From the NCBI GenBank assembly GCA_021234155.1, contig JAJEKV010000051.1, positions 6,796,761 to 6,860,760 on the forward strand: a stretch of DNA of 64,000 bases. Reading direction: 5' to 3'. The stretch is from Isoetes taiwanensis (lineage: Eukaryota; Streptophyta; Lycopodiopsida; Isoetales; Isoetaceae). Each line of letters begins with the position of its first letter. Position 1 is the stretch's first letter. The position numbers and the translations under genes are program-made. The notes below the pieces were generated by a model. It saw only the letters and a list, made by a program, of their open reading frames with translations. It was not told where the DNA came from and did not search any database. Of this stretch, positions 1 through 64,000 are shown in pieces.

Positions 1-254
1 CGAGCCCCGGCGTGGCTCACCAATCCATCTACTTTGTCTCAATTCAAGATGATGTGCCCCTGTGCGAATGGAGGCAATGAGTCTGCGTCTTTTCATGGGC
101 AAGTGGGTGCGCAGGTAGCATTGTGGGCCTCGTTCCAATGTGGGATTTATGTGGCGCTGGTAGTGTGCTGTCTTGACCTGTTCAAGGGCGCTGGCATCCC
201 AAAGCTTGCTGATGAAGCAAGCGTCAAGATAGAATAGAATAGAATAGAATAGAG
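1..254 (+). repeat. Retroelement-like 3' end with (ATAGA)n tail
   Basis: The window opens in relatively GC-rich sequence that ends abruptly in a pentanucleotide run of about five ATAGA units at 228-254. The stretch up to the run has one reading frame of 67 codons with no recognisable motif. A short simple-repeat tail after coding-like sequence is how the LINE at 42424-46556 ends, with (AAATT)n, so this may be the 3' end of another non-LTR element truncated by the window edge. That is inference. Bases 255-600 are AT-rich and I see no gene in them. Confidence 0.3.
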
Positions 255-664
255 GTTCATTACAGTTAATGAAGTTATATCTCTTTCTTAATGAGGTTAG
301 GAGTGGAATTCAACCTGTCTTTGGAAAACAATGATGTTTGCCTTGATAATGAGAGGATAATACTAAAGACAATAGTTCCATCCCATTAATTCGATCTTCT
401 GGACACTAAAATTTAGTTATATTCTATCCTATTCCTCCTGTGCAAAACAATCTCCCATATCCCTAATATGTATAATTTGATGAAGAAGAGAAACCAACTC
501 ATCTAGGCTAAAGCTTATCTTGCTCAAAAGTTCAGTGCCATAGGCTAAGTGGATATTCCATTAATTATATATGGCATGAGTTCTTCTAAGGTAGGCCATT
601 ACATCATCTTCGCACACAGACTACCTACTGGGAACAACATGCAGCAAGGTCCGAGGTGTTCCAA

Positions 665-778
665 GCCACGAGAGCAACTTGAAGAGAATAGAAATCTGAA
701 CACGCTGACCTGACCAATGCATGTCACCAACCTCTTCTCGTCCTCTTTCTTCAATGAACGGGTCTTTCTATGGCTCCT
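665..778 (+). repeat. Family C repeat, left arm (split by Element A)
   Basis: Sequence beginning GCCACGAGAGCAACTT and ending in the TTCAATGAACGGGTCTTTC block matches the repeat at 49424-49560, with scattered substitutions. The match stops where Element A begins. The remainder of the same repeat resumes at 22766, after the right end of Element A, so this is the left half of one interrupted copy. Confidence 0.75.
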
Positions 779-812
779 AACAAGGTGACCTAGCAAACGC
801 ACTAATGACCTG
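779..812 (+). repeat. Element A left terminal inverted repeat
   Basis: The repeat starts AACAAGGTGACCTAGC and ends ACTAATGACCTG. Its reverse complement lies at 22728-22761 with a single C/T difference. It is preceded by the target duplication TCCT at 775-778. Confidence 0.9.
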
Positions 813-887
813 TGGTGCAATTGCAGATTCCTTTTTCAAAAACACGTAAATTCGGCATTTTAGCCATTTTTTTAAAAAACAAGCCCA

Positions 888-1195
888 AAAAACGCAGTGA
901 GCCTAAAAAAAGTCCACATTTCGAAGACAAGCAAGTTTTCTTGGTTTTGGACAAAGTAAGAAACACACTTTTTGGAGCACCAAAATGCAACTGAAAAGAG
1001 AAAAGCCTATGCGCGCATAGAGAAGACAGTCCTTATTAAATTATAATTTATTTAAAAAACGCAGTGAGCCTAAAGAAATCCACATTTCGAAGACAAGCAG
1101 GTTTTCTTGTTTTTAAACAAAGTAAAAGACAAACTTTTTAGACCAACAAAATGCAACTGAAAAGAGAAAAGCCTATGCGCGCATAGACATGACAG
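888..1195 (+). repeat. Two direct repeats near the left end of Element A
   Basis: A block of about 140 bp containing CGCAGTGAGCCTAAA, CCACATTTCGAAGACAAG and ATGCAACTGAAAAGAG occurs at about 888-1030 and again at about 1057-1195. Each copy ends in the palindrome CTATGCGCGCATAG (1007-1020 and 1173-1186). The block lies just inside the terminal repeat and beyond the methyltransferase stop, as expected for a subterminal repeat. No gene is seen between 813 and 1266. Confidence 0.85.
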
Positions 1196-1266
1196 TCATT
1201 AATGGAATATATTACATTTAAAATAGGGCACATAGAATAAAATGTTTAACTTTTGGAACAGAAATT

Positions 1267-3963
1267 TTAAATATCCAAAGGAACATCCTTTGCAGGTATT
1301 TCCTCATCTGATTCAGAACCTTCAGGAGACTTAGGCTTAGTAGCTTGTAGATTTTCCTCAGACTCGGCCGGACCTTCAACCTGCGTGACCTTAAGTGGAT
1401 CTTCGGCGGGGAATCAATTCAACATAGTGACTTGATCGTCGGTGTTCGGTAGAAGAGGAGGCGCAGGCTCGAACGAGGAGAAGGCGGAACACCATCCTTA
1501 TCCTTGATCCCAAGTTCCGTTTTTAGATCACGCAAAAGTTTGTGTAAGGAACCGACCGCGTGACTTGATGTATGCTCGCATCTGCGTCGGCGTCAATGGC
1601 TACTGCCAGATTCGCGACCCTTCGTAATGCACAAGCCAGCGTGGTGCGGATCACGAAAATCGTCAACGACCCAATCTCAGGTTGCGAGAACATGTCCGTA
1701 AGCGTGTTAATTAGTCTCTGAGGCTTCTGGTAGGGATTGACAATGTGTCCCTGGTGAACTGGGTCTGTAAGCTTTTGTAAGACTGCTGGGCATTGAAACG
1801 CATTGCGAAAATCCATGCCAGTAGCGTTATAGTGCATTTGGCTTCTCCGCCCGTGACACGCTATGGTAGCCTATGTGAATCTGCCCCACACGTTGACAAG
1901 TCTAGCACCACCACCTCCCCTAATATTCGTCTTTAACCTGCAAAGAAAGGAAACACTTTTATATTCGCTATACCCGCATGGAGAAAACAACTAGACACTT
2001 ACCATATGGCAGCCTCGTAACCAGCCTTGCAGTGGGTCTTCATAGCCGCTTGCACCATACCGGTCTGGTTAGTGGAGTGGAAGACGACAATCCTCCAGAG
2101 CGGAGCAGTGTTTATCTTAACAAACCTTCCCAAAAAGAATCAAACTCTACAGACGTAAATGGTGAGTCATCACCAAATTTTGTCGCAACTTAAACCCATA
2201 AGGTATGTCAGCAATGCACAAGGAATAGTTGCCAGGTCTCAAAGTGTGGTCGAGTTTAACACAATTCCCACGATACACCTGATAAAGACAATTCTGGCCA
2301 AACATATCAAATCTTTCAAACTCGGAAGGCACCAAACTCTATTCAGCTTCTTGAGACTTTTTCAGCTTTGACCGCTCCTCCTTAGCTAGCCGGACCATGT
2401 TCAAAAAGCCAGGTGGCATGGGGTCTTTCTTTTTCTGAAAGCCGAAACAATTTGTAAGAAACAAAACGACAGCTCCCTCACTCCTGTGCTATGCGCGCAT
2501 AGCATGGGAGTGAGGGACCTGTGGTAGTGCTATGCGCGCATAGCACTACCACAAGGTCCCTCAATCGCATGCTATGCGCGCATAGCACAGGCACAAAAAC
2601 GAATACCTTAACTCAAGCAGCAAGGAGGAGAAAGAAATGAGGGTGAAAGCATGCTAGGGTGTACCATCTAAAGTTCTTTTTAGGGAGTGTGAAACTACCC
2701 AAAAAAGTACCCAACACTGGGTACTGGGAACTTGCATTAATGTCTCAATAAACAATAAGTTTGAGAGTTTATTCATCCATGTTAGTCTCTAATAGTATTG
2801 TCATCCTCTAATACTATAGATTGACATGTTATTGACCTTCAACTCAAAAATTTTGGATTGATTTTAATAGAAAGAAAAAATAGAAAGTACCAGTTTTAAA
2901 AGTACCCAGTGTAGGTACTTTTGAGGGTTCCAAAAGTGGTACACCGTAGCATGCTTTCACCCATGACATACCCAGTTGGTAAAGTTGGTGGCATATTGAT
3001 TTATTTTTTCGTCTGAGGACCACGTGGGGTATAATTCCCGCACCTTCTCCCAGTTGTCGCAGTTGAGGTGAACCATTAGCTGTTGCTGACAGAGTGCACA
3101 ATCTTTTTGGCTGCAAACGTTCCAAGAGGTTAATAACAAACATTGGAAAAAACGTGAGTGTGTAATGTAGGCTTACTGTTTAAATTCTCTCTGCATCTCT
3201 TCCAGAGTGAACTGTTTATCAACAACCTTTTGCAGGACCTCACAAACTTTGTCAACATTTTTTAGGCCTTGCATTTCACGCCAGGCCATTATACCCATAT
3301 CCTTTTGCTTTGCGGGATCATTTTTCTTCCTCTTGGAATCCGTTGACTTGCCTTTAGTTTTTAAAGTGCCCTCAGAGAACATGTCAAAAATTTTTTCTTG
3401 TAGCTCCCAGACCTAACATAGAAAACAACAAGCATGTTAAAAAAATATTTAAGAGCCATGGGCGCATAGCCAAAGGCGAAGGTAGAAGAAAATACTTACA
3501 CGTCCATGCCGGAAAGCTAACTGAAAATAATTATCATATTTTACAAGAGATGCTCTGGCATCTGAGGTGGAGTAAGTTAGGCAGCACTCAGTAGCACACT
3601 GTTCTTTTAAGGCCAGATACAGAGCCTGGTCATCCTTAATATCTTTCTCACCTTGGTGCTCTGAACGGAAGAGTTCATATTCCCTGTGCATGAATTTAAT
3701 TTTATCTGTGAAGCTCATACTCATCCGATACTCATTGTCCACGTTGTGGCTCATTGCAAGCAGCTTTGCCTCTGAGTCAGTGACACCCACGTAAACAAAG
3801 GCAAAGATTTGTGAGAAGCAGTGCTCCTTTGTTTCCTTGTATAGCTGTCTTCTTGCCTTGAAACTGTGGGTGCCCCCTAAAACATAGTATTTGTAGTTCT
3901 CGTCCTCTTCCTTAACAAACAGCTCCTTATCATTACACTGGGCAGGATCAACTATACAAATAT
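1267..3963 (-). pseudogene. ParB-methyltransferase gene of Element A, 3' part
   Basis: This is the downstream part of the gene whose 5' part lies at 16772-17853. Splice sites and phases are visible. One exon ends at 3500 before GTAAGT; others run from 3412 to a donor near 3170, 3110-2972, from 2434 downward to a donor at 2002, and from 1937 down to a TAA at 1267. The first exon completes a ParB/Srx-like domain, with GGTHSFKARRQL (like the GGNHR box) followed by DSEAKLLAMSHNVDNE. A CALC...HLNC cluster follows at about 3100-3050. Next comes ADIPYGF (about 2170), a methyltransferase motif IV, then NPYQKPQRLINTL (about 1700), which resembles the QKP segment before motif I. IV before I is the beta-class order. 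Motif I is degraded (IFVIRTT). Breaks include an in-frame TAG at 2339-2341 and frame changes near 2149 and 1840. The tail is acidic. ParB-methyltransferase fusions are known in phages and bacteria; introns argue against contamination. Confidence 0.7.
2461..2590. repeat. Intronic palindrome cluster of Element A
   Basis: Three copies of GCTATGCGCGCATAGC lie at 2488-2503, 2529-2544 and 2571-2586, inside the intron between the exons ending at 2972 and starting at 2434. The first is extended by arms (CCCTCACTCC and GGAGTGAGGG). The second is the centre of a perfect 32-bp palindrome at 2521-2552 with arms GTGGTAGT and ACTACCAC. Such arms could extrude as cruciforms in DNA or fold as hairpins in RNA. 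Confidence 0.9.
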
Positions 3964-4105
3964 CACAAGGCCCCCAAAATTGAACCATTATAATTTTTTT
4001 TTAATGGTTTGTTGGTGAAAACCAAATCCATAAATCAGTACATGTTTGTGGGTTCAAAAGTTTACAAACCATGTCTAGTTATCTAATATGGTTCATCAAC
4101 ATATT

Positions 4106-4330
4106 TTTTAAAGGTGATAAGACAACATTGTTTTATGGCATGGTATTGAAACATGGCAATCTTAATTGGTTTTTATAACAACTTAACCTATATGATATTC
4201 TAATACGGTGAATCGACATATTTTTCTAAGGTGATAAGACAACATTGTTTTATGACATGATGTTGAAACATGGCAATTTTAATTGGTCTCTGTAACAGCT
4301 TAAACTATATGATATGTACTACTGTTTAAT
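4106..4330 (+). repeat. Left subterminal repeats of the CACTA-like element
   Basis: GGTGATAAGACAACATTG and the following block (TTTTATG.CATG.TGTTGAAACATGGCAAT) occur at about 4113 and 4230, a period of about 117 bp. More divergent copies appear to continue to about 4780. This fits subterminal transposase-binding arrays. Bases 4330-5000 are AT-rich with no gene. Confidence 0.7.
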
Positions 4331-5179
4331 AGGTCACATTTATTAGACTGGTATTTGATCGCATCTATCTTCTTCAGTATATTGACATGGTAATATTAAG
4401 CGCATAATTATCATGACATTTTATAGTGATTAATCACCGGTAAACAATCTTGGTTTAAATATGCTAATATGACTTTTTTTACCCTATTTTTCTCCATGGT
4501 ACTAAAACATGATTATTTCAGCTAATTTTTCTAACAACTTAAAATGTCTGATACGAACTAATGATTAGTATTTCAAGTTTAATAGAATGGTATTTGATCG
4601 TCGGTATATTGAAATGGTAAATTATTTGGATATTTTGTAGCAATTAATGGACAACATATAAAGCGGCAAATTGACATGGTTTGAATATGATTTTTTTTCC
4701 CTATAATTTGGAATAGTTAATCATTACGATTTGGAAACGGTGTAGGTATACCTAGTTTCAACTATATGGTATTTAATAGTGTTTCTTATGTGACATTTAG
4801 TGATATGAAATTGGAGCATAATAATTGATCTTTTGCATTTAAACCTTAATAATAAACTATCTTTAAATGTAATTGTAGCCTTTACAATAATATTTAAAGG
4901 TTAAACCTTATATCTACAATCAGATTTTCTCCATTTCTTTTTGCACAATTAATGTAAAACCATAATACATGTAATTAGATTCATAGCCTTTCTGCTGGGC
5001 TTTAACAGCTTATCTGCCATGAAACAGTTCAGAAATGTGCTTCTGTCTGGAAATGTGCTTCAGAAATGGGGTTGGTAGTTTCCTCAGCTTGGCAAATAAT
5101 CCTTGACTTTGTGTTTCACGCACAAAGATCAACACCATGTGCATGAAAAGGTTGAGTTGCTGGTGATCAAGCCGCGCAA

Positions 5180-6410
5180 TGGTGATCAAGCCGCGCAATG
5201 CACCGGTTACAAATGCTACAGTGCTTAGAACGTGCTGGCCTGCAATAGGGAGCAGATTTAAAAAAACAAAACATTAAAGCCCTTATCATGGAGGTGCCCT
5301 CTTTAAGCAGAAATTTAACTCTGGTGAACATAAAGTACCGGGATATTTGGCAAGTTGTACATATCTTCTCCTCATAAAGCGCGCCATCAAAAGGATATGT
5401 ATTTTGGTGCAAATGCAAATTAATCTGTTTAATTGTTCCTGGATCAGAAAAGCTTGTTACAGTGAACACCAATACTCCAAATAGAACTGATATAATGGTC
5501 CTGTGTACCTGTGAGATCACAGAGTAATTGCCATGACATGGTAACTAAGCTCGTGAAAACAATGCACCTTTGCACAAGTTTACTTCTAATGACTTACCTA
5601 TGGAAAGAAGAAACATAAATGCCCGGTATGTACTTGAATGAAGTCTCAAAGTATGCATAGAATGTACCACCAAGTATTGCTATTCTGCTTTTACAGAAAT
5701 ACCAACCAAAGTTAAACATTGTGATTTTCTGACAAGAAGAAATTGAAGGCAATTAGAACATAATGCAATAGGATAGCTAGTCATGGCTTATATCATCCTC
5801 TAGACTAAGAATAAAATATAGGAAGAAATATCATCCATAGAACAAGATCAAAGACGTAATGCTAAGAATTAAACTAAGATACTTGATGCCACTGAGATAA
5901 AACAGAACAAGAGCATGGTCTTTTTCGTTTGCCATATTGTTTCATTTGCCATATTGGCTTTGCCAGCCAGAATAATTCATCATGTTACTGTGTCCCATGG
6001 GGTCTAACGTTATTTGTATTCAAAAGATCAAACGCTACCTGGAGAATGGGATTAGGACGTTCACAGCATATGTCCCCTAGCCATTCATAGGCCCTCAATC
6101 CCCTAGTCCCAAATATGATGCCAATTATCTTCCTGCCAAAGTCATCATCAACAAATGAGCACTGGAAAAAAAATGCCAGTTCTGTTACATCCATGGTAAA
6201 CATCGTTACCAAAGCCAAAGGTAAGAGAACTTACTGAAAACAGTCACAAGTGCCTCCAGAAAACCAGTTATGAATAAGGCGTATTGGGGTGCCATCAAAT
6301 ATAGGCCAGTCTCCACATAAAAGAGCCATTGCTAGCATTAGCAACGAAAACAGGAACAAAATTACAAAATCCAACAATGCTATATACGAAAACCTACCCA
6401 GCTATCAGAA
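5180..6410 (-). pseudogene. Captured PAT17-like DHHC S-acyltransferase gene fragment
   Basis: Protein S-acyltransferases attach palmitate to cysteines through a DHHC active site in a membrane protein. Four exons with introns can be read on the minus strand. One at about 6400-6232 contains DWPIFDGTPIRLIHNWF. One at about 6220-6045 contains CCERPNPILQ and ends before GTAGCG. One at about 5730-5600 contains YAYFETSFKYIPGIYVSSF, before GTAAGT. One at about 5505-5355 contains TSFSDPGTI and KICTTCQIS. The next begins near 5240 with PARSKHCSICNRC and RLDHHC. Order and spacing match the N-terminal half of plant PAT17-type enzymes. A 19-bp tandem duplication at about 5160-5200 shifts the frame right after DHHC, and no downstream transmembrane half is seen. 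Retained introns mean capture as genomic DNA by the surrounding transposon. Confidence 0.78.
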
Positions 6411-6538
6411 TTACGACATATTTATTAAAAATGACATAAGAACAGAATATTATAATAACGAGTGCTCTCACTAGCACCATTGTTTGTAATCAATACAGCA
6501 TGTTCCAAAATTATCCTCTGAAGTAGCACCAAATAATC

Positions 6539-8702
6539 CTAACTACTAAACAGTTTCAGAGTTGTTCGATCAAAGGTACGTGTCCTCCATCCTTCTTTAG
6601 TAACCTCCACCACTTTTGATTTAATACATGCGATAGCAAATTGCTTATACAACTCTGGCCCTTTACTCTTAGACTTGACAAGAGCAAAAAAAACATTGCT
6701 GTTTTCAGGCTTGCATTTGCTGCAGAAATTCAGAATCTCAAAAGCCGTGACTTCATCCACTTTGTCTTTTCTTAAAGCAACCAAACAGACATTTTTATGT
6801 ACCGCAGGCTCTAGTGTGGCAAAATCCTTCAAAACTTGGCCATTAATAACCTGTACAATGGAGGTTAGTATAACAGTGAGCAGAAATTACATATGCAATT
6901 GATACTTTAGTGTACCTGCATGTTTGAGTCATGAATGATCTTCAAGGCCTTCGATTCCGTGAGAGGGGAGAGGCGATCAATTGGCCATCGTATATACCAT
7001 GCCCTCATGTCTTTCCCCAAGTCTCCAAATGTTATAACTTCATCCGTGGGCGGGTATGGTAATGCCACTTCTTCACAACCCTCATCAACAGCATGCACGT
7101 TTAAAGAAACATTGCCCTCGCCAATTGGTATTCCATGGATAAAGCCCTCTAAATCCACACGATGAATCTTACCCACTCCCATTGCAATACCATCAGTGAT
7201 CAGAGACACATATTGATTGGCACGGAACTCGTTTTCCTAAAACAAAAGTAATAACAAATAAATAGCAAATCCAGCTCTATTATAGTCTAGAAATTGCATA
7301 TATAATGAAAATACCTCATTACAAACATTTTTGGCCACCCACTCCGAATCGATACTTCCTTCGCTTTGACGTTTCCTTGTGTTTCGTGTTGATATTGAAT
7401 CATTTGCGCTTTCCTTTTCCACATCATCATCAGATTCATCATCTTCTACAAAGGCAAGCCTCCTATCAAGAGTCGATCGAGTCATGCATTCAGGCCATGA
7501 CAACTCATCCTACATATAAAAGACAAGTATGAAAATTATTAGCAGAAGATAAGCACATGCACAAAATCAAAAATTGGTAAATCATAGCAGAATAATGTAC
7601 TTACCCCTATGGAGAGTCCTTCAATCTTTCTTGCTGCGCACATGTGATCCCTTTCGAAAGGAAAATACACATTAGCTATATTGACACCAAGACTCAATAC
7701 TTTAATAGTCAATATGCTATAGGAATCATTATCATTTTTTCTGTCCTTCACCTCAGCAGCCCCAACCACAAACTCTTTATCATAAAAATAAGAAGGACGT
7801 TGGTAACCTGCATACAGAAGTTTGTTAAAGAATGACAGATCTGTTTTATCTAATGCCAAAGACGTTGCAACCAAAGACACATGGTCATCATCTTCATAAT
7901 TCCTCGAAAACTTATTCTCTCTTAATCTCAAACGTCTCTTGGCACCCGTAATAAGTGAATTTATTGTGTCTCTGACAAATTTTTCAGGGACTGAATATGC
8001 CACACCTGGCCAACATATTTGCTTCAAAGATCCATCAGATGTCAAAAGATGCACTAGCTTGTCTCTCCTCTTTATCCATTTTTTGTTCTGAGCAGCTCTC
8101 TTAAATTCAGGCAAAGTAAAATTTGGGAATTCATTGGAGGCAGCAGCTCGGATTACCCTATGATTCTCCATCATTGTAATCCATTGTGCATGATGGCCTG
8201 TTTTCTTTAATGCTAATCTGCCATTTTTGTCAGATCCTCTACTTAAATTGTTGAAAACAACATGTGATTCCGGAATTTTAGTAGAACTCATTTGCCCAAA
8301 CTGCTCCAATGTGTTGGTGGCAGGCTTGTGATTCTTTCTCCCATCCAGAATAGAAATAGATGTTCCAGAAACATCAGCAGATGGTCCAGCCTTAGAATTA
8401 GAGATGGAAAAATTGCCTGCACCTACACTGTTTGCACCCGCACTATTTGTAACAACCTGCTGCTGCTTAATCTGATCTCTCAATGCAACAATTCCAGCAG
8501 CTATTCCTACTACAAAACCCAACTTTAGCCAATCACCCAACTCCAAGCTCAAGAAAGATATCCCAAAAATGCGATTTTCATGAATTACAGGCTCAATCTC
8601 ATCACAAACACATGGAAAACGTTTGAGAATATAGGAAGATACATTTGATGGCTCCCACTTTGAGACTTCTGCCATGGACGGCACTGGCAGTTCCTCAGCC
8701 AT
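6539..8702 (-). CDS. SAM-domain protein gene carried by the CACTA-like element
   Basis: Four exons join cleanly in phase 0: 8702-7605 (donor GTAAGT), 7509-7315, 7236-6916 and 6850-6539, giving about 641 residues with no internal stop. The start is the ATG at 8702, the first in frame before GCTGAGGAACTG. Residues about 10-65 look like a SAM domain, a protein-protein interaction fold (KWEPSNVSSYI ... IFGISFLSLELGDWLKLGF). A low-complexity linker follows, then a basic segment rich in Lys and Arg (KKWIKRRDKLVH). Exon 3 encodes a module with the pattern HGIPIGEGNVSL ... LPYP ... GDL...WPIDRL, resembling the DUF8039-type domain of plant transposon proteins; a similar module is in Element B at 31200-31999. 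Lying inside a Tnp2 element, it is probably the element's accessory protein. A host-derived gene is the alternative. Function is not established. Confidence 0.8.
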
Positions 8703-11030
8703 GAGCAAGTTTGGATTTTTTCAGGGTAAGAAGTTTACCTTATATCTTATATGACCTTGCAGATCCGTTGAGGTTCGAAGCAAATGCGCCGTCCCTTGTT
8801 ATCATGGCAGTTTCTCCACCAGGTTCTTCATTTCTTGGTGACAGCAGGTTTCGGATTCGCACTAGTTAGCAGCGTTTCTTCATGACAGCAGGTTTAGGGT
8901 TTACGAAAACAAAGTGTAACGTCACCGAGCAAAACGTTACACCACAAAAGGTTTCACCCTAAAGCTTGAAATTTTTTTTTTTTTGTATAGGTCAATGTAA
9001 GTGGTACATGCACTCATGAGCACCAAGGAGAGGTTCATCTCAAAAAAAATCTAAAACTCCAAGAAGACGGGATGCTATCAAATGCACACAACAACCCTCT
9101 TGCAATTGGTACTATGCACAATTTTTCTAACAAGCAAAACCCTTAAAAAAAAGGACCAATTTGCATAGATTCTGGGCAAACTAAAATATGATGAGCACCA
9201 AAACTCCGAAATAACATGCTATAACTGTGAATTATAACTCTTATATCAGATTGCCCAATACCTTTGTCTTCCTTTGGAAAAGGTTCGTGTTACTTAGCAC
9301 TTAAAGTTAAATATCTCTTTGCCACTTTTTTTTTTCCCCTCTGAACAAATGTGTAGTGTTTCTGTACGATAAGAACGAGTGTCTAGTTTGTGCATACATA
9401 GAACTTGAAGCTCTTTTTCTTGCGCCTTCTTTTTCCCCGTACAATAAGATAGAGTGCCTAGTCTGCAGGTACGTAGAAATTAAAGCTTTTTTCCTTGCGC
9501 CTTCTTTTTTCCCAGCACTGAGAAAACCACTGAAAAAACCACACAATGAGTAAACACAATAAATTCGCACAATAAATCCTCTTGCAATTGATAAGCATGC
9601 ACAAGAAAACAGATTGGACAAAAATGACCCACTTAACCCCATTGGACAAAACTGACCACTTTGCATGGGCATTTACCAATGAACGATTTGCTTAGGCATG
9701 TATCAGTGACCAATTTCGCATAGACAAATTAAAAGATAATTAATGCACGTCCAAGCACTAAACATCCTATCTTGCCTGCTTTCATCATGTGCATTAAACA
9801 TGAACTTGAAATGCATAACATCAAAAGTTATTCAAGCTTTGTAAAAATTTTGAAGTTGCACTGTCTAGAAATGTCGTAACAAATTTTCCGGTCCTAAAAT
9901 AAGCAAATACATAGGACATGAAAAGCTTCTCCAAAAGGAAACGTCAATGAGCAGAACCAAACAGGAGGCCTTATAAGTTTGACTTGTGAACGGTGTTAAC
10001 ACTGGCACCACATAAACAAAAGTGTTCTTGCACGACTTGTATGCACATGGATGTCTGGCACAACTCCAGGTAAAGAATACACGTAAATTTCAGCGAAGAA
10101 ATGTTCGGCAAAAAGAAAAAATGGACATCCCATGGAAAGAAACTGCACGGATGTCCCAACCCCCAAATGTTCCCCTTTACGGACATAAGACAAGAGGGGG
10201 AAATGATGTGCCCCTCCAGTTCGGCCATTCTTGCTAGCTCAAAATGTGATTTTGACTTTGGGCATGAGTCCAGAGCATCTAGTTTACTGTAGGGACCAGC
10301 GATTTGTGACCAACAGAGCCAAACTTCATTTGCTACAAGCTTAAGCAACTAGTCTATCTTTCATTCGATGCACTCTAGCCTAGTGTTATACTAATGTAAA
10401 GCTAGCACGTACTTGGCAGTTCGGGCATTTGACCAATTCTCTACTCCTCGTACATGTGTCCTAGGGTAACTCTGGCCTTCTGGATGCAACCGCACAGTCG
10501 AAATGTCGTTGCATGCCAACCGGCATGCTCCGGTCGCACAATGTGCTCGCGGGCCATCACAACGGAGCAAGTTTGGAACTGGCACTTGGGGAGGGTTTTT
10601 CGGTCTCATTCTTAAGGTCTCTCTTCGAACCCTCGAAGGAACCCTGCGAGACCATTGAACTTGTATATACATGACATTAATCATAGTTGTAAAGGTTCAA
10701 AATAAGAAAACTTGGTGGGAATAGTATTATGAAAAAGTCGGCAACCAAGACTGACCAAATCCATTGCCTAAACTGTCGGATGCCAACTGATTCTGAAAAC
10801 CTTAAATTGTATAGAACCTCTCAGTTGAATATATAGTGATTTGCAAATCATTTCTGGCTTAATCGTGAACCCTAAGGACATTTCTTTAAAGGTTTAACTG
10901 CCACAGTGATTACTTCGATCTCATTGCTACAGTGTCCTGTAGTTTAATAACTCAATGGTCTATAAGGGTTAAAACGGATATTTGAATAATTCAACCTCTA
11001 GATAATTGTGTTGAATACATTGATATAGGT
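8703..11030. other. Non-coding spacer between the two genes of the CACTA-like element
   Basis: I see no supported gene. The 5' leader of the SAM-domain gene presumably lies in 8703-8960. A block containing TTGCGCCTTCTTTTT is repeated twice at about 9366-9515, with a period of about 75 bp. The remaining short frames have no recognisable motifs. Confidence 0.5.
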
Positions 11031-11340
11031 GGGAACATTGATATTAAGCCGTGATCCCAAAAAAAAGACCTCTGGTAGCAAAGTACGGCAAACCTAATTA
11101 AACCGTGATCCAAAAAAAAGGACCTCTGGTAACAAAGTACAGCGACATCAGGTGGATCCGATTGGTGCGATTGCAAGACCTCAGTACAGGTGGATCCGAT
11201 TGGTGCTCTTCAGAGGATCCGATCCATATCAGGTGGATTCAGAAAAAAGTACAGGAAGGATTTGTACAGGAAGAAAAAGATTCAGAAAAAGTACAGGAAG
11301 GATCTGTACAGGAAGAAAAAAGTACAGGAAGGCAGACAAT
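11030..11340 (+). repeat. Short direct repeats upstream of the Tnp2 gene
   Basis: AACCGTGATCC-poly(A)-GACCTCTGGTA-CAAAGTAC occurs at about 11048 and 11101. CAGGTGGATCCGATTGGTGC occurs twice between about 11150 and 11205. GTACAGGAAGGAT-TGTACAGGAAGAAAAA is repeated several times between about 11248 and 11333. The cluster lies just upstream of the transposase reading frame and may be a regulatory or transposase-binding region. Confidence 0.65.
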
Positions 11341-11450
11341 TGAATGCACTCAGACTAGGTATGTCCCAGCATCTTCCTTCTGTTTTACATTGCTAGCTTC
11401 TTCCTTCTGTTTTACATTACATTTCTGTTTTACATTGTTTCTGTTGCTGT

Positions 11451-14400
11451 ATGAATCCACTTTCTGAATATGGGAATTGGCTGTGCAGAATGGGAGATCG
11501 GCATATGCCACTCCTGTGCAAGTGTGTTGCTTGTACAAGAGTTAATCCAGAAGGTGTTATACTGAGCAGAGAGCGACATAGGTACCACAATAAACCGAGG
11601 CAGCACCAAAGCAATGATCAGCCCACTCAGCTACAAGATGAGGGTAAAGTTATTTGCAAATGTCCTTACTGTCTTTGTCAAGGCAGTTCTGGTGTTCCAT
11701 TTAGTAGGGCAGGATATTTGAAGCATGTTAAACATGCCAAACATCAAGATCCAGTTGTGTCTTTGATTGAAGTCCAGCAACAAGCATTCCAAATTGGAAG
11801 TAGCACGGCACAAGGGGCATCAAATAGCATGTCTGAAGACGATCCAGGTATCTCAGCCTTCTATGATTTACCAAATGTACATGGGAAAGGGGATTTTAAC
11901 GATCTCGGCCCTGATATTCATGATATTCATGATGCTGGATCATCCCCATTCCAAGAAGTGGAGCTTCAAATGATGAGAATAATAAGGGCAATGCTAGACA
12001 ACCAGTTCATTGCTTATTTACTTGAGATGCAGGGTATTCTAGACATGCATAATGCATCAGAAAAGCTTCAAGATGCATTATTGGCTTTGCTTTTCCAGAA
12101 TAGCAATGGGAGTTGTTTAGCATCAGTGATTGCCGAGAGAGGCATTAATTTTGGAAAGGTAAATGGCTGTTATGTTCCAACCAGTTTGAAATGCATGAAG
12201 AAAATGTATGTAGACATGGGCCTCTCTTCTTTGCAAAGGCATAGTGTTTGTATACATGATGATGATGCAGTTTATAAATTCAGAGTAATAGAAGATGGCG
12301 TTGATATGAGCTGCTCGTGCAAAAGGGATAGAGATGGAGTCATGGTTAGTAGATCTAATTGCATTGAGCATGAATCATGCTCAATTTGTGACAAGACCAG
12401 AAAGGATGCCGTCACTTTTTTATACAGTCCTATCAGCAGTATTATGAGACTAAGGTGTCAGAGCAAGACCATAGCATATAATGACAATGAGCATTGGCGA
12501 CAACGGCAAACATGGCTAGGCAAGGGAATTGATGAGAGGCCTTCCAAGATTTCTGAATGTTGGCATGCAAAGCGATGGAGAGAAATGCAATACTTTTGGG
12601 ATCCACAAACAAACTGGGAGTTACCAATAGTATGCAAGCACTGCAAAACTGTAATAAAAACTTCAGCCCTTGATGTACAAAGTGAATTTGATGATTTTAG
12701 TCAGATGTACACTTTGACATGTCCACAATGTATTCGTTGTGATTCTTATCAGAGAACACAATGCTTTGGTGATCCTAGAAACCTAGCACTGATGATGCAT
12801 TGGGATGGATTTCAGTCAACACGAACCACAATAAGAAGTAGTGGTGTTGTCTGACTCATAGTATTGAATGGTGGGAAGCATGTGGATGCTAAGATAAGGG
12901 ATGTTACATTTCCAGTACTTTTTATTCCAAAGGAAAGAATCAGTTCAGGCACTAACAGCTTAGATCCCTTCCTACAACCACTTGTAGATGAGCTTAGAGA
13001 CCTCTACATAACTGGAGTAAAAGTCAATTATGCACTTGAAAGCGAGTATATTCATGCAGGGCTGCCACAAGTTTTCTACCAAAGGTGTTTCTTATATGCT
13101 ATAACGGCAGACCATCCAGCTCAATGTGAAATTCTAAAGTTCTCCTCAGGTGCGTTTATTTACATGTGAATATACGATTGAATCTATTGATAAAATCTTT
13201 AATTTTTCTTTTCAATTAGGTGGAAAGGTACCATGTAGAAGATGTGATCTTGTGTTAGGTGCTGCAAATGATGGGAAGTACTACTATGAAGATATTTGGA
13301 GGAGAACACGATTTCCAGATGCAAAAAAAAATATGGACCATGTACTTCGAAGCATTCAACAATTAAACGATGGGGTGCCCAATGCTGCACGAGATACAGG
13401 TGTCCGAGGTACTAGCATGTTCTTGAGTTTATTTCACCTCTATGGTCTAGACTTATTACATCATACTATTGTGGACCTTATGCACACCTTAGCATTAAAT
13501 CTCCTGCAAAAGTGCAATAGGCTTATGTTTGATCAGATAAAGGAGGAGGGTAATGAAAAAATTGCTATGGAGAGGTTGCAGACCATGATTGGCACTCGGA
13601 CACATAAAATGAAATCTGGTAGGTGCCCGAAAGATCCATTCAAACGCCTTGGTTTCTTCAAGGCACAGGAGCATCAGTTCTATTGTCAATGGTATGCAGA
13701 CTATGTGGCAGCAAATTTAGTGTCTGAATCGCACTTTTCCGTTTCTCAAATTGCAACGGATCTTACTAGAATTTTCTATGACTTTGCAAGAACAAATGGG
13801 TGGTCTGAAGAAACAGTAAGTACCGCTAGAAAGTTATTGCAAGCTTGGCGTCTGCATTGGAATGCTCTTTCTGGCCGTAATACAGCACCTCTTGAGCACA
13901 TGATTGGGGAAGGCCATGTATTGGATGATATAGAACTGATAGGTCCACCTGATGCTACATGGTGCTATTACTTTGAGAGCACATTTGCGAAACTAATTCA
14001 AATGCATACAAATAAGAAAGAGATGGAACTGACCTATGCCCGTGTGGAGAACCGTATCTTATTTTCTAGGATCTTCCATCTAAAAAGTTTAGACAATGAC
14101 GGTTTGTTACCTCCAGAGCGTGCTACTATGCAGTTGCAGTCAGCTTTGAGACATGTCCATCAAAATGTGTTTTCCACTGGTATACTTCATGCAAAGTCAC
14201 AACCCATTGCCATTGGCTTATGGGAATCATGCAACAGGTATGACATGATTGAATGGAAGGATTTTATCTCTAAAAAAGGTATATTGATTGGATTCCATCA
14301 AACAAGGCAATGTACGCCAGATGAAGCAAGGGCTATCCAAGATCTTCACTCTTCAATGGAGGTTCCAAGGGGTGAAGTTTCAGAATTTAAGTCTATCCTG

Positions 14401-15084
14401 ATAAGGGGATCAATTTTTAGAGTGGGTGATACACTTGTGGTAGAAAATAAAGATACAAATGATTGTCAATGGTATGGTAAGATGAGATACATTTTTTCTT
14501 ATAAGCAGGGTGATGAAACGAGTGTATATTTTGCAGCAAATTACTACAGGTATCATATCCAAGACAATAAAGTTCAACTTGATGAACCAAGTGGGATGCC
14601 TATCTTAGCTACTAGTATGGAGCCATTCAATCATGAATCTATTTTGCCAGTCCAACATATTCTTCGAGAAATATGTCTTTTACCAATGCGAGCAGCAAAA
14701 GATAAAAGATTGATCGCATTTGAGACTATTACAACAAAATTGCCAGATAGGCTTCTCCAGTTGCATAAGTGTGGTAATGTTCCAATTTGGCCTCTCGTGG
14801 ATGACGTCGTGGCAATTCAAGCCATAAAACGGGGTGATGCCCCACATCTAGCATCATACGATGGTTACTGGTATGCTTGGATTAATGCAGTTAATGAGAA
14901 GGATAAAAAGATGAAGTTGACTTGGTTAGAGCCAAAGAGTAAGAAGGGGCGTAAATGTTTAGGAATTTCATATGTGGAAAAGAGATGGCAGTCTTGGGAT
15001 TGTCTCTTAAGGGTATTAAACGTTATGAAGGAAGGTGCAGGAAAAAATATTTGCTTCTTCTTGATTGAAGAACCTTCTCTTTGA
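11451..15084 (+). pseudogene. Tnp2-type (CACTA superfamily) transposase gene
   Basis: This would encode a cut-and-paste transposase of about 1,190 residues. It reads from an ATG at 11451 through an in-frame TGA at 12852-12854, then on in the same frame. A 70-bp intron at 13150-13219 (GGTGCG...TTAG) joins SSG to GKVPCRRC in frame. Cys/His motifs lie near the N terminus (CKCVAC, CPYCLC...HVKHAKH) and mid-protein (SICDKTRK, CKHCKT, CPQC). The Tnp2 signature follows: DPFLQPLVDELRDLY, then ADHPAQCEILKF and CRRC. The C-terminal third has a BAH-like segment (GSIFRVGDTLVV...WYGKMRYIF) and a tudor/chromo-like segment (WPLVDDVVAIQ...GYWYAWINAV). The stop at 12852 is the only break seen, so this copy may be recently inactivated, or the stop may be a sequence error. 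Confidence 0.8.
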
Positions 15085-15880
15085 GGTACTTGAGCTTAGT
15101 TCATCTCCTTTTGTTTTGTAATTATAAAAATCTATTATGTTTACTCTAAGTTCAATCGCTTGCCATAATGTTAAGTTGGCTGCGATGTTTAGCTTTACAT
15201 TTGGAGCGGTTTAATAAGCTAGCTATAAAATTATTTATTACCATATTAAGATATTAACCTTGACATTGTAGTAGTTTTTTGAGCTAAGCGTTATAAAATT
15301 GTTAGTTAAGATGGTGTCGATGGTATCTCTATATTTACATATGAGTGGTCATTATTCCCTAAACACTAACCCTCACAATTTCTTGGCTAAATGACATTAC
15401 AAGGTTTCTTACAATATTAAGTAACAGAGGCAAAGCATTCACCTTTAGTTTTGACATTGCACTAATCACAAATTTCTAATATTGCTACGAAGTTACTAGC
15501 CTGATATCAATTCACTACAAAGTTTCCTTTATTGCGAAGCAACACATTGATTTTAATCTATGTCATTAGTGACACGTTGTTTATTTTTCTTTTGTAAAAT
15601 TTATTGATAAGGCTCATTTGATTCTACGAAGCCTTACACGCGTATGCTTCCTATACATTTAGAAGCTTTGCATCTTTATTAAGGCTCACAACTGTTGCAT
15701 TTGGAAAAATACAATATTAACAACACGATTAACACAAGAATAAACTATTAATGAGCATAGTAAACAACCACATAAAGAAACCCTTAGCATCTTTGCAAAT
15801 TTTAACGTGGTTCTCAAACTAATAAGAACGCGATAGAATACAAATTTGTGACAACTAGCATGTAAACACATCTGAAATTA
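15085..15880. other. AT-rich 3' region without a gene
   Basis: This is the sequence between the transposase stop and the right subterminal repeats. I see no coding region or structured repeat in it. Confidence 0.5.
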
Positions 15881-15889
15881 TGCTACTAA

Positions 15890-16690
15890 AAATGTATATA
15901 GAAAAATCATTCCATTAAATTAATGATGATTTTCAAAGACCATCATAAACTCTAGAATTCATAAGTTAAATATAGTACGAACTAGGAATGGTTTTGCAAA
16001 ATCAAGATGTGCTTAAAACACATCTTCTAAACTATTGATGATTTCAAAAAACAATTGTACGATTGTAGAATTCATGTAAGTAAACATGATATGAACTAGC
16101 AATGATTTTGCTAAAAAACTATACACTTAAAAACAATCTCACAAATTAATTATGATTTCTATAAAGCTTTGAATTAGTACAAAAAATACGATATGAAGCA
16201 CTATTGGTCTTGCAAAATCGATATATGCTTAGAATACATCTTCTAAACTATGGATGATTTCAAAAAACTATTATATGATTATGGAATTCATGTAATTAAA
16301 CATGATATAAACTATTAGTGATTTTGCTAAATCAATCTACACTTAAAAACAACCTTATGAACTAATAATGATTTCTAGAAACTAGTGTAAAATTTTGAAT
16401 TAGTACAAAAAATATGGTATTAGCCACTATTGGTTTTTTAAAATCAATATATGCTTAAAACACCTCTTCTAAACTATTGATGATTTCAAAAACCTATTGT
16501 ACAATCGTAGAAGTCATGTAATTAAACAGGATATGCTTTTGCTAAATCATTGTACATTAAAAAACAATCATACAAACTAATGATGATTTCTAGAAACTAC
16601 TGTAAATTTATGAATTAGTACAAATAATATGATATGAACCACTATTGATTTTGCAAAACTAGGAAGAACACATGATTTTTCTTTACATTT
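15890..16690 (+). repeat. Right subterminal repeats of the CACTA-like element
   Basis: GATGATTTCAAAAAAC...GAATTCATGTAA recurs at about 16033, 16252 and 16478 (spacing about 220 bp). It alternates with a related half-unit containing TGATTTTGCTAAA and TTAAAAACAA. The array ends about 60 bp before the right terminal repeat and mirrors the repetitive left end. Confidence 0.75.
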
Positions 16691-16771
16691 TGTATTGTCA
16701 TATAAAAAAATCACATATATACTGGTTTTCATGCTAATTTTTTATACAAGTTCATTTTTGGGGGCCTTGTG

Positions 16772-17853
16772 TATGAGGAGTTGTTGCTGCATTCGGCCCG
16801 TCTCTTATTCTTTCTTTCAGTGCAGTCAAGTGGCCACTGTAAATTTTACGGACCTGCAATTGTCTTACACCTTGCTCGTCCTTAGGTGCAAGCTTCACAC
16901 AGTCTACAGAGAGATGCATGATGCCGGGTACACGACATCTCAGCTCGATTTCCTCGAGCTTCTTAGATGCCATGTCCTTCTCCTTGCTTGCTATCTTCGT
17001 GCCCGGTCCTGACGGCAAAGCTTGCTTAAGGGCCTTCCTGGCAGCTTTTGAGAGCGGAGGCTCGGTGGTTGTAACCAGGCCAGCCTTGTAGTAATTTCTT
17101 TTTCCTTTCTTTTTAGGTGGCTCCTCCTCTTCCTCCTCTACATCCTCCTCTACATCCTCCTCTTCGATTTCCTCTACTTCTTCCTCCTCTTCCACATCTT
17201 CGACAAGTTGCAAAGTGGCGCTCCCCGTTGCTTTAGAAAGGGTAAGTTTTGGAACAGAGGGCATTGCATCTTTCAATAATTTAGGAACAGAGGCACTAGA
17301 AGTTAAAATAGGATCCTTGCACAATAGCAGGTCCTTCAAAATGGTGACAAGATCCTGGAAAGAAACATTCCATTAGCGCAAGAAGAACATTAAAGTTTCT
17401 TAGGCTATGCGCGCATAGACAATACTTACAATTTTTGCTTTCATTCGGGCCTGAATGTAACCCTGCATGTCCTCGGGAGATGACAGACTGAGCTTAAAGA
17501 AATGGGGGTCCACCGAGTAAACATGTTGAGCCTCCTTAGTCGTTGTGGTGCAGTTAATATGAAACATACCGAAGAGCTCGGTATCTATTAACCTGCCACA
17601 TCTCTTGAAGCTGTCCAACTCTTTGGATTCTTTACCAAAACTATCACAAATGTACAGATACAAAAAATGGGCCGTCACAGGCTCACCACTTCCTCTTACA
17701 AGTAGCCACTGCTGGTCCTTACAGAAATAGGAACCGTCCTCAGTGATCATGAATGGTGTAGGTGCATCACCCTTCGGTTGATTCTTATCCTTTGTCGGCT
17801 TCCTCTTCTTGGCAGCCTTGTGGGAGGAGCCTGCTTCAGGATTTTTCTTGGTT
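16772..17853 (-). pseudogene. ParB-methyltransferase gene of Element A, 5' part
   Basis: This is the upstream part of the minus-strand gene continued at 3963-1267. An exon from about 17853 (after acceptor TGTAG) to 17430 is basic at first (KKRKPTKDKNQ) and then unassigned (EDGSYFCKDQQWLLVRG). Its donor GTAAGT is followed 12 bases later by the palindrome at 17405-17418. The next exon starts at 17354 (acceptor TTTCCAG). It contains a strongly acidic Glu run and a basic patch (PPKKKGKRNYYK), then the start of a ParB/Srx-like domain: VPGIMHLSVDCVKL, then HLTALKERI. At 16775 the nested transposon interrupts it. With one TAT copy the frame runs on into ICIVDPAQ on the other side. The first exon of the gene was not identified with confidence. 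Confidence 0.72.
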
Positions 17854-17879
17854 CTACATGACAGAAAAAACATATTAAA

Positions 17880-18320
17880 GGAACAAGCAGATCTAACATT
17901 GGAAAGCCCTATGCGCGCATAGACAACCGCAAGTGAAAAACATTATGCCTATGCGCGCATAGACAATGGCAGGATAAAAGGTAAATGCCTATGCGCGCAT
18001 AGATAAGGGATGCTAAAAATGTTGGTGCCTATGCGCGCATAGACAATACAAGAAGAGAAAAACAATATGCCTGTGCGCGCAAAAACAATAATAAGAAAAA
18101 AGACAGAATGCCTATGTGCGCATAGACTATGAAAGAAAAAAACACTAAATGCTACTGCCCTTGGAAGAAGAAATTCGGCAAACAAGATGTCCAAAAAGCT
18201 AAAAATCAACTATCTTCGACTCTAACCAAAAGTCCCTAAACGGGCTACATTTGGTATAAAATTTCTAACAAGTACTGTAAACTGCTACTGGCTGAGATGT
18301 TTACGTACCTTCCACCTGTC
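17880..18320. promoter_or_regulatory. Divergent control region of Element A with a 40-bp-period palindrome array
   Basis: CTATGCGCGCATAG starts at 17909, 17949, 17989 and 18029. Degenerate copies start at about 18071 (CTGTGCGCGCA) and 18112 (CTATGTGCGCATAG). Spacings are 40, 40, 40, 42 and 41 bp, and the bases between palindromes differ. The array lies between the ParB-methyltransferase gene (leftward) and the transposase-like gene (rightward). Iteron-like arrays in a divergent promoter are typical operator or partition sites. Binding by an element protein is inference. Confidence 0.8.
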
Positions 18321-21300
18321 ATGTTTGGCGACGCTATGCAGAAGTCTATGGAGATGCTACAGTTCGAAACGGAAGAGCAAATTTCTAGGTGGAGGTCGAG
18401 CGCCTTGGAGTATCGTCTGTATGTGCAAATGCCTCCATATGTTTTCGTATTTATATTGTGTTAGGTACTTTGCTTTTCGTCTATGAATTCTTGCATACAC
18501 ATCTAGTTTTGGTTGCAGGCATTGGCTTGTGGAGATAATGTCTAATATTTTGTAATGTTTCTTGGTTGTGTGGCATCTACTTTTCGTATTGAAGTATGCG
18601 CACATATTCATATTTTATCCCTGTCTATGCGCGCATGGGCAACTAGTGTATATTACGTTTATGCTTTGCTTTTCTATCTTGGCGCATGGGCATGTAGACT
18701 TGCGGGTTTGAAGGAGAGGGTTTAATGGCTGAAACAAGTCACTCTTCCTTGTGCGGCAATGGGGCGGCAGCGAAGGCGTTTTTACTTCAAGTCCTCCGTT
18801 AATGTGGCAATATTGACTGCGTGGTCGTTACAACACACCCACACCGGTGGGTGGCGATGAAGAACTGCCGATCGCTTCTCCGGATGCTACCTCCTCCACA
18901 CCATCTCCCTCCCCTTTACACCCACTGCGCGTGTGTCTACCTCTTTTCAAACTCCATCTCAAAACCGTTTTCTGACATTCGTCCGTTTTCAAAACACCCT
19001 CCCCCCCGCCACAATCACGAAGTATCTTCTCCTCTTCCCCTACTCAACGTACTCACTCTATTTTTGATACTCCTTCACCTCTCCAGGAACTACACGAATC
19101 GTTGCAATATATTGTAGATTCTGCGGAGAGACGTGTGCTGCGTGCTGCTGGCCCTTCTTTAACAGAAAGGGCTTCTGAGGAAGACCTTCAAGTTCTGAAG
19201 AGAAAGTCGAGAACATTATTTGCTGACAGACCTGGCACTTCCGTTGAGGGCGACAAGGCTGATGACCCCGTGTTTGAAGACGTGCAGTTCTGCACTCCTG
19301 AAAGACCTACCACAGACACTGCTCAGAATAAAAGTCCTGCAGTGAAAAACCCGTACAGCAGTGCGAAAAGATTTAAGAGGGATCCCACAGTAAAAGCTTT
19401 TAGAACTGTTATGCGCGAGCGATTGATGGGACTGTCTTACATGAGAAAAGCGAGAGGAGATTGAATTCTTTGTCAAAAAAAAAAATGCTTCTGTGCCTTT
19501 ACATTTTCGTCTTTAAGGAACATAAGACAACGGTTTTTGTCAATGTCGAAAGGTGATCAAGAGTTGTACTTGGCATACAGTGTAAGGCCTGAAGTTGGAG
19601 ACAATTTTTCATACTATGTTTCGAGCAACACAGTGTGCCAACTTGCTTTTAAAAGAATACATGCCATTGGAAGTCGTCGCATGTCAAGAGTGCAAAAGAG
19701 GTTAGACAGGAATCCGTGCATTGATGACTATTCACACCCAAAGAAAGTTGTCGGTATGTACTGCCTAGAAGCAAAAGCTTGGCTGGTAGGTTTCTTTGAC
19801 TCTAGCGTGGCGACTTCCAAGCAGATCCACGTATATCATCGCGAGACGGTATTACTAAGAAGGAAGTCTACAACATGTACAAGGATCTTTTCCAGAGTTC
19901 AAGTCAGAAGTTCATATCCTATTCCTACTTCTTGAGGTTGTGGAAGCAAGAATTTAATCTTGTTAGGATTCGAAGAAGAGCCTGACATTTTCCGGTGTGT
20001 ACTAGCTGCTCCACATTAAAGGAAAAAGCGATCAATGGCAAAGGATATTCTAGAAAAAGTGCGTCCCTTTCGTCTAATCCCTTCTCGTTAGCACGACTAG
20101 AGACATTGTCTTATGCGGCCATATACGGCTATTTAGTCTTGAGTTTGTCTAATGGCATAGCGGTCTTTTTTAATCTTGTAGTACTTCGCAACAAGGTCTC
20201 TTCAATCTTGTAGCTTCGCCCCTTCCCCGGTAGCTCGCCTATGCGGCGCGATATGCGTCTACAAAAGCTTTTGCGGTTACGTGGAGCCCTTCTTGTTGCT
20301 TCAAGGTGCGACAAGCTTTGCCTATCGCGGCGCATATACGGCTACAAAAGCTTAGCTTCTGATTACTGTGGAGCCTTCTTGTTGCTTCAAAGATGCCGAC
20401 AAGCTTTGCCTATCTTGGCGCATAGCACGGCTACAAAAGCTTAGCTTCTGATTACGTGGAGCCTTACATTTGCTTCAAAGGTCTTGACTAATGTCTTAAT
20501 TGCGGATCGGATAACTCAAGAGTTGCAAGTTCCGAGAGAGGCTCAAGCCTTGGAGAGAAAGAAGCTAGCAAAACATAGAAAGAAATCTTTGAGAGGCCAC
20601 TTTCGAATATATGTGTACGTGGTGGTAGGCGGCATGGACCAAAAGAAGACCTCACTTCCCATTTTGTAAATGTTCCAAAGGATTTAGATGAATCAATTTT
20701 TTGAGGCTTCATTTGGTTGGGGCGATGATCTTTCATGGTGTTTATGCGGTCGCAGTATTTTTGACCTATCCAAATATACACAGCGATCCTAACCTCACGG
20801 TGACAATACTAAATAAGATTTTGCTGGCAAAGGAGAAGCTGCCTCCAGTGTTGTACTTACAGTTAGACAATACTACTAGAGAAAATAAAAACCAAGTTTT
20901 ATTTGCTTATTGCGCAATGCTGGTCGAGCTGGGTATCTTTCGAAAGGTCAAGGTTGGTTTCTTACTTGTGGGCCACACCCATGATCAGATAGACCAAATG
21001 TTCAACAGATTTTTACGTGCGGTTCGAAGGAAAAAAGCATTTTGTCTACACTCCTTAATGCGGTGTGATTGAGCAAGCTTACAATCCGACTCCAGTTGTC
21101 GAAGTGCTTAGCGAGACTTTTGATTTTCGTGAGTTTGTTTTCCAGCGTCATGGTGATACAGGTCCTGCTATCCATAAGTTGAATAATTTGACATTTCAAC
21201 ATCATGTAAAATTTTTTCTCAAGGACGGTAAAGCACAACTTCAAGGGAAGTACTTTGTCACCTCCCAAACTTGGCGACTGGCAGGCCTACAATATTTAAA

Positions 21301-22212
21301 ATATGTTCACTGAAACTAAGGTAATGAGAAGGGCTATTCAGTGACCCGAAAAGTGCCGTAGACTACTGAGAAAAGAACAAGGACAAAAATCCCTTCGTCT
21401 CACCGGACCGCATGGAGAAAAGTATAAGGTCGGGGTTTTTAAGTACTTTTGAGGAGGACAAAGGCTGGTGGGAGAATTTCTTTTCAATAATGCGGGATGT
21501 AACTAAATCCCTCAACAAACATCTCCCCGGAAGTTGCTTTTTGTTGGCCCCGGTACTCAAGTTCATCCCCTTGTTGAGGCGGACCAAGGAATTGCAAAGG
21601 GTTCCGTGTTCAGCGATCAAGTCAACAAGGAACCCGATCGTGTAATGTACCTCGAAGTAGGCGTGCCTTGAAAAGAACCAAGGCCAAACTCGAAAAACTT
21701 GCGGATTTGTCTAAGGGGATGCTTATATTTTGTACCTTCGACCGATGATGACTAAGAGTCCTTTCGGATTGCGCGGGTTAAGGACATTGTACTCAAAGAC
21801 AATCTCCCCGGTAGTGAAAGTTCCGGGTAATGCGCCACTAAGGATCTGATCCTTTTGCTGGTCGGTATGATCCTGTGATAATTCCTTTCAAGAAGGGGGG
21901 AAAACGATGAATAAGAATCACATGGACAATCTGGACCTGAACGAAACTCAAGTGCTGGCTTATGATTTTACACTCAAGGTTGATAACAGGCTACGTGCGA
22001 CAACAGTTAACTTACTGAAGTCTTTCTGCGAAGATAGTTCAGACGAAGGTTCCCAGGATGAGGACAGTGTTCCAGCGGTTAGCTCTTCGACCACTTCAAG
22101 TGACAATGAGGAGAGTGGCAACGAGGACAGTGGTGACGAGTCTGAAGGAGTTGACGAGTATAACGACATTCCTAATCCTGCTCTTCTCAAAGGCCGTAAA
22201 CTTCTTGTATAA
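18320..22212 (+). pseudogene. DUF7869-type transposase-like gene of Element A
   Basis: This is the putative transposase of the element, decayed by several frame changes. A first exon candidate starts at the ATG at 18326 (MFGDAMQKSMEML) and ends before GTATGT at about 18419. Later segments include ELHESLQYIVDSAERRV (about 19090), SNTVCQLAFKRIHAIG (about 19625) and VGGMDQKKTSLP (about 20625). The most diagnostic stretch is LYLQLDNTTRENKN (about 20850) followed by VGFLLVGHTHDQIDQMF (about 20950-21005), the conserved acidic block of DUF7869 proteins with an RNase H-like appearance. The C terminus is an acidic Ser/Glu/Asp tail ending at 22212. Element B has the same block with better-preserved frames. 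Frame changes and an internal tandem repeat (20232-20490) make this copy a likely pseudogene. Confidence 0.75.
20232..20490 (+). repeat. Tandem repeat inside the Element A transposase gene
   Basis: Three units of about 85-90 bp share GACAAGCTTTGCCTAT-(C/G)GGCGCATA, ACGGCTACAAAAGC and GTGGAGCC.TTCTTGTTGCTTC. The GGCGCATA core resembles half of the element palindrome. The array interrupts the coding sequence, so it is either intronic or a later expansion. Confidence 0.75.
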
Positions 22213-22727
22213 TCTAAATGTGGGCACATCGTTACCTCCTAGTTTTGGCTAGAGTTTTTTGTACATCTTGTACATGTTTTGTACATGCTCGCATAGCTTC
22301 TTCCAAGTTTATCCATGTTTTTTCATGTCTTGTATAAGCGCCAAATGCTATCAAACATGTTAGTTATGTCTTGTATGTTTTTCTGTTGCCTATGCGCGCA
22401 TAGCACCTTGTGGTTCTTCTTGAGTAATAACAAATAGATACGCCTAGATTTGCCAATCTTGCTTTCATTTCTTGTGAAGATTTTAATGGTTCTTTAATTT
22501 TGCTAGTTTTCTTGTATTTCCTAGATTTTCTTAAAAGGTGACTCCAATTTTACAGCTTGTTTGGGTGTCTACAATTCACAAAACAGCAAAAGTTTTCTAA
22601 TTTTGGACCAAAAAAGGGGTGTCACAAATCAAAATTGAGGGCTGTTTTTTCAATTGACCCCCCAAAAGTGGCAATTTTTAGGTTTTTTTAGGGAATCTTT
22701 GAAAGATTCCTTTTTGTGGTGCAAACG
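22213..22727. other. Right subterminal region of Element A
   Basis: There is no gene between the transposase stop and the right terminal repeat. It contains one palindrome CTATGCGCGCATAG at 22390-22403 and a 19-base inverted repeat GGAATCTTTGAAAGATTCC at 22692-22710, next to the terminal repeat. Confidence 0.6.
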
Positions 22728-22761
22728 CAGGTCATTAGTGCATTTGCTAGGTCACCTTGTT
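22728..22761 (-). repeat. Element A right terminal inverted repeat
   Basis: Reverse complement of 779-812 with one mismatch, followed by the target duplication TCCT at 22762-22765. Confidence 0.9.
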
Positions 22762-22765
22762 TCCT

Positions 22766-22990
22766 GATCATGTCCTTTCTGTTCGCGATCTGTACTGGGA
22801 AAGGCAAAATCAAGTTAATGCAAGTGATGCTACAGATAATACAAATAAGAAAACAACTAGTTCTAAGGGCCACTTCTGAAGAAAGTAGGTCTGAGGCCCT
22901 TTCCCGACTCGTGAGTCGAGAAAGGCCCTAAGGCCACTCTGAGGGCCTTTCTTGAGTCGAGAAATGTAGCTTAGAGCAAAAAAAAACTAG
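22766..22990 (+). repeat. Family C repeat, right arm
   Basis: This continues the repeat interrupted at 778 and aligns with 49565-49740, sharing AAGTGATGCTA, AGTTCT.AGGGCCA and TAGGTCTGAGG. It contains an extended palindrome at about 22893-22927, centred on CGACTCGTGAGTCG with GGCCCTTTC and GAAAGGCCC arms. Confidence 0.75.
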
Positions 22991-25900
22991 CAAAAGACAC
23001 ACCAGAAGACTTTAGCAGGGCAAGGTCTTAAAGAGAGCGTGCTTTGCTCTTGGTAAAAAAGAATTAGCCGTATTGGGCAAGGTCTAAAGAGGGTATGCAA
23101 GGTTTGAGGAGGGCATGCTTTGCCTTGGTAAAAAAGAATTATCTGTATTGTATTGCTGCAATATTATCATGCCCCAGCTAGACCGCCAAAAAGTAAATAT
23201 GATTGTGAAAACTTCAGTGACCATTTCTTACAAAAGGCATGCTTAGATATCATCATGTACCAGTACTCTAAGATTGTCGGCACAACTGCCCAAATGCATT
23301 TTGATTTTGAACTCCTGCTCACATTAGGAGCATTTTGGTAATTTTTCCAATTTTAAATGGCATTAAGTTTTGACTATAGGTTACATAATAGATCGTGGTT
23401 TGCTAGACATATGTGGCACAAATGGACACGACTCTTTATTTGTGCCAAGCCTGAATTGTAAAGCTTAAAAGCTAGATCTGGTACCGACACATCACATATG
23501 AGGATAGCATCAGCGAGTTGGGTCAGCTCCCTTATATCATTATCCCAATTCATTGGCCCATTTATCTGTTGGACTAGGTTTCATTTTACAACCCTCATCA
23601 GAAAAGAAGTTATCGAGAACGTTTGCTGATATTTCTTCCAATGTTTCTAATATTTTTTGGCGTTTTTGTAGATTTTTTTGGTGCTTCTTTTGCAAATGGT
23701 GGTTTGCCAGCGAGGGACTGTAAAACAAAGCTGCAGAGGTTGCTTGTAAAAGTCACAAGAGCGACAGTCCAAAAACCAGAACGCTAGTATTACAAATAGC
23801 TCTTTTACATATATATATAAATCCATGTTCCAAAGGACAATATTGACAATTCCAATACATTACATATGTTCAGATTATATCAATAAATTCCTGTTCCAAA
23901 GGACAGAGTTGACAAGGTTTTCCAATACATTACCTATGTTCAGATTTAATTGATATATCTAGCAAAAGCAATGGCAAATGTAGATTAAAAGAAAGCATGG
24001 GATATAAAAAGAGTCTGCATGCTGCTAATTAAAGCAAATATTCTGAAACCTAGAACATATTGCAACTACTTTGTCACAAAATGAAATCAGACTAGCTTTA
24101 CAAGCACTATCATAGTAGAATCACACTTCCATTAAGATCATAACAAGGAACTTTGTGTTAAAACCCTAAGGCTGATATTCAATGCAACAGTCTTGTATTT
24201 GACACATTATTTCATGGACCGCTTTGTTCAGATTAACAGCACATAATGTAGAAGAGTTACTGATGTAATCACATGTCCTTGCTATTATAGATTACTTTAA
24301 AATAAGCTTCCGTGTTGTTATTTACATTTATCATGCAGTTATTCCTACATTCAACACTAGCCTGTGCACATCTGCCACCTTTTAACACATATAGATCTAT
24401 CAGATTAAGAATGGCAGTAGGTGCCTTTGGAATAAGCTAAAAAAATGGATTCCTTATCCAATGTGATGGATGGTTGCCTAAACATTTAAAAGCTAAAGGA
24501 AAGTCCTATCTGGAGTTTTTGTTTTCCACATAACAATGATCAAGTAAAAGGTTAGCGCAAAGCATGTGTTTGACATAGAAGAACCACTGCTGAGACTCAA
24601 ATACTGGATCAAATTTCAGAACACTGCGAACTCCATGGAATGTGGCTATAGGCATAAGTAGAAGATACCTGGTCAAACCAAAATGGATGGGACCTTCTAG
24701 ATAGCCATAAATAATGGCAGCACTTTTTTTCAAGACCATAACCTCATATATGTTTCATAGTTTAAAGGTCATTTTTGAACAGTATAGACTGGAAATGTCT
24801 CGATGCATGTTGTTCCAAAATGAAGGTGCAACTGTGCTAGAAATATATAGACCATGATTCCATATATTTTTGAATCTCCATACCTCCTGAATTTGATATT
24901 TCTCATACCTCTTAAAAGCTTCAGGATCACCGTCTATCGAAGAAGACACACCAAAAAAAGGAAAATTGCAAACTCTGATTATGTTGCCAGGCATGTTAAA
25001 AGATCAGGAGACACACCAAAAAAAGGAAAATTGCAAACTCTAATTATGTTGCCAGGCATCTTAAAAGATCCAGATACCCTGCATACAAAATGAATTACGT
25101 AGATGAGCTTCTTCACAATGACTATTCAACCAAATAGATAGTAGCAAAAATAGCTCTCTATTCTCAGACAAATAATGGAGATCAAAATGTTTAGAGACCA
25201 AATCTCCATTATTCAGCAACCATATTTTAGCCTGAAGGTGCAGCTATCATAGAAATATATGGGCCTTGTGGACTTGGCAATTGAATGGAACTATAGTTAC
25301 TGCATTAGGGCTAAAGTATAATGTTGAATCGAATCCTTGGAAAAAATTTGCAGAAAACTTGTAAAAATGCAGTATGTACAATGTGCTTTACCTTAGACGT
25401 GATGCTTTAGTCACTTGAACGAGGAATACTATGGAGTTTCCGAAGGCTGTACTGCAAAAGAACAGCAATGACTATAGATCTTTGAGGTTAAACTCATAAC
25501 TTACTTGAAGGCAGTAAGTTATGAGTCTAACCTCAAAGCCCATTAGACTCTGATTAACGGATACTCCAGCTTCAACTAGAATTTGACATGCAAAAGCGGC
25601 AAATACACCATGCCCTATATCCAACATATGCAAATCTGTGCTAATTCACAACCAAGGACCTGCATACAGTCATAGAAGAGATCAAGAAACACTCAGAGAA
25701 GGAAAGTCATGTTCCTGATCTGAAAACGCTATGACCTGTTTAAGAAATGCAACTATTTATTTGGCAGAACGAATAACTGGAAGTTTATCTTTAATGCATG
25801 TGCTCTGTTACCCTTTTAGAAACCTTTGGGACATTGAAACTGAAAAAACAACACTTGCAGCTGTATGGAAAAAGACCTGCCCATGTAGTGCCTGGAAATC

Positions 25901-27682
25901 TAAGATATCATTTTACAACAGGAAAACATAGAGCGATGGAAGAAAACGACCTGGAATCAATTTAAAAACGGCATCATGCGAACGCAGCTCAATGGGCGTT
26001 CCTTGTTAACCCTCGACTCATAAAAGTAGAAATAGAAGAAGTCGGCGGTCTGTTCTATATCCCAAAGCATTATTCCCGAATGACAGTAAGAAGACATGAG
26101 AACTGTGGCACGCAAAAAGAAAAGGCGATCACATCATAGCCACGGCTCCAAATGCACGCTGATGTGTTGCCGGGAAAAGGACCCCGGACAACCATACGCC
26201 CAAGGTCTCTGCTCCAACTTTTGCCATATTTCTAAATACTCAGGGCTAAGGACCGCAAAGATCTTGCAACGACATAAAACCCAGAACCACATTTGCCTAA
26301 TTCAAGATTGAAGAGCCCCTTTTGCCATGGCAAGGAACAGGGAAGTTTGAAATCAAGACAGAATAATTTAAGCTAGAATTTGGGATCAGGGACCATGTAC
26401 CATGTAAGAAAAGCAATGCTGGAAGGTAATCCCAATGCTCTAGCCCTGACAATTGCTGTAATGTTGTGAACTGTAGAATACTAGCATATTGTGGTCCAAG
26501 ATGCAGTATTCAAGCGGTCAAATTTATTTGAATATACTCAGTCTGCTACAAGACGCTACTATCATTCTGCAAGTTAAGGACTGAGCAGTTAGAAGATGCC
26601 ATGATATGCAAAGGACAAAAATGCTAAACCTAGATTTCTACTGCAAGGCCGTCTTTGGAGCCAGAGTTTGAGGACGCCATGATTTCTTTTCATTGCAGAA
26701 GTGATACAAAAGGGAGGAAAAAGGAAAAATAGAAAAACACACAAAAAACAACAGATTGTCTATAATTTGACTCTTACATTCTGCCATAGCCAAAAGCTCT
26801 GTGCAGCTGAACATATTGACTTGGGGTTACAGCAGTATGTGGTGGAGGCTTAAATATGCTCCATAGTATTCGATGTTGTTGCTTTCTGAATTGCACCAAA
26901 GAATAACAATTTCAATTCTCAATTTCATCCACATACGAAGATATTAAAATAACCATTTGCTTTACAGACCTAGAGTTCTGAATCTCAAATATCATAACAG
27001 AACATAAAGAAAACAATAAATTGACCTGAATAACAGAGCAGCAATGAGAGATTGACAGTCAACTCCTCTTGAATGCTAGCTAATCTGCATAGAAAAATAT
27101 AACAATGAAATAGAAGGCAAAGAAAATAATGACAATTCCAAGTTGAAGAATATGGAGATAGACTATGGGAAATAAAGTTAACTCATGTCGGATCATGCAA
27201 GTGCCTTCCAAAATGCCCTTGTTTGTAAGGCTTGGAAAATAGACTGGAACATATAAGATTTGACAAACTAAAGGCATGCATGAGTGTAACTGAACAATGT
27301 TTTCATGAGTCCTTTGAGATGTGCAATTTTATAGGTAATGCCCCATATGTTATAATCCCTTTTTACAAGATTAATGTTCTCAACTAGGAGATGAGCAAAT
27401 GAAGTGACATATGGAGATTTTCCTCGATGGAGCAGAATGCACAGACCGCTAACAGAAGGTAGTAATTAAATTAAAATAGAAAGATCGCAACATACCTAAA
27501 AACCTCGAATGGTGTGCTTCAGCATGAAACAAATCAGATTGTCATGAGATCAAAGGATGGCGAGATCCTTTAAGCTAAAAGCATAATCAAACCGCATGCG
27601 AGTGACCCATTTGCCAAGAAATTTCTAACCTAGTGCTATAAGAAAAGGGAGAAACAGAGAAATCCAATAGCTTGAAAGATCT
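22990..27682. other. 4.7-kb AT-rich region without a confident gene
   Basis: I found no protein family I can name. Minor repeats are two or three copies of GGCAAGGTCT-AAAGAG...TGCTTTGC...GGTAAAAAAGAATTA at about 23020-23145, a 65-bp pair with TTCCAAAGGACA...TTCCAATACATTAC at 23825-23945, and an exact-looking 65-bp tandem pair at 24945-25074. Minus-strand frames at 24506-24739 and 24755-24994 look mildly coding (DGDPEAFKRYEKYQIQEVW) but match nothing I know. They may be exons of an unrecognised gene. Confidence 0.4.
25480..25538. repeat. 26-bp hairpin with 7-base loop
   Basis: CTTTGAGGTTAAACTCATAA at 25480 continues into a 26-base arm that is complementary, with one mismatch, to 25513-25538. 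The loop is TGAAGGC. A MITE remnant or a small-RNA-like foldback are both possible. Confidence 0.75.
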
Positions 27683-27686
27683 TAAA

Positions 27687-27712
27687 AAGCATGATTTCAT
27701 TAATTGGAGAAA
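27687..27712 (+). repeat. Element B left terminal inverted repeat
   Basis: AAGCATGATTTCATTAATTG followed by GAGAAA matches the reverse complement of 37630-37655 at 24 of 26 positions. TAAA precedes it at 27683-27686. Confidence 0.7.
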
Positions 27713-27966
27713 ATAACGCAATTTTGAGAATTTTAAGCACACCTAATTTTCTCAAGCACAAATACTTTCACCTAGTTCTCGAGCCCAAGAAACATGAGGT
27801 AATTAACATACACATATACATTCAAATTATGTGTTATACTTGTACGTATACATGATACTTGTAGAAGCCCAATAATGGCCCTACATTCTACACCAATAAT
27901 TCACATCAATAATTTTACTTCACTATAAAAACAGTTCGACTCGGGGGTAGAGGTCATTCATCTTCC

Positions 27967-28209
27967 ATGTCTTCCTCGATGCCTCGTCCAGAGCACATCC
28001 GATCTTTCAAGTGCTACTTGAGCTACAACGATCTGAACGAATGCGCTAGAAATGGTATTAATCTTGATCCATGGCTCCAATCTAAAGCTGATGGTCCTGC
28101 TAGTGCTTGCAAGAAGCTCACTCGTGTTGTGGTCCACATTTACTGGCTTCCTGATCAGGAGATCTATGAGCTGAATAGCATCACGAGCTTTGGTGTTGAT
28201 GATGAGTGA
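27967..28209 (+). CDS. Small cargo protein 1 of Element B (80 aa)
   Basis: I do not recognise the family. The ATG at 27967 opens an 80-residue frame. A TATAAAA box at 27924-27930 lies 43 bases upstream of the ATG. The protein aligns without gaps to the frame at 28507-28749: both have a Lys-Cys near residue 15, L.LDP..(Q/R)(S/R)KA at about 32-41, HIYWLP/HLIWLP at about 57-62, and an acidic end (DDE/EDE). There is no signal peptide, membrane segment or Cys cluster. It lies between the left end of Element B and the transposase gene, so it is probably element cargo. Conserved length and TATA spacing after divergence suggest selection on the protein. Function unknown. Confidence 0.65.
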   Translation: MSSSMPRPEHIRSFKCYLSYNDLNECARNGINLDPWLQSKADGPASACKKLTRVVVHIYWLPDQEIYELNSITSFGVDDE

Positions 28210-28506
28210 ACCTGCATCTGCTAAGGATATAATAATGACATGAGTACCTATGAACTATATATTACACTCAATGTTATCAGTGATGACTACTGTATTTGTT
28301 TATGATATAATAATGGTATGAGCACCTATGAACTATGTTTTAAAAGCATACACATATCCATATGAAAGATGTATTATACTTGTATGTATACAACAATCTT
28401 ATACACACGCAATAATGGCGGTAAGTCTACCCCAATAATTCACCTCAATAATTCTACCTCACTATTAAAAGCTTCTCACTTCGGGGCTAAAGTTCATTCA
28501 TCTCCC

Positions 28507-28749
28507 ATGGATTTTTCGCCTTCATCAGTTCACCACATCGAGGCGATCAAGTGCTCAATGAGCCACTCTGATCTTGTTGGTTGCCTAGACAGGCATCTTC
28601 TTCTTGATCCCTACCTGCGAAGAAAAGCTTTGAGCGCTGAGATTCGTTGCCCTGTGTCAATTCGTGTGATGATCCATCTGATTTGGCTTCCTGAGCGCAT
28701 GAGCTATGAGATATCAGGGATCACTACTACAGATCCTGAAGATGAATGA
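28507..28749 (+). CDS. Small cargo protein 2 of Element B (80 aa), tandem paralogue
   Basis: This tandem paralogue of the gene at 27967 has exactly the same length and is collinear. It starts at the ATG at 28507, with a TATTAAAA box at 28463-28470, the same distance upstream as in its neighbour. Flanking sequence is duplicated too (TACTTGTA.GTATACA and CAATAATTC.AC.TCAATAATT), so the unit copied included the promoter. Conserved positions are K.S..SHSDL near residue 20, LLLDPYLRRKA, HLIWLPE and the acidic terminus. The two proteins are clearly diverged at residue level yet keep length and frame. Function unknown. It stops 145 bases before the end of the convergent transposase gene. Confidence 0.65.
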   Translation: MDFSPSSVHHIEAIKCSMSHSDLVGCLDRHLLLDPYLRRKALSAEIRCPVSIRVMIHLIWLPERMSYEISGITTTDPEDE

Positions 28750-28893
28750 ATCACCTGTTCAACATGTTATAGTGTAAGAGCTCTTGTGTTAAGATGAAAA
28801 ATGCAAGACGTAATGAATAATAAATAGTCTATTGTAGTGATGTTATGGATAATAAATAGTCTATTGTGAAATGCTTTAATGTACCTGTAAGAC

Positions 28894-31800
28894 TCAAGTT
28901 TCATCTCCTTCCTCAGATGCCTCTTTAGCAAGCAATTCATGTAGCTGGATTCCTACAATAGGAGGTATCACAACCAATAATGGCTTCGGTTCCACAAACC
29001 AAGCATAGTCTATCGTTTTGAGAGGCTGATAACGTGGTCTGTCATTAGGATTCGGCCTCCACTTTTTATGCCAGCAGTCCCGATACTGTTGAGCGTACGG
29101 GGTGCCTTTCCTAGCCACAGGCTCCCACCAAGAAACAAAAACCTCGTTATAATGAGGGGCAGTGGGATCTTGTATTGGATCCTCTTCCGCATACGCTACC
29201 CATGTAGGACATGCATCTGCTGGTCTTACAAGAAGAAACATACCTTTCTATACATCTTGGTATGGGTCAAGTATCTCCACTGCATTCTTGGGTTTATCCT
29301 TAGCAAGTCCAACATAGGCAGCCGGAGCGTCATATCGATCGACCTGAATAGATTCAGGCTCTTCAAGCACAACTTGCCTTGTTTGAGGCCAGAAGTTCTG
29401 AATTTCTGGATTGCCCGGGGGTACTTCACCTAGCACACGCATAACTTCGCACCAGTAGTCCATGACCTCGTTCATGTAGGTATTAGACCACGAGTTCACA
29501 CCAGCCCTGGAGATGTTAGCCCAATGCATCATGTACTTCGCAATGGACGACCTCAATGCTCCTATGTCCTTGAGGCATGCATATGGCCTGACAGTCTTGG
29601 GCGAGCCAATCGGTATCTTTGGCAAACCATTGTCATCTGCTTTCCACATCCGAATACCCTTTTCTGGCAACCATTCTCTATGACCAGGTCTCATCTTGTA
29701 ATACATTAATGGCCACCCATCATTCATGCAGAACTTGAATAATAAGGGCTCCAAGTGACCAACCAAACGGTCCTTCTTATCAGGAATGTAACCTTTTACG
29801 AACCCCTTCCAATCGGGAACCTCGGTAACAAGGTATGGTGTCGGTGCCTTTGTGCTACATTCTCGGAAGAGTTGCATTAGTTCTGGAATAGTTAGAGCAT
29901 CCGACCTGCGCATTAACGTTGAATAGTTACCGAAGAGCGCATCAATGTCATCATGAGTGTGGCCTACCATCATGAAGCCAACCTGTATTTGATCAAAAAC
30001 ACCCAACCACACAAGATAGGATAGATAAGAGAAGAGATATCTGTTCTTGTTCTGCCCCGCGCAGTTGTCTAGCTGCAAGTAGAGCCGCCTAGGTAACCTC
30101 TTAAATTGCGCTGGTTGCTTAGGAGGTGCTACAAAGTCTACCCCAGTGCAATTGTTTTTTTTGTCCTCAACCCCGCACTGTTTAGGAGTGCGGTTCCCCA
30201 CATGCCCTCAGGCCAAGCTTCTTCTCTCAAATGTCCCCAATTGTCTTCGGAAGTGTCCTCCAGTGTTTTGATAGCATGATTCAAGGAACCAACATGAAAA
30301 TTTGAATCATCCTTCCAAAGGTCGAGTGAGAAATGTCCTAAGGCACCTGTGCCATGGCCATGCATCAGTGCACCAGTCACGCTAACTTTCAAGCGTTCAC
30401 CTCTCCATACCGATTTGGCTAATTTCTCCAGTCTTGGAATCATAGTCTTGTTTTGGTCCATCTTATCATGTATGATAGTGAGCACCTGGTCTGGTGATCG
30501 ATGGGACAAAGCTCTCCATGACCAGTACAAGCTCCTACAAGAGATCTGGGCTGTCATGTGTTCCTTCCTTTCCATCTGCAATTCTCTTCTCTCCCGTGGA
30601 TCTCTGGTTTTAGCCATTTTCTCTTTTATTACAATACAGGTATTGCACTTGGAGAAAGCTGTCCTCTTTGCTATTGCAACCTCTGCGTGATTTTGCTTCC
30701 ACCCACGTGAGAATGAAGAATGTGAGATGTGCTTGCCCGTCATCTCCATCACATTGGCGTCCACCTCTTGAAGAATGTTCTTTTTAGTTAGGACAGAGGG
30801 GAGCCTCTTCACATTCTCTCTCACCCCTTCAGTAGTGATTTTCGATCTGTGGGGCATCGTCTCTGCATTCTCATCTATGTACATAGAGAGTATGGCCTTT
30901 CCGGCGAGAGTGTGAGGCCTCGGCTTTTTCGTGCCCGTGTTACCATGCTCAGCAACTCTGTGACCAGCAAGGAAAAGTCTTCGCCACTTATAGAATGTGG
31001 ACATTGGAATACCATAGGCTCTATGCCATGCTTTCAAGCGTACTTGCTTATTATTTAGCATCGCTTACGGACCGGGCCATTCGTGGCAGGGCGTCTAACA
31101 TGTTGAAAACAAATGTGGTCCAATGCGAAGCTCGCAAGTTCAATAGAACCTATGCATACACGCAATCTTTTGTTGAGAAGTTTTGCGCAACATCTTCGCG
31201 ATGCAGAGCGAAGACTTAAAGTCTAAAATAGAAGCTGCTGTGATTTTTCTCTCAGCTTTAGTGGCCACAGGAGGTGAACGTGGGGTCCGGTTCACCATTC
31301 TGTACATCCTCTTTGGTGCCTTTTCAGGCTCAATTTGCATGGCATAGGGTTCTGCTTCAATGACTGTCTGTTTCGCAGTCTTTATGAGTGTTGACACAGC
31401 AACATTGTCTACTAACACCAAAGCAATCGGCCACCTCACCAGGTCGTGCAACTGTGGCATTTCAGCACATGCTTGGCATCGCATGGTCGGCCTATCTGGC
31501 ATAGGGAATGTCTTCATTATGGTTGCTGCCAAGTAGTCTTCTCCCAATCTCATGTCACCGACAGCCTGATTAGGGTCAATGAAGATGATCACCCCAAGGG
31601 CATACGGAATGTTGCAGCAGTCATGGAGTAGTGTGCAACTTTTCTCTACTAGCTCGTCCCTTGAAATGCCTCGAAAGTTATTCACGGAAGGGCTTTCCGG
31701 TGCTTGCAACCCCAGCCAATCAATTTTTTTAATCTGTGCAGGCGGTGTGGATATTTCAGGTTCTTGTGTAAGGGTAGCTATCCACTGCGCTGGCCACAAA

Positions 31801-32000
31801 ATAAAACTCCCTAAAGAATCCGCGAGTGTTGTAAATTCCGGTTCAGGAAATGGCAAACCAATGCTTCCGTCGAGAATAACTTCCATAGACACTACTACGC
31901 TATCTCTCGGCAAGAGCAAGTTGTGGTGCTTGTCGAAGGTATGTACTTTTTCCTCGCCCACTTTGACTCCATGGAATAGTATGGACTTCGAGCCAGCCAT
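28894..32000 (-). pseudogene. DUF7869-type transposase-like gene of Element B
   Basis: Reading leftward from ATG at about 31999, the first segment (to about 31200) has a DUF8039-like module, KSILFHGVKVGEEKV ... SIGLPFPEPEF ... GSFILWPAQWI. A possible intron or frame change follows at about 31140-31061. Then comes a helix-turn-helix-like stretch (YGIPMSTFYKWRRLFLAG) with basic sequence, a CNTCIVIKEKM motif, and HDKMDQNKTMIPRL (about 30450). A frame change in an A-run near 30155 precedes LYLQLDNCAGQNKN (about 30080) and VGFMMVGHTHDDIDALF (about 29970), the DUF7869 acidic block. After an in-frame TAG near 29246 the frame runs on to 28894. Acidic residues in MDQ, QLDN and HTHDDID are plausible catalytic positions of an RNase H-like nuclease. 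Few breaks make this the better-preserved of the two copies. Confidence 0.78.
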
Positions 32001-33150
32001 GTCTGCAACCACAATGGACGTTATTGCTCAGAGAAAACGCCACCGCGATGTCACAGAGCACTTTCAAGCAACCAACCTCAAGCAAGACAACTTCACGTTT
32101 GCCAGACAAACCAACTTCAAGCAAGGACGTGGTTAGCAGGATCGCGGCCGCGATCTCCTAGAGCAAGCAGATACCATAGTCTAGATTATACGTACCTTAG
32201 TCTAGATTATGCTGCGCAAGATCGCCTTCGCGATCCGGACGAGTACTAGCTGTGTCGTAGGGATGACCTGCGGGAGAAGTAGATGAATCAATAATCATTG
32301 ATGGGTAACTTTATGGGAGAGCATTAAATGGTACCTTAGTCTAGAATATGTTCGGCAAGATCGCCTTCGCGATCCTGATGACTGCTAGCTGTGCCGTTAG
32401 GATCACCTGTATCAGAGGAAGATGAATGACATCAACGTCTACAAACAGGAACATCTTAAGAATTGTTGATAGAGGCAATCTATATTCCCAAATTAGAACG
32501 AGATTTGATTTACCAGACACAAAGAAGGGGTGCATGCGGTAAATTTAACTGAAAACACAGTTTAATGAATGAACTTGCCTGTCTTTGGCCTTCAATGAAT
32601 TCTACAACGTCAAATATGCTTGGATGCCTTGAAATTCATCCGAGCGCCATTGTAATCCACCATAGCGCCTTCAATTTAACTCCGGCGCCTCGAACAACTC
32701 CTTCCCAAGCTTTGCAACAATGAAAGTCTTAGAGGGTCTTACCGCGTTTGAAATGGATTTGAATTTGAAAATGATGTCCTTCGGGCGGGACCCCTTTTAT
32801 GCTCTAATGTCCCTGTCCCTATCCAATTTAAACTGACATGCCGTGAGTGATTTGCTGTCCTTTCCACCTGCCCTACAGTCACTCTCACACAAATTCTCAC
32901 GTGTAACTGTCCCGTACGTTGCCACGTTGGGGGTGGCATTTTGAGGGAATGGGGGAATATGCCGCCCGTCATAATGATGCCGCCCGTCATAATGACGGCG
33001 CCCGTCATAATGGCGCCGCGTGTCATAAATGCCTCGGCCATAATGGCGAACTCTATAAAAAGAGAGGCGTTCTTTTTCAAGTCCCCCTCGCGAAAATTTC
33101 TAGCGCCTTCAGGAAATTACTAGCGCCTTCGGAAAATTTCTAGCGCCATC
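32001..33150. promoter_or_regulatory. Divergent control region of Element B
   Basis: This region lies between the start of the transposase-like gene (leftward) and the ParB-methyltransferase gene (rightward). It holds a perfect GATCGCGGCCGCGATC at 32140-32155 and two GATCGC-CTTC-GCGATC sites at 32220-32235 and 32359-32374, each embedded in a direct repeat (TACCTTAGTCTAGA.TATG ... CTAGCTGTG). Four to five 18-bp GCCGCCCGTCATAATGAT-like units run from 32961 to 33048, then a TATA box (CTATAAAAA, about 33051). Three roughly 20-bp units containing TCTAGCGCC (about 33096-33148) run up to the ATG at 33151. These look like operators and a core promoter, by inference. Confidence 0.7.
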
Positions 33151-33258
33151 ATGTCTCGTGCCGCTGCCCTCAAAGAAAGTAATTTCCGCGATTTTTTTTA
33201 GCATAGGTATCGCCATAGCTGCTACCAGGTCTTTTTAGGATAGTTAGATGGTCGACAG

Positions 33259-33404
33259 GATCGCGGCCGCGATAGTTGTGACCACGACCTTTCCTCTTTT
33301 CTGGAAGGTAGTGCTCAAGACAATCGCGGCGTATCTTGCCAGCATAATGGTGACAGAACACCCTTTCTAAGTTAGCTACTGATCAACCGCATCGCGGCCG
33401 CGAT
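33259..33404. repeat. Element B palindromes in the 5' part of the ParB-methyltransferase gene
   Basis: GATCGCGGCCGCGAT occurs at 33259-33273 and ATCGCGGCCGCGAT at 33391-33404, in probable intronic sequence. Confidence 0.85.
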
Positions 33405-34724
33405 CTTTATGAACACTTTCTTCCAATACTAGTGTATCTAACCTGTGTTCAATTGCTTCTGCAGCCCTCGAACTATTCCGCGGGCCCAATGTAGAACCAA
33501 TCAGAATTGTCACACCCGATAAAAGCGAGGAAGTGGTGTGTTGAAATTTCCACGAGCAAAACCTCATGTCTTTGGAGACCGCCCGAAAGGACTTGTGTTT
33601 GTTCTTCGGGAATGGCAAGGGTCGAAGATTACGAGCAGCTAGGTATAGTTATTGCTATGTGGGAAGGTACCAAAAATAATGTACGAGGATGCAATAATTT
33701 GCGGCGTAGAAGATACTCATCGGTATTTGCGGTTTGTGGAGTACGTTTTGAGATGGCGTAATTATGATCCATCCATTATGATGATTTAGTAAAGTCAACA
33801 AACCGGCAAGCGGCAAGGGGATGCCCACCAGTGCTAAGGGATTTGGCTGGATATTGCCGTCCTATGATTCCTTAAGTTTGTCGGGTATAAAGTGCAACAG
33901 GGATATACTGTTGGATTTAGCATGTGCAGAAAGGATCTTTCCGCTGATAAGAAACCTCCTTCTGCTGCTTTGAAGGCTACTAAGGACAACAAACTGCCTT
34001 CAAGGATGGACACCAACTGACTCAGAGCTGTTGCAAAGAAGAGATCCGTGGCCCCTTTGCAGGCTATTGGCGAACCATCCACTCCAAAGGATACTGTAGT
34101 GGCCATGGAGGCAAATGTTGTTGTTCCTTCAGCAATGCTGTAGCCCCCTCAGCAAATGTTAGTTGTTCTGCCATAGTGGACCCTTCAGCTCCCGTCATGC
34201 TTTTGACTGCTCCCGCCAGAGACTCTGAGGCACTAGAAGAACAGCCATCAAAGAGGATCAGGCCATTCAAGATAAAGATTCCAAAGGCGAGCACGGATGA
34301 CGGTGCGCAACCTTCGACATCTTCTACTCCTTCCTCGTCCACTAAACCAACACCTACCAGCCACTTATTGCCCTGGAGAACTGATCCCCAAATGCCAGAA
34401 GATTTGAAGTTTAATCCAGATGAAGAAAAGAAACTGGCTCAGGAGACAGCATCCAAGCTCGAGGAGTTCAAAAGATATTACCCAATGGGTGTAAACTGGT
34501 TCCAAAGGGTGAGCATTTTCGATTGCGAGCTAGCTCCCGCTAATATGACACATAGAGTCCGGTCAAATGACCATGTACAGACCCTGATAAAAAGCTTCAA
34601 GAAATACCCGACGGAGGTTCTTACGCCTGCCGATGTCGTTCCATTTGATCCTTTAACAAGGTCTGTTACAACATATTTATTTCTTTCTTGGCATATTGGT
34701 TATATATATAAATATGCTCAACCG

Positions 34725-34740
34725 GATCGCGGTCGCGATC
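34725..34740. repeat. Element B palindrome in an intron
   Basis: GATCGCGGTCGCGATC lies about 65 bases downstream of the probable donor after the ParB-like exon. This mirrors Element A, where a palindrome follows an exon donor by 12 bases. Confidence 0.85.
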
Positions 34741-37116
34741 TTCGTGAACAATTACTTGCACTGACTAGTGTATCTCGGTCGCTTACAGGAAAGTAGTCAC
34801 TTGGGCGCCTTTAAGAACCGGCAAACAAGAAATTTTTATTATTTCGGTAATCTTTGCATTTTACCCCATTTGCATAGTTTTTATGCACATATCGTGGGCA
34901 ATGTCGAGCAAAGGTTGGAATTTGCGAAAGCATATGCCAAAAAGAAGAAGTCGCGGTATTAAATGGTAACCTCTCCAACAAAGAATACATTGATTTCTAT
35001 ACGAGGCAACGACGAATCGCGTAAACGGTATACAAAGAACCACTGATAGAAAAGCTCCAACAACTAAGAAACCAGCACAAGGCATTCGGATGTCCTCCAC
35101 AAGGGCCAACAGGAACTGCAGTGACATCCGCCTGGAAGGTATGTTTTTCGTTTCTTTGCTTTCGGGGAAAATCGCCGTCGCTGATCCTAACCGACACTTA
35201 AATGGGGATTTTCTCGATGTGGCTACCACAACTTTGAAGGTTAAGGAACCGGAAGGATGAGAAGCGATTCATTTTATGCAAGAATCTTCCTGGTCTAAAC
35301 TTCGTAGAAGTTGTCAACAAATGAGCAAGCGAAAGCTCATCGATGATCGGGGAATTACCGAGAAACCTTCAAAGGATTTCTTCAACAAGACATTCCTAAG
35401 AAACCTACGAGGAATGAACAATGATGAGGTAAGCTAATTGATGGACGAAATCTTACAGGGCAAGGTTTTCTTGAAAGTGCAGCAAGGATATGCAGGACGT
35501 TTTAATTGCAGTCAGAGGGCTCTAGACATCAGAACACTTTCACTCATGCGTCGTGAAGTGTTATCATATGCCAATTCTATCTCAGAGAAGCTATACAATA
35601 ATTTTGAAAAGTTGGCTTCATGTTTTCCGAGAATCGCCCGCGAACAAGCGTCTCACGGATATTGCGAACCTGATTTCAAATCGTCAAAGCAAACTATAAT
35701 AAAGAAGCGGTTCAAGGTAATCGCATACAGTTTTGGAAGCTATTGTTGCTATAATGAGGCGGAAGAGGCCGGAAAATGAAAGAGAAGCAAAACACCGTCG
35801 CGGTAAAGACGTCACAAAAGCGGCATCCTTGTGTATGCGTTCGGTGTCGAGAAAATGCGGTTTGATTTTTGTTGACATGCGTAGTTTTTCCATATTTGTG
35901 GGATGTGAAAAAAATACCGATTTTTTTTTAGCAGAGTTGCAGGGGCATGACGGGCAAAAGTGTACCATATAGTCATGTTTCTCGGATCGGCACATTTGCC
36001 AAACCTGTTTGTGATCCCGAGCGGATACAAGGTAGCTCCCATGTTTCCCTAGGGGCTTATGAAGAGAAAGGATGGGAGAGCAAAAAAAATATAAAAGAAT
36101 TCCAATATTATGTCAGCCATGTGACAATAAACAGGAGTGACGTTCGGGTGCTGCCCGTTAAGCCCAACTTGGAGCTGCGACTGACTCAAGTCACTAAAGC
36201 ACCACAAAGCACTCCTCTTCCAATATATCCGATTACTGGCGACGAAGAGGTAGATGCAAAAACAAAAAGAAAGTATTTGGAGTTCTTTACAGGTAAACCA
36301 AAATTCTCATGGGCAGCTATGGAAGGCGACTTCGTCCTCAAGAGCCAAGCAAAAACCTCTTATGTCTATTATATAGTGAAGGAGCTGGTACCATTAGAAG
36401 GTTGCATTTTGGATTTCTTCTCAGGCGGAACTACCTCGAGGGTAGCGTTGATGCAAGGAAAACGGAGTGTTGCTTTTGAGTATGACGACAAGGTTTGCCA
36501 TTTCCTTAGATCTTTCTTCGAGATTCTAGAGAAAATGGCAAGGCCTGACATGGAAGAGGAAGGTAAAGAGCAAGGTGAGCAAGATGAAGAGCAACGTTCC
36601 GACATGCCTGATATTAATATAACACAGGGAACGGATCTCAGCCAGATGGATCAGATGCTAGACAAACTGGATCAGAAAAGCTTCGAAGAAAGGCTGCAGG
36701 AGACCCGGGAACTGATAGAGCAGACTGAGAAGGCACAGGCAAAACTAGATCCAACTTTCAAGAAGCTTGAAGCACTGAACAAGAACTTGGACTCCTTAAT
36801 GCCACTAGTAACCAAGCAATTGGACAAGCCCCTTCCTAATTTTGAGTATGGGGGAACTTCTGAAGCCGCCTCCGGAAGTGGGAGAACCTCCCCCGACCCT
36901 TCACCTAAAAGGCAGAAGCTGGTACCCTCTAATGAATATTCTGAGCAATTGCAGGACGAATTGTTTAATAGCCAAGATATGTCAGAGCGTGTTCAGAACG
37001 CAGCACAGGCAATGGGTGTTGACATCCCAGAAACAACTGGATATACAGAAATGGACCTGTCACAGACCCTTGCTCAACATGGTGTTGATCCAGAGACTGT
37101 ATTTGAGACTCAGTGA

Positions 37117-37629
37117 TATAGCCTTCGCCTCTGTGCTGGGCATTTTGTACAAACTTTTTGTTAAGACATTGTGTTTAAATTTTCACCTGTTTTCGGGTTC
37201 ACTATGAGTTATGCTTTTTGGGTTCACTATGTGTTATACTTTTGTTCACTATGCTTTTGTGTTATCTCAACTTTGAATTGGATAAACAAAGTAGTCTGGA
37301 AGATCGCGGTGGCGATTCTGTACACCAGTTATACATCCCCCAGATGGTAACTTGACCACGAAGCACACAATGTGCTTCTTGTATTCTGCCTTCACTTGTT
37401 CTCGCAAGAATCGCAATGGCAATCCTTACGACCACTCGTGATGCTGCTCAAACCCCTCGGTTACTGTCATGACAGCTTTGGGCTACAGGCCTGGTGTCAA
37501 ATTATGGCGCGTGTTATTTTTTCAAGCTGAACTTAGGATTATTGACGCTTTGTTTTGGTTGAGAGGAATCATTTCTTACCATCCCCGGGGTGACCACGAC
37601 CTATTTCGTTGTCAAACGAGAAAACGAAA
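37117..37629. other. Right subterminal region of Element B
   Basis: No gene is seen. Imperfect palindrome copies lie at 37302-37317 (GATCGCGGTGGCGATTC) and about 37409-37425. GGTTCACTATG.GTTAT is repeated two to three times at about 37196-37262. Confidence 0.55.
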
Positions 37630-37655
37630 TTTCTCTAATTAATGAAACCATGCTT
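37630..37655 (-). repeat. Element B right terminal inverted repeat
   Basis: Inverse of 27687-27712 with two mismatches, followed by TAAA at 37656-37659. Confidence 0.7.
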
Positions 37656-37789
37656 TAAAATAGCAGTAAGATGGATATCTTTGAAGATGTCGACTTTGCC
37701 AATCGTAGCAAAAAAATCCACAATAAAGATGGATGCTTAAGAAAAGGGAAATTAAACTCACAACAAATGGAGATGGCATGAAAAAGCAT

Positions 37790-37935
37790 CCAGTTGTAAG
37801 CCACATTGCAGCAGTAAATGGCCGCATAAAAGCCCATGCATGACCATTGCCAGATGTCCTTAATGGTACAACCACCACCATTCCAGATGTTGTATAAGGT
37901 TGTGTAATGTCCACCATCCCAGATGTTGTGTTAAG
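37790..37935 (-). pseudogene. Glutamate-receptor-like channel gene fragment
   Basis: The minus strand encodes ITQPYTTSGMVVVVPL, then AWAFMRPFTAAMW. This matches the end of ligand-binding lobe S1 and the start of the first membrane segment in plant GLR channels (TQPY.SGL, SAWAFL.PF...MW). The frame loses similarity after TGCFF, and no further channel exons are seen nearby. The first part is imperfectly duplicated (about 37880-37945). It is a relic at the edge of Element B. Confidence 0.65.
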
Positions 37936-38472
37936 GTTGTGTATAAGCTACACTTCTTTGTAGCTTGTCCCCATTGGAATCCTACCTCCCGACATAAAGT
38001 TGACAATATATTTGTTATGGAAATTCATCCTGTGAGAAAGAGGTTCTGCTGCTGTGCAATGTAATTCCTTCATCCCAAGTGTCTGAACGATATGGGCAGC
38101 ATTCGATGCTTTAATCCCTCTTAATCAAAAGATTTATTAAGCATAAGTTGGACTTGCAAGCTCTTCTTTATACACATCAAGTACCTGCCGGAATAATAAT
38201 CATCTTGCCGCTTGTGCAACTTATTACTGTTTCTAAGAATGGTAATGCTTCCGAAACAGATGGCTTTTGCCCAGATGTTAACAGACGGGAAACTCCAAGC
38301 TCCATCAAATCCTACAAAGCACAAAAGGAAATAATTCAAAAACAGAGGAAGTTCCCATTAATTGTGCAATATACAAGCTCTGTTGCAATCAGAAATATTA
38401 TTAGATAAATTTCTCTGAAACCACAAGAGCTGTGAATATCTATCTGGACTAAAATTCATTTTATCTAAGTGG

Positions 38473-39050
38473 CAGTTCTTTGGTGGCAGATTCTTCATAG
38501 GTGTCTGCGGGTTAATGTGCTTGTCCATAAGTTTAACCCTAGAATATCAAATCAGTGTCCAGTATGCAAGCGTGGATCTGAGACCATTGAGCATTGCTTT
38601 TTCATGTGTGAACACCTTAGACAGGTATGGGACTGGTTGTTTTCCCTTTTTCAGGTTTCACTAACAAGTCAACAACTGCTTTTGGCAATTTATCCAAGTA
38701 CCTGGACAGAGTTACAAGGCCAGGCTTTTCATCTAGCAGCAGGATGGTTGCTTTGGACTATCTGGAAAAGACGAAGATTGGTAATCTTCAAAGGTCTGGA
38801 TGTGGCAGATAATCGTGTTCTCCAAGAAGCTCAAGGTTACATTGTGAAGTCGTATCATTGTTCTTCACTTGCCCCTCACAAGAGGCGATTGATTTTTGAG
38901 GAGTTTTTGGATGTGCACTCTTATGCTTAGGCAGGTTGCTTCACTCGGTGGGTCTCCGCTTATCCGCTGAGATTTTATTCCTGTCTCTGCATTTATACTT
39001 GTATTTGACTCTTTGATTGAATAAAGTCTGACGTCCTTCAACAAAATTTT
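38473..39050 (+). mobile_element. 5'-truncated LINE (zf-RVT end) in a CutC intron
   Basis: The insert is bounded by the 14-bp duplication TTTTATCTAAGTGG (38459-38472 and 39051-39064). It contains the end of a LINE ORF2: WWQILHRCLRVNVLVHKF, then a zinc-binding segment CPVCKRG..TIEHCFFMC and AAGWLLWTIWKRR, ending in TAG near 38928. The 3' end carries AATAAAG and a short A-rich tail. It is a typical target-primed insertion of a 5'-truncated copy. Confidence 0.88.
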
Positions 39051-39244
39051 TTTTATCTAAGTGGTACTTTTAAAGTTTAACTGTTTGGCTAGTGAAAATT
39101 TTGGAGTATACTAATGGCCCCATCAGAAAATTATAACTCATTTAAAAGAAGTTACCTCTAAGGCATTGAGAGGATCTCTTGCATCATCAAACGCTCTGTG
39201 GAAGGTGATGCTTAAATTTCATTCTTTGCATGCCTCTATGACTG

Positions 39245-40990
39245 TTCTCATCTGTATAGTTGCTATCGTTCAGCCTTCAGGTAAAAAAAAAATCTGAAGT
39301 TCAAACACTATGTTGATTCAAAAGTAAACACACAGCAATATACTTGAATGAAGAGAATTAAAATGGACAAGACAACTGGGGAAATTTTTTTCTTAGGGTC
39401 TTTTTGCTTGGGCATCTTGGTCTTTTTTCCACTAACATTAATGTGTTGTTCACTTTTTCACTAATATTAATGTATCCAAGAAATTTATCGTGGCGCTTGA
39501 CTCTCCTCCAACGTAAAAGCGCATGCATGCATTACATTATTGTTACAAATAAACATGCATTGAACATTTCTCTTTCTCTACTCTCCTTCACAATTTTGTT
39601 ACAACCCATGCATCAAGGAATTTTGCAATTGTATTCAAAGTGGTTGAAGATTGTAATAAATGAATAAAATCGAATACAACTATCATATACTCCTTTTTTT
39701 GAAATTGAACTCTTGGAACTCTTGGAGCTTCTCTTGTGCATCTATCATGTAAAAAAACTACTCGAAACATTGTGATGTTGAGACATTTGCAATGTTGGTC
39801 AAGTGATTATGTGAATTGATGGGTTTGTCTTCCAACAGATCCTAACATTCCAGCACTCCCAACACATATCATTGATTGATTGATTGTCACACCATTTCAC
39901 ACCCTCATGTCCATTAGGCAATATAAAGAGTACATGCCTCCAGATTATCTATAATACTCTATAATGCAAGAGTATCTAATCACCCTAATCCAAGATTGGG
40001 AGTCATATGCCAGAGATGTGGACCTTGGATTTAAAGAACTGTTATCTGCATTGCCGTGTCAGATTTGGCATCTTAGGTGTATCAGTGGTTCACTTATCCT
40101 TGCTTTCTAATGTTAGGTTGCTTCCTATATGGAATAAAGCAAGCAACCATCAAATATTGGTGCGTCTACCGGGAACAAAATATTCTAGCATGGTTGGTTG
40201 TATTTTCTCTCGAAATCTGTTGCTCAAATGAAGGTTTTCCCATTGTCAAGAAAATTTTATGATCTGCTTGAATATTTTGACTTCCATATATACATAATGC
40301 GCTTATAATTTGAGCCAAGAAGTTCTGCACAAAAGACACAACATTATAGTAGCATCAGCAAATATGTCAAAGATATGCCTGCATCTTTAACCAAAATTGA
40401 CATAATATGCAGATAATATAAGTAGCAATACCCCCATTAGCATGAATGGTAGATGCACAGCTCGTGCAATGTATGTGCAATGTATATTACAGTAAAACTT
40501 GATTGAAACAGCAGAATTCCAGTATCAGAGCATCCTTTCTTCAAAGATACAAATACCAGACCATCCACTAGGTGCTCCGTTTGTTTAATTTCACCTTCTT
40601 ATAACCTGCTACAGGTCCTGCATTATTGACGTCATCTTATTAAAGAACAGATGTTTAATAAACAATAACAACCTGTTAATAGGCAACATAGAACGAAAGG
40701 TTCATACCTAACATGGCTGCAAAATGCAAAAACCAATGTATACGACAACAGATCCAAGTAGTAGCCAACTCAATGACAGGTGCAATTACCTCCAAGCAAA
40801 CCAATGTTTGTGTTTTTCACTTGGAATAGTGCGTGCACATGCAAACCAAGAAGCACCTCAGAACTAAGAACAAACAACAGTTCTTAGGACATATTGATAG
40901 GCTGCAACTAGCAGCAACACTTGATTAGCACCATGTTCCTCCAGGGATACTATTTTCATTGTGCTTTACTTCTCAACCACCAAAGAAAAG
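39245..40990. other. Intronic sequence of the CutC-family gene
   Basis: AT-rich sequence between two CutC exons. I see no other gene in it. Confidence 0.5.
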
Positions 40991-41801
40991 ACCAAAATGC
41001 CCATGAAAAAAGACCCTATATAAATTTACACTCAGACAACTGCATGTCCACGTTTCCATCCAAGGTCAGGGCTCCAAACGCAATGCCTTGCACTCCCATT
41101 TTACCAACCATCTTCACATCTTCCAATATTACCTACATGAGCTTTTGCCATTTAGCCTATTCAAATGCCACTTATTCAAAGCACAAAGCTAACACCTACA
41201 TCAATTTCTGAAGTAATGTAGCAGAAATCTCCACCTCTAGGCCTGATCAAAACGTGGATTGGAATTCGGACGGCATCCTTACGTCAGTCGTACTCCGAGG
41301 TAACTTGTTAATATACTTGGGCCCTCTGGTGTTTGTCGGCTATGGCACAACACGCTTTGCATCACATTCTAACTAAAGGTGTGCTGGTCGTTGACGCCTC
41401 GACATTTCGGTCTGCTTCCTGATCCTGTTCTTGGGTGGTAATTGTTCTTCCTTCATGATACTTGAAGCTATTTGGAGGTGTCTCTTGAGGCTGTGCGCGA
41501 TTCCTTTGGCTATACTCATCTGAGTTGTTCTCTTCTGCAGTTGTTCTTTGAATCGTCAATCCTGCTTAGAGGGGCCCGATTTTTCAAACCCCATAACTTG
41601 AGCTACAGAGCTCCAAATCGCCTGACATTTGTTGCAATAGGACCGTTAGACAACCTAGAATCAAACTCCAGCTCAAAATGACAGGCTAGAAATGTCAAAC
41701 CCCAGCTCAAAATGACTAAAATTGCTCAAACCTTTGAATTGTTTTTCCAAACTGTGGTTTGTTTGTAAATAGAAGCATATCCCATTAGTACCTCACAAGT
41801 A

Positions 41802-41873
41802 TTGCTCTCGGCTCAAAGCTGATGCCTTACTCCCCGATATGGTAGCGGTCCTCTACTATTGAGTCGAGAGCAA
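41802..41873. repeat. 15-bp inverted repeat, possible MITE remnant
   Basis: TTGCTCTCGGCTCAA at 41802-41816 is inverted at 41859-41873 with one mismatch. The surrounding 41280-42390 has no recognisable gene. Confidence 0.5.
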
Positions 41874-42533
41874 GATTAGAATCTTTTTTCTCATCTTAGC
41901 ATAATCTTTTGTTGGTCCTCTTTTAGGACTATTAGTAGAACAAATGAAGTTTTGATTTTGGAGTCTGTATTTTTTTGTGTTCTAGGATTTCAAGACATTT
42001 TCTCGAGCTTTAATCACTGGAAAAATAAGTGCTAGTCATTCATGAAGTCTGGTGCTTTGCAACACTAATTTTATAAGATGAAACAAGGGAAAAACAGTGG
42101 TGCATTTTGTTTCTCTGGCTTTAATTACTAGAAGGGAAAACATTATTCATGGTACCTAGAGCTTTGGAGCATTGATGTCTAGGTTGAAATAGGGAATAAA
42201 CAAGTGTTTGTGATTACAGACAACAGTTTTTGAAGTGCAAAAGTATTGCTACACCAAGAAACTGCAACGAACTATTTGTTTCCAAATGACATCACAAATT
42301 TTGATAAATATTCGAAATATATAATACAATACATTGCATAGAATAAGAACCCAATGGATATTAACGCAATCCAGGCTACAAAACAATGTTTTCTTCTCAT
42401 AACAAAGAGAAGAATAATCTATACATCTTCACAAAAGATCAACAACGCAACAAGATAACTGCTGATTTATTTGACAACGGCTTAGGCGCTCCTAACGGCG
42501 AACGGTTTTAGGGCGAACGGAAGGGGAACGGAA

Positions 42534-43298
42534 TTGGATGTGGCAATGCCTCCAAAGGCCAAGAAAGGAACACCCGATATACTGGAGTATGAGGGTGATT
42601 CAGCCCATCTTATCTCCTTAATTTCTGATTTAAAATCCGAGGTTCTGGGGTTAAGAGATGAAGTAGTTCTTCTCCGAAGAACAGTGGATAACCTGGTTGA
42701 GCAAAATTCGAACTTGTGTAATCAGACAAGCTTGTGTAATCAAAAAATAGAAGAGAACCTGTGTAATCAGAAAGTAGAAGCAAACCCACCCGTTGATTAC
42801 AATGACCAAATTCGGGCCTTGGAATCCAAATTGGCAAATCTGATTGCTGAAACAACTCAAGAACAAATGAAGCTTCACAGAGAACAAGTTGCTTCAGAGC
42901 AAGCCGAGATGGAGTTTAGAGCCAAGAATTTGAAGATATCTGGCATTGCTGAAGAGGAAGATGAAAATCTATCAGAGATAATTGGAAATTTTTTTTCTAA
43001 AACCATGCGTATTCATGAACCAAACTTCCTCTCTGGTAAAAGGCTGGGTAAACCAGGCTACCATACCCGTCCAATTCTGGTCAGGTTCCCAAGCAAAGAA
43101 GCACGGGATAGAATTATGCATAATCGGGTAGCACTGAAGGGTGAGAAGGGCGTGTGGTTAGACCAAGACTTAACTCCAACACAAATTGAGGTGAGAAAGA
43201 AAGAATGGGCAAGAGTGAAGGATGCTAGGAACTCAGGCTTTGTTGCATACTTGGATCAGGCCGGTAAAGCTGTGATAACGAACAGGAAACGGAGCTAG
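42534..43298 (+). CDS. LINE ORF1 protein
   Basis: An intact frame of about 250 residues; the first good ATG is at 42546 (MPPKAKKGTP). It starts basic, then has a heptad-rich coiled coil (ISDLKSEVLGLRDEVVLLRR). A short NLCNQ repeat follows, then an RRM-like/CTD segment of the L1 ORF1 type (AKNLKISGIAEEEDENL, RPILVRFPSKEARDRIMHNR). Such proteins form trimers and bind element RNA as chaperones. It ends at TAG 43296, just before the ORF2 frame. Confidence 0.8.
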   Translation: MDVAMPPKAKKGTPDILEYEGDSAHLISLISDLKSEVLGLRDEVVLLRRTVDNLVEQNSNLCNQTSLCNQKIEENLCNQKVEANPPVDYNDQIRALESKLANLIAETTQEQMKLHREQVASEQAEMEFRAKNLKISGIAEEEDENLSEIIGNFFSKTMRIHEPNFLSGKRLGKPGYHTRPILVRFPSKEARDRIMHNRVALKGEKGVWLDQDLTPTQIEVRKKEWARVKDARNSGFVAYLDQAGKAVITNRKRS

Positions 43299-43307
43299 GT
43301 AGATTGG

Positions 43308-46300
43308 GCCCTGAATGTAACTTTATGGAACGCTCGTGGCCTACATCAAGCAAAGATTGATGCAACTCTAGATAGTTGGTGCAGCAAAGACATTTTAATA
43401 TTTACAGAAACCTGGGAGCATCAATTTCGATCGCTCCCTGAGGTGCCTGGATTTATGCTAGTAGGACATGTATGGAATGAGAAATCTGCAGGACCAGGTA
43501 GAGGTTCAGGAGGAATTGCAGTTTATGGTAGAACTGATATTGCTCAATATATGCAAGTAGTAGCAGAGGATGTGAATAAGCAGTATATGTGGCTGAAAAT
43601 AAAGGCAACTAACCAAGATTTATTTGTGGCAGCATGTTACTTCGCTCCCTTGAATGCCAGTCTGTACCAAATAAGGCGTTTAATAAGGAGGACCCATTTC
43701 AGAGGCTTTGCTCAGACACCATGCAGTTTATGTCTCAAGGTGCAGTCTTCCTTTTTGGAGACTTTAACGCAAGGACAGGTAATGATCAATCTAAATTATA
43801 TGCTGACATATCGGATGTCCGGATGCAGGAGATAGTAGAACCCGAGTTCACTAGGTGCTCAGAGGATAGCATGTCAAATGAGATGGGCAACTTTCTCTTG
43901 GAGCTTGGAACAATTTGTCATTTGAAAATCATTAATGGCGTCTTGAAATTTCCAAACTCTGGAAGTTTCACGTGCATTAACCATTCTGGAGCGAGTGCCA
44001 TTGATTACTTGCTTGCACATGAGTTGGAAATGATCCATGAATGCACTGTTGGCATAAAGATGCTTGAATCTGATCATAGGCCGCTGCATGTTACGCTCAA
44101 AATGAATTTGAAGGCTGCTGATATACACCCTCCTTTCCATCCAAAGATGAAAGTGCGATATGATCTTTGTTTGCCATACAAAGAAACGATTGAAGAACTG
44201 ATTGCGCAATCAAAATGGACCGGGGATGTATCATTAGATGCTGAGCAATTTACTAAATTGATTCTCCAAGCAGGAGGTGAGGTGTTTGGCTTCACAAAAA
44301 AGTTTGTGAAAGGCAAACCCTGCAACTCATGGTGGGATGAAGATTGCAGAGCGGCGAGATCCAAGCTACCTTCCACCTGCATTAAGAAATCAACTTGGTA
44401 TAAGAAGCTGATAAGATCAAAGAAGCATGCATATCTTCAAACAAGGCAAGCTGAGTTGTCTGAACAATTGATACGAGCTCCCAAGACTTTTTGGAATAGA
44501 TTGAATAAGCGAGATGATCATGTAAATTTGGATATGAACGAGCTACTAAATATGGTACGAGATATTTATGCAAGAGGAGATGCAGAGGAAATGTTTGTCA
44601 CGTCCATAAGCCTTGAGATCTTTTTCGAGACAGAGGTTGGAGAGACTCTTTTCGACATGGGGAATAACAAGGCGGGATTTGGAAGGGCTATGTATAGAGC
44701 TCTTTAAATGGGCGGGAGATGGGACAATATCTATCGACACGCCCTCTTGAACTTATGCATCAAACAAGGGTTACCAATTGCATGGAAGTTGAATAGGGTA
44801 CACCCCATTCACAAATCTGAGACACGTGTTCAAGTATATAATTATAGAACAATTCGATTAGCGACACTTTTTCAAAAATTCTTGGCGGTTCTTTGGAAAG
44901 AAGGTTGAGTTCTTGGCTGAGGACAATAAGAAGCGCTCCATGTGTCAAGTTGGATTTCGTAAAAACCACAATCAGCTTGATCATGCTATGGCACTCGTGT
45001 AATGGTGGAAAAGCGAAGGCACCAAATTCAGACACTTTATGTAGCATTTATTGATTTTACCAAAGCCTTCGACACGATTGCCTAGAAGGGGATTAGGCGA
45101 GAGAGAATGCAGTGATTGGGGTTCGGAAAGAGCTTAGAGGGACTGTGTGTCTCAATTGTATTTGGAAGTCCTAATTAAATTGTCCCATGAAATGGATGCA
45201 CTGGTCAAGAATACGATTGGTGTTCGGCAAGGGTGCCCTCTCTCACCAACACTCTTTGGTTTGTATATTGATGAACTAGATGATTAGATGAAAGCACATT
45301 CATTTGCTGGGACACGATTAGGGGCTTACATCATTCAATTACTGCTTTATGCTGATGATGTGGTATTGCTAGCTAATAAGAGACAGGTACTGCAAGCCCA
45401 CTTAGATCATTTGAGGTGGTTTTGTGAGCTGAAACAAATGAAGGTGAACATTAGCAAGTCAAAGATCATGATATTTGGTACGCGGGATAGGGAGGCATTC
45501 TTTTATGATGGGCAGGATATTGAAATAGTAGAGTGCTTCAAGTACCTAGGCATAGACTTCTCTGCTAAGTACACTTGGAAAGACTGCGTAAAGAGGAGAG
45601 TTACAGGTGGGAAAATGGCATTGTATAGCATGCAAACTAAATGCTCCAGGGTTTCTCTCCATGGTTGGACGCTTAAGAAGATGCTTTTTAAAACACTGGT
45701 TCAATCCGTGTTGCTGTATGGTGTACCTATATGGGGGCCCAATACTTCTGATAAGCTTTGGGGACAGATTGAAGCAGTCCAGAAATTGTTTTTGCGCCAG
45801 GAGTTGGGCATAAAAAACCAATTGCCATATGCTATTATTTTAGCGGAAGCAGGTATGTTCCCCCTCGAACTTGAAGCTTTATTTCAAACCATAAACTTTG
45901 TTAACAGGGTTAAGAAGCTATCTGTAGACCGTTTACCCCATCAAGCAATGTTAGCATCTGAGCAACAAGGTTGGTTACACGATGTCATGGAATGGGCTAA
46001 TCGATGGGGGGTGCAGACCAGCAATTGGCCGGATTGTAAAACAGACGCTAGAGCACTCTTAGAGAGGCTGGCTATTGATAAATTATGGCAAAATCCTGGC
46101 AGCAGGATGAGACATTACAAAGCTAAGGTAAATCCTATGCAAGAATATGAACATCAAGGATACTTATCAGCTGATATCCCGAGATCGTTGAGGCAAATCA
46201 TGGCAAGATACAAAACAAGCTCTCACAGGTTGGAAGTGGAGACAGGTAGATGGCGCAAAGTACCACTGGAAGAGAGAATTTGTAAATTTTGTGAAACAGG

Positions 46301-46475
46301 TAGTGTTGAAGACGAAGACCATGTGTTTGTTCACTGCCCAGCATACAATGATATTAGGAGTAGATTTGCTTTTCACTATACTAGTTTTCATGCGTTATTT
46401 TCAGAATCATATTATAAGTTAGGACAATATATTAAGACGGTGGATGCACACCATAATTTATTGATTAAACTCTGA
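43308..46475 (+). pseudogene. LINE ORF2 (endonuclease and reverse transcriptase), broken
   Basis: The order is typical of a non-LTR retrotransposon. The APE-type endonuclease has LWNARGLHQ (43315), IFTETWEH, FLFGDFNARTG (43750) and a final SDHRPLHV (44070). The reverse transcriptase has AFIDFTKAFDT (about 45045), GVRQGCPLSPTLFG (about 45220) and the active site LLYADDVVLLA (about 45345). A C-terminal zinc motif reads CKFCETG...DHVFVHCPAY (about 46290). The frame changes near 43680, and several stops or shifts occur between 44708 and 45287; the last 395 codons are open. I see no RNase H domain. Confidence 0.82.
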
Positions 46476-46728
46476 TGTAGCATGTAATTGAGCGCTCCAT
46501 GGCCTTTTAGGGCCCTATGAGAGCAAGACTAAATTAAATTAAATTAAATTAAATTTTTCTCATAACAAAGAGAAGAATAATCTATATATCATTACAAGAG
46601 ATAAAGCTATCTAGATGATGTTTCGCCTACATAGAATCATTAACATCTTCACATAGGCTGCAACAAGATAAAGCTATTTAGACTGCAAAGAGAAGAATAA
46701 TCGATACATTAGGCTACAAAGATACTAG

Positions 46729-46770
46729 ATAGATAGATAGATAAATGGATGGATGGATAGATAGATAGGG
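46729..46770 (+). repeat. GATA/GGAT microsatellite
   Basis: Tetranucleotide run of (TAGA)n, then (TGGA)n, then (TAGA)n. No gene is seen in 46587-46858. Confidence 0.85.
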
Positions 46771-46858
46771 TTTTTAGCGTCCATAGAGACCAAATTGGCT
46801 ATGGACTATGGAAGCAAAATTTTATCCGTAGAAGAATTTAGCTACTCTAGATTGATTG

Positions 46859-49080
46859 ATTTTTTTTTTTTTTTCCCGAGGAAAAGGAAGGGGTTTATAT
46901 TAATCGTAGCTTAAAAAACACAAAATATAGGCATGCCGCGTAAGTAAAAGAAAGACCCATAGGGCCCAGACCACATTGAATATCCCATCACTATAGCATG
47001 AACAAATAATTACTGCATGTATTTGACAATACCATGATGAGCAAAATAGATAGACACAAGAGAAGATAAAATCACTAAAAGGTAGGAGGAATGGCTGGTA
47101 AATCTGCAAAGGAATGTGTACTCCCCATGGAAATTCGACAGGAAGGCATTATGTACCAGTCAACATCAAACCAGTGTGGAGCCAAAATTATGAGCTCATC
47201 AAAAGGCACCCATATGAAGTCCAGAATCACTCCATCACATGCTTCACATCTACCTTTGTGGAAATAGTACAATTTTAGGAGAGGGATAGGATTATTCTAG
47301 ATTATTGTTCATGAGGATTTGTCTTTGGTTTTTTTTGGTTAGATGCATGACATAGATTAAGACCCTTTGATAATTGTTTTAGTGATATGTCCCGATGTAG
47401 CATGATTCACATTACTTTTATTATTTGAACAATTTTATTCTCTTTTATTATTTGAACCTTTTTATTCTTTACATTGATCAGTTGGAAAGCTGGCTTGCTG
47501 GTAACCCGCTGTAATGGGGGCAGCAAAGCTCAACTTTGCAGCAAATCATTAGGCAACTCATATACACTGATGATGTGGACCTCCTAGCTTACACTCCAAA
47601 GGACACGCAGTGCCATCTGGATGCTCTGGACACATTCTACCAGGCCACATATACGTCAATCTGGCCAAGACTAAGGTGTTGTCATCTCTCATCCTCACAT
47701 CAATCCAGGCCTTCCTCATTCACTTACTAAGGGCAAAACATAGAGGTGGCACCCAACTACAAGTATTTGGGAGTGGAATTTCCTTCTACCCAAGTGACAA
47801 CGGGCTAGAAAGCATTGTATACAATGCAGAACAATGGTCACAAAGTGGAGTTATATGACTGGGCCCATCAATTGCATTTATATAGGGACTTTATGAAGCA
47901 TGTTCTTCTATATGGGTCGAAGTTTAGGGCCTAATAATATCCCTTGCCGCTTGGAATGACTTGGAGCAGTTACAGAAAGTCTTCCTAGCATGGAATTGGA
48001 AGTGAAATCCACGGTCCCAGCTTTGGGATGCCAGCGCCCTTGAACAAGTTCAAGACAACACATTTCTAGCACCATATAACCCCACACTAGAACGGCCTGT
48101 GCAACACTACCTACGTACCCATTTACCTATGAAAAAGTGCAGAGTCATTGCCTCCGCACAGATGCACACCGCCTCAGAATTGAGACAGGTAGATAGATTA
48201 GGAGCTGCACCAAGAAGGCTTTATCAGTGCTGCCAAATGAGAGCCATTGAGGATGGGTGTCACCGAATGCTCTTTTGAAGTCCAACTTTAAGAGACACAA
48301 GTCTAATTAGAGACTTTATTCCAATGAAGATCTTCCACAGGAACAATATAATTATCTAGAATAAATCTGTTAGGAAGAAAGGCAGATCTGACTGATGTTT
48401 TTCTGTAAGTAGGATTTTACTCTAAGAGCCCACAGTTTATAGGTAGTATTTGTTAGAGAAATAGGTCTCCAATCTGAAAAAAAAAAAATGGGATGATCAA
48501 TTTTGGGAACTAGAGCAAGAAACTCACTGGAAATTGAAGAATGGAGGTGATTAACATTCCAAAAAAACACATGAATCAGAACAATAAAGTCTCTTTTAAA
48601 GAGATCCTAGAAATTCAAGTAAAATTCTGGAGAAAACCATTTGGGCCAGGAGATTTTCTAGCAATGAAGCTTTTTAGGACAAGAAGAATTTCTTGTTCAG
48701 TAGGCAAGGTAACAAAGCTATCATCCATAAAAATAGGTCCTTATATTTGTCATGTCTGCATTGTTGGAGATAAGAGAGCCATTATCATCCTTTATCTATG
48801 TGATAGTGTTTCTTAGGAGCCTACTTTTTGCTACTCCGGAGAAAAATTTTGAGCTCCCAATCCATTTCTTTACTATATTTGGTCTTGCACTTAATGGCTG
48901 CTCTGATTGTGTGGATCAAGATGTAAAAGAGATCTAATTTCTCTCATATGCCTTAGAAGATTTTTAACAAAAATTCTGTTTTCATGTTTAACTTTAGACC
49001 AGGTTTTTATCCAATCTTTTACCTTCTTCAATTTACAATAAAATGCTCTCGTAGAATTATTCTATGAAGAATGCTGAGGA
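46859..49080 (-). mobile_element. Minus-strand LINE relic, interrupted
   Basis: A T-run at 46860-46876, followed by CCCGAGGAAAAGG, looks like the poly(A) end of a minus-strand LINE. A reverse-transcriptase piece lies at 48370-48680 (minus): FLALVPKIDHP, DWRPISLTNTTYKLWALRV and, upstream, ARKSPGPNGF. A second, plus-strand LINE relic sits between them. The join of the two minus-strand pieces into one element is inference; the RT assignment is firm. Confidence 0.6.
47500..48245 (+). pseudogene. Plus-strand LINE reverse-transcriptase relic
   Basis: Broken frames still show LIYTDDVDLLA (a mutated YADD active site, about 47557), HLDALDTFYQAT, VNLAKTKVL and, after another shift, NYKYLGVEF (about 47762) and HVLLYGSKF (about 47898). 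The order is that of the RT palm and thumb region of a non-LTR element. Confidence 0.75.
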
Positions 49081-49423
49081 TTTGAGCAACTTTGAGTATG
49101 CAAAGTATTATAGTACGTTTTGAAATATGCACAGCAAATGTTAAAGTTGCATTTAATTAAAGTGTTTGGGGCTTATTTGTCGTTCAAAATAAGAGTTTTT
49201 TCATGTGACGGTGAATTCACCAAGACATTTTGGCTCTTTTTTCTTCCAACAAAAATTAAGCAAATTGTTTATTTAAGCTAGTTTTGAAATAAATTATATT
49301 TATGAATGGGCTCATTACAATACATATTATATTGAGTGAAGAGACCATAATGGCCGTGTTGTCACAACGATTACACTCTCTTCACATGGGCCACTAGTGT
49401 GAATGTCATGTGGAGCATTCTCA

Positions 49424-49940
49424 AAGCCACGAGAGCAACTTACAGACGATAGAAATTTGTATGAGGAGGTCCTTCATGGGCCACGCACTGGTCTATCCAA
49501 CCGGTATCATCACTCTCTTCTTGCCTCCTTTCTTCAATGAACGGGTCTTTCCATTGCTCCCAAGCATGTAGTGTCTGGTCAGGATAAGGACTGCAAAAGA
49601 CATAATCACGTTAGTCAAGTGATGCTATAGGCAAGAAAAATAAAACAAAAACCAGTTCTGAGGGCCATTTTTGAAAAACATAGGTCTGAGGGCCTTTCTC
49701 GACTCGCGAGTGGAGGAAGGCAGCTCAAAGTGAAAAAGGCAATTTTGAAGGCCATTTTTGGAAAATGGAGGTCTGATGGCCTTTCTCGACTCGCGAGTCC
49801 AAAAAGCAGCTCAGAGCAAAAAAAAAAGGGGGCAGGGTTGAGTATCTTTCTCGACTCCGAGCCGAGAAAGGCAGCTCAAAGTGAAAAAAAGGTAAGTTTG
49901 AGGGCTTTTCTCGATTGCAAAATATAGTCTGGATTGTCAG
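49424..49940 (+). repeat. Family C repeat, uninterrupted copy with its own palindromes
   Basis: The left part matches 665-778 and the middle matches 22766-22900, so this copy represents the site without Element A. Its right half carries GACTCGCGAGTC palindromes: one imperfect at 49701-49711, one perfect at 49788-49799 and one degraded at about 49847-49868, each beside TTTCTCGA and GGCAGCTCA.AG. No coding region is seen. Confidence 0.75.
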
Positions 49941-50820
49941 TACTGTAAAGGGGTGCATTACTCCAATATTGTACGCCGCTTTTTCATCTCTGTTAAAAGC
50001 TGTAAGGTTCGACCGCCTTCATTCACTATTTTCAACAGAGACAAAAAGACCCCAGTTTTTCTTTCATATTGGGTAATTCTACTAAGATTCCGTATTAATA
50101 CACTCCATAGTATAGTTAAGCACACATCAGATTTTCACCTATAGTCCCATCTTTGCCAATGGCGTAAACAAACCTTTGGAAATAAAATTTCATAGTCAAT
50201 TTTTTACCTTAGCATAAGCTCAACATAAGTCAATTATATGCCTAACGAATATGCATCTATAAGTCAACATTAACTTCTTACCTTAGCATAAGGTCAATAT
50301 GCACGTATAAGGTCACCTATATTCACCTATAATAAGCATAGTCAATTATACCTAATAAATATGCACCTATAATGTGTAAAATGTGATAACAAAATATCAA
50401 AAATAATTTCATTGATTCATTATAGTAAACTTTTACATCTCTTTCCATTATACATTCAATACATATACCCCCCGCCCCCCCTCCGTTCTTGAAATTTAAA
50501 ATTTGGTATATACCTTTGGTCCTTCAAACATCTGAGCTTCCAACTATGGAGATTCACACCATTTCCAAAGATTTCTCGGCCTTTGCAGAGGCTTGAAGCT
50601 CACTAGAAAAGATCCGGAAGCTAACATTGGAAACAATAGGGAATAATATTGAAAATAAACAAGGGAACAAGATTTGCAAAACCTGATACATCCCCCTTTC
50701 GGCAGCAGCTAGAGCCAGAGATGCTAAAGATTAGCTGAAGATGCCAGAGATGTGTTGGAATGTATTTATAATACATCCATACAATCTTAGCCTTTGCCTA
50801 TTGATAGGTCATTGTCTATT
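49941..50820. other. AT-rich spacer without a gene
   Basis: Short direct repeats (CACCTATAA, ACCTTAGCATAAG.TCA) at about 50205-50375. No gene seen. The 3' end holds the 14-bp target site copied by the next LINE. Confidence 0.5.
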
Positions 50821-51121
50821 GATAGTTCATTATTTGGAGATTTCTAGCTGCAAACTAGGTTTCTTTTTCGATGTTCCTAGGGTACTGTGCCAGCACTGGA
50901 TCCCCTGCTGGGCAGGATAATTAGTGTCCTTAGATTGCTTCTCTGCAGAAGTGTACGGGTTATCTTCTATCGATTCCCCTTTTTCTTGGGAGGGGTGCTT
51001 CAGTTATTCTCTGGGGGCAAAGGGGAAAGCAGCTTTTCCTTTCTCTTGGTAACTGTCTTCGTCTTTTCGGCTCCCTCCGTCTTCCTTCCTGTTTGTGAGG
51101 ATCGTTTCGGCTCTTCCAAAG

Positions 51122-52179
51122 ATGATGAACACCAAGAACGGTGGGGCTAGATCATCCGGGATGAGAATCAACATTGAGGACGAAGAATGGACTCAGATAT
51201 TTTGGCTCGAGGATAGGAAGGATCAGGGGTGGAAACTGCTCAAAGAAATCCATACGGGGCTTGAGATCATCAAGGATCAACAAAAGGCTGCCGCGGTATG
51301 TATGGGAATTCAAGAAGAAGTCGCTATTACGGCATGCAAGGAGAAAATGGATATGATAGACAGAGATTACTGGGAGGGTAGAGCCAATGACAGAGATTGG
51401 ATATGGAATATGTTGGGGTTTGCACAGGAAATGGATACTTCCCTGTATAAACTTATAACGGTAAAACAAAGACACACAGAATCTGATTGCTGCAGCCTTA
51501 AGAATAGTATCTTCAGGGCTTCCATGGACGAGATGCGGGCCAAAGTTAAAGACCTTATTATTCGATGGGACGGCCTAAAAGGAGCCACCAAGGCGAGCAT
51601 CCGGTTGATCAGAAGATGGAAAAATGCTGAAGACCATGTAATTGAAAGGCATAGGAAGGCCTTCAAAGCGACCTTAAAAAATGAAGAAATTCCGAAAGTG
51701 ATTGCGACTTCCTTGGAGGTATATCAGATGAGGCTAAAGAAAAATGCTAAAAAATGCAGCATCAAGGATAGCAATGGCTTCTTCAACCCGGTGGAAGTCG
51801 ACACCTGTGACTGCGAAAACTGCCATGACGTCAAGCTCTTTGGACTCAACATTGTAAAGACAAAAATAGGAGACGACAAGATCAGCAATGCAATTCCGGT
51901 CATGGGTAAAGGAGACAAAGCCAAAGGTTTGAATTCTCATCTATCTTATAAAAATGTACTTCTGAAAGATGTAACCTTGAATTCTCCTAAGCTTTCTGGT
52001 TTTAATAATACTAAAGATGGTAACAGGGATTTCATTGATCTTTTTGAGGTCCAGGACTCCTCTGCTACTGATATATTCTCCAGAAAGGCTATTCTGATAC
52101 ATTTCCCGATTAAGTGCCCATCTCAGAATGAAATTAAGTTATGGATTACCAAGAAGCAGCACATTCCCATTCTGTCCAT
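51122..52179 (+). pseudogene. LINE ORF1, 5' part
   Basis: The frame opens at the ATG at 51122 and is intact for about 353 codons up to the CACTA insertion. It is charged, with a Cys/His-like patch VDTCDCENCHDVKLFG (about 51795-51845). The C-terminal section KAILIHFPIKCPSQNEIKLW begins a DUF4283-like RNA-binding region that continues beyond the insertion. Confidence 0.75.
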
Positions 52180-55100
52180 CACTACAAGAGGATAGCCATT
52201 TTTCATCACTTTAATATCACCTAAAAATTTAAAAAATATTAAGTGATATAAAGAGTGATATTCAAGGTATAGTGATGGTACCAGTGACAAGATTCTATCA
52301 TCTATAACATCATTAACAACGTCATAAATATGGTCAATAGTTATATCAGTACTAATTAATGGCAATATATGTGTTACTAATAGCGTCATGAATAATATCA
52401 CATATTGCATCAACTTTACCATCATTTATTACTCCAATGGTGTTCATACCAATATAAGTGTTATAGTTTATGCCAGTTACAGTATCATTCATAGCTTCAT
52501 CTATAGTATCACATATTGACAATATTATATCAGTGCTAGCATCATGAATAATATCACATATTACATCAACTTTACCATCATTTATTACTCCCATAGTGCT
52601 AATGATAATATAAGTGTTATAGCTTATGCCAGTTACAGTATCACCCATAACTTCATCCATAGCATCACCCTCAACTAGCTTTGGAACCTGGCTTCTGCCC
52701 CCATCAGGCTATGGCACCCGGAAAATATCTTCGACATCTAAGACATGGCACAACGACCTCAAACTGCAGAAAACCTGCAAAGAAATCAAGCTGCCCGATC
52801 CAACTGCATCCTCTACAAAGCATCTACACAAGAAAAACGTTAACTTCGTCCGCACAAGAAATCCGGGCCAAAATCTCGAACTGTACTTTCAAAACATGGT
52901 AGATAAAAACTACTCCATAATCACTTTCCCAATTACTTCCATTGCACCCTTGCTGCGAAGCTGGAATATGGGATTTGAACCCACAAGTACCAAGAGCTCT
53001 CTCAGATAAAAAAACAACAACCACAACGGAATCTTAATGATCCGCAGCACAAGACTCTGGTCCATTCGGTTGCAAGAATCCGATGGAGAACGAATTTCTG
53101 GCTCGCGATGTGTCCCCTGCCTCTTCTGGGCATCTGGCCGATGCCAATCCACTTTTGTTTTTCGCACAAAACTTTCCCATGTAAAGGGTCGTGGGCTTCT
53201 AAATCTAAACATCTTGTAAACTTGCCATGCACATGCCATTGAAGAACAAAAAAAAAAACACCCAAATAGCAACAACCAATTAAGCTCCTCTCACATGGCA
53301 AAAACTACTATTTTGAATACAATACCATACGACTACCATAGCCTTAACCACTGCCAAAACAACCTCCCTCTATACCAAAGGAATTGGGCAAAGTATATCA
53401 GTTTTCGAAATTTAAGGGACCTTGAAATTTCGGCCCTAATCAGCTGTGTTTTTAAATCCAAAACCTCCTATTGATTTCTATTAGATGATGATGAGCGGCA
53501 CCGCTAGATGATGCACGCCAAATTTCAAGCTCCCATAAATTTCATCGAAGAATTTTCAGGAGCTGAATATTCCGCGCAGAAATTTTCTAGCGGTCGCTTT
53601 TCAGCTCTTAAAAATTACTCCGTTTCCAAGTTCGGGTTGCTAAGGGTCTAATCACATGTAGCGGTCGACAAGGATTCTTCCCTGTCAATCGTTCAAAACT
53701 AAAGGGTCACATGCAGCAAAATAATAGCAATGGAGTCCAGTTGACAGGGATTGTTTCCGCCGGCTCCTGCCCTCGGTTGAATGGATTCCTATTGACATGA
53801 ATCCATCCGATCTCAACTCCTAGCTTAGGGTTCTTCATCGACACCACAAATTTTGAATTCCTCCTGGGTGAAAGACAGAAGAAGGCCCAAAGCTGTCGAT
53901 GTGCTCTGAAATTAGGTTCATGTCAACAAGAAATACATCTTGTTGATGGCTACATGTGAATGGACCATGATAGAAATGATTACTTGATTTCCGTCCGGGT
54001 TTGGCTGACATGGCAAACTCAGAAATACAGGAGAATTAGGGTAATGGGGATCTGCTTACGCTTCAAAACCCTATTTCGATATTGCTGTGGGAGCAAAGAA
54101 AGGATGGAGTGGGACTTATTATACTGCCGACCTGTGCTTCTGATCCGACTTAAATGCAGCATTATAATCATAACATCTCCATCAAAATACGAAGATCTTC
54201 AGATTCTAAAATGCCTAGCCGTAATACTTGTGTTGCTGGACGAAAATACCTAGCTGTACTGCCGAACGAAAATACCCAGCCTTACTTGTGTCGCTGGCTG
54301 AGCACAAAGAGCTGGATGGCTGGGTGCAAGAGTATACTAATCTGAGTGACCCCAGAGGTATTTAATTTCGAGTCTGAGTTGGTAGACCAATTGTTAGGTT
54401 AATTTCTAAAGTTTTTGCTGCTAAACAGCAAGAAATGGAGCACAAAAGATAGTAAAGATAAAGTCGATGACGAGGATCTTGCATTCAAAAAGATGATAGC
54501 TAAGGTAAGTGAACCGGCCTTGCTCTGATCGAAAATAAGGCCAGGGATATGTACTGAATATGGACTTGCTTTCAGGCTAAAGAGCCGAATGGATTATTTC
54601 TCATACTGCCGCCCACAGAATACGTGTTTGGTGCGCAATACTATGAATCGGCTCCATAAAATGGTAAAGACCTACAGCATTTCGTTTTTATGTATGGTGT
54701 TTCTATATTCTAGATGCATACCTAAAAGATTTATCCCAGTATGCTGGTAAGAAAAAGAAAGCAAGGTCTTATATCTATTTCGAAACCCTGCTCGTACATT
54801 CTGCATCTCTATTTGCTGATATAGTGCTACAGATTCAGGCTTAATGGTGCGAAGCTCATAATGCGATTGTACAAAAATGGAGCATCAAAGATGCATGTCA
54901 GCTACTTTCCAACACTAGCTTGGAGTACGGACAAAATCAGGTCAGAAAGTATGCCTGAATATTTGGATTATAAATGCTTGCAGTATGCAGATATGTTTGG
55001 CAACAAAAATTCTGATTCTAGGGGCAAAAAACTCATGTTTTTATGGCCATTCTATCATGTAAATTATGAGCCAAGCTCTTTGTGATTTGATGGCGCTTAA

Positions 55101-56366
55101 TTGTATATTTGATTAATTTGGAGTTGCTGCGGTATTATGGCAGATTGGAGCTTATTTGCCTTGGTAATCAGCCTGTTCTAGTGGTGCACTTCTAGTGGTG
55201 CAGTTAGTTTTTGCAGCCAGATATAGTGGCTAAGTGTGTACTTTGCTATTGCTTGCTTCAACATGTTCCTTGTGTTGCAGACTACTTGTTCAATAGGTAC
55301 ATCAAAAAGCTTGAAATGCTAAAGACTTAACATTAATAATTATGACTAACTTATGAGTTTTGTGCATTTCTGAAATTCAGGTTCAGGAATATAAAATATC
55401 AAAAGTTTTTTGAAGAACAAGCATATCGCAATAAGGAAGTTGTTCATGATCACCTTGCCACATTATTCTTGCTGGCATTGTAAAGATTGTTGCAAAAGAT
55501 TGTTGCATATAACTGTGATTACATTTAAATGAATTTGTTCTTGTTTTATAAAACGCTCTTTTTTCTTCATAACTTGTAGCTTAAATTCATGTTAAACTCA
55601 AACAGCATTACAGGCTAAGTGTAAATAGATAATGCAGACAACGTGCAAATCGAAACAAAATGCAAATGCAAATTGAAACAAAACTCAAAACTGCAGATCC
55701 AAACAAAATGTAAATAGACCTTGCAAAAAAAAAGGAATGATGAAAAGCTTGACGAATAATTTGATAGTTTTTTTGACGAAAATTATGACGAATTTTTTGA
55801 CGAAAACTGTAACAAAAAACCTCAATTCTCTTGTAGTGACGTGATGTTATATGTGGCATTGTCAATGATGCTATGTTTGATATTAATCATGTTAAAAAAT
55901 TGATACAAACACTTTATGAGTGATTTAATTATAGCAATACGGGTGATACTACAGTTGACAATATATAACGCTCGTGTTGACATTATGAATGATTTGATTA
56001 TAGCAGTATATGTGATCCTATAGCTGACATTATTATAGCATTACAAGGACAAAATGCTCGATTTAATTATAGCAATACATTGCTCCTATAATTGACACAA
56101 ATATAGCACTACAAGGACAAAATGCATGATACTATAATTGCAACTATAGACGATGCTACAAATGATACTATTATGCCACCACAATGCCATAAAATATGAT
56201 ATTACAACTATTGCTATTGATGGTACTACAAGTGACGATATAGATGACGCAATTGCATCAACAGCTACCGTCATTTATTATGTCAAAAGCTAAAAATTTT
56301 GAAAGTGCAATTTTAAGCAAATAAATGATGAAACTAGTGACTTAGATTGCTTATTCTCTTGTAGTG
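52180..56366. mobile_element. Non-autonomous CACTA element inside LINE ORF1
   Basis: The element starts CACTACAAGAGGATA and ends TATTCTCTTGTAGTG, with CAT duplicated at 52177-52179 and 56367-56369. No transposase is seen in its 4.2 kb. It holds subterminal repeats at both ends, and middle sequence (about 52690-55600) with no recognisable family, possibly captured. Removing it with one CAT copy restores the LINE ORF1 frame (codon ATC). Confidence 0.92.
52360..52665 (+). repeat. 156-bp tandem subterminal repeat of the CACTA element
   Basis: CATGAATAATATCACATATT begins at 52387 and again at 52543; the rest of the unit matches closely (ACTTTACCATCATTTATTACT, TATGCCAGTTACAGTATCA). Related short motifs (TAGCAATAC, TTGACA.TAT) recur near the right end at about 55900-56250. 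Confidence 0.85.
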
Positions 56367-56369
56367 CAT

Positions 56370-57246
56370 CCTGAAGCTTGACAGCAAGACCTTCCAGGTG
56401 GTGTGCAGAGATGAAATCAGCGTCCATTCTATTCTTAGAAGGAAGCTTGATTTTATCTCCAACTCCCCTTTTATATCATGAGATGGACTGCCGATTTCAT
56501 TCCAGGGAAGGAGGATTGTATTTGTACTTCAACTTGGATTAACTTTTCCAATCTCCCCCCGGCGTTCTGGACTCGCACGCATCTAACAGCCATATCTAAT
56601 TGCCCGGGCGAGGTCCTCGAGTCAACTTGCCTCAAACCAACCATCCCTCTGTTTGCATATCCAAGCCCATCCTCTCAGAATGGCATAGAAATCTAAAGAC
56701 CAGGGTCAGTGCCAATGGATTTATGGATCTCAAGATCACCTATTCCAAAACCCTAGTGCTGACTCCTAGCTCTAAAGGCAAGTTCCCTGCGCATCAAGAG
56801 GAAATCAGGCAGGTGTGGGTTCCCAAAAAGAACAAAGAGAAGAAAACGATCAGTGGGAGTACTTCACATAACCCGGATCTTGACAGAACTGCGAATTCAA
56901 TCTTGGATTCTGGATCCAACTATATCAGGACCGGCCCCATCAAGTGAAGGTTAATATTAACAAAGAAATGGTGGTAACACTCGAAAATATCAATCTCTCG
57001 GTTAAAATTGACACTGGAGATATCTTTCTTTCTATGCCTAAATTTCCTGACTTTCCTCAGATGTGGGAGACCACCAAATTTGACCAGAAAATTGAGGACC
57101 TTTTAGATACCGAGGAAGAAGGCTGGAAATTGATTGATAAGAAGAAAGGAAGAGGAATGAAGAAACTCTACCAGGGCCCCAGCAGAGCTAGTCCACGAAA
57201 ATCCACCATCCAAGCAGGACAGGTGGTAGGGAAGTATAGGTATTGA
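56370..57246 (+). pseudogene. LINE ORF1, 3' part
   Basis: This continues the ORF1 frame after the CACTA element with ILKLDSKTFQVVCRDEI, then a TGA at about 56480. A shifted frame carries TSTWINFSNLPPAFWTRTHL, the WI.F.NLPP.FW motif of DUF4283 proteins. A further shift gives a Lys-rich linker (VPKKNKEKKTISGS) and a last frame (56944-57246) ending just at the ORF2 start. The order matches plant L1 ORF1; at least two frame breaks are present. Confidence 0.72.
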
Positions 57247-60200
57247 TGGATAAAAGTATTAATTGTGTAACCTGGAATCTCCAGGGGATTAATAATTGTA
57301 TTAAAAGAGATAGGCTGAAGGTTTATATATCCTCTCTCAACCCTGATATTTTATTTATCCAAGAGCACAAAATTCATGATACTAATCACCAGATCATAAT
57401 AGGAAAAACTCTCCCTTCTGGGTATGATCTTTAGTCTATTCCTGCTAACGATTCTTCTGCAGGAATTGCTGTGGTCTGGAGGAATAGTCTCAACATCTCT
57501 GATGTTTACATGGTTAATGGTAGAGATGGTAGATGGCAGATCATGCTTTGTAATTTATTTAGAATTAGGGTGTATGCTTTTAATAACCCCAGTGATAGGG
57601 TAGGTATCTGGAACATGGTCAAAAATAGCCTCGATAACCTAGAATTTGATGAGTGTATTTTAGGAGGTGATCTAAATATGGTAACTAACGAGTTTATGAA
57701 GAACAAGAACTTCAGGCCTCTGGGAGCTCAAGAGAAGAATGCTTGAAGGAACCTTATCAGTGGTCATAACCTGATGCTAGCTAGAACGAAACCCAACTCC
57801 TATAGCTGGACAGATAAGAGATGTGAACATACTCTCTGCCTCCATGACAGGTTCTACCTCTCTGAGAACCTTTGGAATTACAGCAATAGGGTCTGTAACT
57901 TGGAAGGGTATACTCTTTCTGACCATTATCCTCAACAGTTGATTATCTCAGATAAGAATGTGATCAAGAGGAAAAGGACGTATTTTAAATTTAATTCTAA
58001 TCTCTTGGATCAAGATGATTTCATGGACAGGCTTCAACAGGTTATTTCCAGGTATCCAAAGCCCAACGGACCTTCTGGTTGGATGTTTTCGTGGATAGCA
58101 GTTTCTAAGGCCATTAAGAATTGGCTAAAGGAGTATAACATTAGGGCAGAGATTGAAAGGGAGGAGATCAGAATTGCCCAGGGATGGAGACTCAAAGCTA
58201 AGATAAGAGAGATTAAAGATGATGAAAGATGCAGCTCAAAGTTTTTTTTTGCCAAGGCAAAAGGAAAAATCAAGAGAAACCACATTTTCGATATTAAGGT
58301 TGGGGATGAAGTTATTATGGATGAAGACCAGATTAAAAAAGCAGCCTCAGAGCACTTCACTAATATTATGGATACCAATCATGACTACCAGTTTAACAGG
58401 ATGGACGATTTTATAAATATACAACCAAAGGTCACGGTTGAAGACAATGCTTCCTTGCACAGGCCCTTTACCAATGCTGAGCTTCTCCTCACGGCCCGAG
58501 AGATGGACAAGGGCAAGACCCCAGGGCCAAACGGACTCCCAGTCGAATTCTTCCTAAAAGCATGCTTATTCTTGGGGACTGCATTACAAGCATAGCCAAT
58601 GAATTCAGGGATAAGAAATGTTTGGATGCCAGAATTAATACCAGTCTCATAACTCTCATCCCTAAGGTGGATATGTCAGTATCTTTCTCGGATTACAGGC
58701 CAATCTCTCTCTCTAATGTGGTCTACAAGCTAATCTCGGGAACTATTGCTAGAAGGCTCAAACCTATGCTCGACAGAATTATTAGTTCTTCTCAGGCTGC
58801 ATATCTTAAGGACAGGTTTATTTTAGACAATGTGGTCACAGCCATTCTGGGCCTTAACTGGGCAAAAGACTCCAACTAGGACACTGCTCTAATCAAGCTT
58901 GACATCACCAAGGCATTTGATACAGTAAGTTGGAACTTTCTCTTTAAGTGCTACAATGCCATGGGTTTCTCCAATGAGGTAATTCTTATCTTCAGAGCTA
59001 TTCTTACTAATTCAAGATCTTCGGTTCTGATTAATGGGGAATGTAGCCCTTTTTTTTCCTCTGAAAAGAGGAGTAAAACAAGGTTGCCCCTTAGCCCCTT
59101 TCCCCTTCCTCATCATCATGGAGGCTCTACACTGTAAATTGGAGGAGGCCAAAAATTCTAACCTGATCCGTGGATTATACCTTCCTAATAATGATGAAGG
59201 AATGGATCAAATTTTGAATGGACATTTTACAGATGACACCTTTATTCTGGTTTCCATGGATAATCAGTCGATCATTAATACTCAAGTCATTCTGGAAAAC
59301 TTTGGTACTGCATCCGGTTGCAAGATTAATCCTATCTTGTCGAAAGTCATGGCCAAAGACCAGGTAAAAGGAGAACAGACGGCTGATCTCCTGGGTTGTA
59401 AGTATATTACTCCAACCAATTCTTCTAAAATTCTTGGTATTCCTTATGCTTTAAAAGGGAGCCCCTCTGATATATGGACAGAAATTATTGAGAAATTCCA
59501 AAAAAAGGTAGATAATCTTAATTCCAAGTATATCTCCAAGCAGGGCCGGGCAATTATTGCTGGCTCGGTTATCTCTTCATCTCATGTCTATCAATCTTCA
59601 GTGATCCTTGCTCCTAAGAAGGTCTCTAGTATTATTGGCAGGTTCATTTCCTGTGGCCAGAACAGAAGATGCTGGACCCCAGTGGCCATGACAGAATGCT
59701 GCAAAAGGAAAAAAGATGGAGGTCTAGGTGTCTTAAATATTGAGAAGCAAGGCCTAGCTCTTGCAGCCAAGTACTTTTTTAAAGCTGCTCACAATTTGAT
59801 TAAGCACCCAATTTCGGTCATCATTAGACATTATCTAAGGAAATGTTGGTTCTTTGGTTGGAGGCAGCTAAAGGTAGTTCTTCCTCACTCTATTATTTTC
59901 CCTTCACGGTTCAAAGATCTACTCCGGCTCTAATCAAGAAATGGATTAAGGCCTGGAACTTGGTCAGGGGATTGTTCGAATGGAAGGATGGGCTATCTAT
60001 GGACCAGTCTATTTTTTGGAATCCTGCTATTCTTACTAATAATCCTTCTTTATGTTTAGCCTGTCATTTCCCAGATCAAGCCAAGCTCTGGAGCACCAAA
60101 GAAATTGTTCTGATCAGGGATATGTACAATGAGGATGGGATTATTCCCTTTAGGGACTCAATCCTTGCTGAAGAAGGAGAGGCATACGAGAATCTCTACA

Positions 60201-60640
60201 ACAATATCTGCACCACCTTGCTTCAAGGGGAATGGTCCAATGATGATTGTAATTGGAACTATCATGGTAAAACGGTTCTATCAGTTAGAATGGCATATAA
60301 ATTCCTCATGAGGGGTTTTACTATGTCTATCCATGATAAATGGCAAGCAGGGGTAGAAAGATGCGTGAGAAACCTAAAATTCATGTGGTTCAGCCCAATC
60401 TACCCCAAAATCAAGTCCTTCATGTGGCAATTATGGCATAAGGCCTTGGCAAAAAGAGGACGAAGATCATCTCTTCAGGAATTGTATCTGGTCAGAGTGG
60501 GTGCTGGATTTAGCCTCCAATCTCTTTGGCTATAATATCTTATCTATGAGCTCCCTGGATTTCTTTTTGCCTGACAATCCGAACGATTGGACAATCTATA
60601 TTCTGCTATAGAGGATCTGGAAAGGGCACAATACGTTCAT
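57243..60640 (+). pseudogene. LINE ORF2 (endonuclease, reverse transcriptase, zf-RVT), broken
   Basis: The ATG at 57243/57246 opens an APE endonuclease: CVTWNLQGINN, LFIQEHKI, CILGGDLNMV (about 57650), LSDHYPQQ (about 57925). The reverse transcriptase shows KGKTPGPNGLPVEFF (58510), DYRPISLSNVVYKLI (58695), KLDITKAFDT (58900), RGVKQGCPLAPF (59065) and an active site changed to FTDDTFIL (usually FADD; about 59225). A zf-RVT-like end follows (FMWFSPIYPKIKSFMWQLWH, about 60385) and then IWKGHNTFIFNHE (about 60610). Stops and shifts occur near 57434, 57746, 58560, 58879, 59040 and 59930. Confidence 0.87.
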
Positions 60641-60725
60641 CTTCAATCATGAGATTACTCATCCGGAAGCTGTCATCAAGTAGATTACATATGATATTAA
60701 TTGGATTAATGCAGCCATTTAATTT

Positions 60726-61125
60726 ATGCTTATGCTTATGGTTTTTTCTTCGATTTCAGGGATCATCTTTGTGTTGGTGCGAAAGATCAAATGGAGGAAG
60801 ATCGATCCCAACGCCAACATGGAGTGGCTCAAAGTTTTTGGTCCCCCAAACCTGTACGGGCATGAAGAACCCTGTTCATGCAACTGCTGCTGTGACCAGA
60901 ACTATGATGTTAGAAGAGCTCTACTATGCGAGGCCAAGGATAACAGAGGAAGATTCAACATGGCCAAAGCGGAATCATGCCTGTGTGCATTTTGTGTTCT
61001 CACAATCATGGTCAGAGGAAGGGGGCGGAAAATCACCAATTTCCACCTCAGGTCCCCCTTCTAGTGTGATGATCCACGCATCCAGATACTTAAGCTGGAT
61101 TATCTCAGAGGAAGCTACAATTTCA
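60726..61125 (+). other. Cys-rich or unassigned frame at the LINE 3' end
   Basis: Two overlapping frames are open: one is Cys-rich (CSCNCCCDQNY, CLCAFC; to 61064) and the other (to 61128) contains HVHFVFSQSW-type sequence. Neither matches a family I know. It may be 3' untranslated LINE sequence or the remnant of an extra domain. Confidence 0.25.
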
Positions 61126-61984
61126 TGACTTAACTATTTTTCTTTTTAAAACTCTCTTTATATATGAGTGATATGGGTTATACTTCCCTGTAAAAAGTAA
61201 ACTTTTGTAACTTTATTTATATATAAATATACACATCGGCCTTCAATCAAAAAAAAAAAAAAAAAAAGAGAGATAGTTCATTATTGTATATAAGAGCATG
61301 TACTCTTCATGAATTATACATTCACTTTGGGATTACCTTGTGTTCTTTCGGTATCGTTCTCTTTGTCTTGCTGCGTCACTTTATTCCTTGCATATTATAT
61401 TTCCAACATGGTGATACTATAATAATGTTTTATAGACACTATATTATTCCATTTTCCATGATATGGATGAAAAACTTATTATAATCTCTCACAAATCTCC
61501 TCATTTCAAATCTATCCACTGCGAAGGTAACAACGACCATCTTTTGTCTTTCCATAATGCACACATATTGACAGCAAAATTAAAGTATAACATCCTAATT
61601 GTGAGAGAAAACTAATTTATGATGTTGCAAAAAGCAAAGGTAGAAAGTCGTAGCTAAAGAATAAAATAATAGGTCGAATTTGGAAGGATGTATCTCTCTC
61701 TATATAGCTCGAATTTCTACGATCTAAAGCTTTTTTGAAAAGCTCACAAAGTGTAGTTATATGGCAATAAAAATCAGTGAAAAAAATAAGTATTTTTTGA
61801 GTTATTGATGTTTTAGTGATTAACCCTGTTTTAAGACTGCAGGAGAAAAATTGATAGAAAGTAATATTCACATTGAATAGTTAGTTCTTTTTTTGTGATA
61901 AACTATATCTTCTTATCAACGATTATTGTTGCAAAAGAATCATTAATGATTCTATGTGATTACTTGCAAAGTAGGAAAAATCAT

Positions 61985-62295
61985 GAGGTTATTTCAAAAC
62001 ATCATGGGAAAGCCATGTGATTTAGTGAGAACCATAGAAAAGTCATAAGATTAAATTGAAACATCATGGAAAAGCCATGTGATTTATCAAATTTTTGAAA
62101 CATCATGGGAAAGCCATGTGATTTATCAAATACTTGAAAGCACCATAGAAATTTCATAAGATTAAATTGAAACGTCGTGGAAAAGCCATGTGATTTATCA
62201 AATTTTTGAAACATAATGGAAAAGCCATGTGATTTATCGAAGTTTTGAAACATCATAGAAAAGCCATGTAATTTATCAAATCTTTGAACGCAATG
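61985..62295 (+). repeat. Tandem repeat, about 39-54 bp units
   Basis: Units of GAAACATCATGGAAAAGCCATGTGATTTA type, spaced by ATCAAATTTTT or AGATTAAATT, occur about eight times. Bases 61286-61984 have no recognisable gene. Confidence 0.85.
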
Positions 62296-62535
62296 GAGTG
62301 ACACTCCCCATATACTAATACAAATTTTCTTTATGAAAGCAATGGAGTGACATTTCCCATATGCTAATACAAGTTTTTATTTATGACAGCAATAAAGTGA
62401 TATTCTCCATATGCTCATATATGTTGTTTTTTATTTACAATGGAGCGATATTCCCCATATGCTAATATAAGTTGTTTTTTGTTTATGACAGCAACGGAGC
62501 GATATTTCTCCATAATATATGCTAATATAAATTTT
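62285..62535 (+). repeat. Tandem repeat, about 58-bp units
   Basis: About five diverged units share GCAATGGAGTGAYATTCCCCATATGCTAATA and a T-rich spacer. The array directly follows the previous one but has an unrelated unit. Confidence 0.8.
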
Positions 62536-62907
62536 AATCATATATCATATTATGCAGGTGAACATTTTTGAAAGCATGGAGAGATTACCCATATGCTATT
62601 ATATGCATGAATATTTTTCACCTTTAAAAAGTTGAATTTATTATTCTTTTTAACTACAAATCTATTTCATTATCTTCTGTCATTCTTCATAGAAAAAAAA
62701 CGGGCATGGCAACAACATTATCCTACAGGTCAAGGACCATATCAATTTTTATGGAACTGATTTTGCTTCACCTCGAATACGTGCTGATATATTTACAAAA
62801 GCACTTATTGCATGCTATGAATATACTCTCAGAGGGGGCTCTGGTTTTTTCTTTTTGATTCCCACAAAAGGTTTTCTTTTTACTCAAGCTAGAGTTCAAT
62901 TCTTGGG

Positions 62908-62932
62908 GGAGGGGGGGGGGGGGGGAGGGGCG
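62908..62932 (+). repeat. Poly(G) tract
   Basis: A run of G broken by two A residues at 62908-62930. G-quadruplex formation is possible; assembly length here is unreliable. No gene is seen in 62540-63270. Confidence 0.7.
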
Positions 62933-63274
62933 CCATGCGTGACTTCTTTAATCTATTGATCATAAACCCGACTCTTGAGTATCAGGACCTTATCATGAAG
63001 GCTTGGGCCAAATATAAATTAGTGCGTGCAGTGAGGGAGAGTATCCGATATACGGTCCTCCATCCCCTTACAACACCATAGACCAACCTTTTTGTTAAAC
63101 CCCCTTGTATAAATAAATTTTCATCTTTGTTGTTTGTGTGGGCATTATGCCAAATGTAACCTACATCCATCTTAATATCAAGCAATTTTCTATCAACCAG
63201 TTTATAGTAGTCACGTGAAATTTTGTGCTTATTTCCATTTTGTTTATTTTAGACTGTGCACGTCCCCCTCCTAA

Positions 63275-64000
63275 GTGACACTAGTGCAACCTAGTCATCT
63301 TACTCCAGAGCAGGAGCTCACCCTTATAAAGCGACAGCTTACTGAGCTCCAAGCATATGTATTGCATGCCAATCCACCGCTGACACCGCAGGAGGATGGG
63401 CCTGAGGTTCCTGTTTTACCAGACCAGCACCCACCACCACCGGTACCAGTACCTGCTCCAGTTACATCCACCCGTTCAAAGCATGTACGGAGCACCTCAT
63501 CATCGGACACCTCGTCTGAGTCGTCTGAATCCTTAGACTCGTCTGAATCAGAGGGTGAGCATGCCAAGGCCAAGAAAAAGGATAATCAGAAAATTGTGGA
63601 CTCTGTCATCACTAGCATTTGGAAAAACTGCAAGTTGGCATAATTTTTGGGCAAAACCAGGTCCAGAGTGGATGCCGAATCTTGGTTAGACAAGATGCAT
63701 GAGTTTGGAAAATTCGATGGCATGCTACAGAAGGATATCGGCACGGTAGCCACCACAAATCTTCTGAGGGTATGCCGTATTTCTTTGGAAAGGATCGCCC
63801 GCTCCCATGGGTGACGAGGGGTAGGTGCGGATATAAGTTTTTTGCTAAAGCCTTTAAGTCTCATTATGTCCCCAGAGGTCATCGTTGCCAGCAGATTCAG
63901 AGTTTTTACCGCTTGGAGCAAAAGAACATGACCGCCAAGCATATACAGATGAGTTCATGAGGCTGCATTTGTATGTCTCAGGGATAAATGGCCTTGAGGA
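63275..64000 (+). pseudogene. Ty3/gypsy-like gag gene, 5' part
   Basis: A first frame (to TAA at about 63641) has LTPEQELTLIKRQLTELQAY, a Pro-rich stretch and a Ser/Asp/Glu-rich stretch followed by Lys. Past the stop, in the same frame, is RVDAESWLDKMHEFGKFDG. After further shifts, RQAYTDEFMRLHLYVSGING (about 63933-63992) occupies the place of the Y..EF..L motif of retrotransposon gag. At least one stop and two shifts are present. The element runs off the window and its LTR was not identified. Confidence 0.6.

Follow-up and report, generated by a model that had tools for sequence, protein, structure and literature searches.

VANDAL transposons are Mutator-like elements, and one of them, VANDAL21 of Arabidopsis, encodes VANC, a protein that works with short, family-specific motifs. 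According to the accessible text of its description, VANC is located at introns and at noncoding DNA that is intergenic or terminal; its motifs differ between families and often form tandem arrays (PMC5735166). In the brown alga Ectocarpus, a 21.5-kb Sola1 transposon (Sola1-1_Ec32) carries, on the strand opposite to its transposase gene, a gene for a ParB-like and N4/N6-methyltransferase protein; the accessible part of the account also refers to cases from green and red algae, and it puts forward the idea that the protein binds and modifies its own element (PMC12477816). In bacteria, Bce_0392 of Bacillus cereus combines a ParB domain with an adenine methylase in one protein, a fusion of the kind described below; its nicking is reported to be nonspecific, and the accessible text describes no cognate palindrome array (PMC5512222).

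Here we describe two transposons, A and B, in a 64,000-nucleotide stretch of DNA from Isoetes taiwanensis, the whole of which is referred to as the window. As in Sola1-1_Ec32, a ParB-like and N4/N6-methyltransferase gene lies opposite a transposase-like gene. In contrast to the algal element, those described here measure about 9–10 kb, number thousands of candidates at first look, carry palindromes private to each group (the main text of PMC12477816 contains no word beginning 'palindrom') and include a lineage, B, that has lost the catalytic motifs. An earlier note on this DNA, made from its sequence alone, knew of no described system with this combination. Given the Ectocarpus gene, that statement fails in part, and the description of the system as unprecedented was dropped.

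Element A (779–22761) is a DNA transposon whose 34-nt terminal inverted repeats (TIRs; 779–812 and 22728–22761) are 97% complementary and are flanked by the target-site duplication (TSD) TCCT (775–778 and 22762–22765). It is split by a nested foreign element (3964–16771; ends CACAAGGCCCCC, 3-bp TSD TAT), without which it measures 9,175 bp; a full A copy lacking the insertion (L018) measures 8,957 bp and has the TSD GACC. Element B (27687–37655) is a DNA transposon of 9,969 bp with the TIR AAGCATG(A/G)TTTCATTAATT and the TSD TAAA (27683–27686 and 37656–37659). Exact 4-bp TSDs were found at 7/7 A copies (window, L018, L033–L036 and L070) and 3/3 B copies (window, C106 and C262), that is, at all 10 copies checked, which bears out the shared native size of 9–10 kb, TIRs and 4-bp TSDs that the earlier note had reported. 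Its assignment of a DUF7869-type gene to both elements was likewise confirmed by Pfam (PF25273; E = 1.5e-41 in A and 4.9e-38 in B). A and B belong, as distant relatives, to a single large, DUF7869-bearing transposon group. Target duplications of Sola1 elements are 4 bp long, and the group is very probably Sola1-type; DUF7869 is not named in the literature searched.

The DUF7869 gene of A lies on the plus strand (18976–22212; DUF7869 match in frame 20692–21072) and that of B, in several frames, on the minus strand (28894–32027). In both elements it stands head-to-head with the ParB–methyltransferase gene on the opposite strand, and the gene at locus L042 likewise faces DUF7869. The ParB–methyltransferase gene of A, on the minus strand, comprises an N-terminal exon (17424–17855, limits approximate), the 5′ part of the ParB-like domain with an acidic/basic linker (16772–17354), the 3′ part of that domain with the motif GGTHSFKARRQ (3497–3963), a helical-region exon (3176–3412), a methyltransferase exon (2047–2431) that carries motif IV as ADIPYG, and a last exon with motifs X and I and an acidic tail (1275–1936, limits approximate). 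The window copy is broken: the nested insertion splits the ParB domain, the motif IV exon has lost its frame, stop codons are present and motif I is degenerate and counted as lost. The plus-strand gene of B comprises a first ParB-like part (34392–34655), a second with the GNHS motif region (34824–35141) and a methyltransferase-like domain (35216–36546); this copy, too, is broken, by stops and by frameshifts in the latter two segments. The frames of this gene in A and B gave no BLASTP match to each other at E = 0.01 and are thus very distant.

The fusion gene reported in the earlier note is present in A and B, with the qualifications that the B domain is only methyltransferase-like and that the ParB call comes from weak, sub-cut-off profile matches and a low-confidence fold. 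The NCBIfam ParB family matched one locus, L030 (E = 1.3e-4; 21.7 bits versus a family cut-off of 143.75), and Pfam made no ParB call in the frames searched. For a structural model with a mean pLDDT of 55, the best 7 of 34 Foldseek matches were ParB, Noc or PadC, the lowest E value being 5.4e-3 and none reaching 0.001; by VIA, the same model gave Z of at most 5.0, while unrelated chains reached 4.1. On these profile and model data, the domain before the methyltransferase is probably ParB-like (ParB/sulfiredoxin-type fold) and is followed by a helical region. The arrangement would resemble bacterial ParB/parS in this fold and in its palindromic, often clustered sites; it differs in the methyltransferase fusion, in sites that vary by group, in having no ParA gene among the genes seen and in belonging to a nuclear transposon rather than a replicon. 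A profile of the ParB alignment searched against PDB sequences found no ParB, since the pair of matches that it gave, with E values of 0.52 and 0.59, were to dihydrofolate reductase–thymidylate synthase, and an AlphaFold prediction from the single sequence of the L026 ParB exon was useless (pLDDT 41). Against viral contigs, the ParB alignment gave 84 pattern matches and zero relatives.

Judged by its motifs, the C-terminal domain is a beta-class N4/N6 DNA methyltransferase. An L026 frame matches PF01555 over positions 3–216 of 221 (E = 1.4e-17), a spliced query matches CcrM (E = 2e-10), and the beta-class motif order IV–X–I is seen in groups A, C, D, E and the Azolla-type group, whose motif I spans an intron. 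ADIPYG or ADLPYG is present in 23 of 27 alignment rows and DAFSGSGTT or DLFSGTGTT in 18, the remainder being variant, broken or cut off. The site of CcrM is GANTC; although the domain shares motif order and detectable homology with CcrM and other beta-class N4/N6 enzymes, the candidate palindromes described here are at least 14 bp long, and the B lineage lacks the catalytic motifs. Among the unbroken B rows listed, the place of motif IV holds DMRSF, DMRAF, DIRSF or DMHAF, which are not PPY-type, and that of motif I holds DFFS(A/G/D)GT(A/T), not FxGxGTT. The Pfam methyltransferase match in the B window copy is weak (E = 0.0026), and the B-like L005 and L009 frames have no such match. Between groups or subgroups, synonymous sites are saturated (pS 0.73–0.92, versus pN 0.08–0.49), and dN/dS is 0.04–0.34 for pairs with finite dS. 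By these sequence measures, the B lineage is under purifying selection despite its lost motifs IV and I, and methylation therefore cannot be the function common to all groups. Among viral contigs, the methyltransferase alignment matched a single locus, L037, at 30% identity across 63 residues; a phage tblastn (531 records) gave, among the 15 matches listed, identities of at most 26% that covered the methyltransferase part alone, so we name no phage donor.

The private palindrome family that the earlier note had seen in the central region, introns and subterminal DNA of each element was recovered: all 11 exact window copies of CTATGCGCGCATAG lie within A and all 3 of ATCGCGGCCGCGAT within B, and the seven palindrome types taken together have 0 sites in the other 44,843 bases of the window. 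The A core (12 sites) and the B core (3 sites) each exceed all 100 shuffles. In A, CTATGCGCGCATAG is found in subterminal DNA on the left (1007–1186; at 1007 and 1173) and on the right (22390–22403), in introns (2489–2585, at 2489, 2530 and 2572; and 17405–17418), in an array (17909–18125; four exact copies 40 bp apart, with degenerate copies at 18071 and 18112) and, differing at one base, centrally (18625–18638); the densest arrays are central and intronic, not terminal. None of the 13 A sites checked, of which 11 are exact and 2 have a single mismatch, falls within the ParB–methyltransferase exons, which are approximate and drawn by homology. In B, GATCGCGGCCGCGATC occurs at 32140–32155, and imperfect versions of it start at 32220 and 32359; further sites lie centrally (33259–33405; at 33259 and 33390), with one mismatch in the intron between the two ParB parts (34725–34740) and, degenerate, in the 3′ subterminal region (37302–37317). 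Whereas the algal idea of self-binding and self-modification has no named target in the accessible account, explicit candidate targets can be given here for several groups: CTATGCGCGCATAG, GTATTCCGGAATAC, GTATGAATTCATAC and GTATAAATTTATAC for groups with intact enzyme motifs and GATCGCGGCCGCGATC for B.

Copies elsewhere in the genome were sampled by candidate searches, 150 being scored out of 2,790, 1,478 and 9,911 candidates, respectively; A-like and B-like loci were picked by methyltransferase similarity, three of them (C6 (L004), C95 (L012) and C38 (L025)) being also palindrome holders known beforehand. Genome-wide, the A, B and C words have 1,551, 965 and 3,720 copies, each versus 0 for the word read backward, and the weaker D word has 64 versus 11. 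In a tree of 27 ParB–methyltransferase genes, the 24 with a palindrome all have the type of their own group (24/24), so the covariation that the earlier note had proposed to look for was found. The gene is present with no palindrome at L023, L041 and L042 of this tree and at L006 and L013. When the seven types were cross-counted over 52 loci, the only kind of exception besides the mixed locus L048 was one E-type site in each D locus (n = 2); D and E are sister groups. Four groups share the frame TAT-N6-ATA and differ in its centre. B sites are sparse, the B core being both the most frequent core and above all 100 shuffles in just 6 of 18 loci. The gene is also present at seven loci of a cyanobacterial bin that are probably DNA of the fern Azolla, and five of them have another palindrome. 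All six loci picked solely by DUF7869 bear one of the palindrome families, and four bear an A-type ParB–methyltransferase gene. The outcomes that the earlier note had said would count against it did not appear: candidate copies with these genes are very numerous, the remainder of the window is free of the palindromes and the domain families were not rejected, although the ParB profile matches are weak.

Coding-free copies were also considered, five being fetched among at least 12 TIR pairs of 2.8–8 kb; one of these, C150 (L033), was picked by its TIR pair with its palindromes known beforehand. All five have exact palindromes, although they represent two lineages rather than five, L033, L035, L036 and L070 having a common derived interior. 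In four of the five, one palindrome lies 237–239 bp from an end, roughly as in full copies. The A core exceeds all 100 shuffles in L033, L034 and L035 and is reached by 1 of 100 in L036 (L070 was left out); an AT-rich core is equally frequent in L035 and L036. Stretches resembling the central array (L018 4828–5051) occur in L033, L035, L036 and L070, with none in L034. Because these coding-free derivatives keep them, the palindromes probably act in cis.

By analogy, the ParB–methyltransferase is most likely a sequence-specific self-recognition factor that works like VANC of the Arabidopsis VANDAL elements, with which it shares encoding by the element, family-specific short sites and, in the accessible VANC account, noncoding placement. 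VANC differs in that its motif, YAGTATTAY, is not a palindrome and in having DUF1985/DUF287 domains, which are not among the Pfam matches of the frames searched here, and no ParB or methyltransferase domain. We favour, with some reserve, a self-recognition module that targets own-group palindromes and acts in cis as VANC does. The protein would be a trans-acting factor bound to these palindromes, in many cases side by side on the helix, and would thereby tell copies of its own element apart from all other DNA; once bound, it would act in cis, most likely keeping copies open to transcription and transposition despite silencing. In groups A, C, D, E and the Azolla-type group, whose motifs are intact, it would probably also methylate adenine or cytosine, either within the palindrome or close to it, and in the B lineage it would have turned binding-only. 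The earlier suggestion that the protein may recognise or mark its own element is thus narrowed: own-group recognition agrees with the covariation, but marking is not general.

Covariation cannot tell which protein binds, because the palindromes are linked to the DUF7869 protein as well. They could be sites of the DUF7869 transposase, acting as internal and subterminal transposition enhancers, with the ParB–methyltransferase doing something else, such as protecting or marking donor DNA. Subterminal repeats are well known for plant transposases, and such sites would suit both the palindromes retained by coding-free copies, near an end in four of five, and a weak, sub-cut-off HTH_23 match in the B frame 30138–31064 (E = 0.05). 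The A arrays, however, are densest away from the ends, the placement is VANC-like, and ParB and methyltransferase families are those expected to act on palindromes; we infer that the ParB–methyltransferase rather than the transposase would be the binder, and we consider the transposase explanation unlikely, though of real weight. That the palindromes are simply operators, repressor sites through which the two divergent genes regulate themselves with no role in element recognition, would fit the A arrays between head-to-head genes and the sites upstream of the gene in 5/7 Azolla-type loci. This seems improbable, since exact palindromes persist in copies with no gene to regulate (5/5, two lineages) and also occur in introns and subterminal DNA of coding copies. 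More improbable still is that they are passive tandem repeats spread by slippage and inherited by descent: arrays do expand as tandem units and copies within a group do share descent, but exact palindromes persist between genes whose synonymous sites have become saturated, dispersed single sites also occur, and the dyad symmetry frequently continues beyond the core with differing flanks.

The self-recognition reading can be carried further, to a eukaryotic self/non-self code, which we regard as doubtful. ParB-type proteins would load on own-group palindromes, spread over the element and, outside the B lineage, add 6mA or 4mC; this mark, specific to the element, would block silencing by the host or license transposition. 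New groups would arise as the palindrome centre changes within the fixed TAT-N6-ATA frame together with the protein, making related elements in one nucleus mutually invisible. Protection of the sites was not clearly visible in CpG decay, either in the genome (231 places with a CpG-transition variant and 90 with a non-CpG variant) or in aligned A copies, in which CpG transitions numbered 45/1,494 and non-CpG transitions 184/10,089 outside palindromes, versus 2/136 and 0/132 inside, where the numbers are small and biased to intact sites. Nanopore reads have been reported for Isoetes taiwanensis, and 6mA, 4mC and 5mC at the palindromes may be testable from existing data. Natural controls are at hand in sister groups that differ in the palindrome centre alone, in the lost-motif lineage and in coding-free copies that retain sites. 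Self-recognition by this protein, if true, would mean that plant transposons have come to recognise themselves by sequence in a second way, through an unrelated protein.

The spacing of the palindromes is suggestive of helical phasing. The commonest spacing falls near whole helical turns in five of the seven types; the 27 bp of F do not fit the helical repeat, and in B 60 bp is as frequent as 63. Over 33 distinct spacings, R was 0.40, a value reached by 10 of 2,000 random sets in a test that assumed uniform spacings of 20–140 and was limited to the places listed first for A, B, C and D, and the best-fitting period was 10.2.

Element A (779-22761) and element B (27687-37655) are each bounded by terminal inverted repeats (TIRs) and an exact 4-bp target duplication; with these two included, the duplication was exact in every copy examined (7/7 for A and 3/3 for B). 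Genome counts were run over the 1,658,258,908-base assembly (1,110 contigs). TIR-A (34 nt, up to 3 mismatches) gave 288 and 299 matches on the two strands and TIR-B (26 nt, up to 2 mismatches) gave 652 and 682; the same words read backwards gave 0. At G000:C996:11128045-11142079, three TIR-B matches follow one another on one strand at intervals of about 7,000 bp, a spacing suggestive of tandem elements. A full-length A copy lacking the nested element, L018, measures 8,957 bp.

The earlier note had called for a test of whether each clade's palindrome co-varies with its ParB-methyltransferase gene, and the outcome was in favour of covariation. In a 27-gene FastTree analysis, the C, D, E and Azolla-type genes each formed a group at support 1.0, with A as the remainder beyond a 1.0-support branch. 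A palindrome accompanies 24 of these genes, and in 24/24 it is that of the gene's own group; three have none. Group labels were assigned once the palindromes were known, and the cross-count over 52 loci was mechanical. Its off-group sites were one E-type site in each of two D loci and those of a mixed locus (L048), which combines E-type sites with a B-like gene (29% identity) and a further palindrome, GCGCAGCTGCGC (type F), often repeated 27 bp apart. One locus with C-type palindromes (L047) had no detectable ParB gene within the fetched stretch. The palindromes of A (CTAT-GCGCGC-ATAG), C (GTAT-TCCGGA-ATAC), D (GTAT-GAATTC-ATAC) and E (GTAT-AAATTT-ATAC) have a common frame, TAT-N6-ATA, with a centre that differs by group; those of B, F and the Azolla type fall outside it. 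A fixed frame with a variable centre is as expected for a conserved protein with altered inner contacts.

The commonest 10-bp palindrome core in each of 52 stretches was compared with 100 dinucleotide shuffles of that stretch. The A core exceeded every shuffle in 11/13 A loci (L021 had two sites and L023 zero), as did the top core in 8/8 C, D and E loci, including L047 and L050 and excluding L048; in L030, the top core is a variant, TATTCGAATA, more frequent than ATTCCGGAAT. The B core is sparse: at least one site occurs in 16/18 B loci, and the core ranks first and exceeds every shuffle in 6/18, with an AT-rich core ranking first in L003 and L012. Genome counts were 1,551 for A, 965 for B and 3,720 for C, each against 0 for the backward control, and 64 against 11 for D. 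Among the first listed hits, 15/16 palindrome places lay in a kilobase with blastn similarity to element loci already known (E ≤1e-8), spanning 81 to 1,001 of 1,001 bases; the kilobase around the remaining place, L062, had no such similarity. Some of the shorter matches may reflect palindrome context only.

The domain preceding the methyltransferase carries the motif GG(T/N/S)HS and is probably of the ParB/Srx type. NCBIfam TIGR03764 (ParB) matched L030 at E 1.3e-4, a weak call well under the family cut-off, and DUF6551, which we take to be ParB-like, matched four proteins weakly (E 0.009-0.14). With an AlphaFold model of the Azolla-type protein (17-row alignment, mean pLDDT 55), all of the top 7 of 34 Foldseek matches were ParB/Noc/PadC (best E 5.4e-3); sulfiredoxin chains ranked tenth and lower at a non-significant E >2. 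In a VIA comparison, 16/32 entries were of the ParB family and three were sulfiredoxins, with a best Z of 5.0; unrelated chains reached 4.1, and the tool itself warns that such scores are no proof.

The methyltransferase domain is best seen in L026, a well-preserved relative of A's gene, which matched almost the full PF01555 (N6_N4_Mtase) profile at E 1.4e-17; the closest solved structure to a spliced query was CcrM (E 2e-10). Across groups A, C, D, E and the Azolla type, motif IV reads ADIPYG or ADLPYG in 23/27 rows and motif I reads DAFSGSGTT or DLFSGTGTT in 18/27; in the remaining rows the motif is variant, broken or cut off, and A's copy in the window has lost motif I. Among the unbroken B-lineage rows listed, DMRSF, DMRAF and similar strings replace the PPY-type motif IV, and DFFS(A/G/D)GT(A/T) replaces the FxGxGTT of motif I. 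The B-lineage domain is nevertheless under purifying selection, with pN of 0.14-0.20 at pS of 0.78-0.87 between subgroups and dN/dS of 0.10-0.26 for pairs with finite dS. Methylation is therefore not the common function of the group.

The most likely reading is a trans-acting ParB-methyltransferase that would recognize its own group's palindromes and, by analogy with VANC, would act in cis on its element; binding, spreading, methylation and anti-silencing are each inferred steps. VANC binding regions in the VANDAL elements carry arrays specific to each family and are located in introns, between genes and in noncoding DNA at the termini (PMC5735166; PMC10398659). The main rival explanation is that the palindromes are bound by the DUF7869 protein, not by the ParB-methyltransferase. 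The DUF7869 domain is strong in both A and B (Pfam), where its gene faces the ParB-methyltransferase gene, and was found in 0/14 control genomes; a genome search for it gave 9,911 candidates at first look, of which the best 150 were scored.

Whichever protein binds, the palindromes probably act for the element as DNA, in cis, since they persist in copies lacking any gene for them to regulate. Exact palindromes are present in all five TIR-A elements in which no coding sequence was detected (2,765-7,980 bp), although four have a common interior and the five thus represent two lineages. In those four, a palindrome lies 237-239 bp from an end (234 in L018 and 235 in the window copy), and stretches resembling the central array are also present. 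Sites are usually spaced by 30-32 bp in E, 41 in A, 42 in C, 50-52 in the Azolla type and 112-116 in D, which is close to 3, 4, 4, 5 and 11 helical turns, respectively. In B, spacings of 60 and 63 bp are mixed, only the latter matching 6 turns, and the 27 bp of F is off the helical repeat. A pooled helical-phase test gave R 0.40, a value attained by 10 of 2,000 random sets; the counts are not independent because array units duplicate together.

A paper on the Ectocarpus transposon Sola1-1_Ec32 describes a ParB-like and N4/N6-methyltransferase protein on the opposite strand, refers to similar cases in green and red algae (citing Iyer 2011 and Petroll 2025), and proposes that the protein binds and modifies its own transposon (PMC12477816). 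Among the open-access papers listed in searches on subjects other than palindromes, no further description of such elements appeared. What therefore appears to be new is the palindrome code and its covariation, the presumed binding-only B lineage, and the occurrence in vascular plants.

Seven loci (L038-L044), all in one bin labelled uncultured Trichormus, turned up when bacterial and archaeal genomes were scanned. At best, their segments share 34-40% identity with the methyltransferase query, and the coding sequence is interrupted as if by introns; all seven include the ParB part, and in one (L042) a DUF7869 frame faces the ParB-methyltransferase gene. A frame in L040 may belong to a retrotransposon. 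Abstracts name Nostoc (Trichormus) azollae as the symbiont of the fern Azolla, and we therefore read the seven loci as fern DNA inside a bacterial bin; these contigs of the published Trichormus MAG are probably plant transposon DNA from host contamination. The palindrome GTCGAT(A/G)CNNNG(C/T)ATCGAC lies upstream of the gene in 5/7 loci, with 13 sites in L043, 10 in L044, 4 in L040 and 1 each in L038 and L039.

Within the window, A's ParB domain is interrupted by a nested element (3964-16771) with its own TIRs, the ends CACAAGGCCCCC and a 3-bp duplication, TAT; from these ends and duplication, we presume it to be CACTA-like. Its two long frames (11397-12854 and 13138-15084) had no Pfam match, and a DHHC palmitoyltransferase fragment (5167-5544; E 7.5e-7) was perhaps captured by it. 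Non-LTR-type retrotransposon remnants (zf-RVT, endonuclease and RVT_1) occupy 38469-38930, 43613-46475 and 59031-60535. Six element stretches gave CpG observed/expected ratios of 0.60-0.73, compared with 0.46 for 38301-64000.
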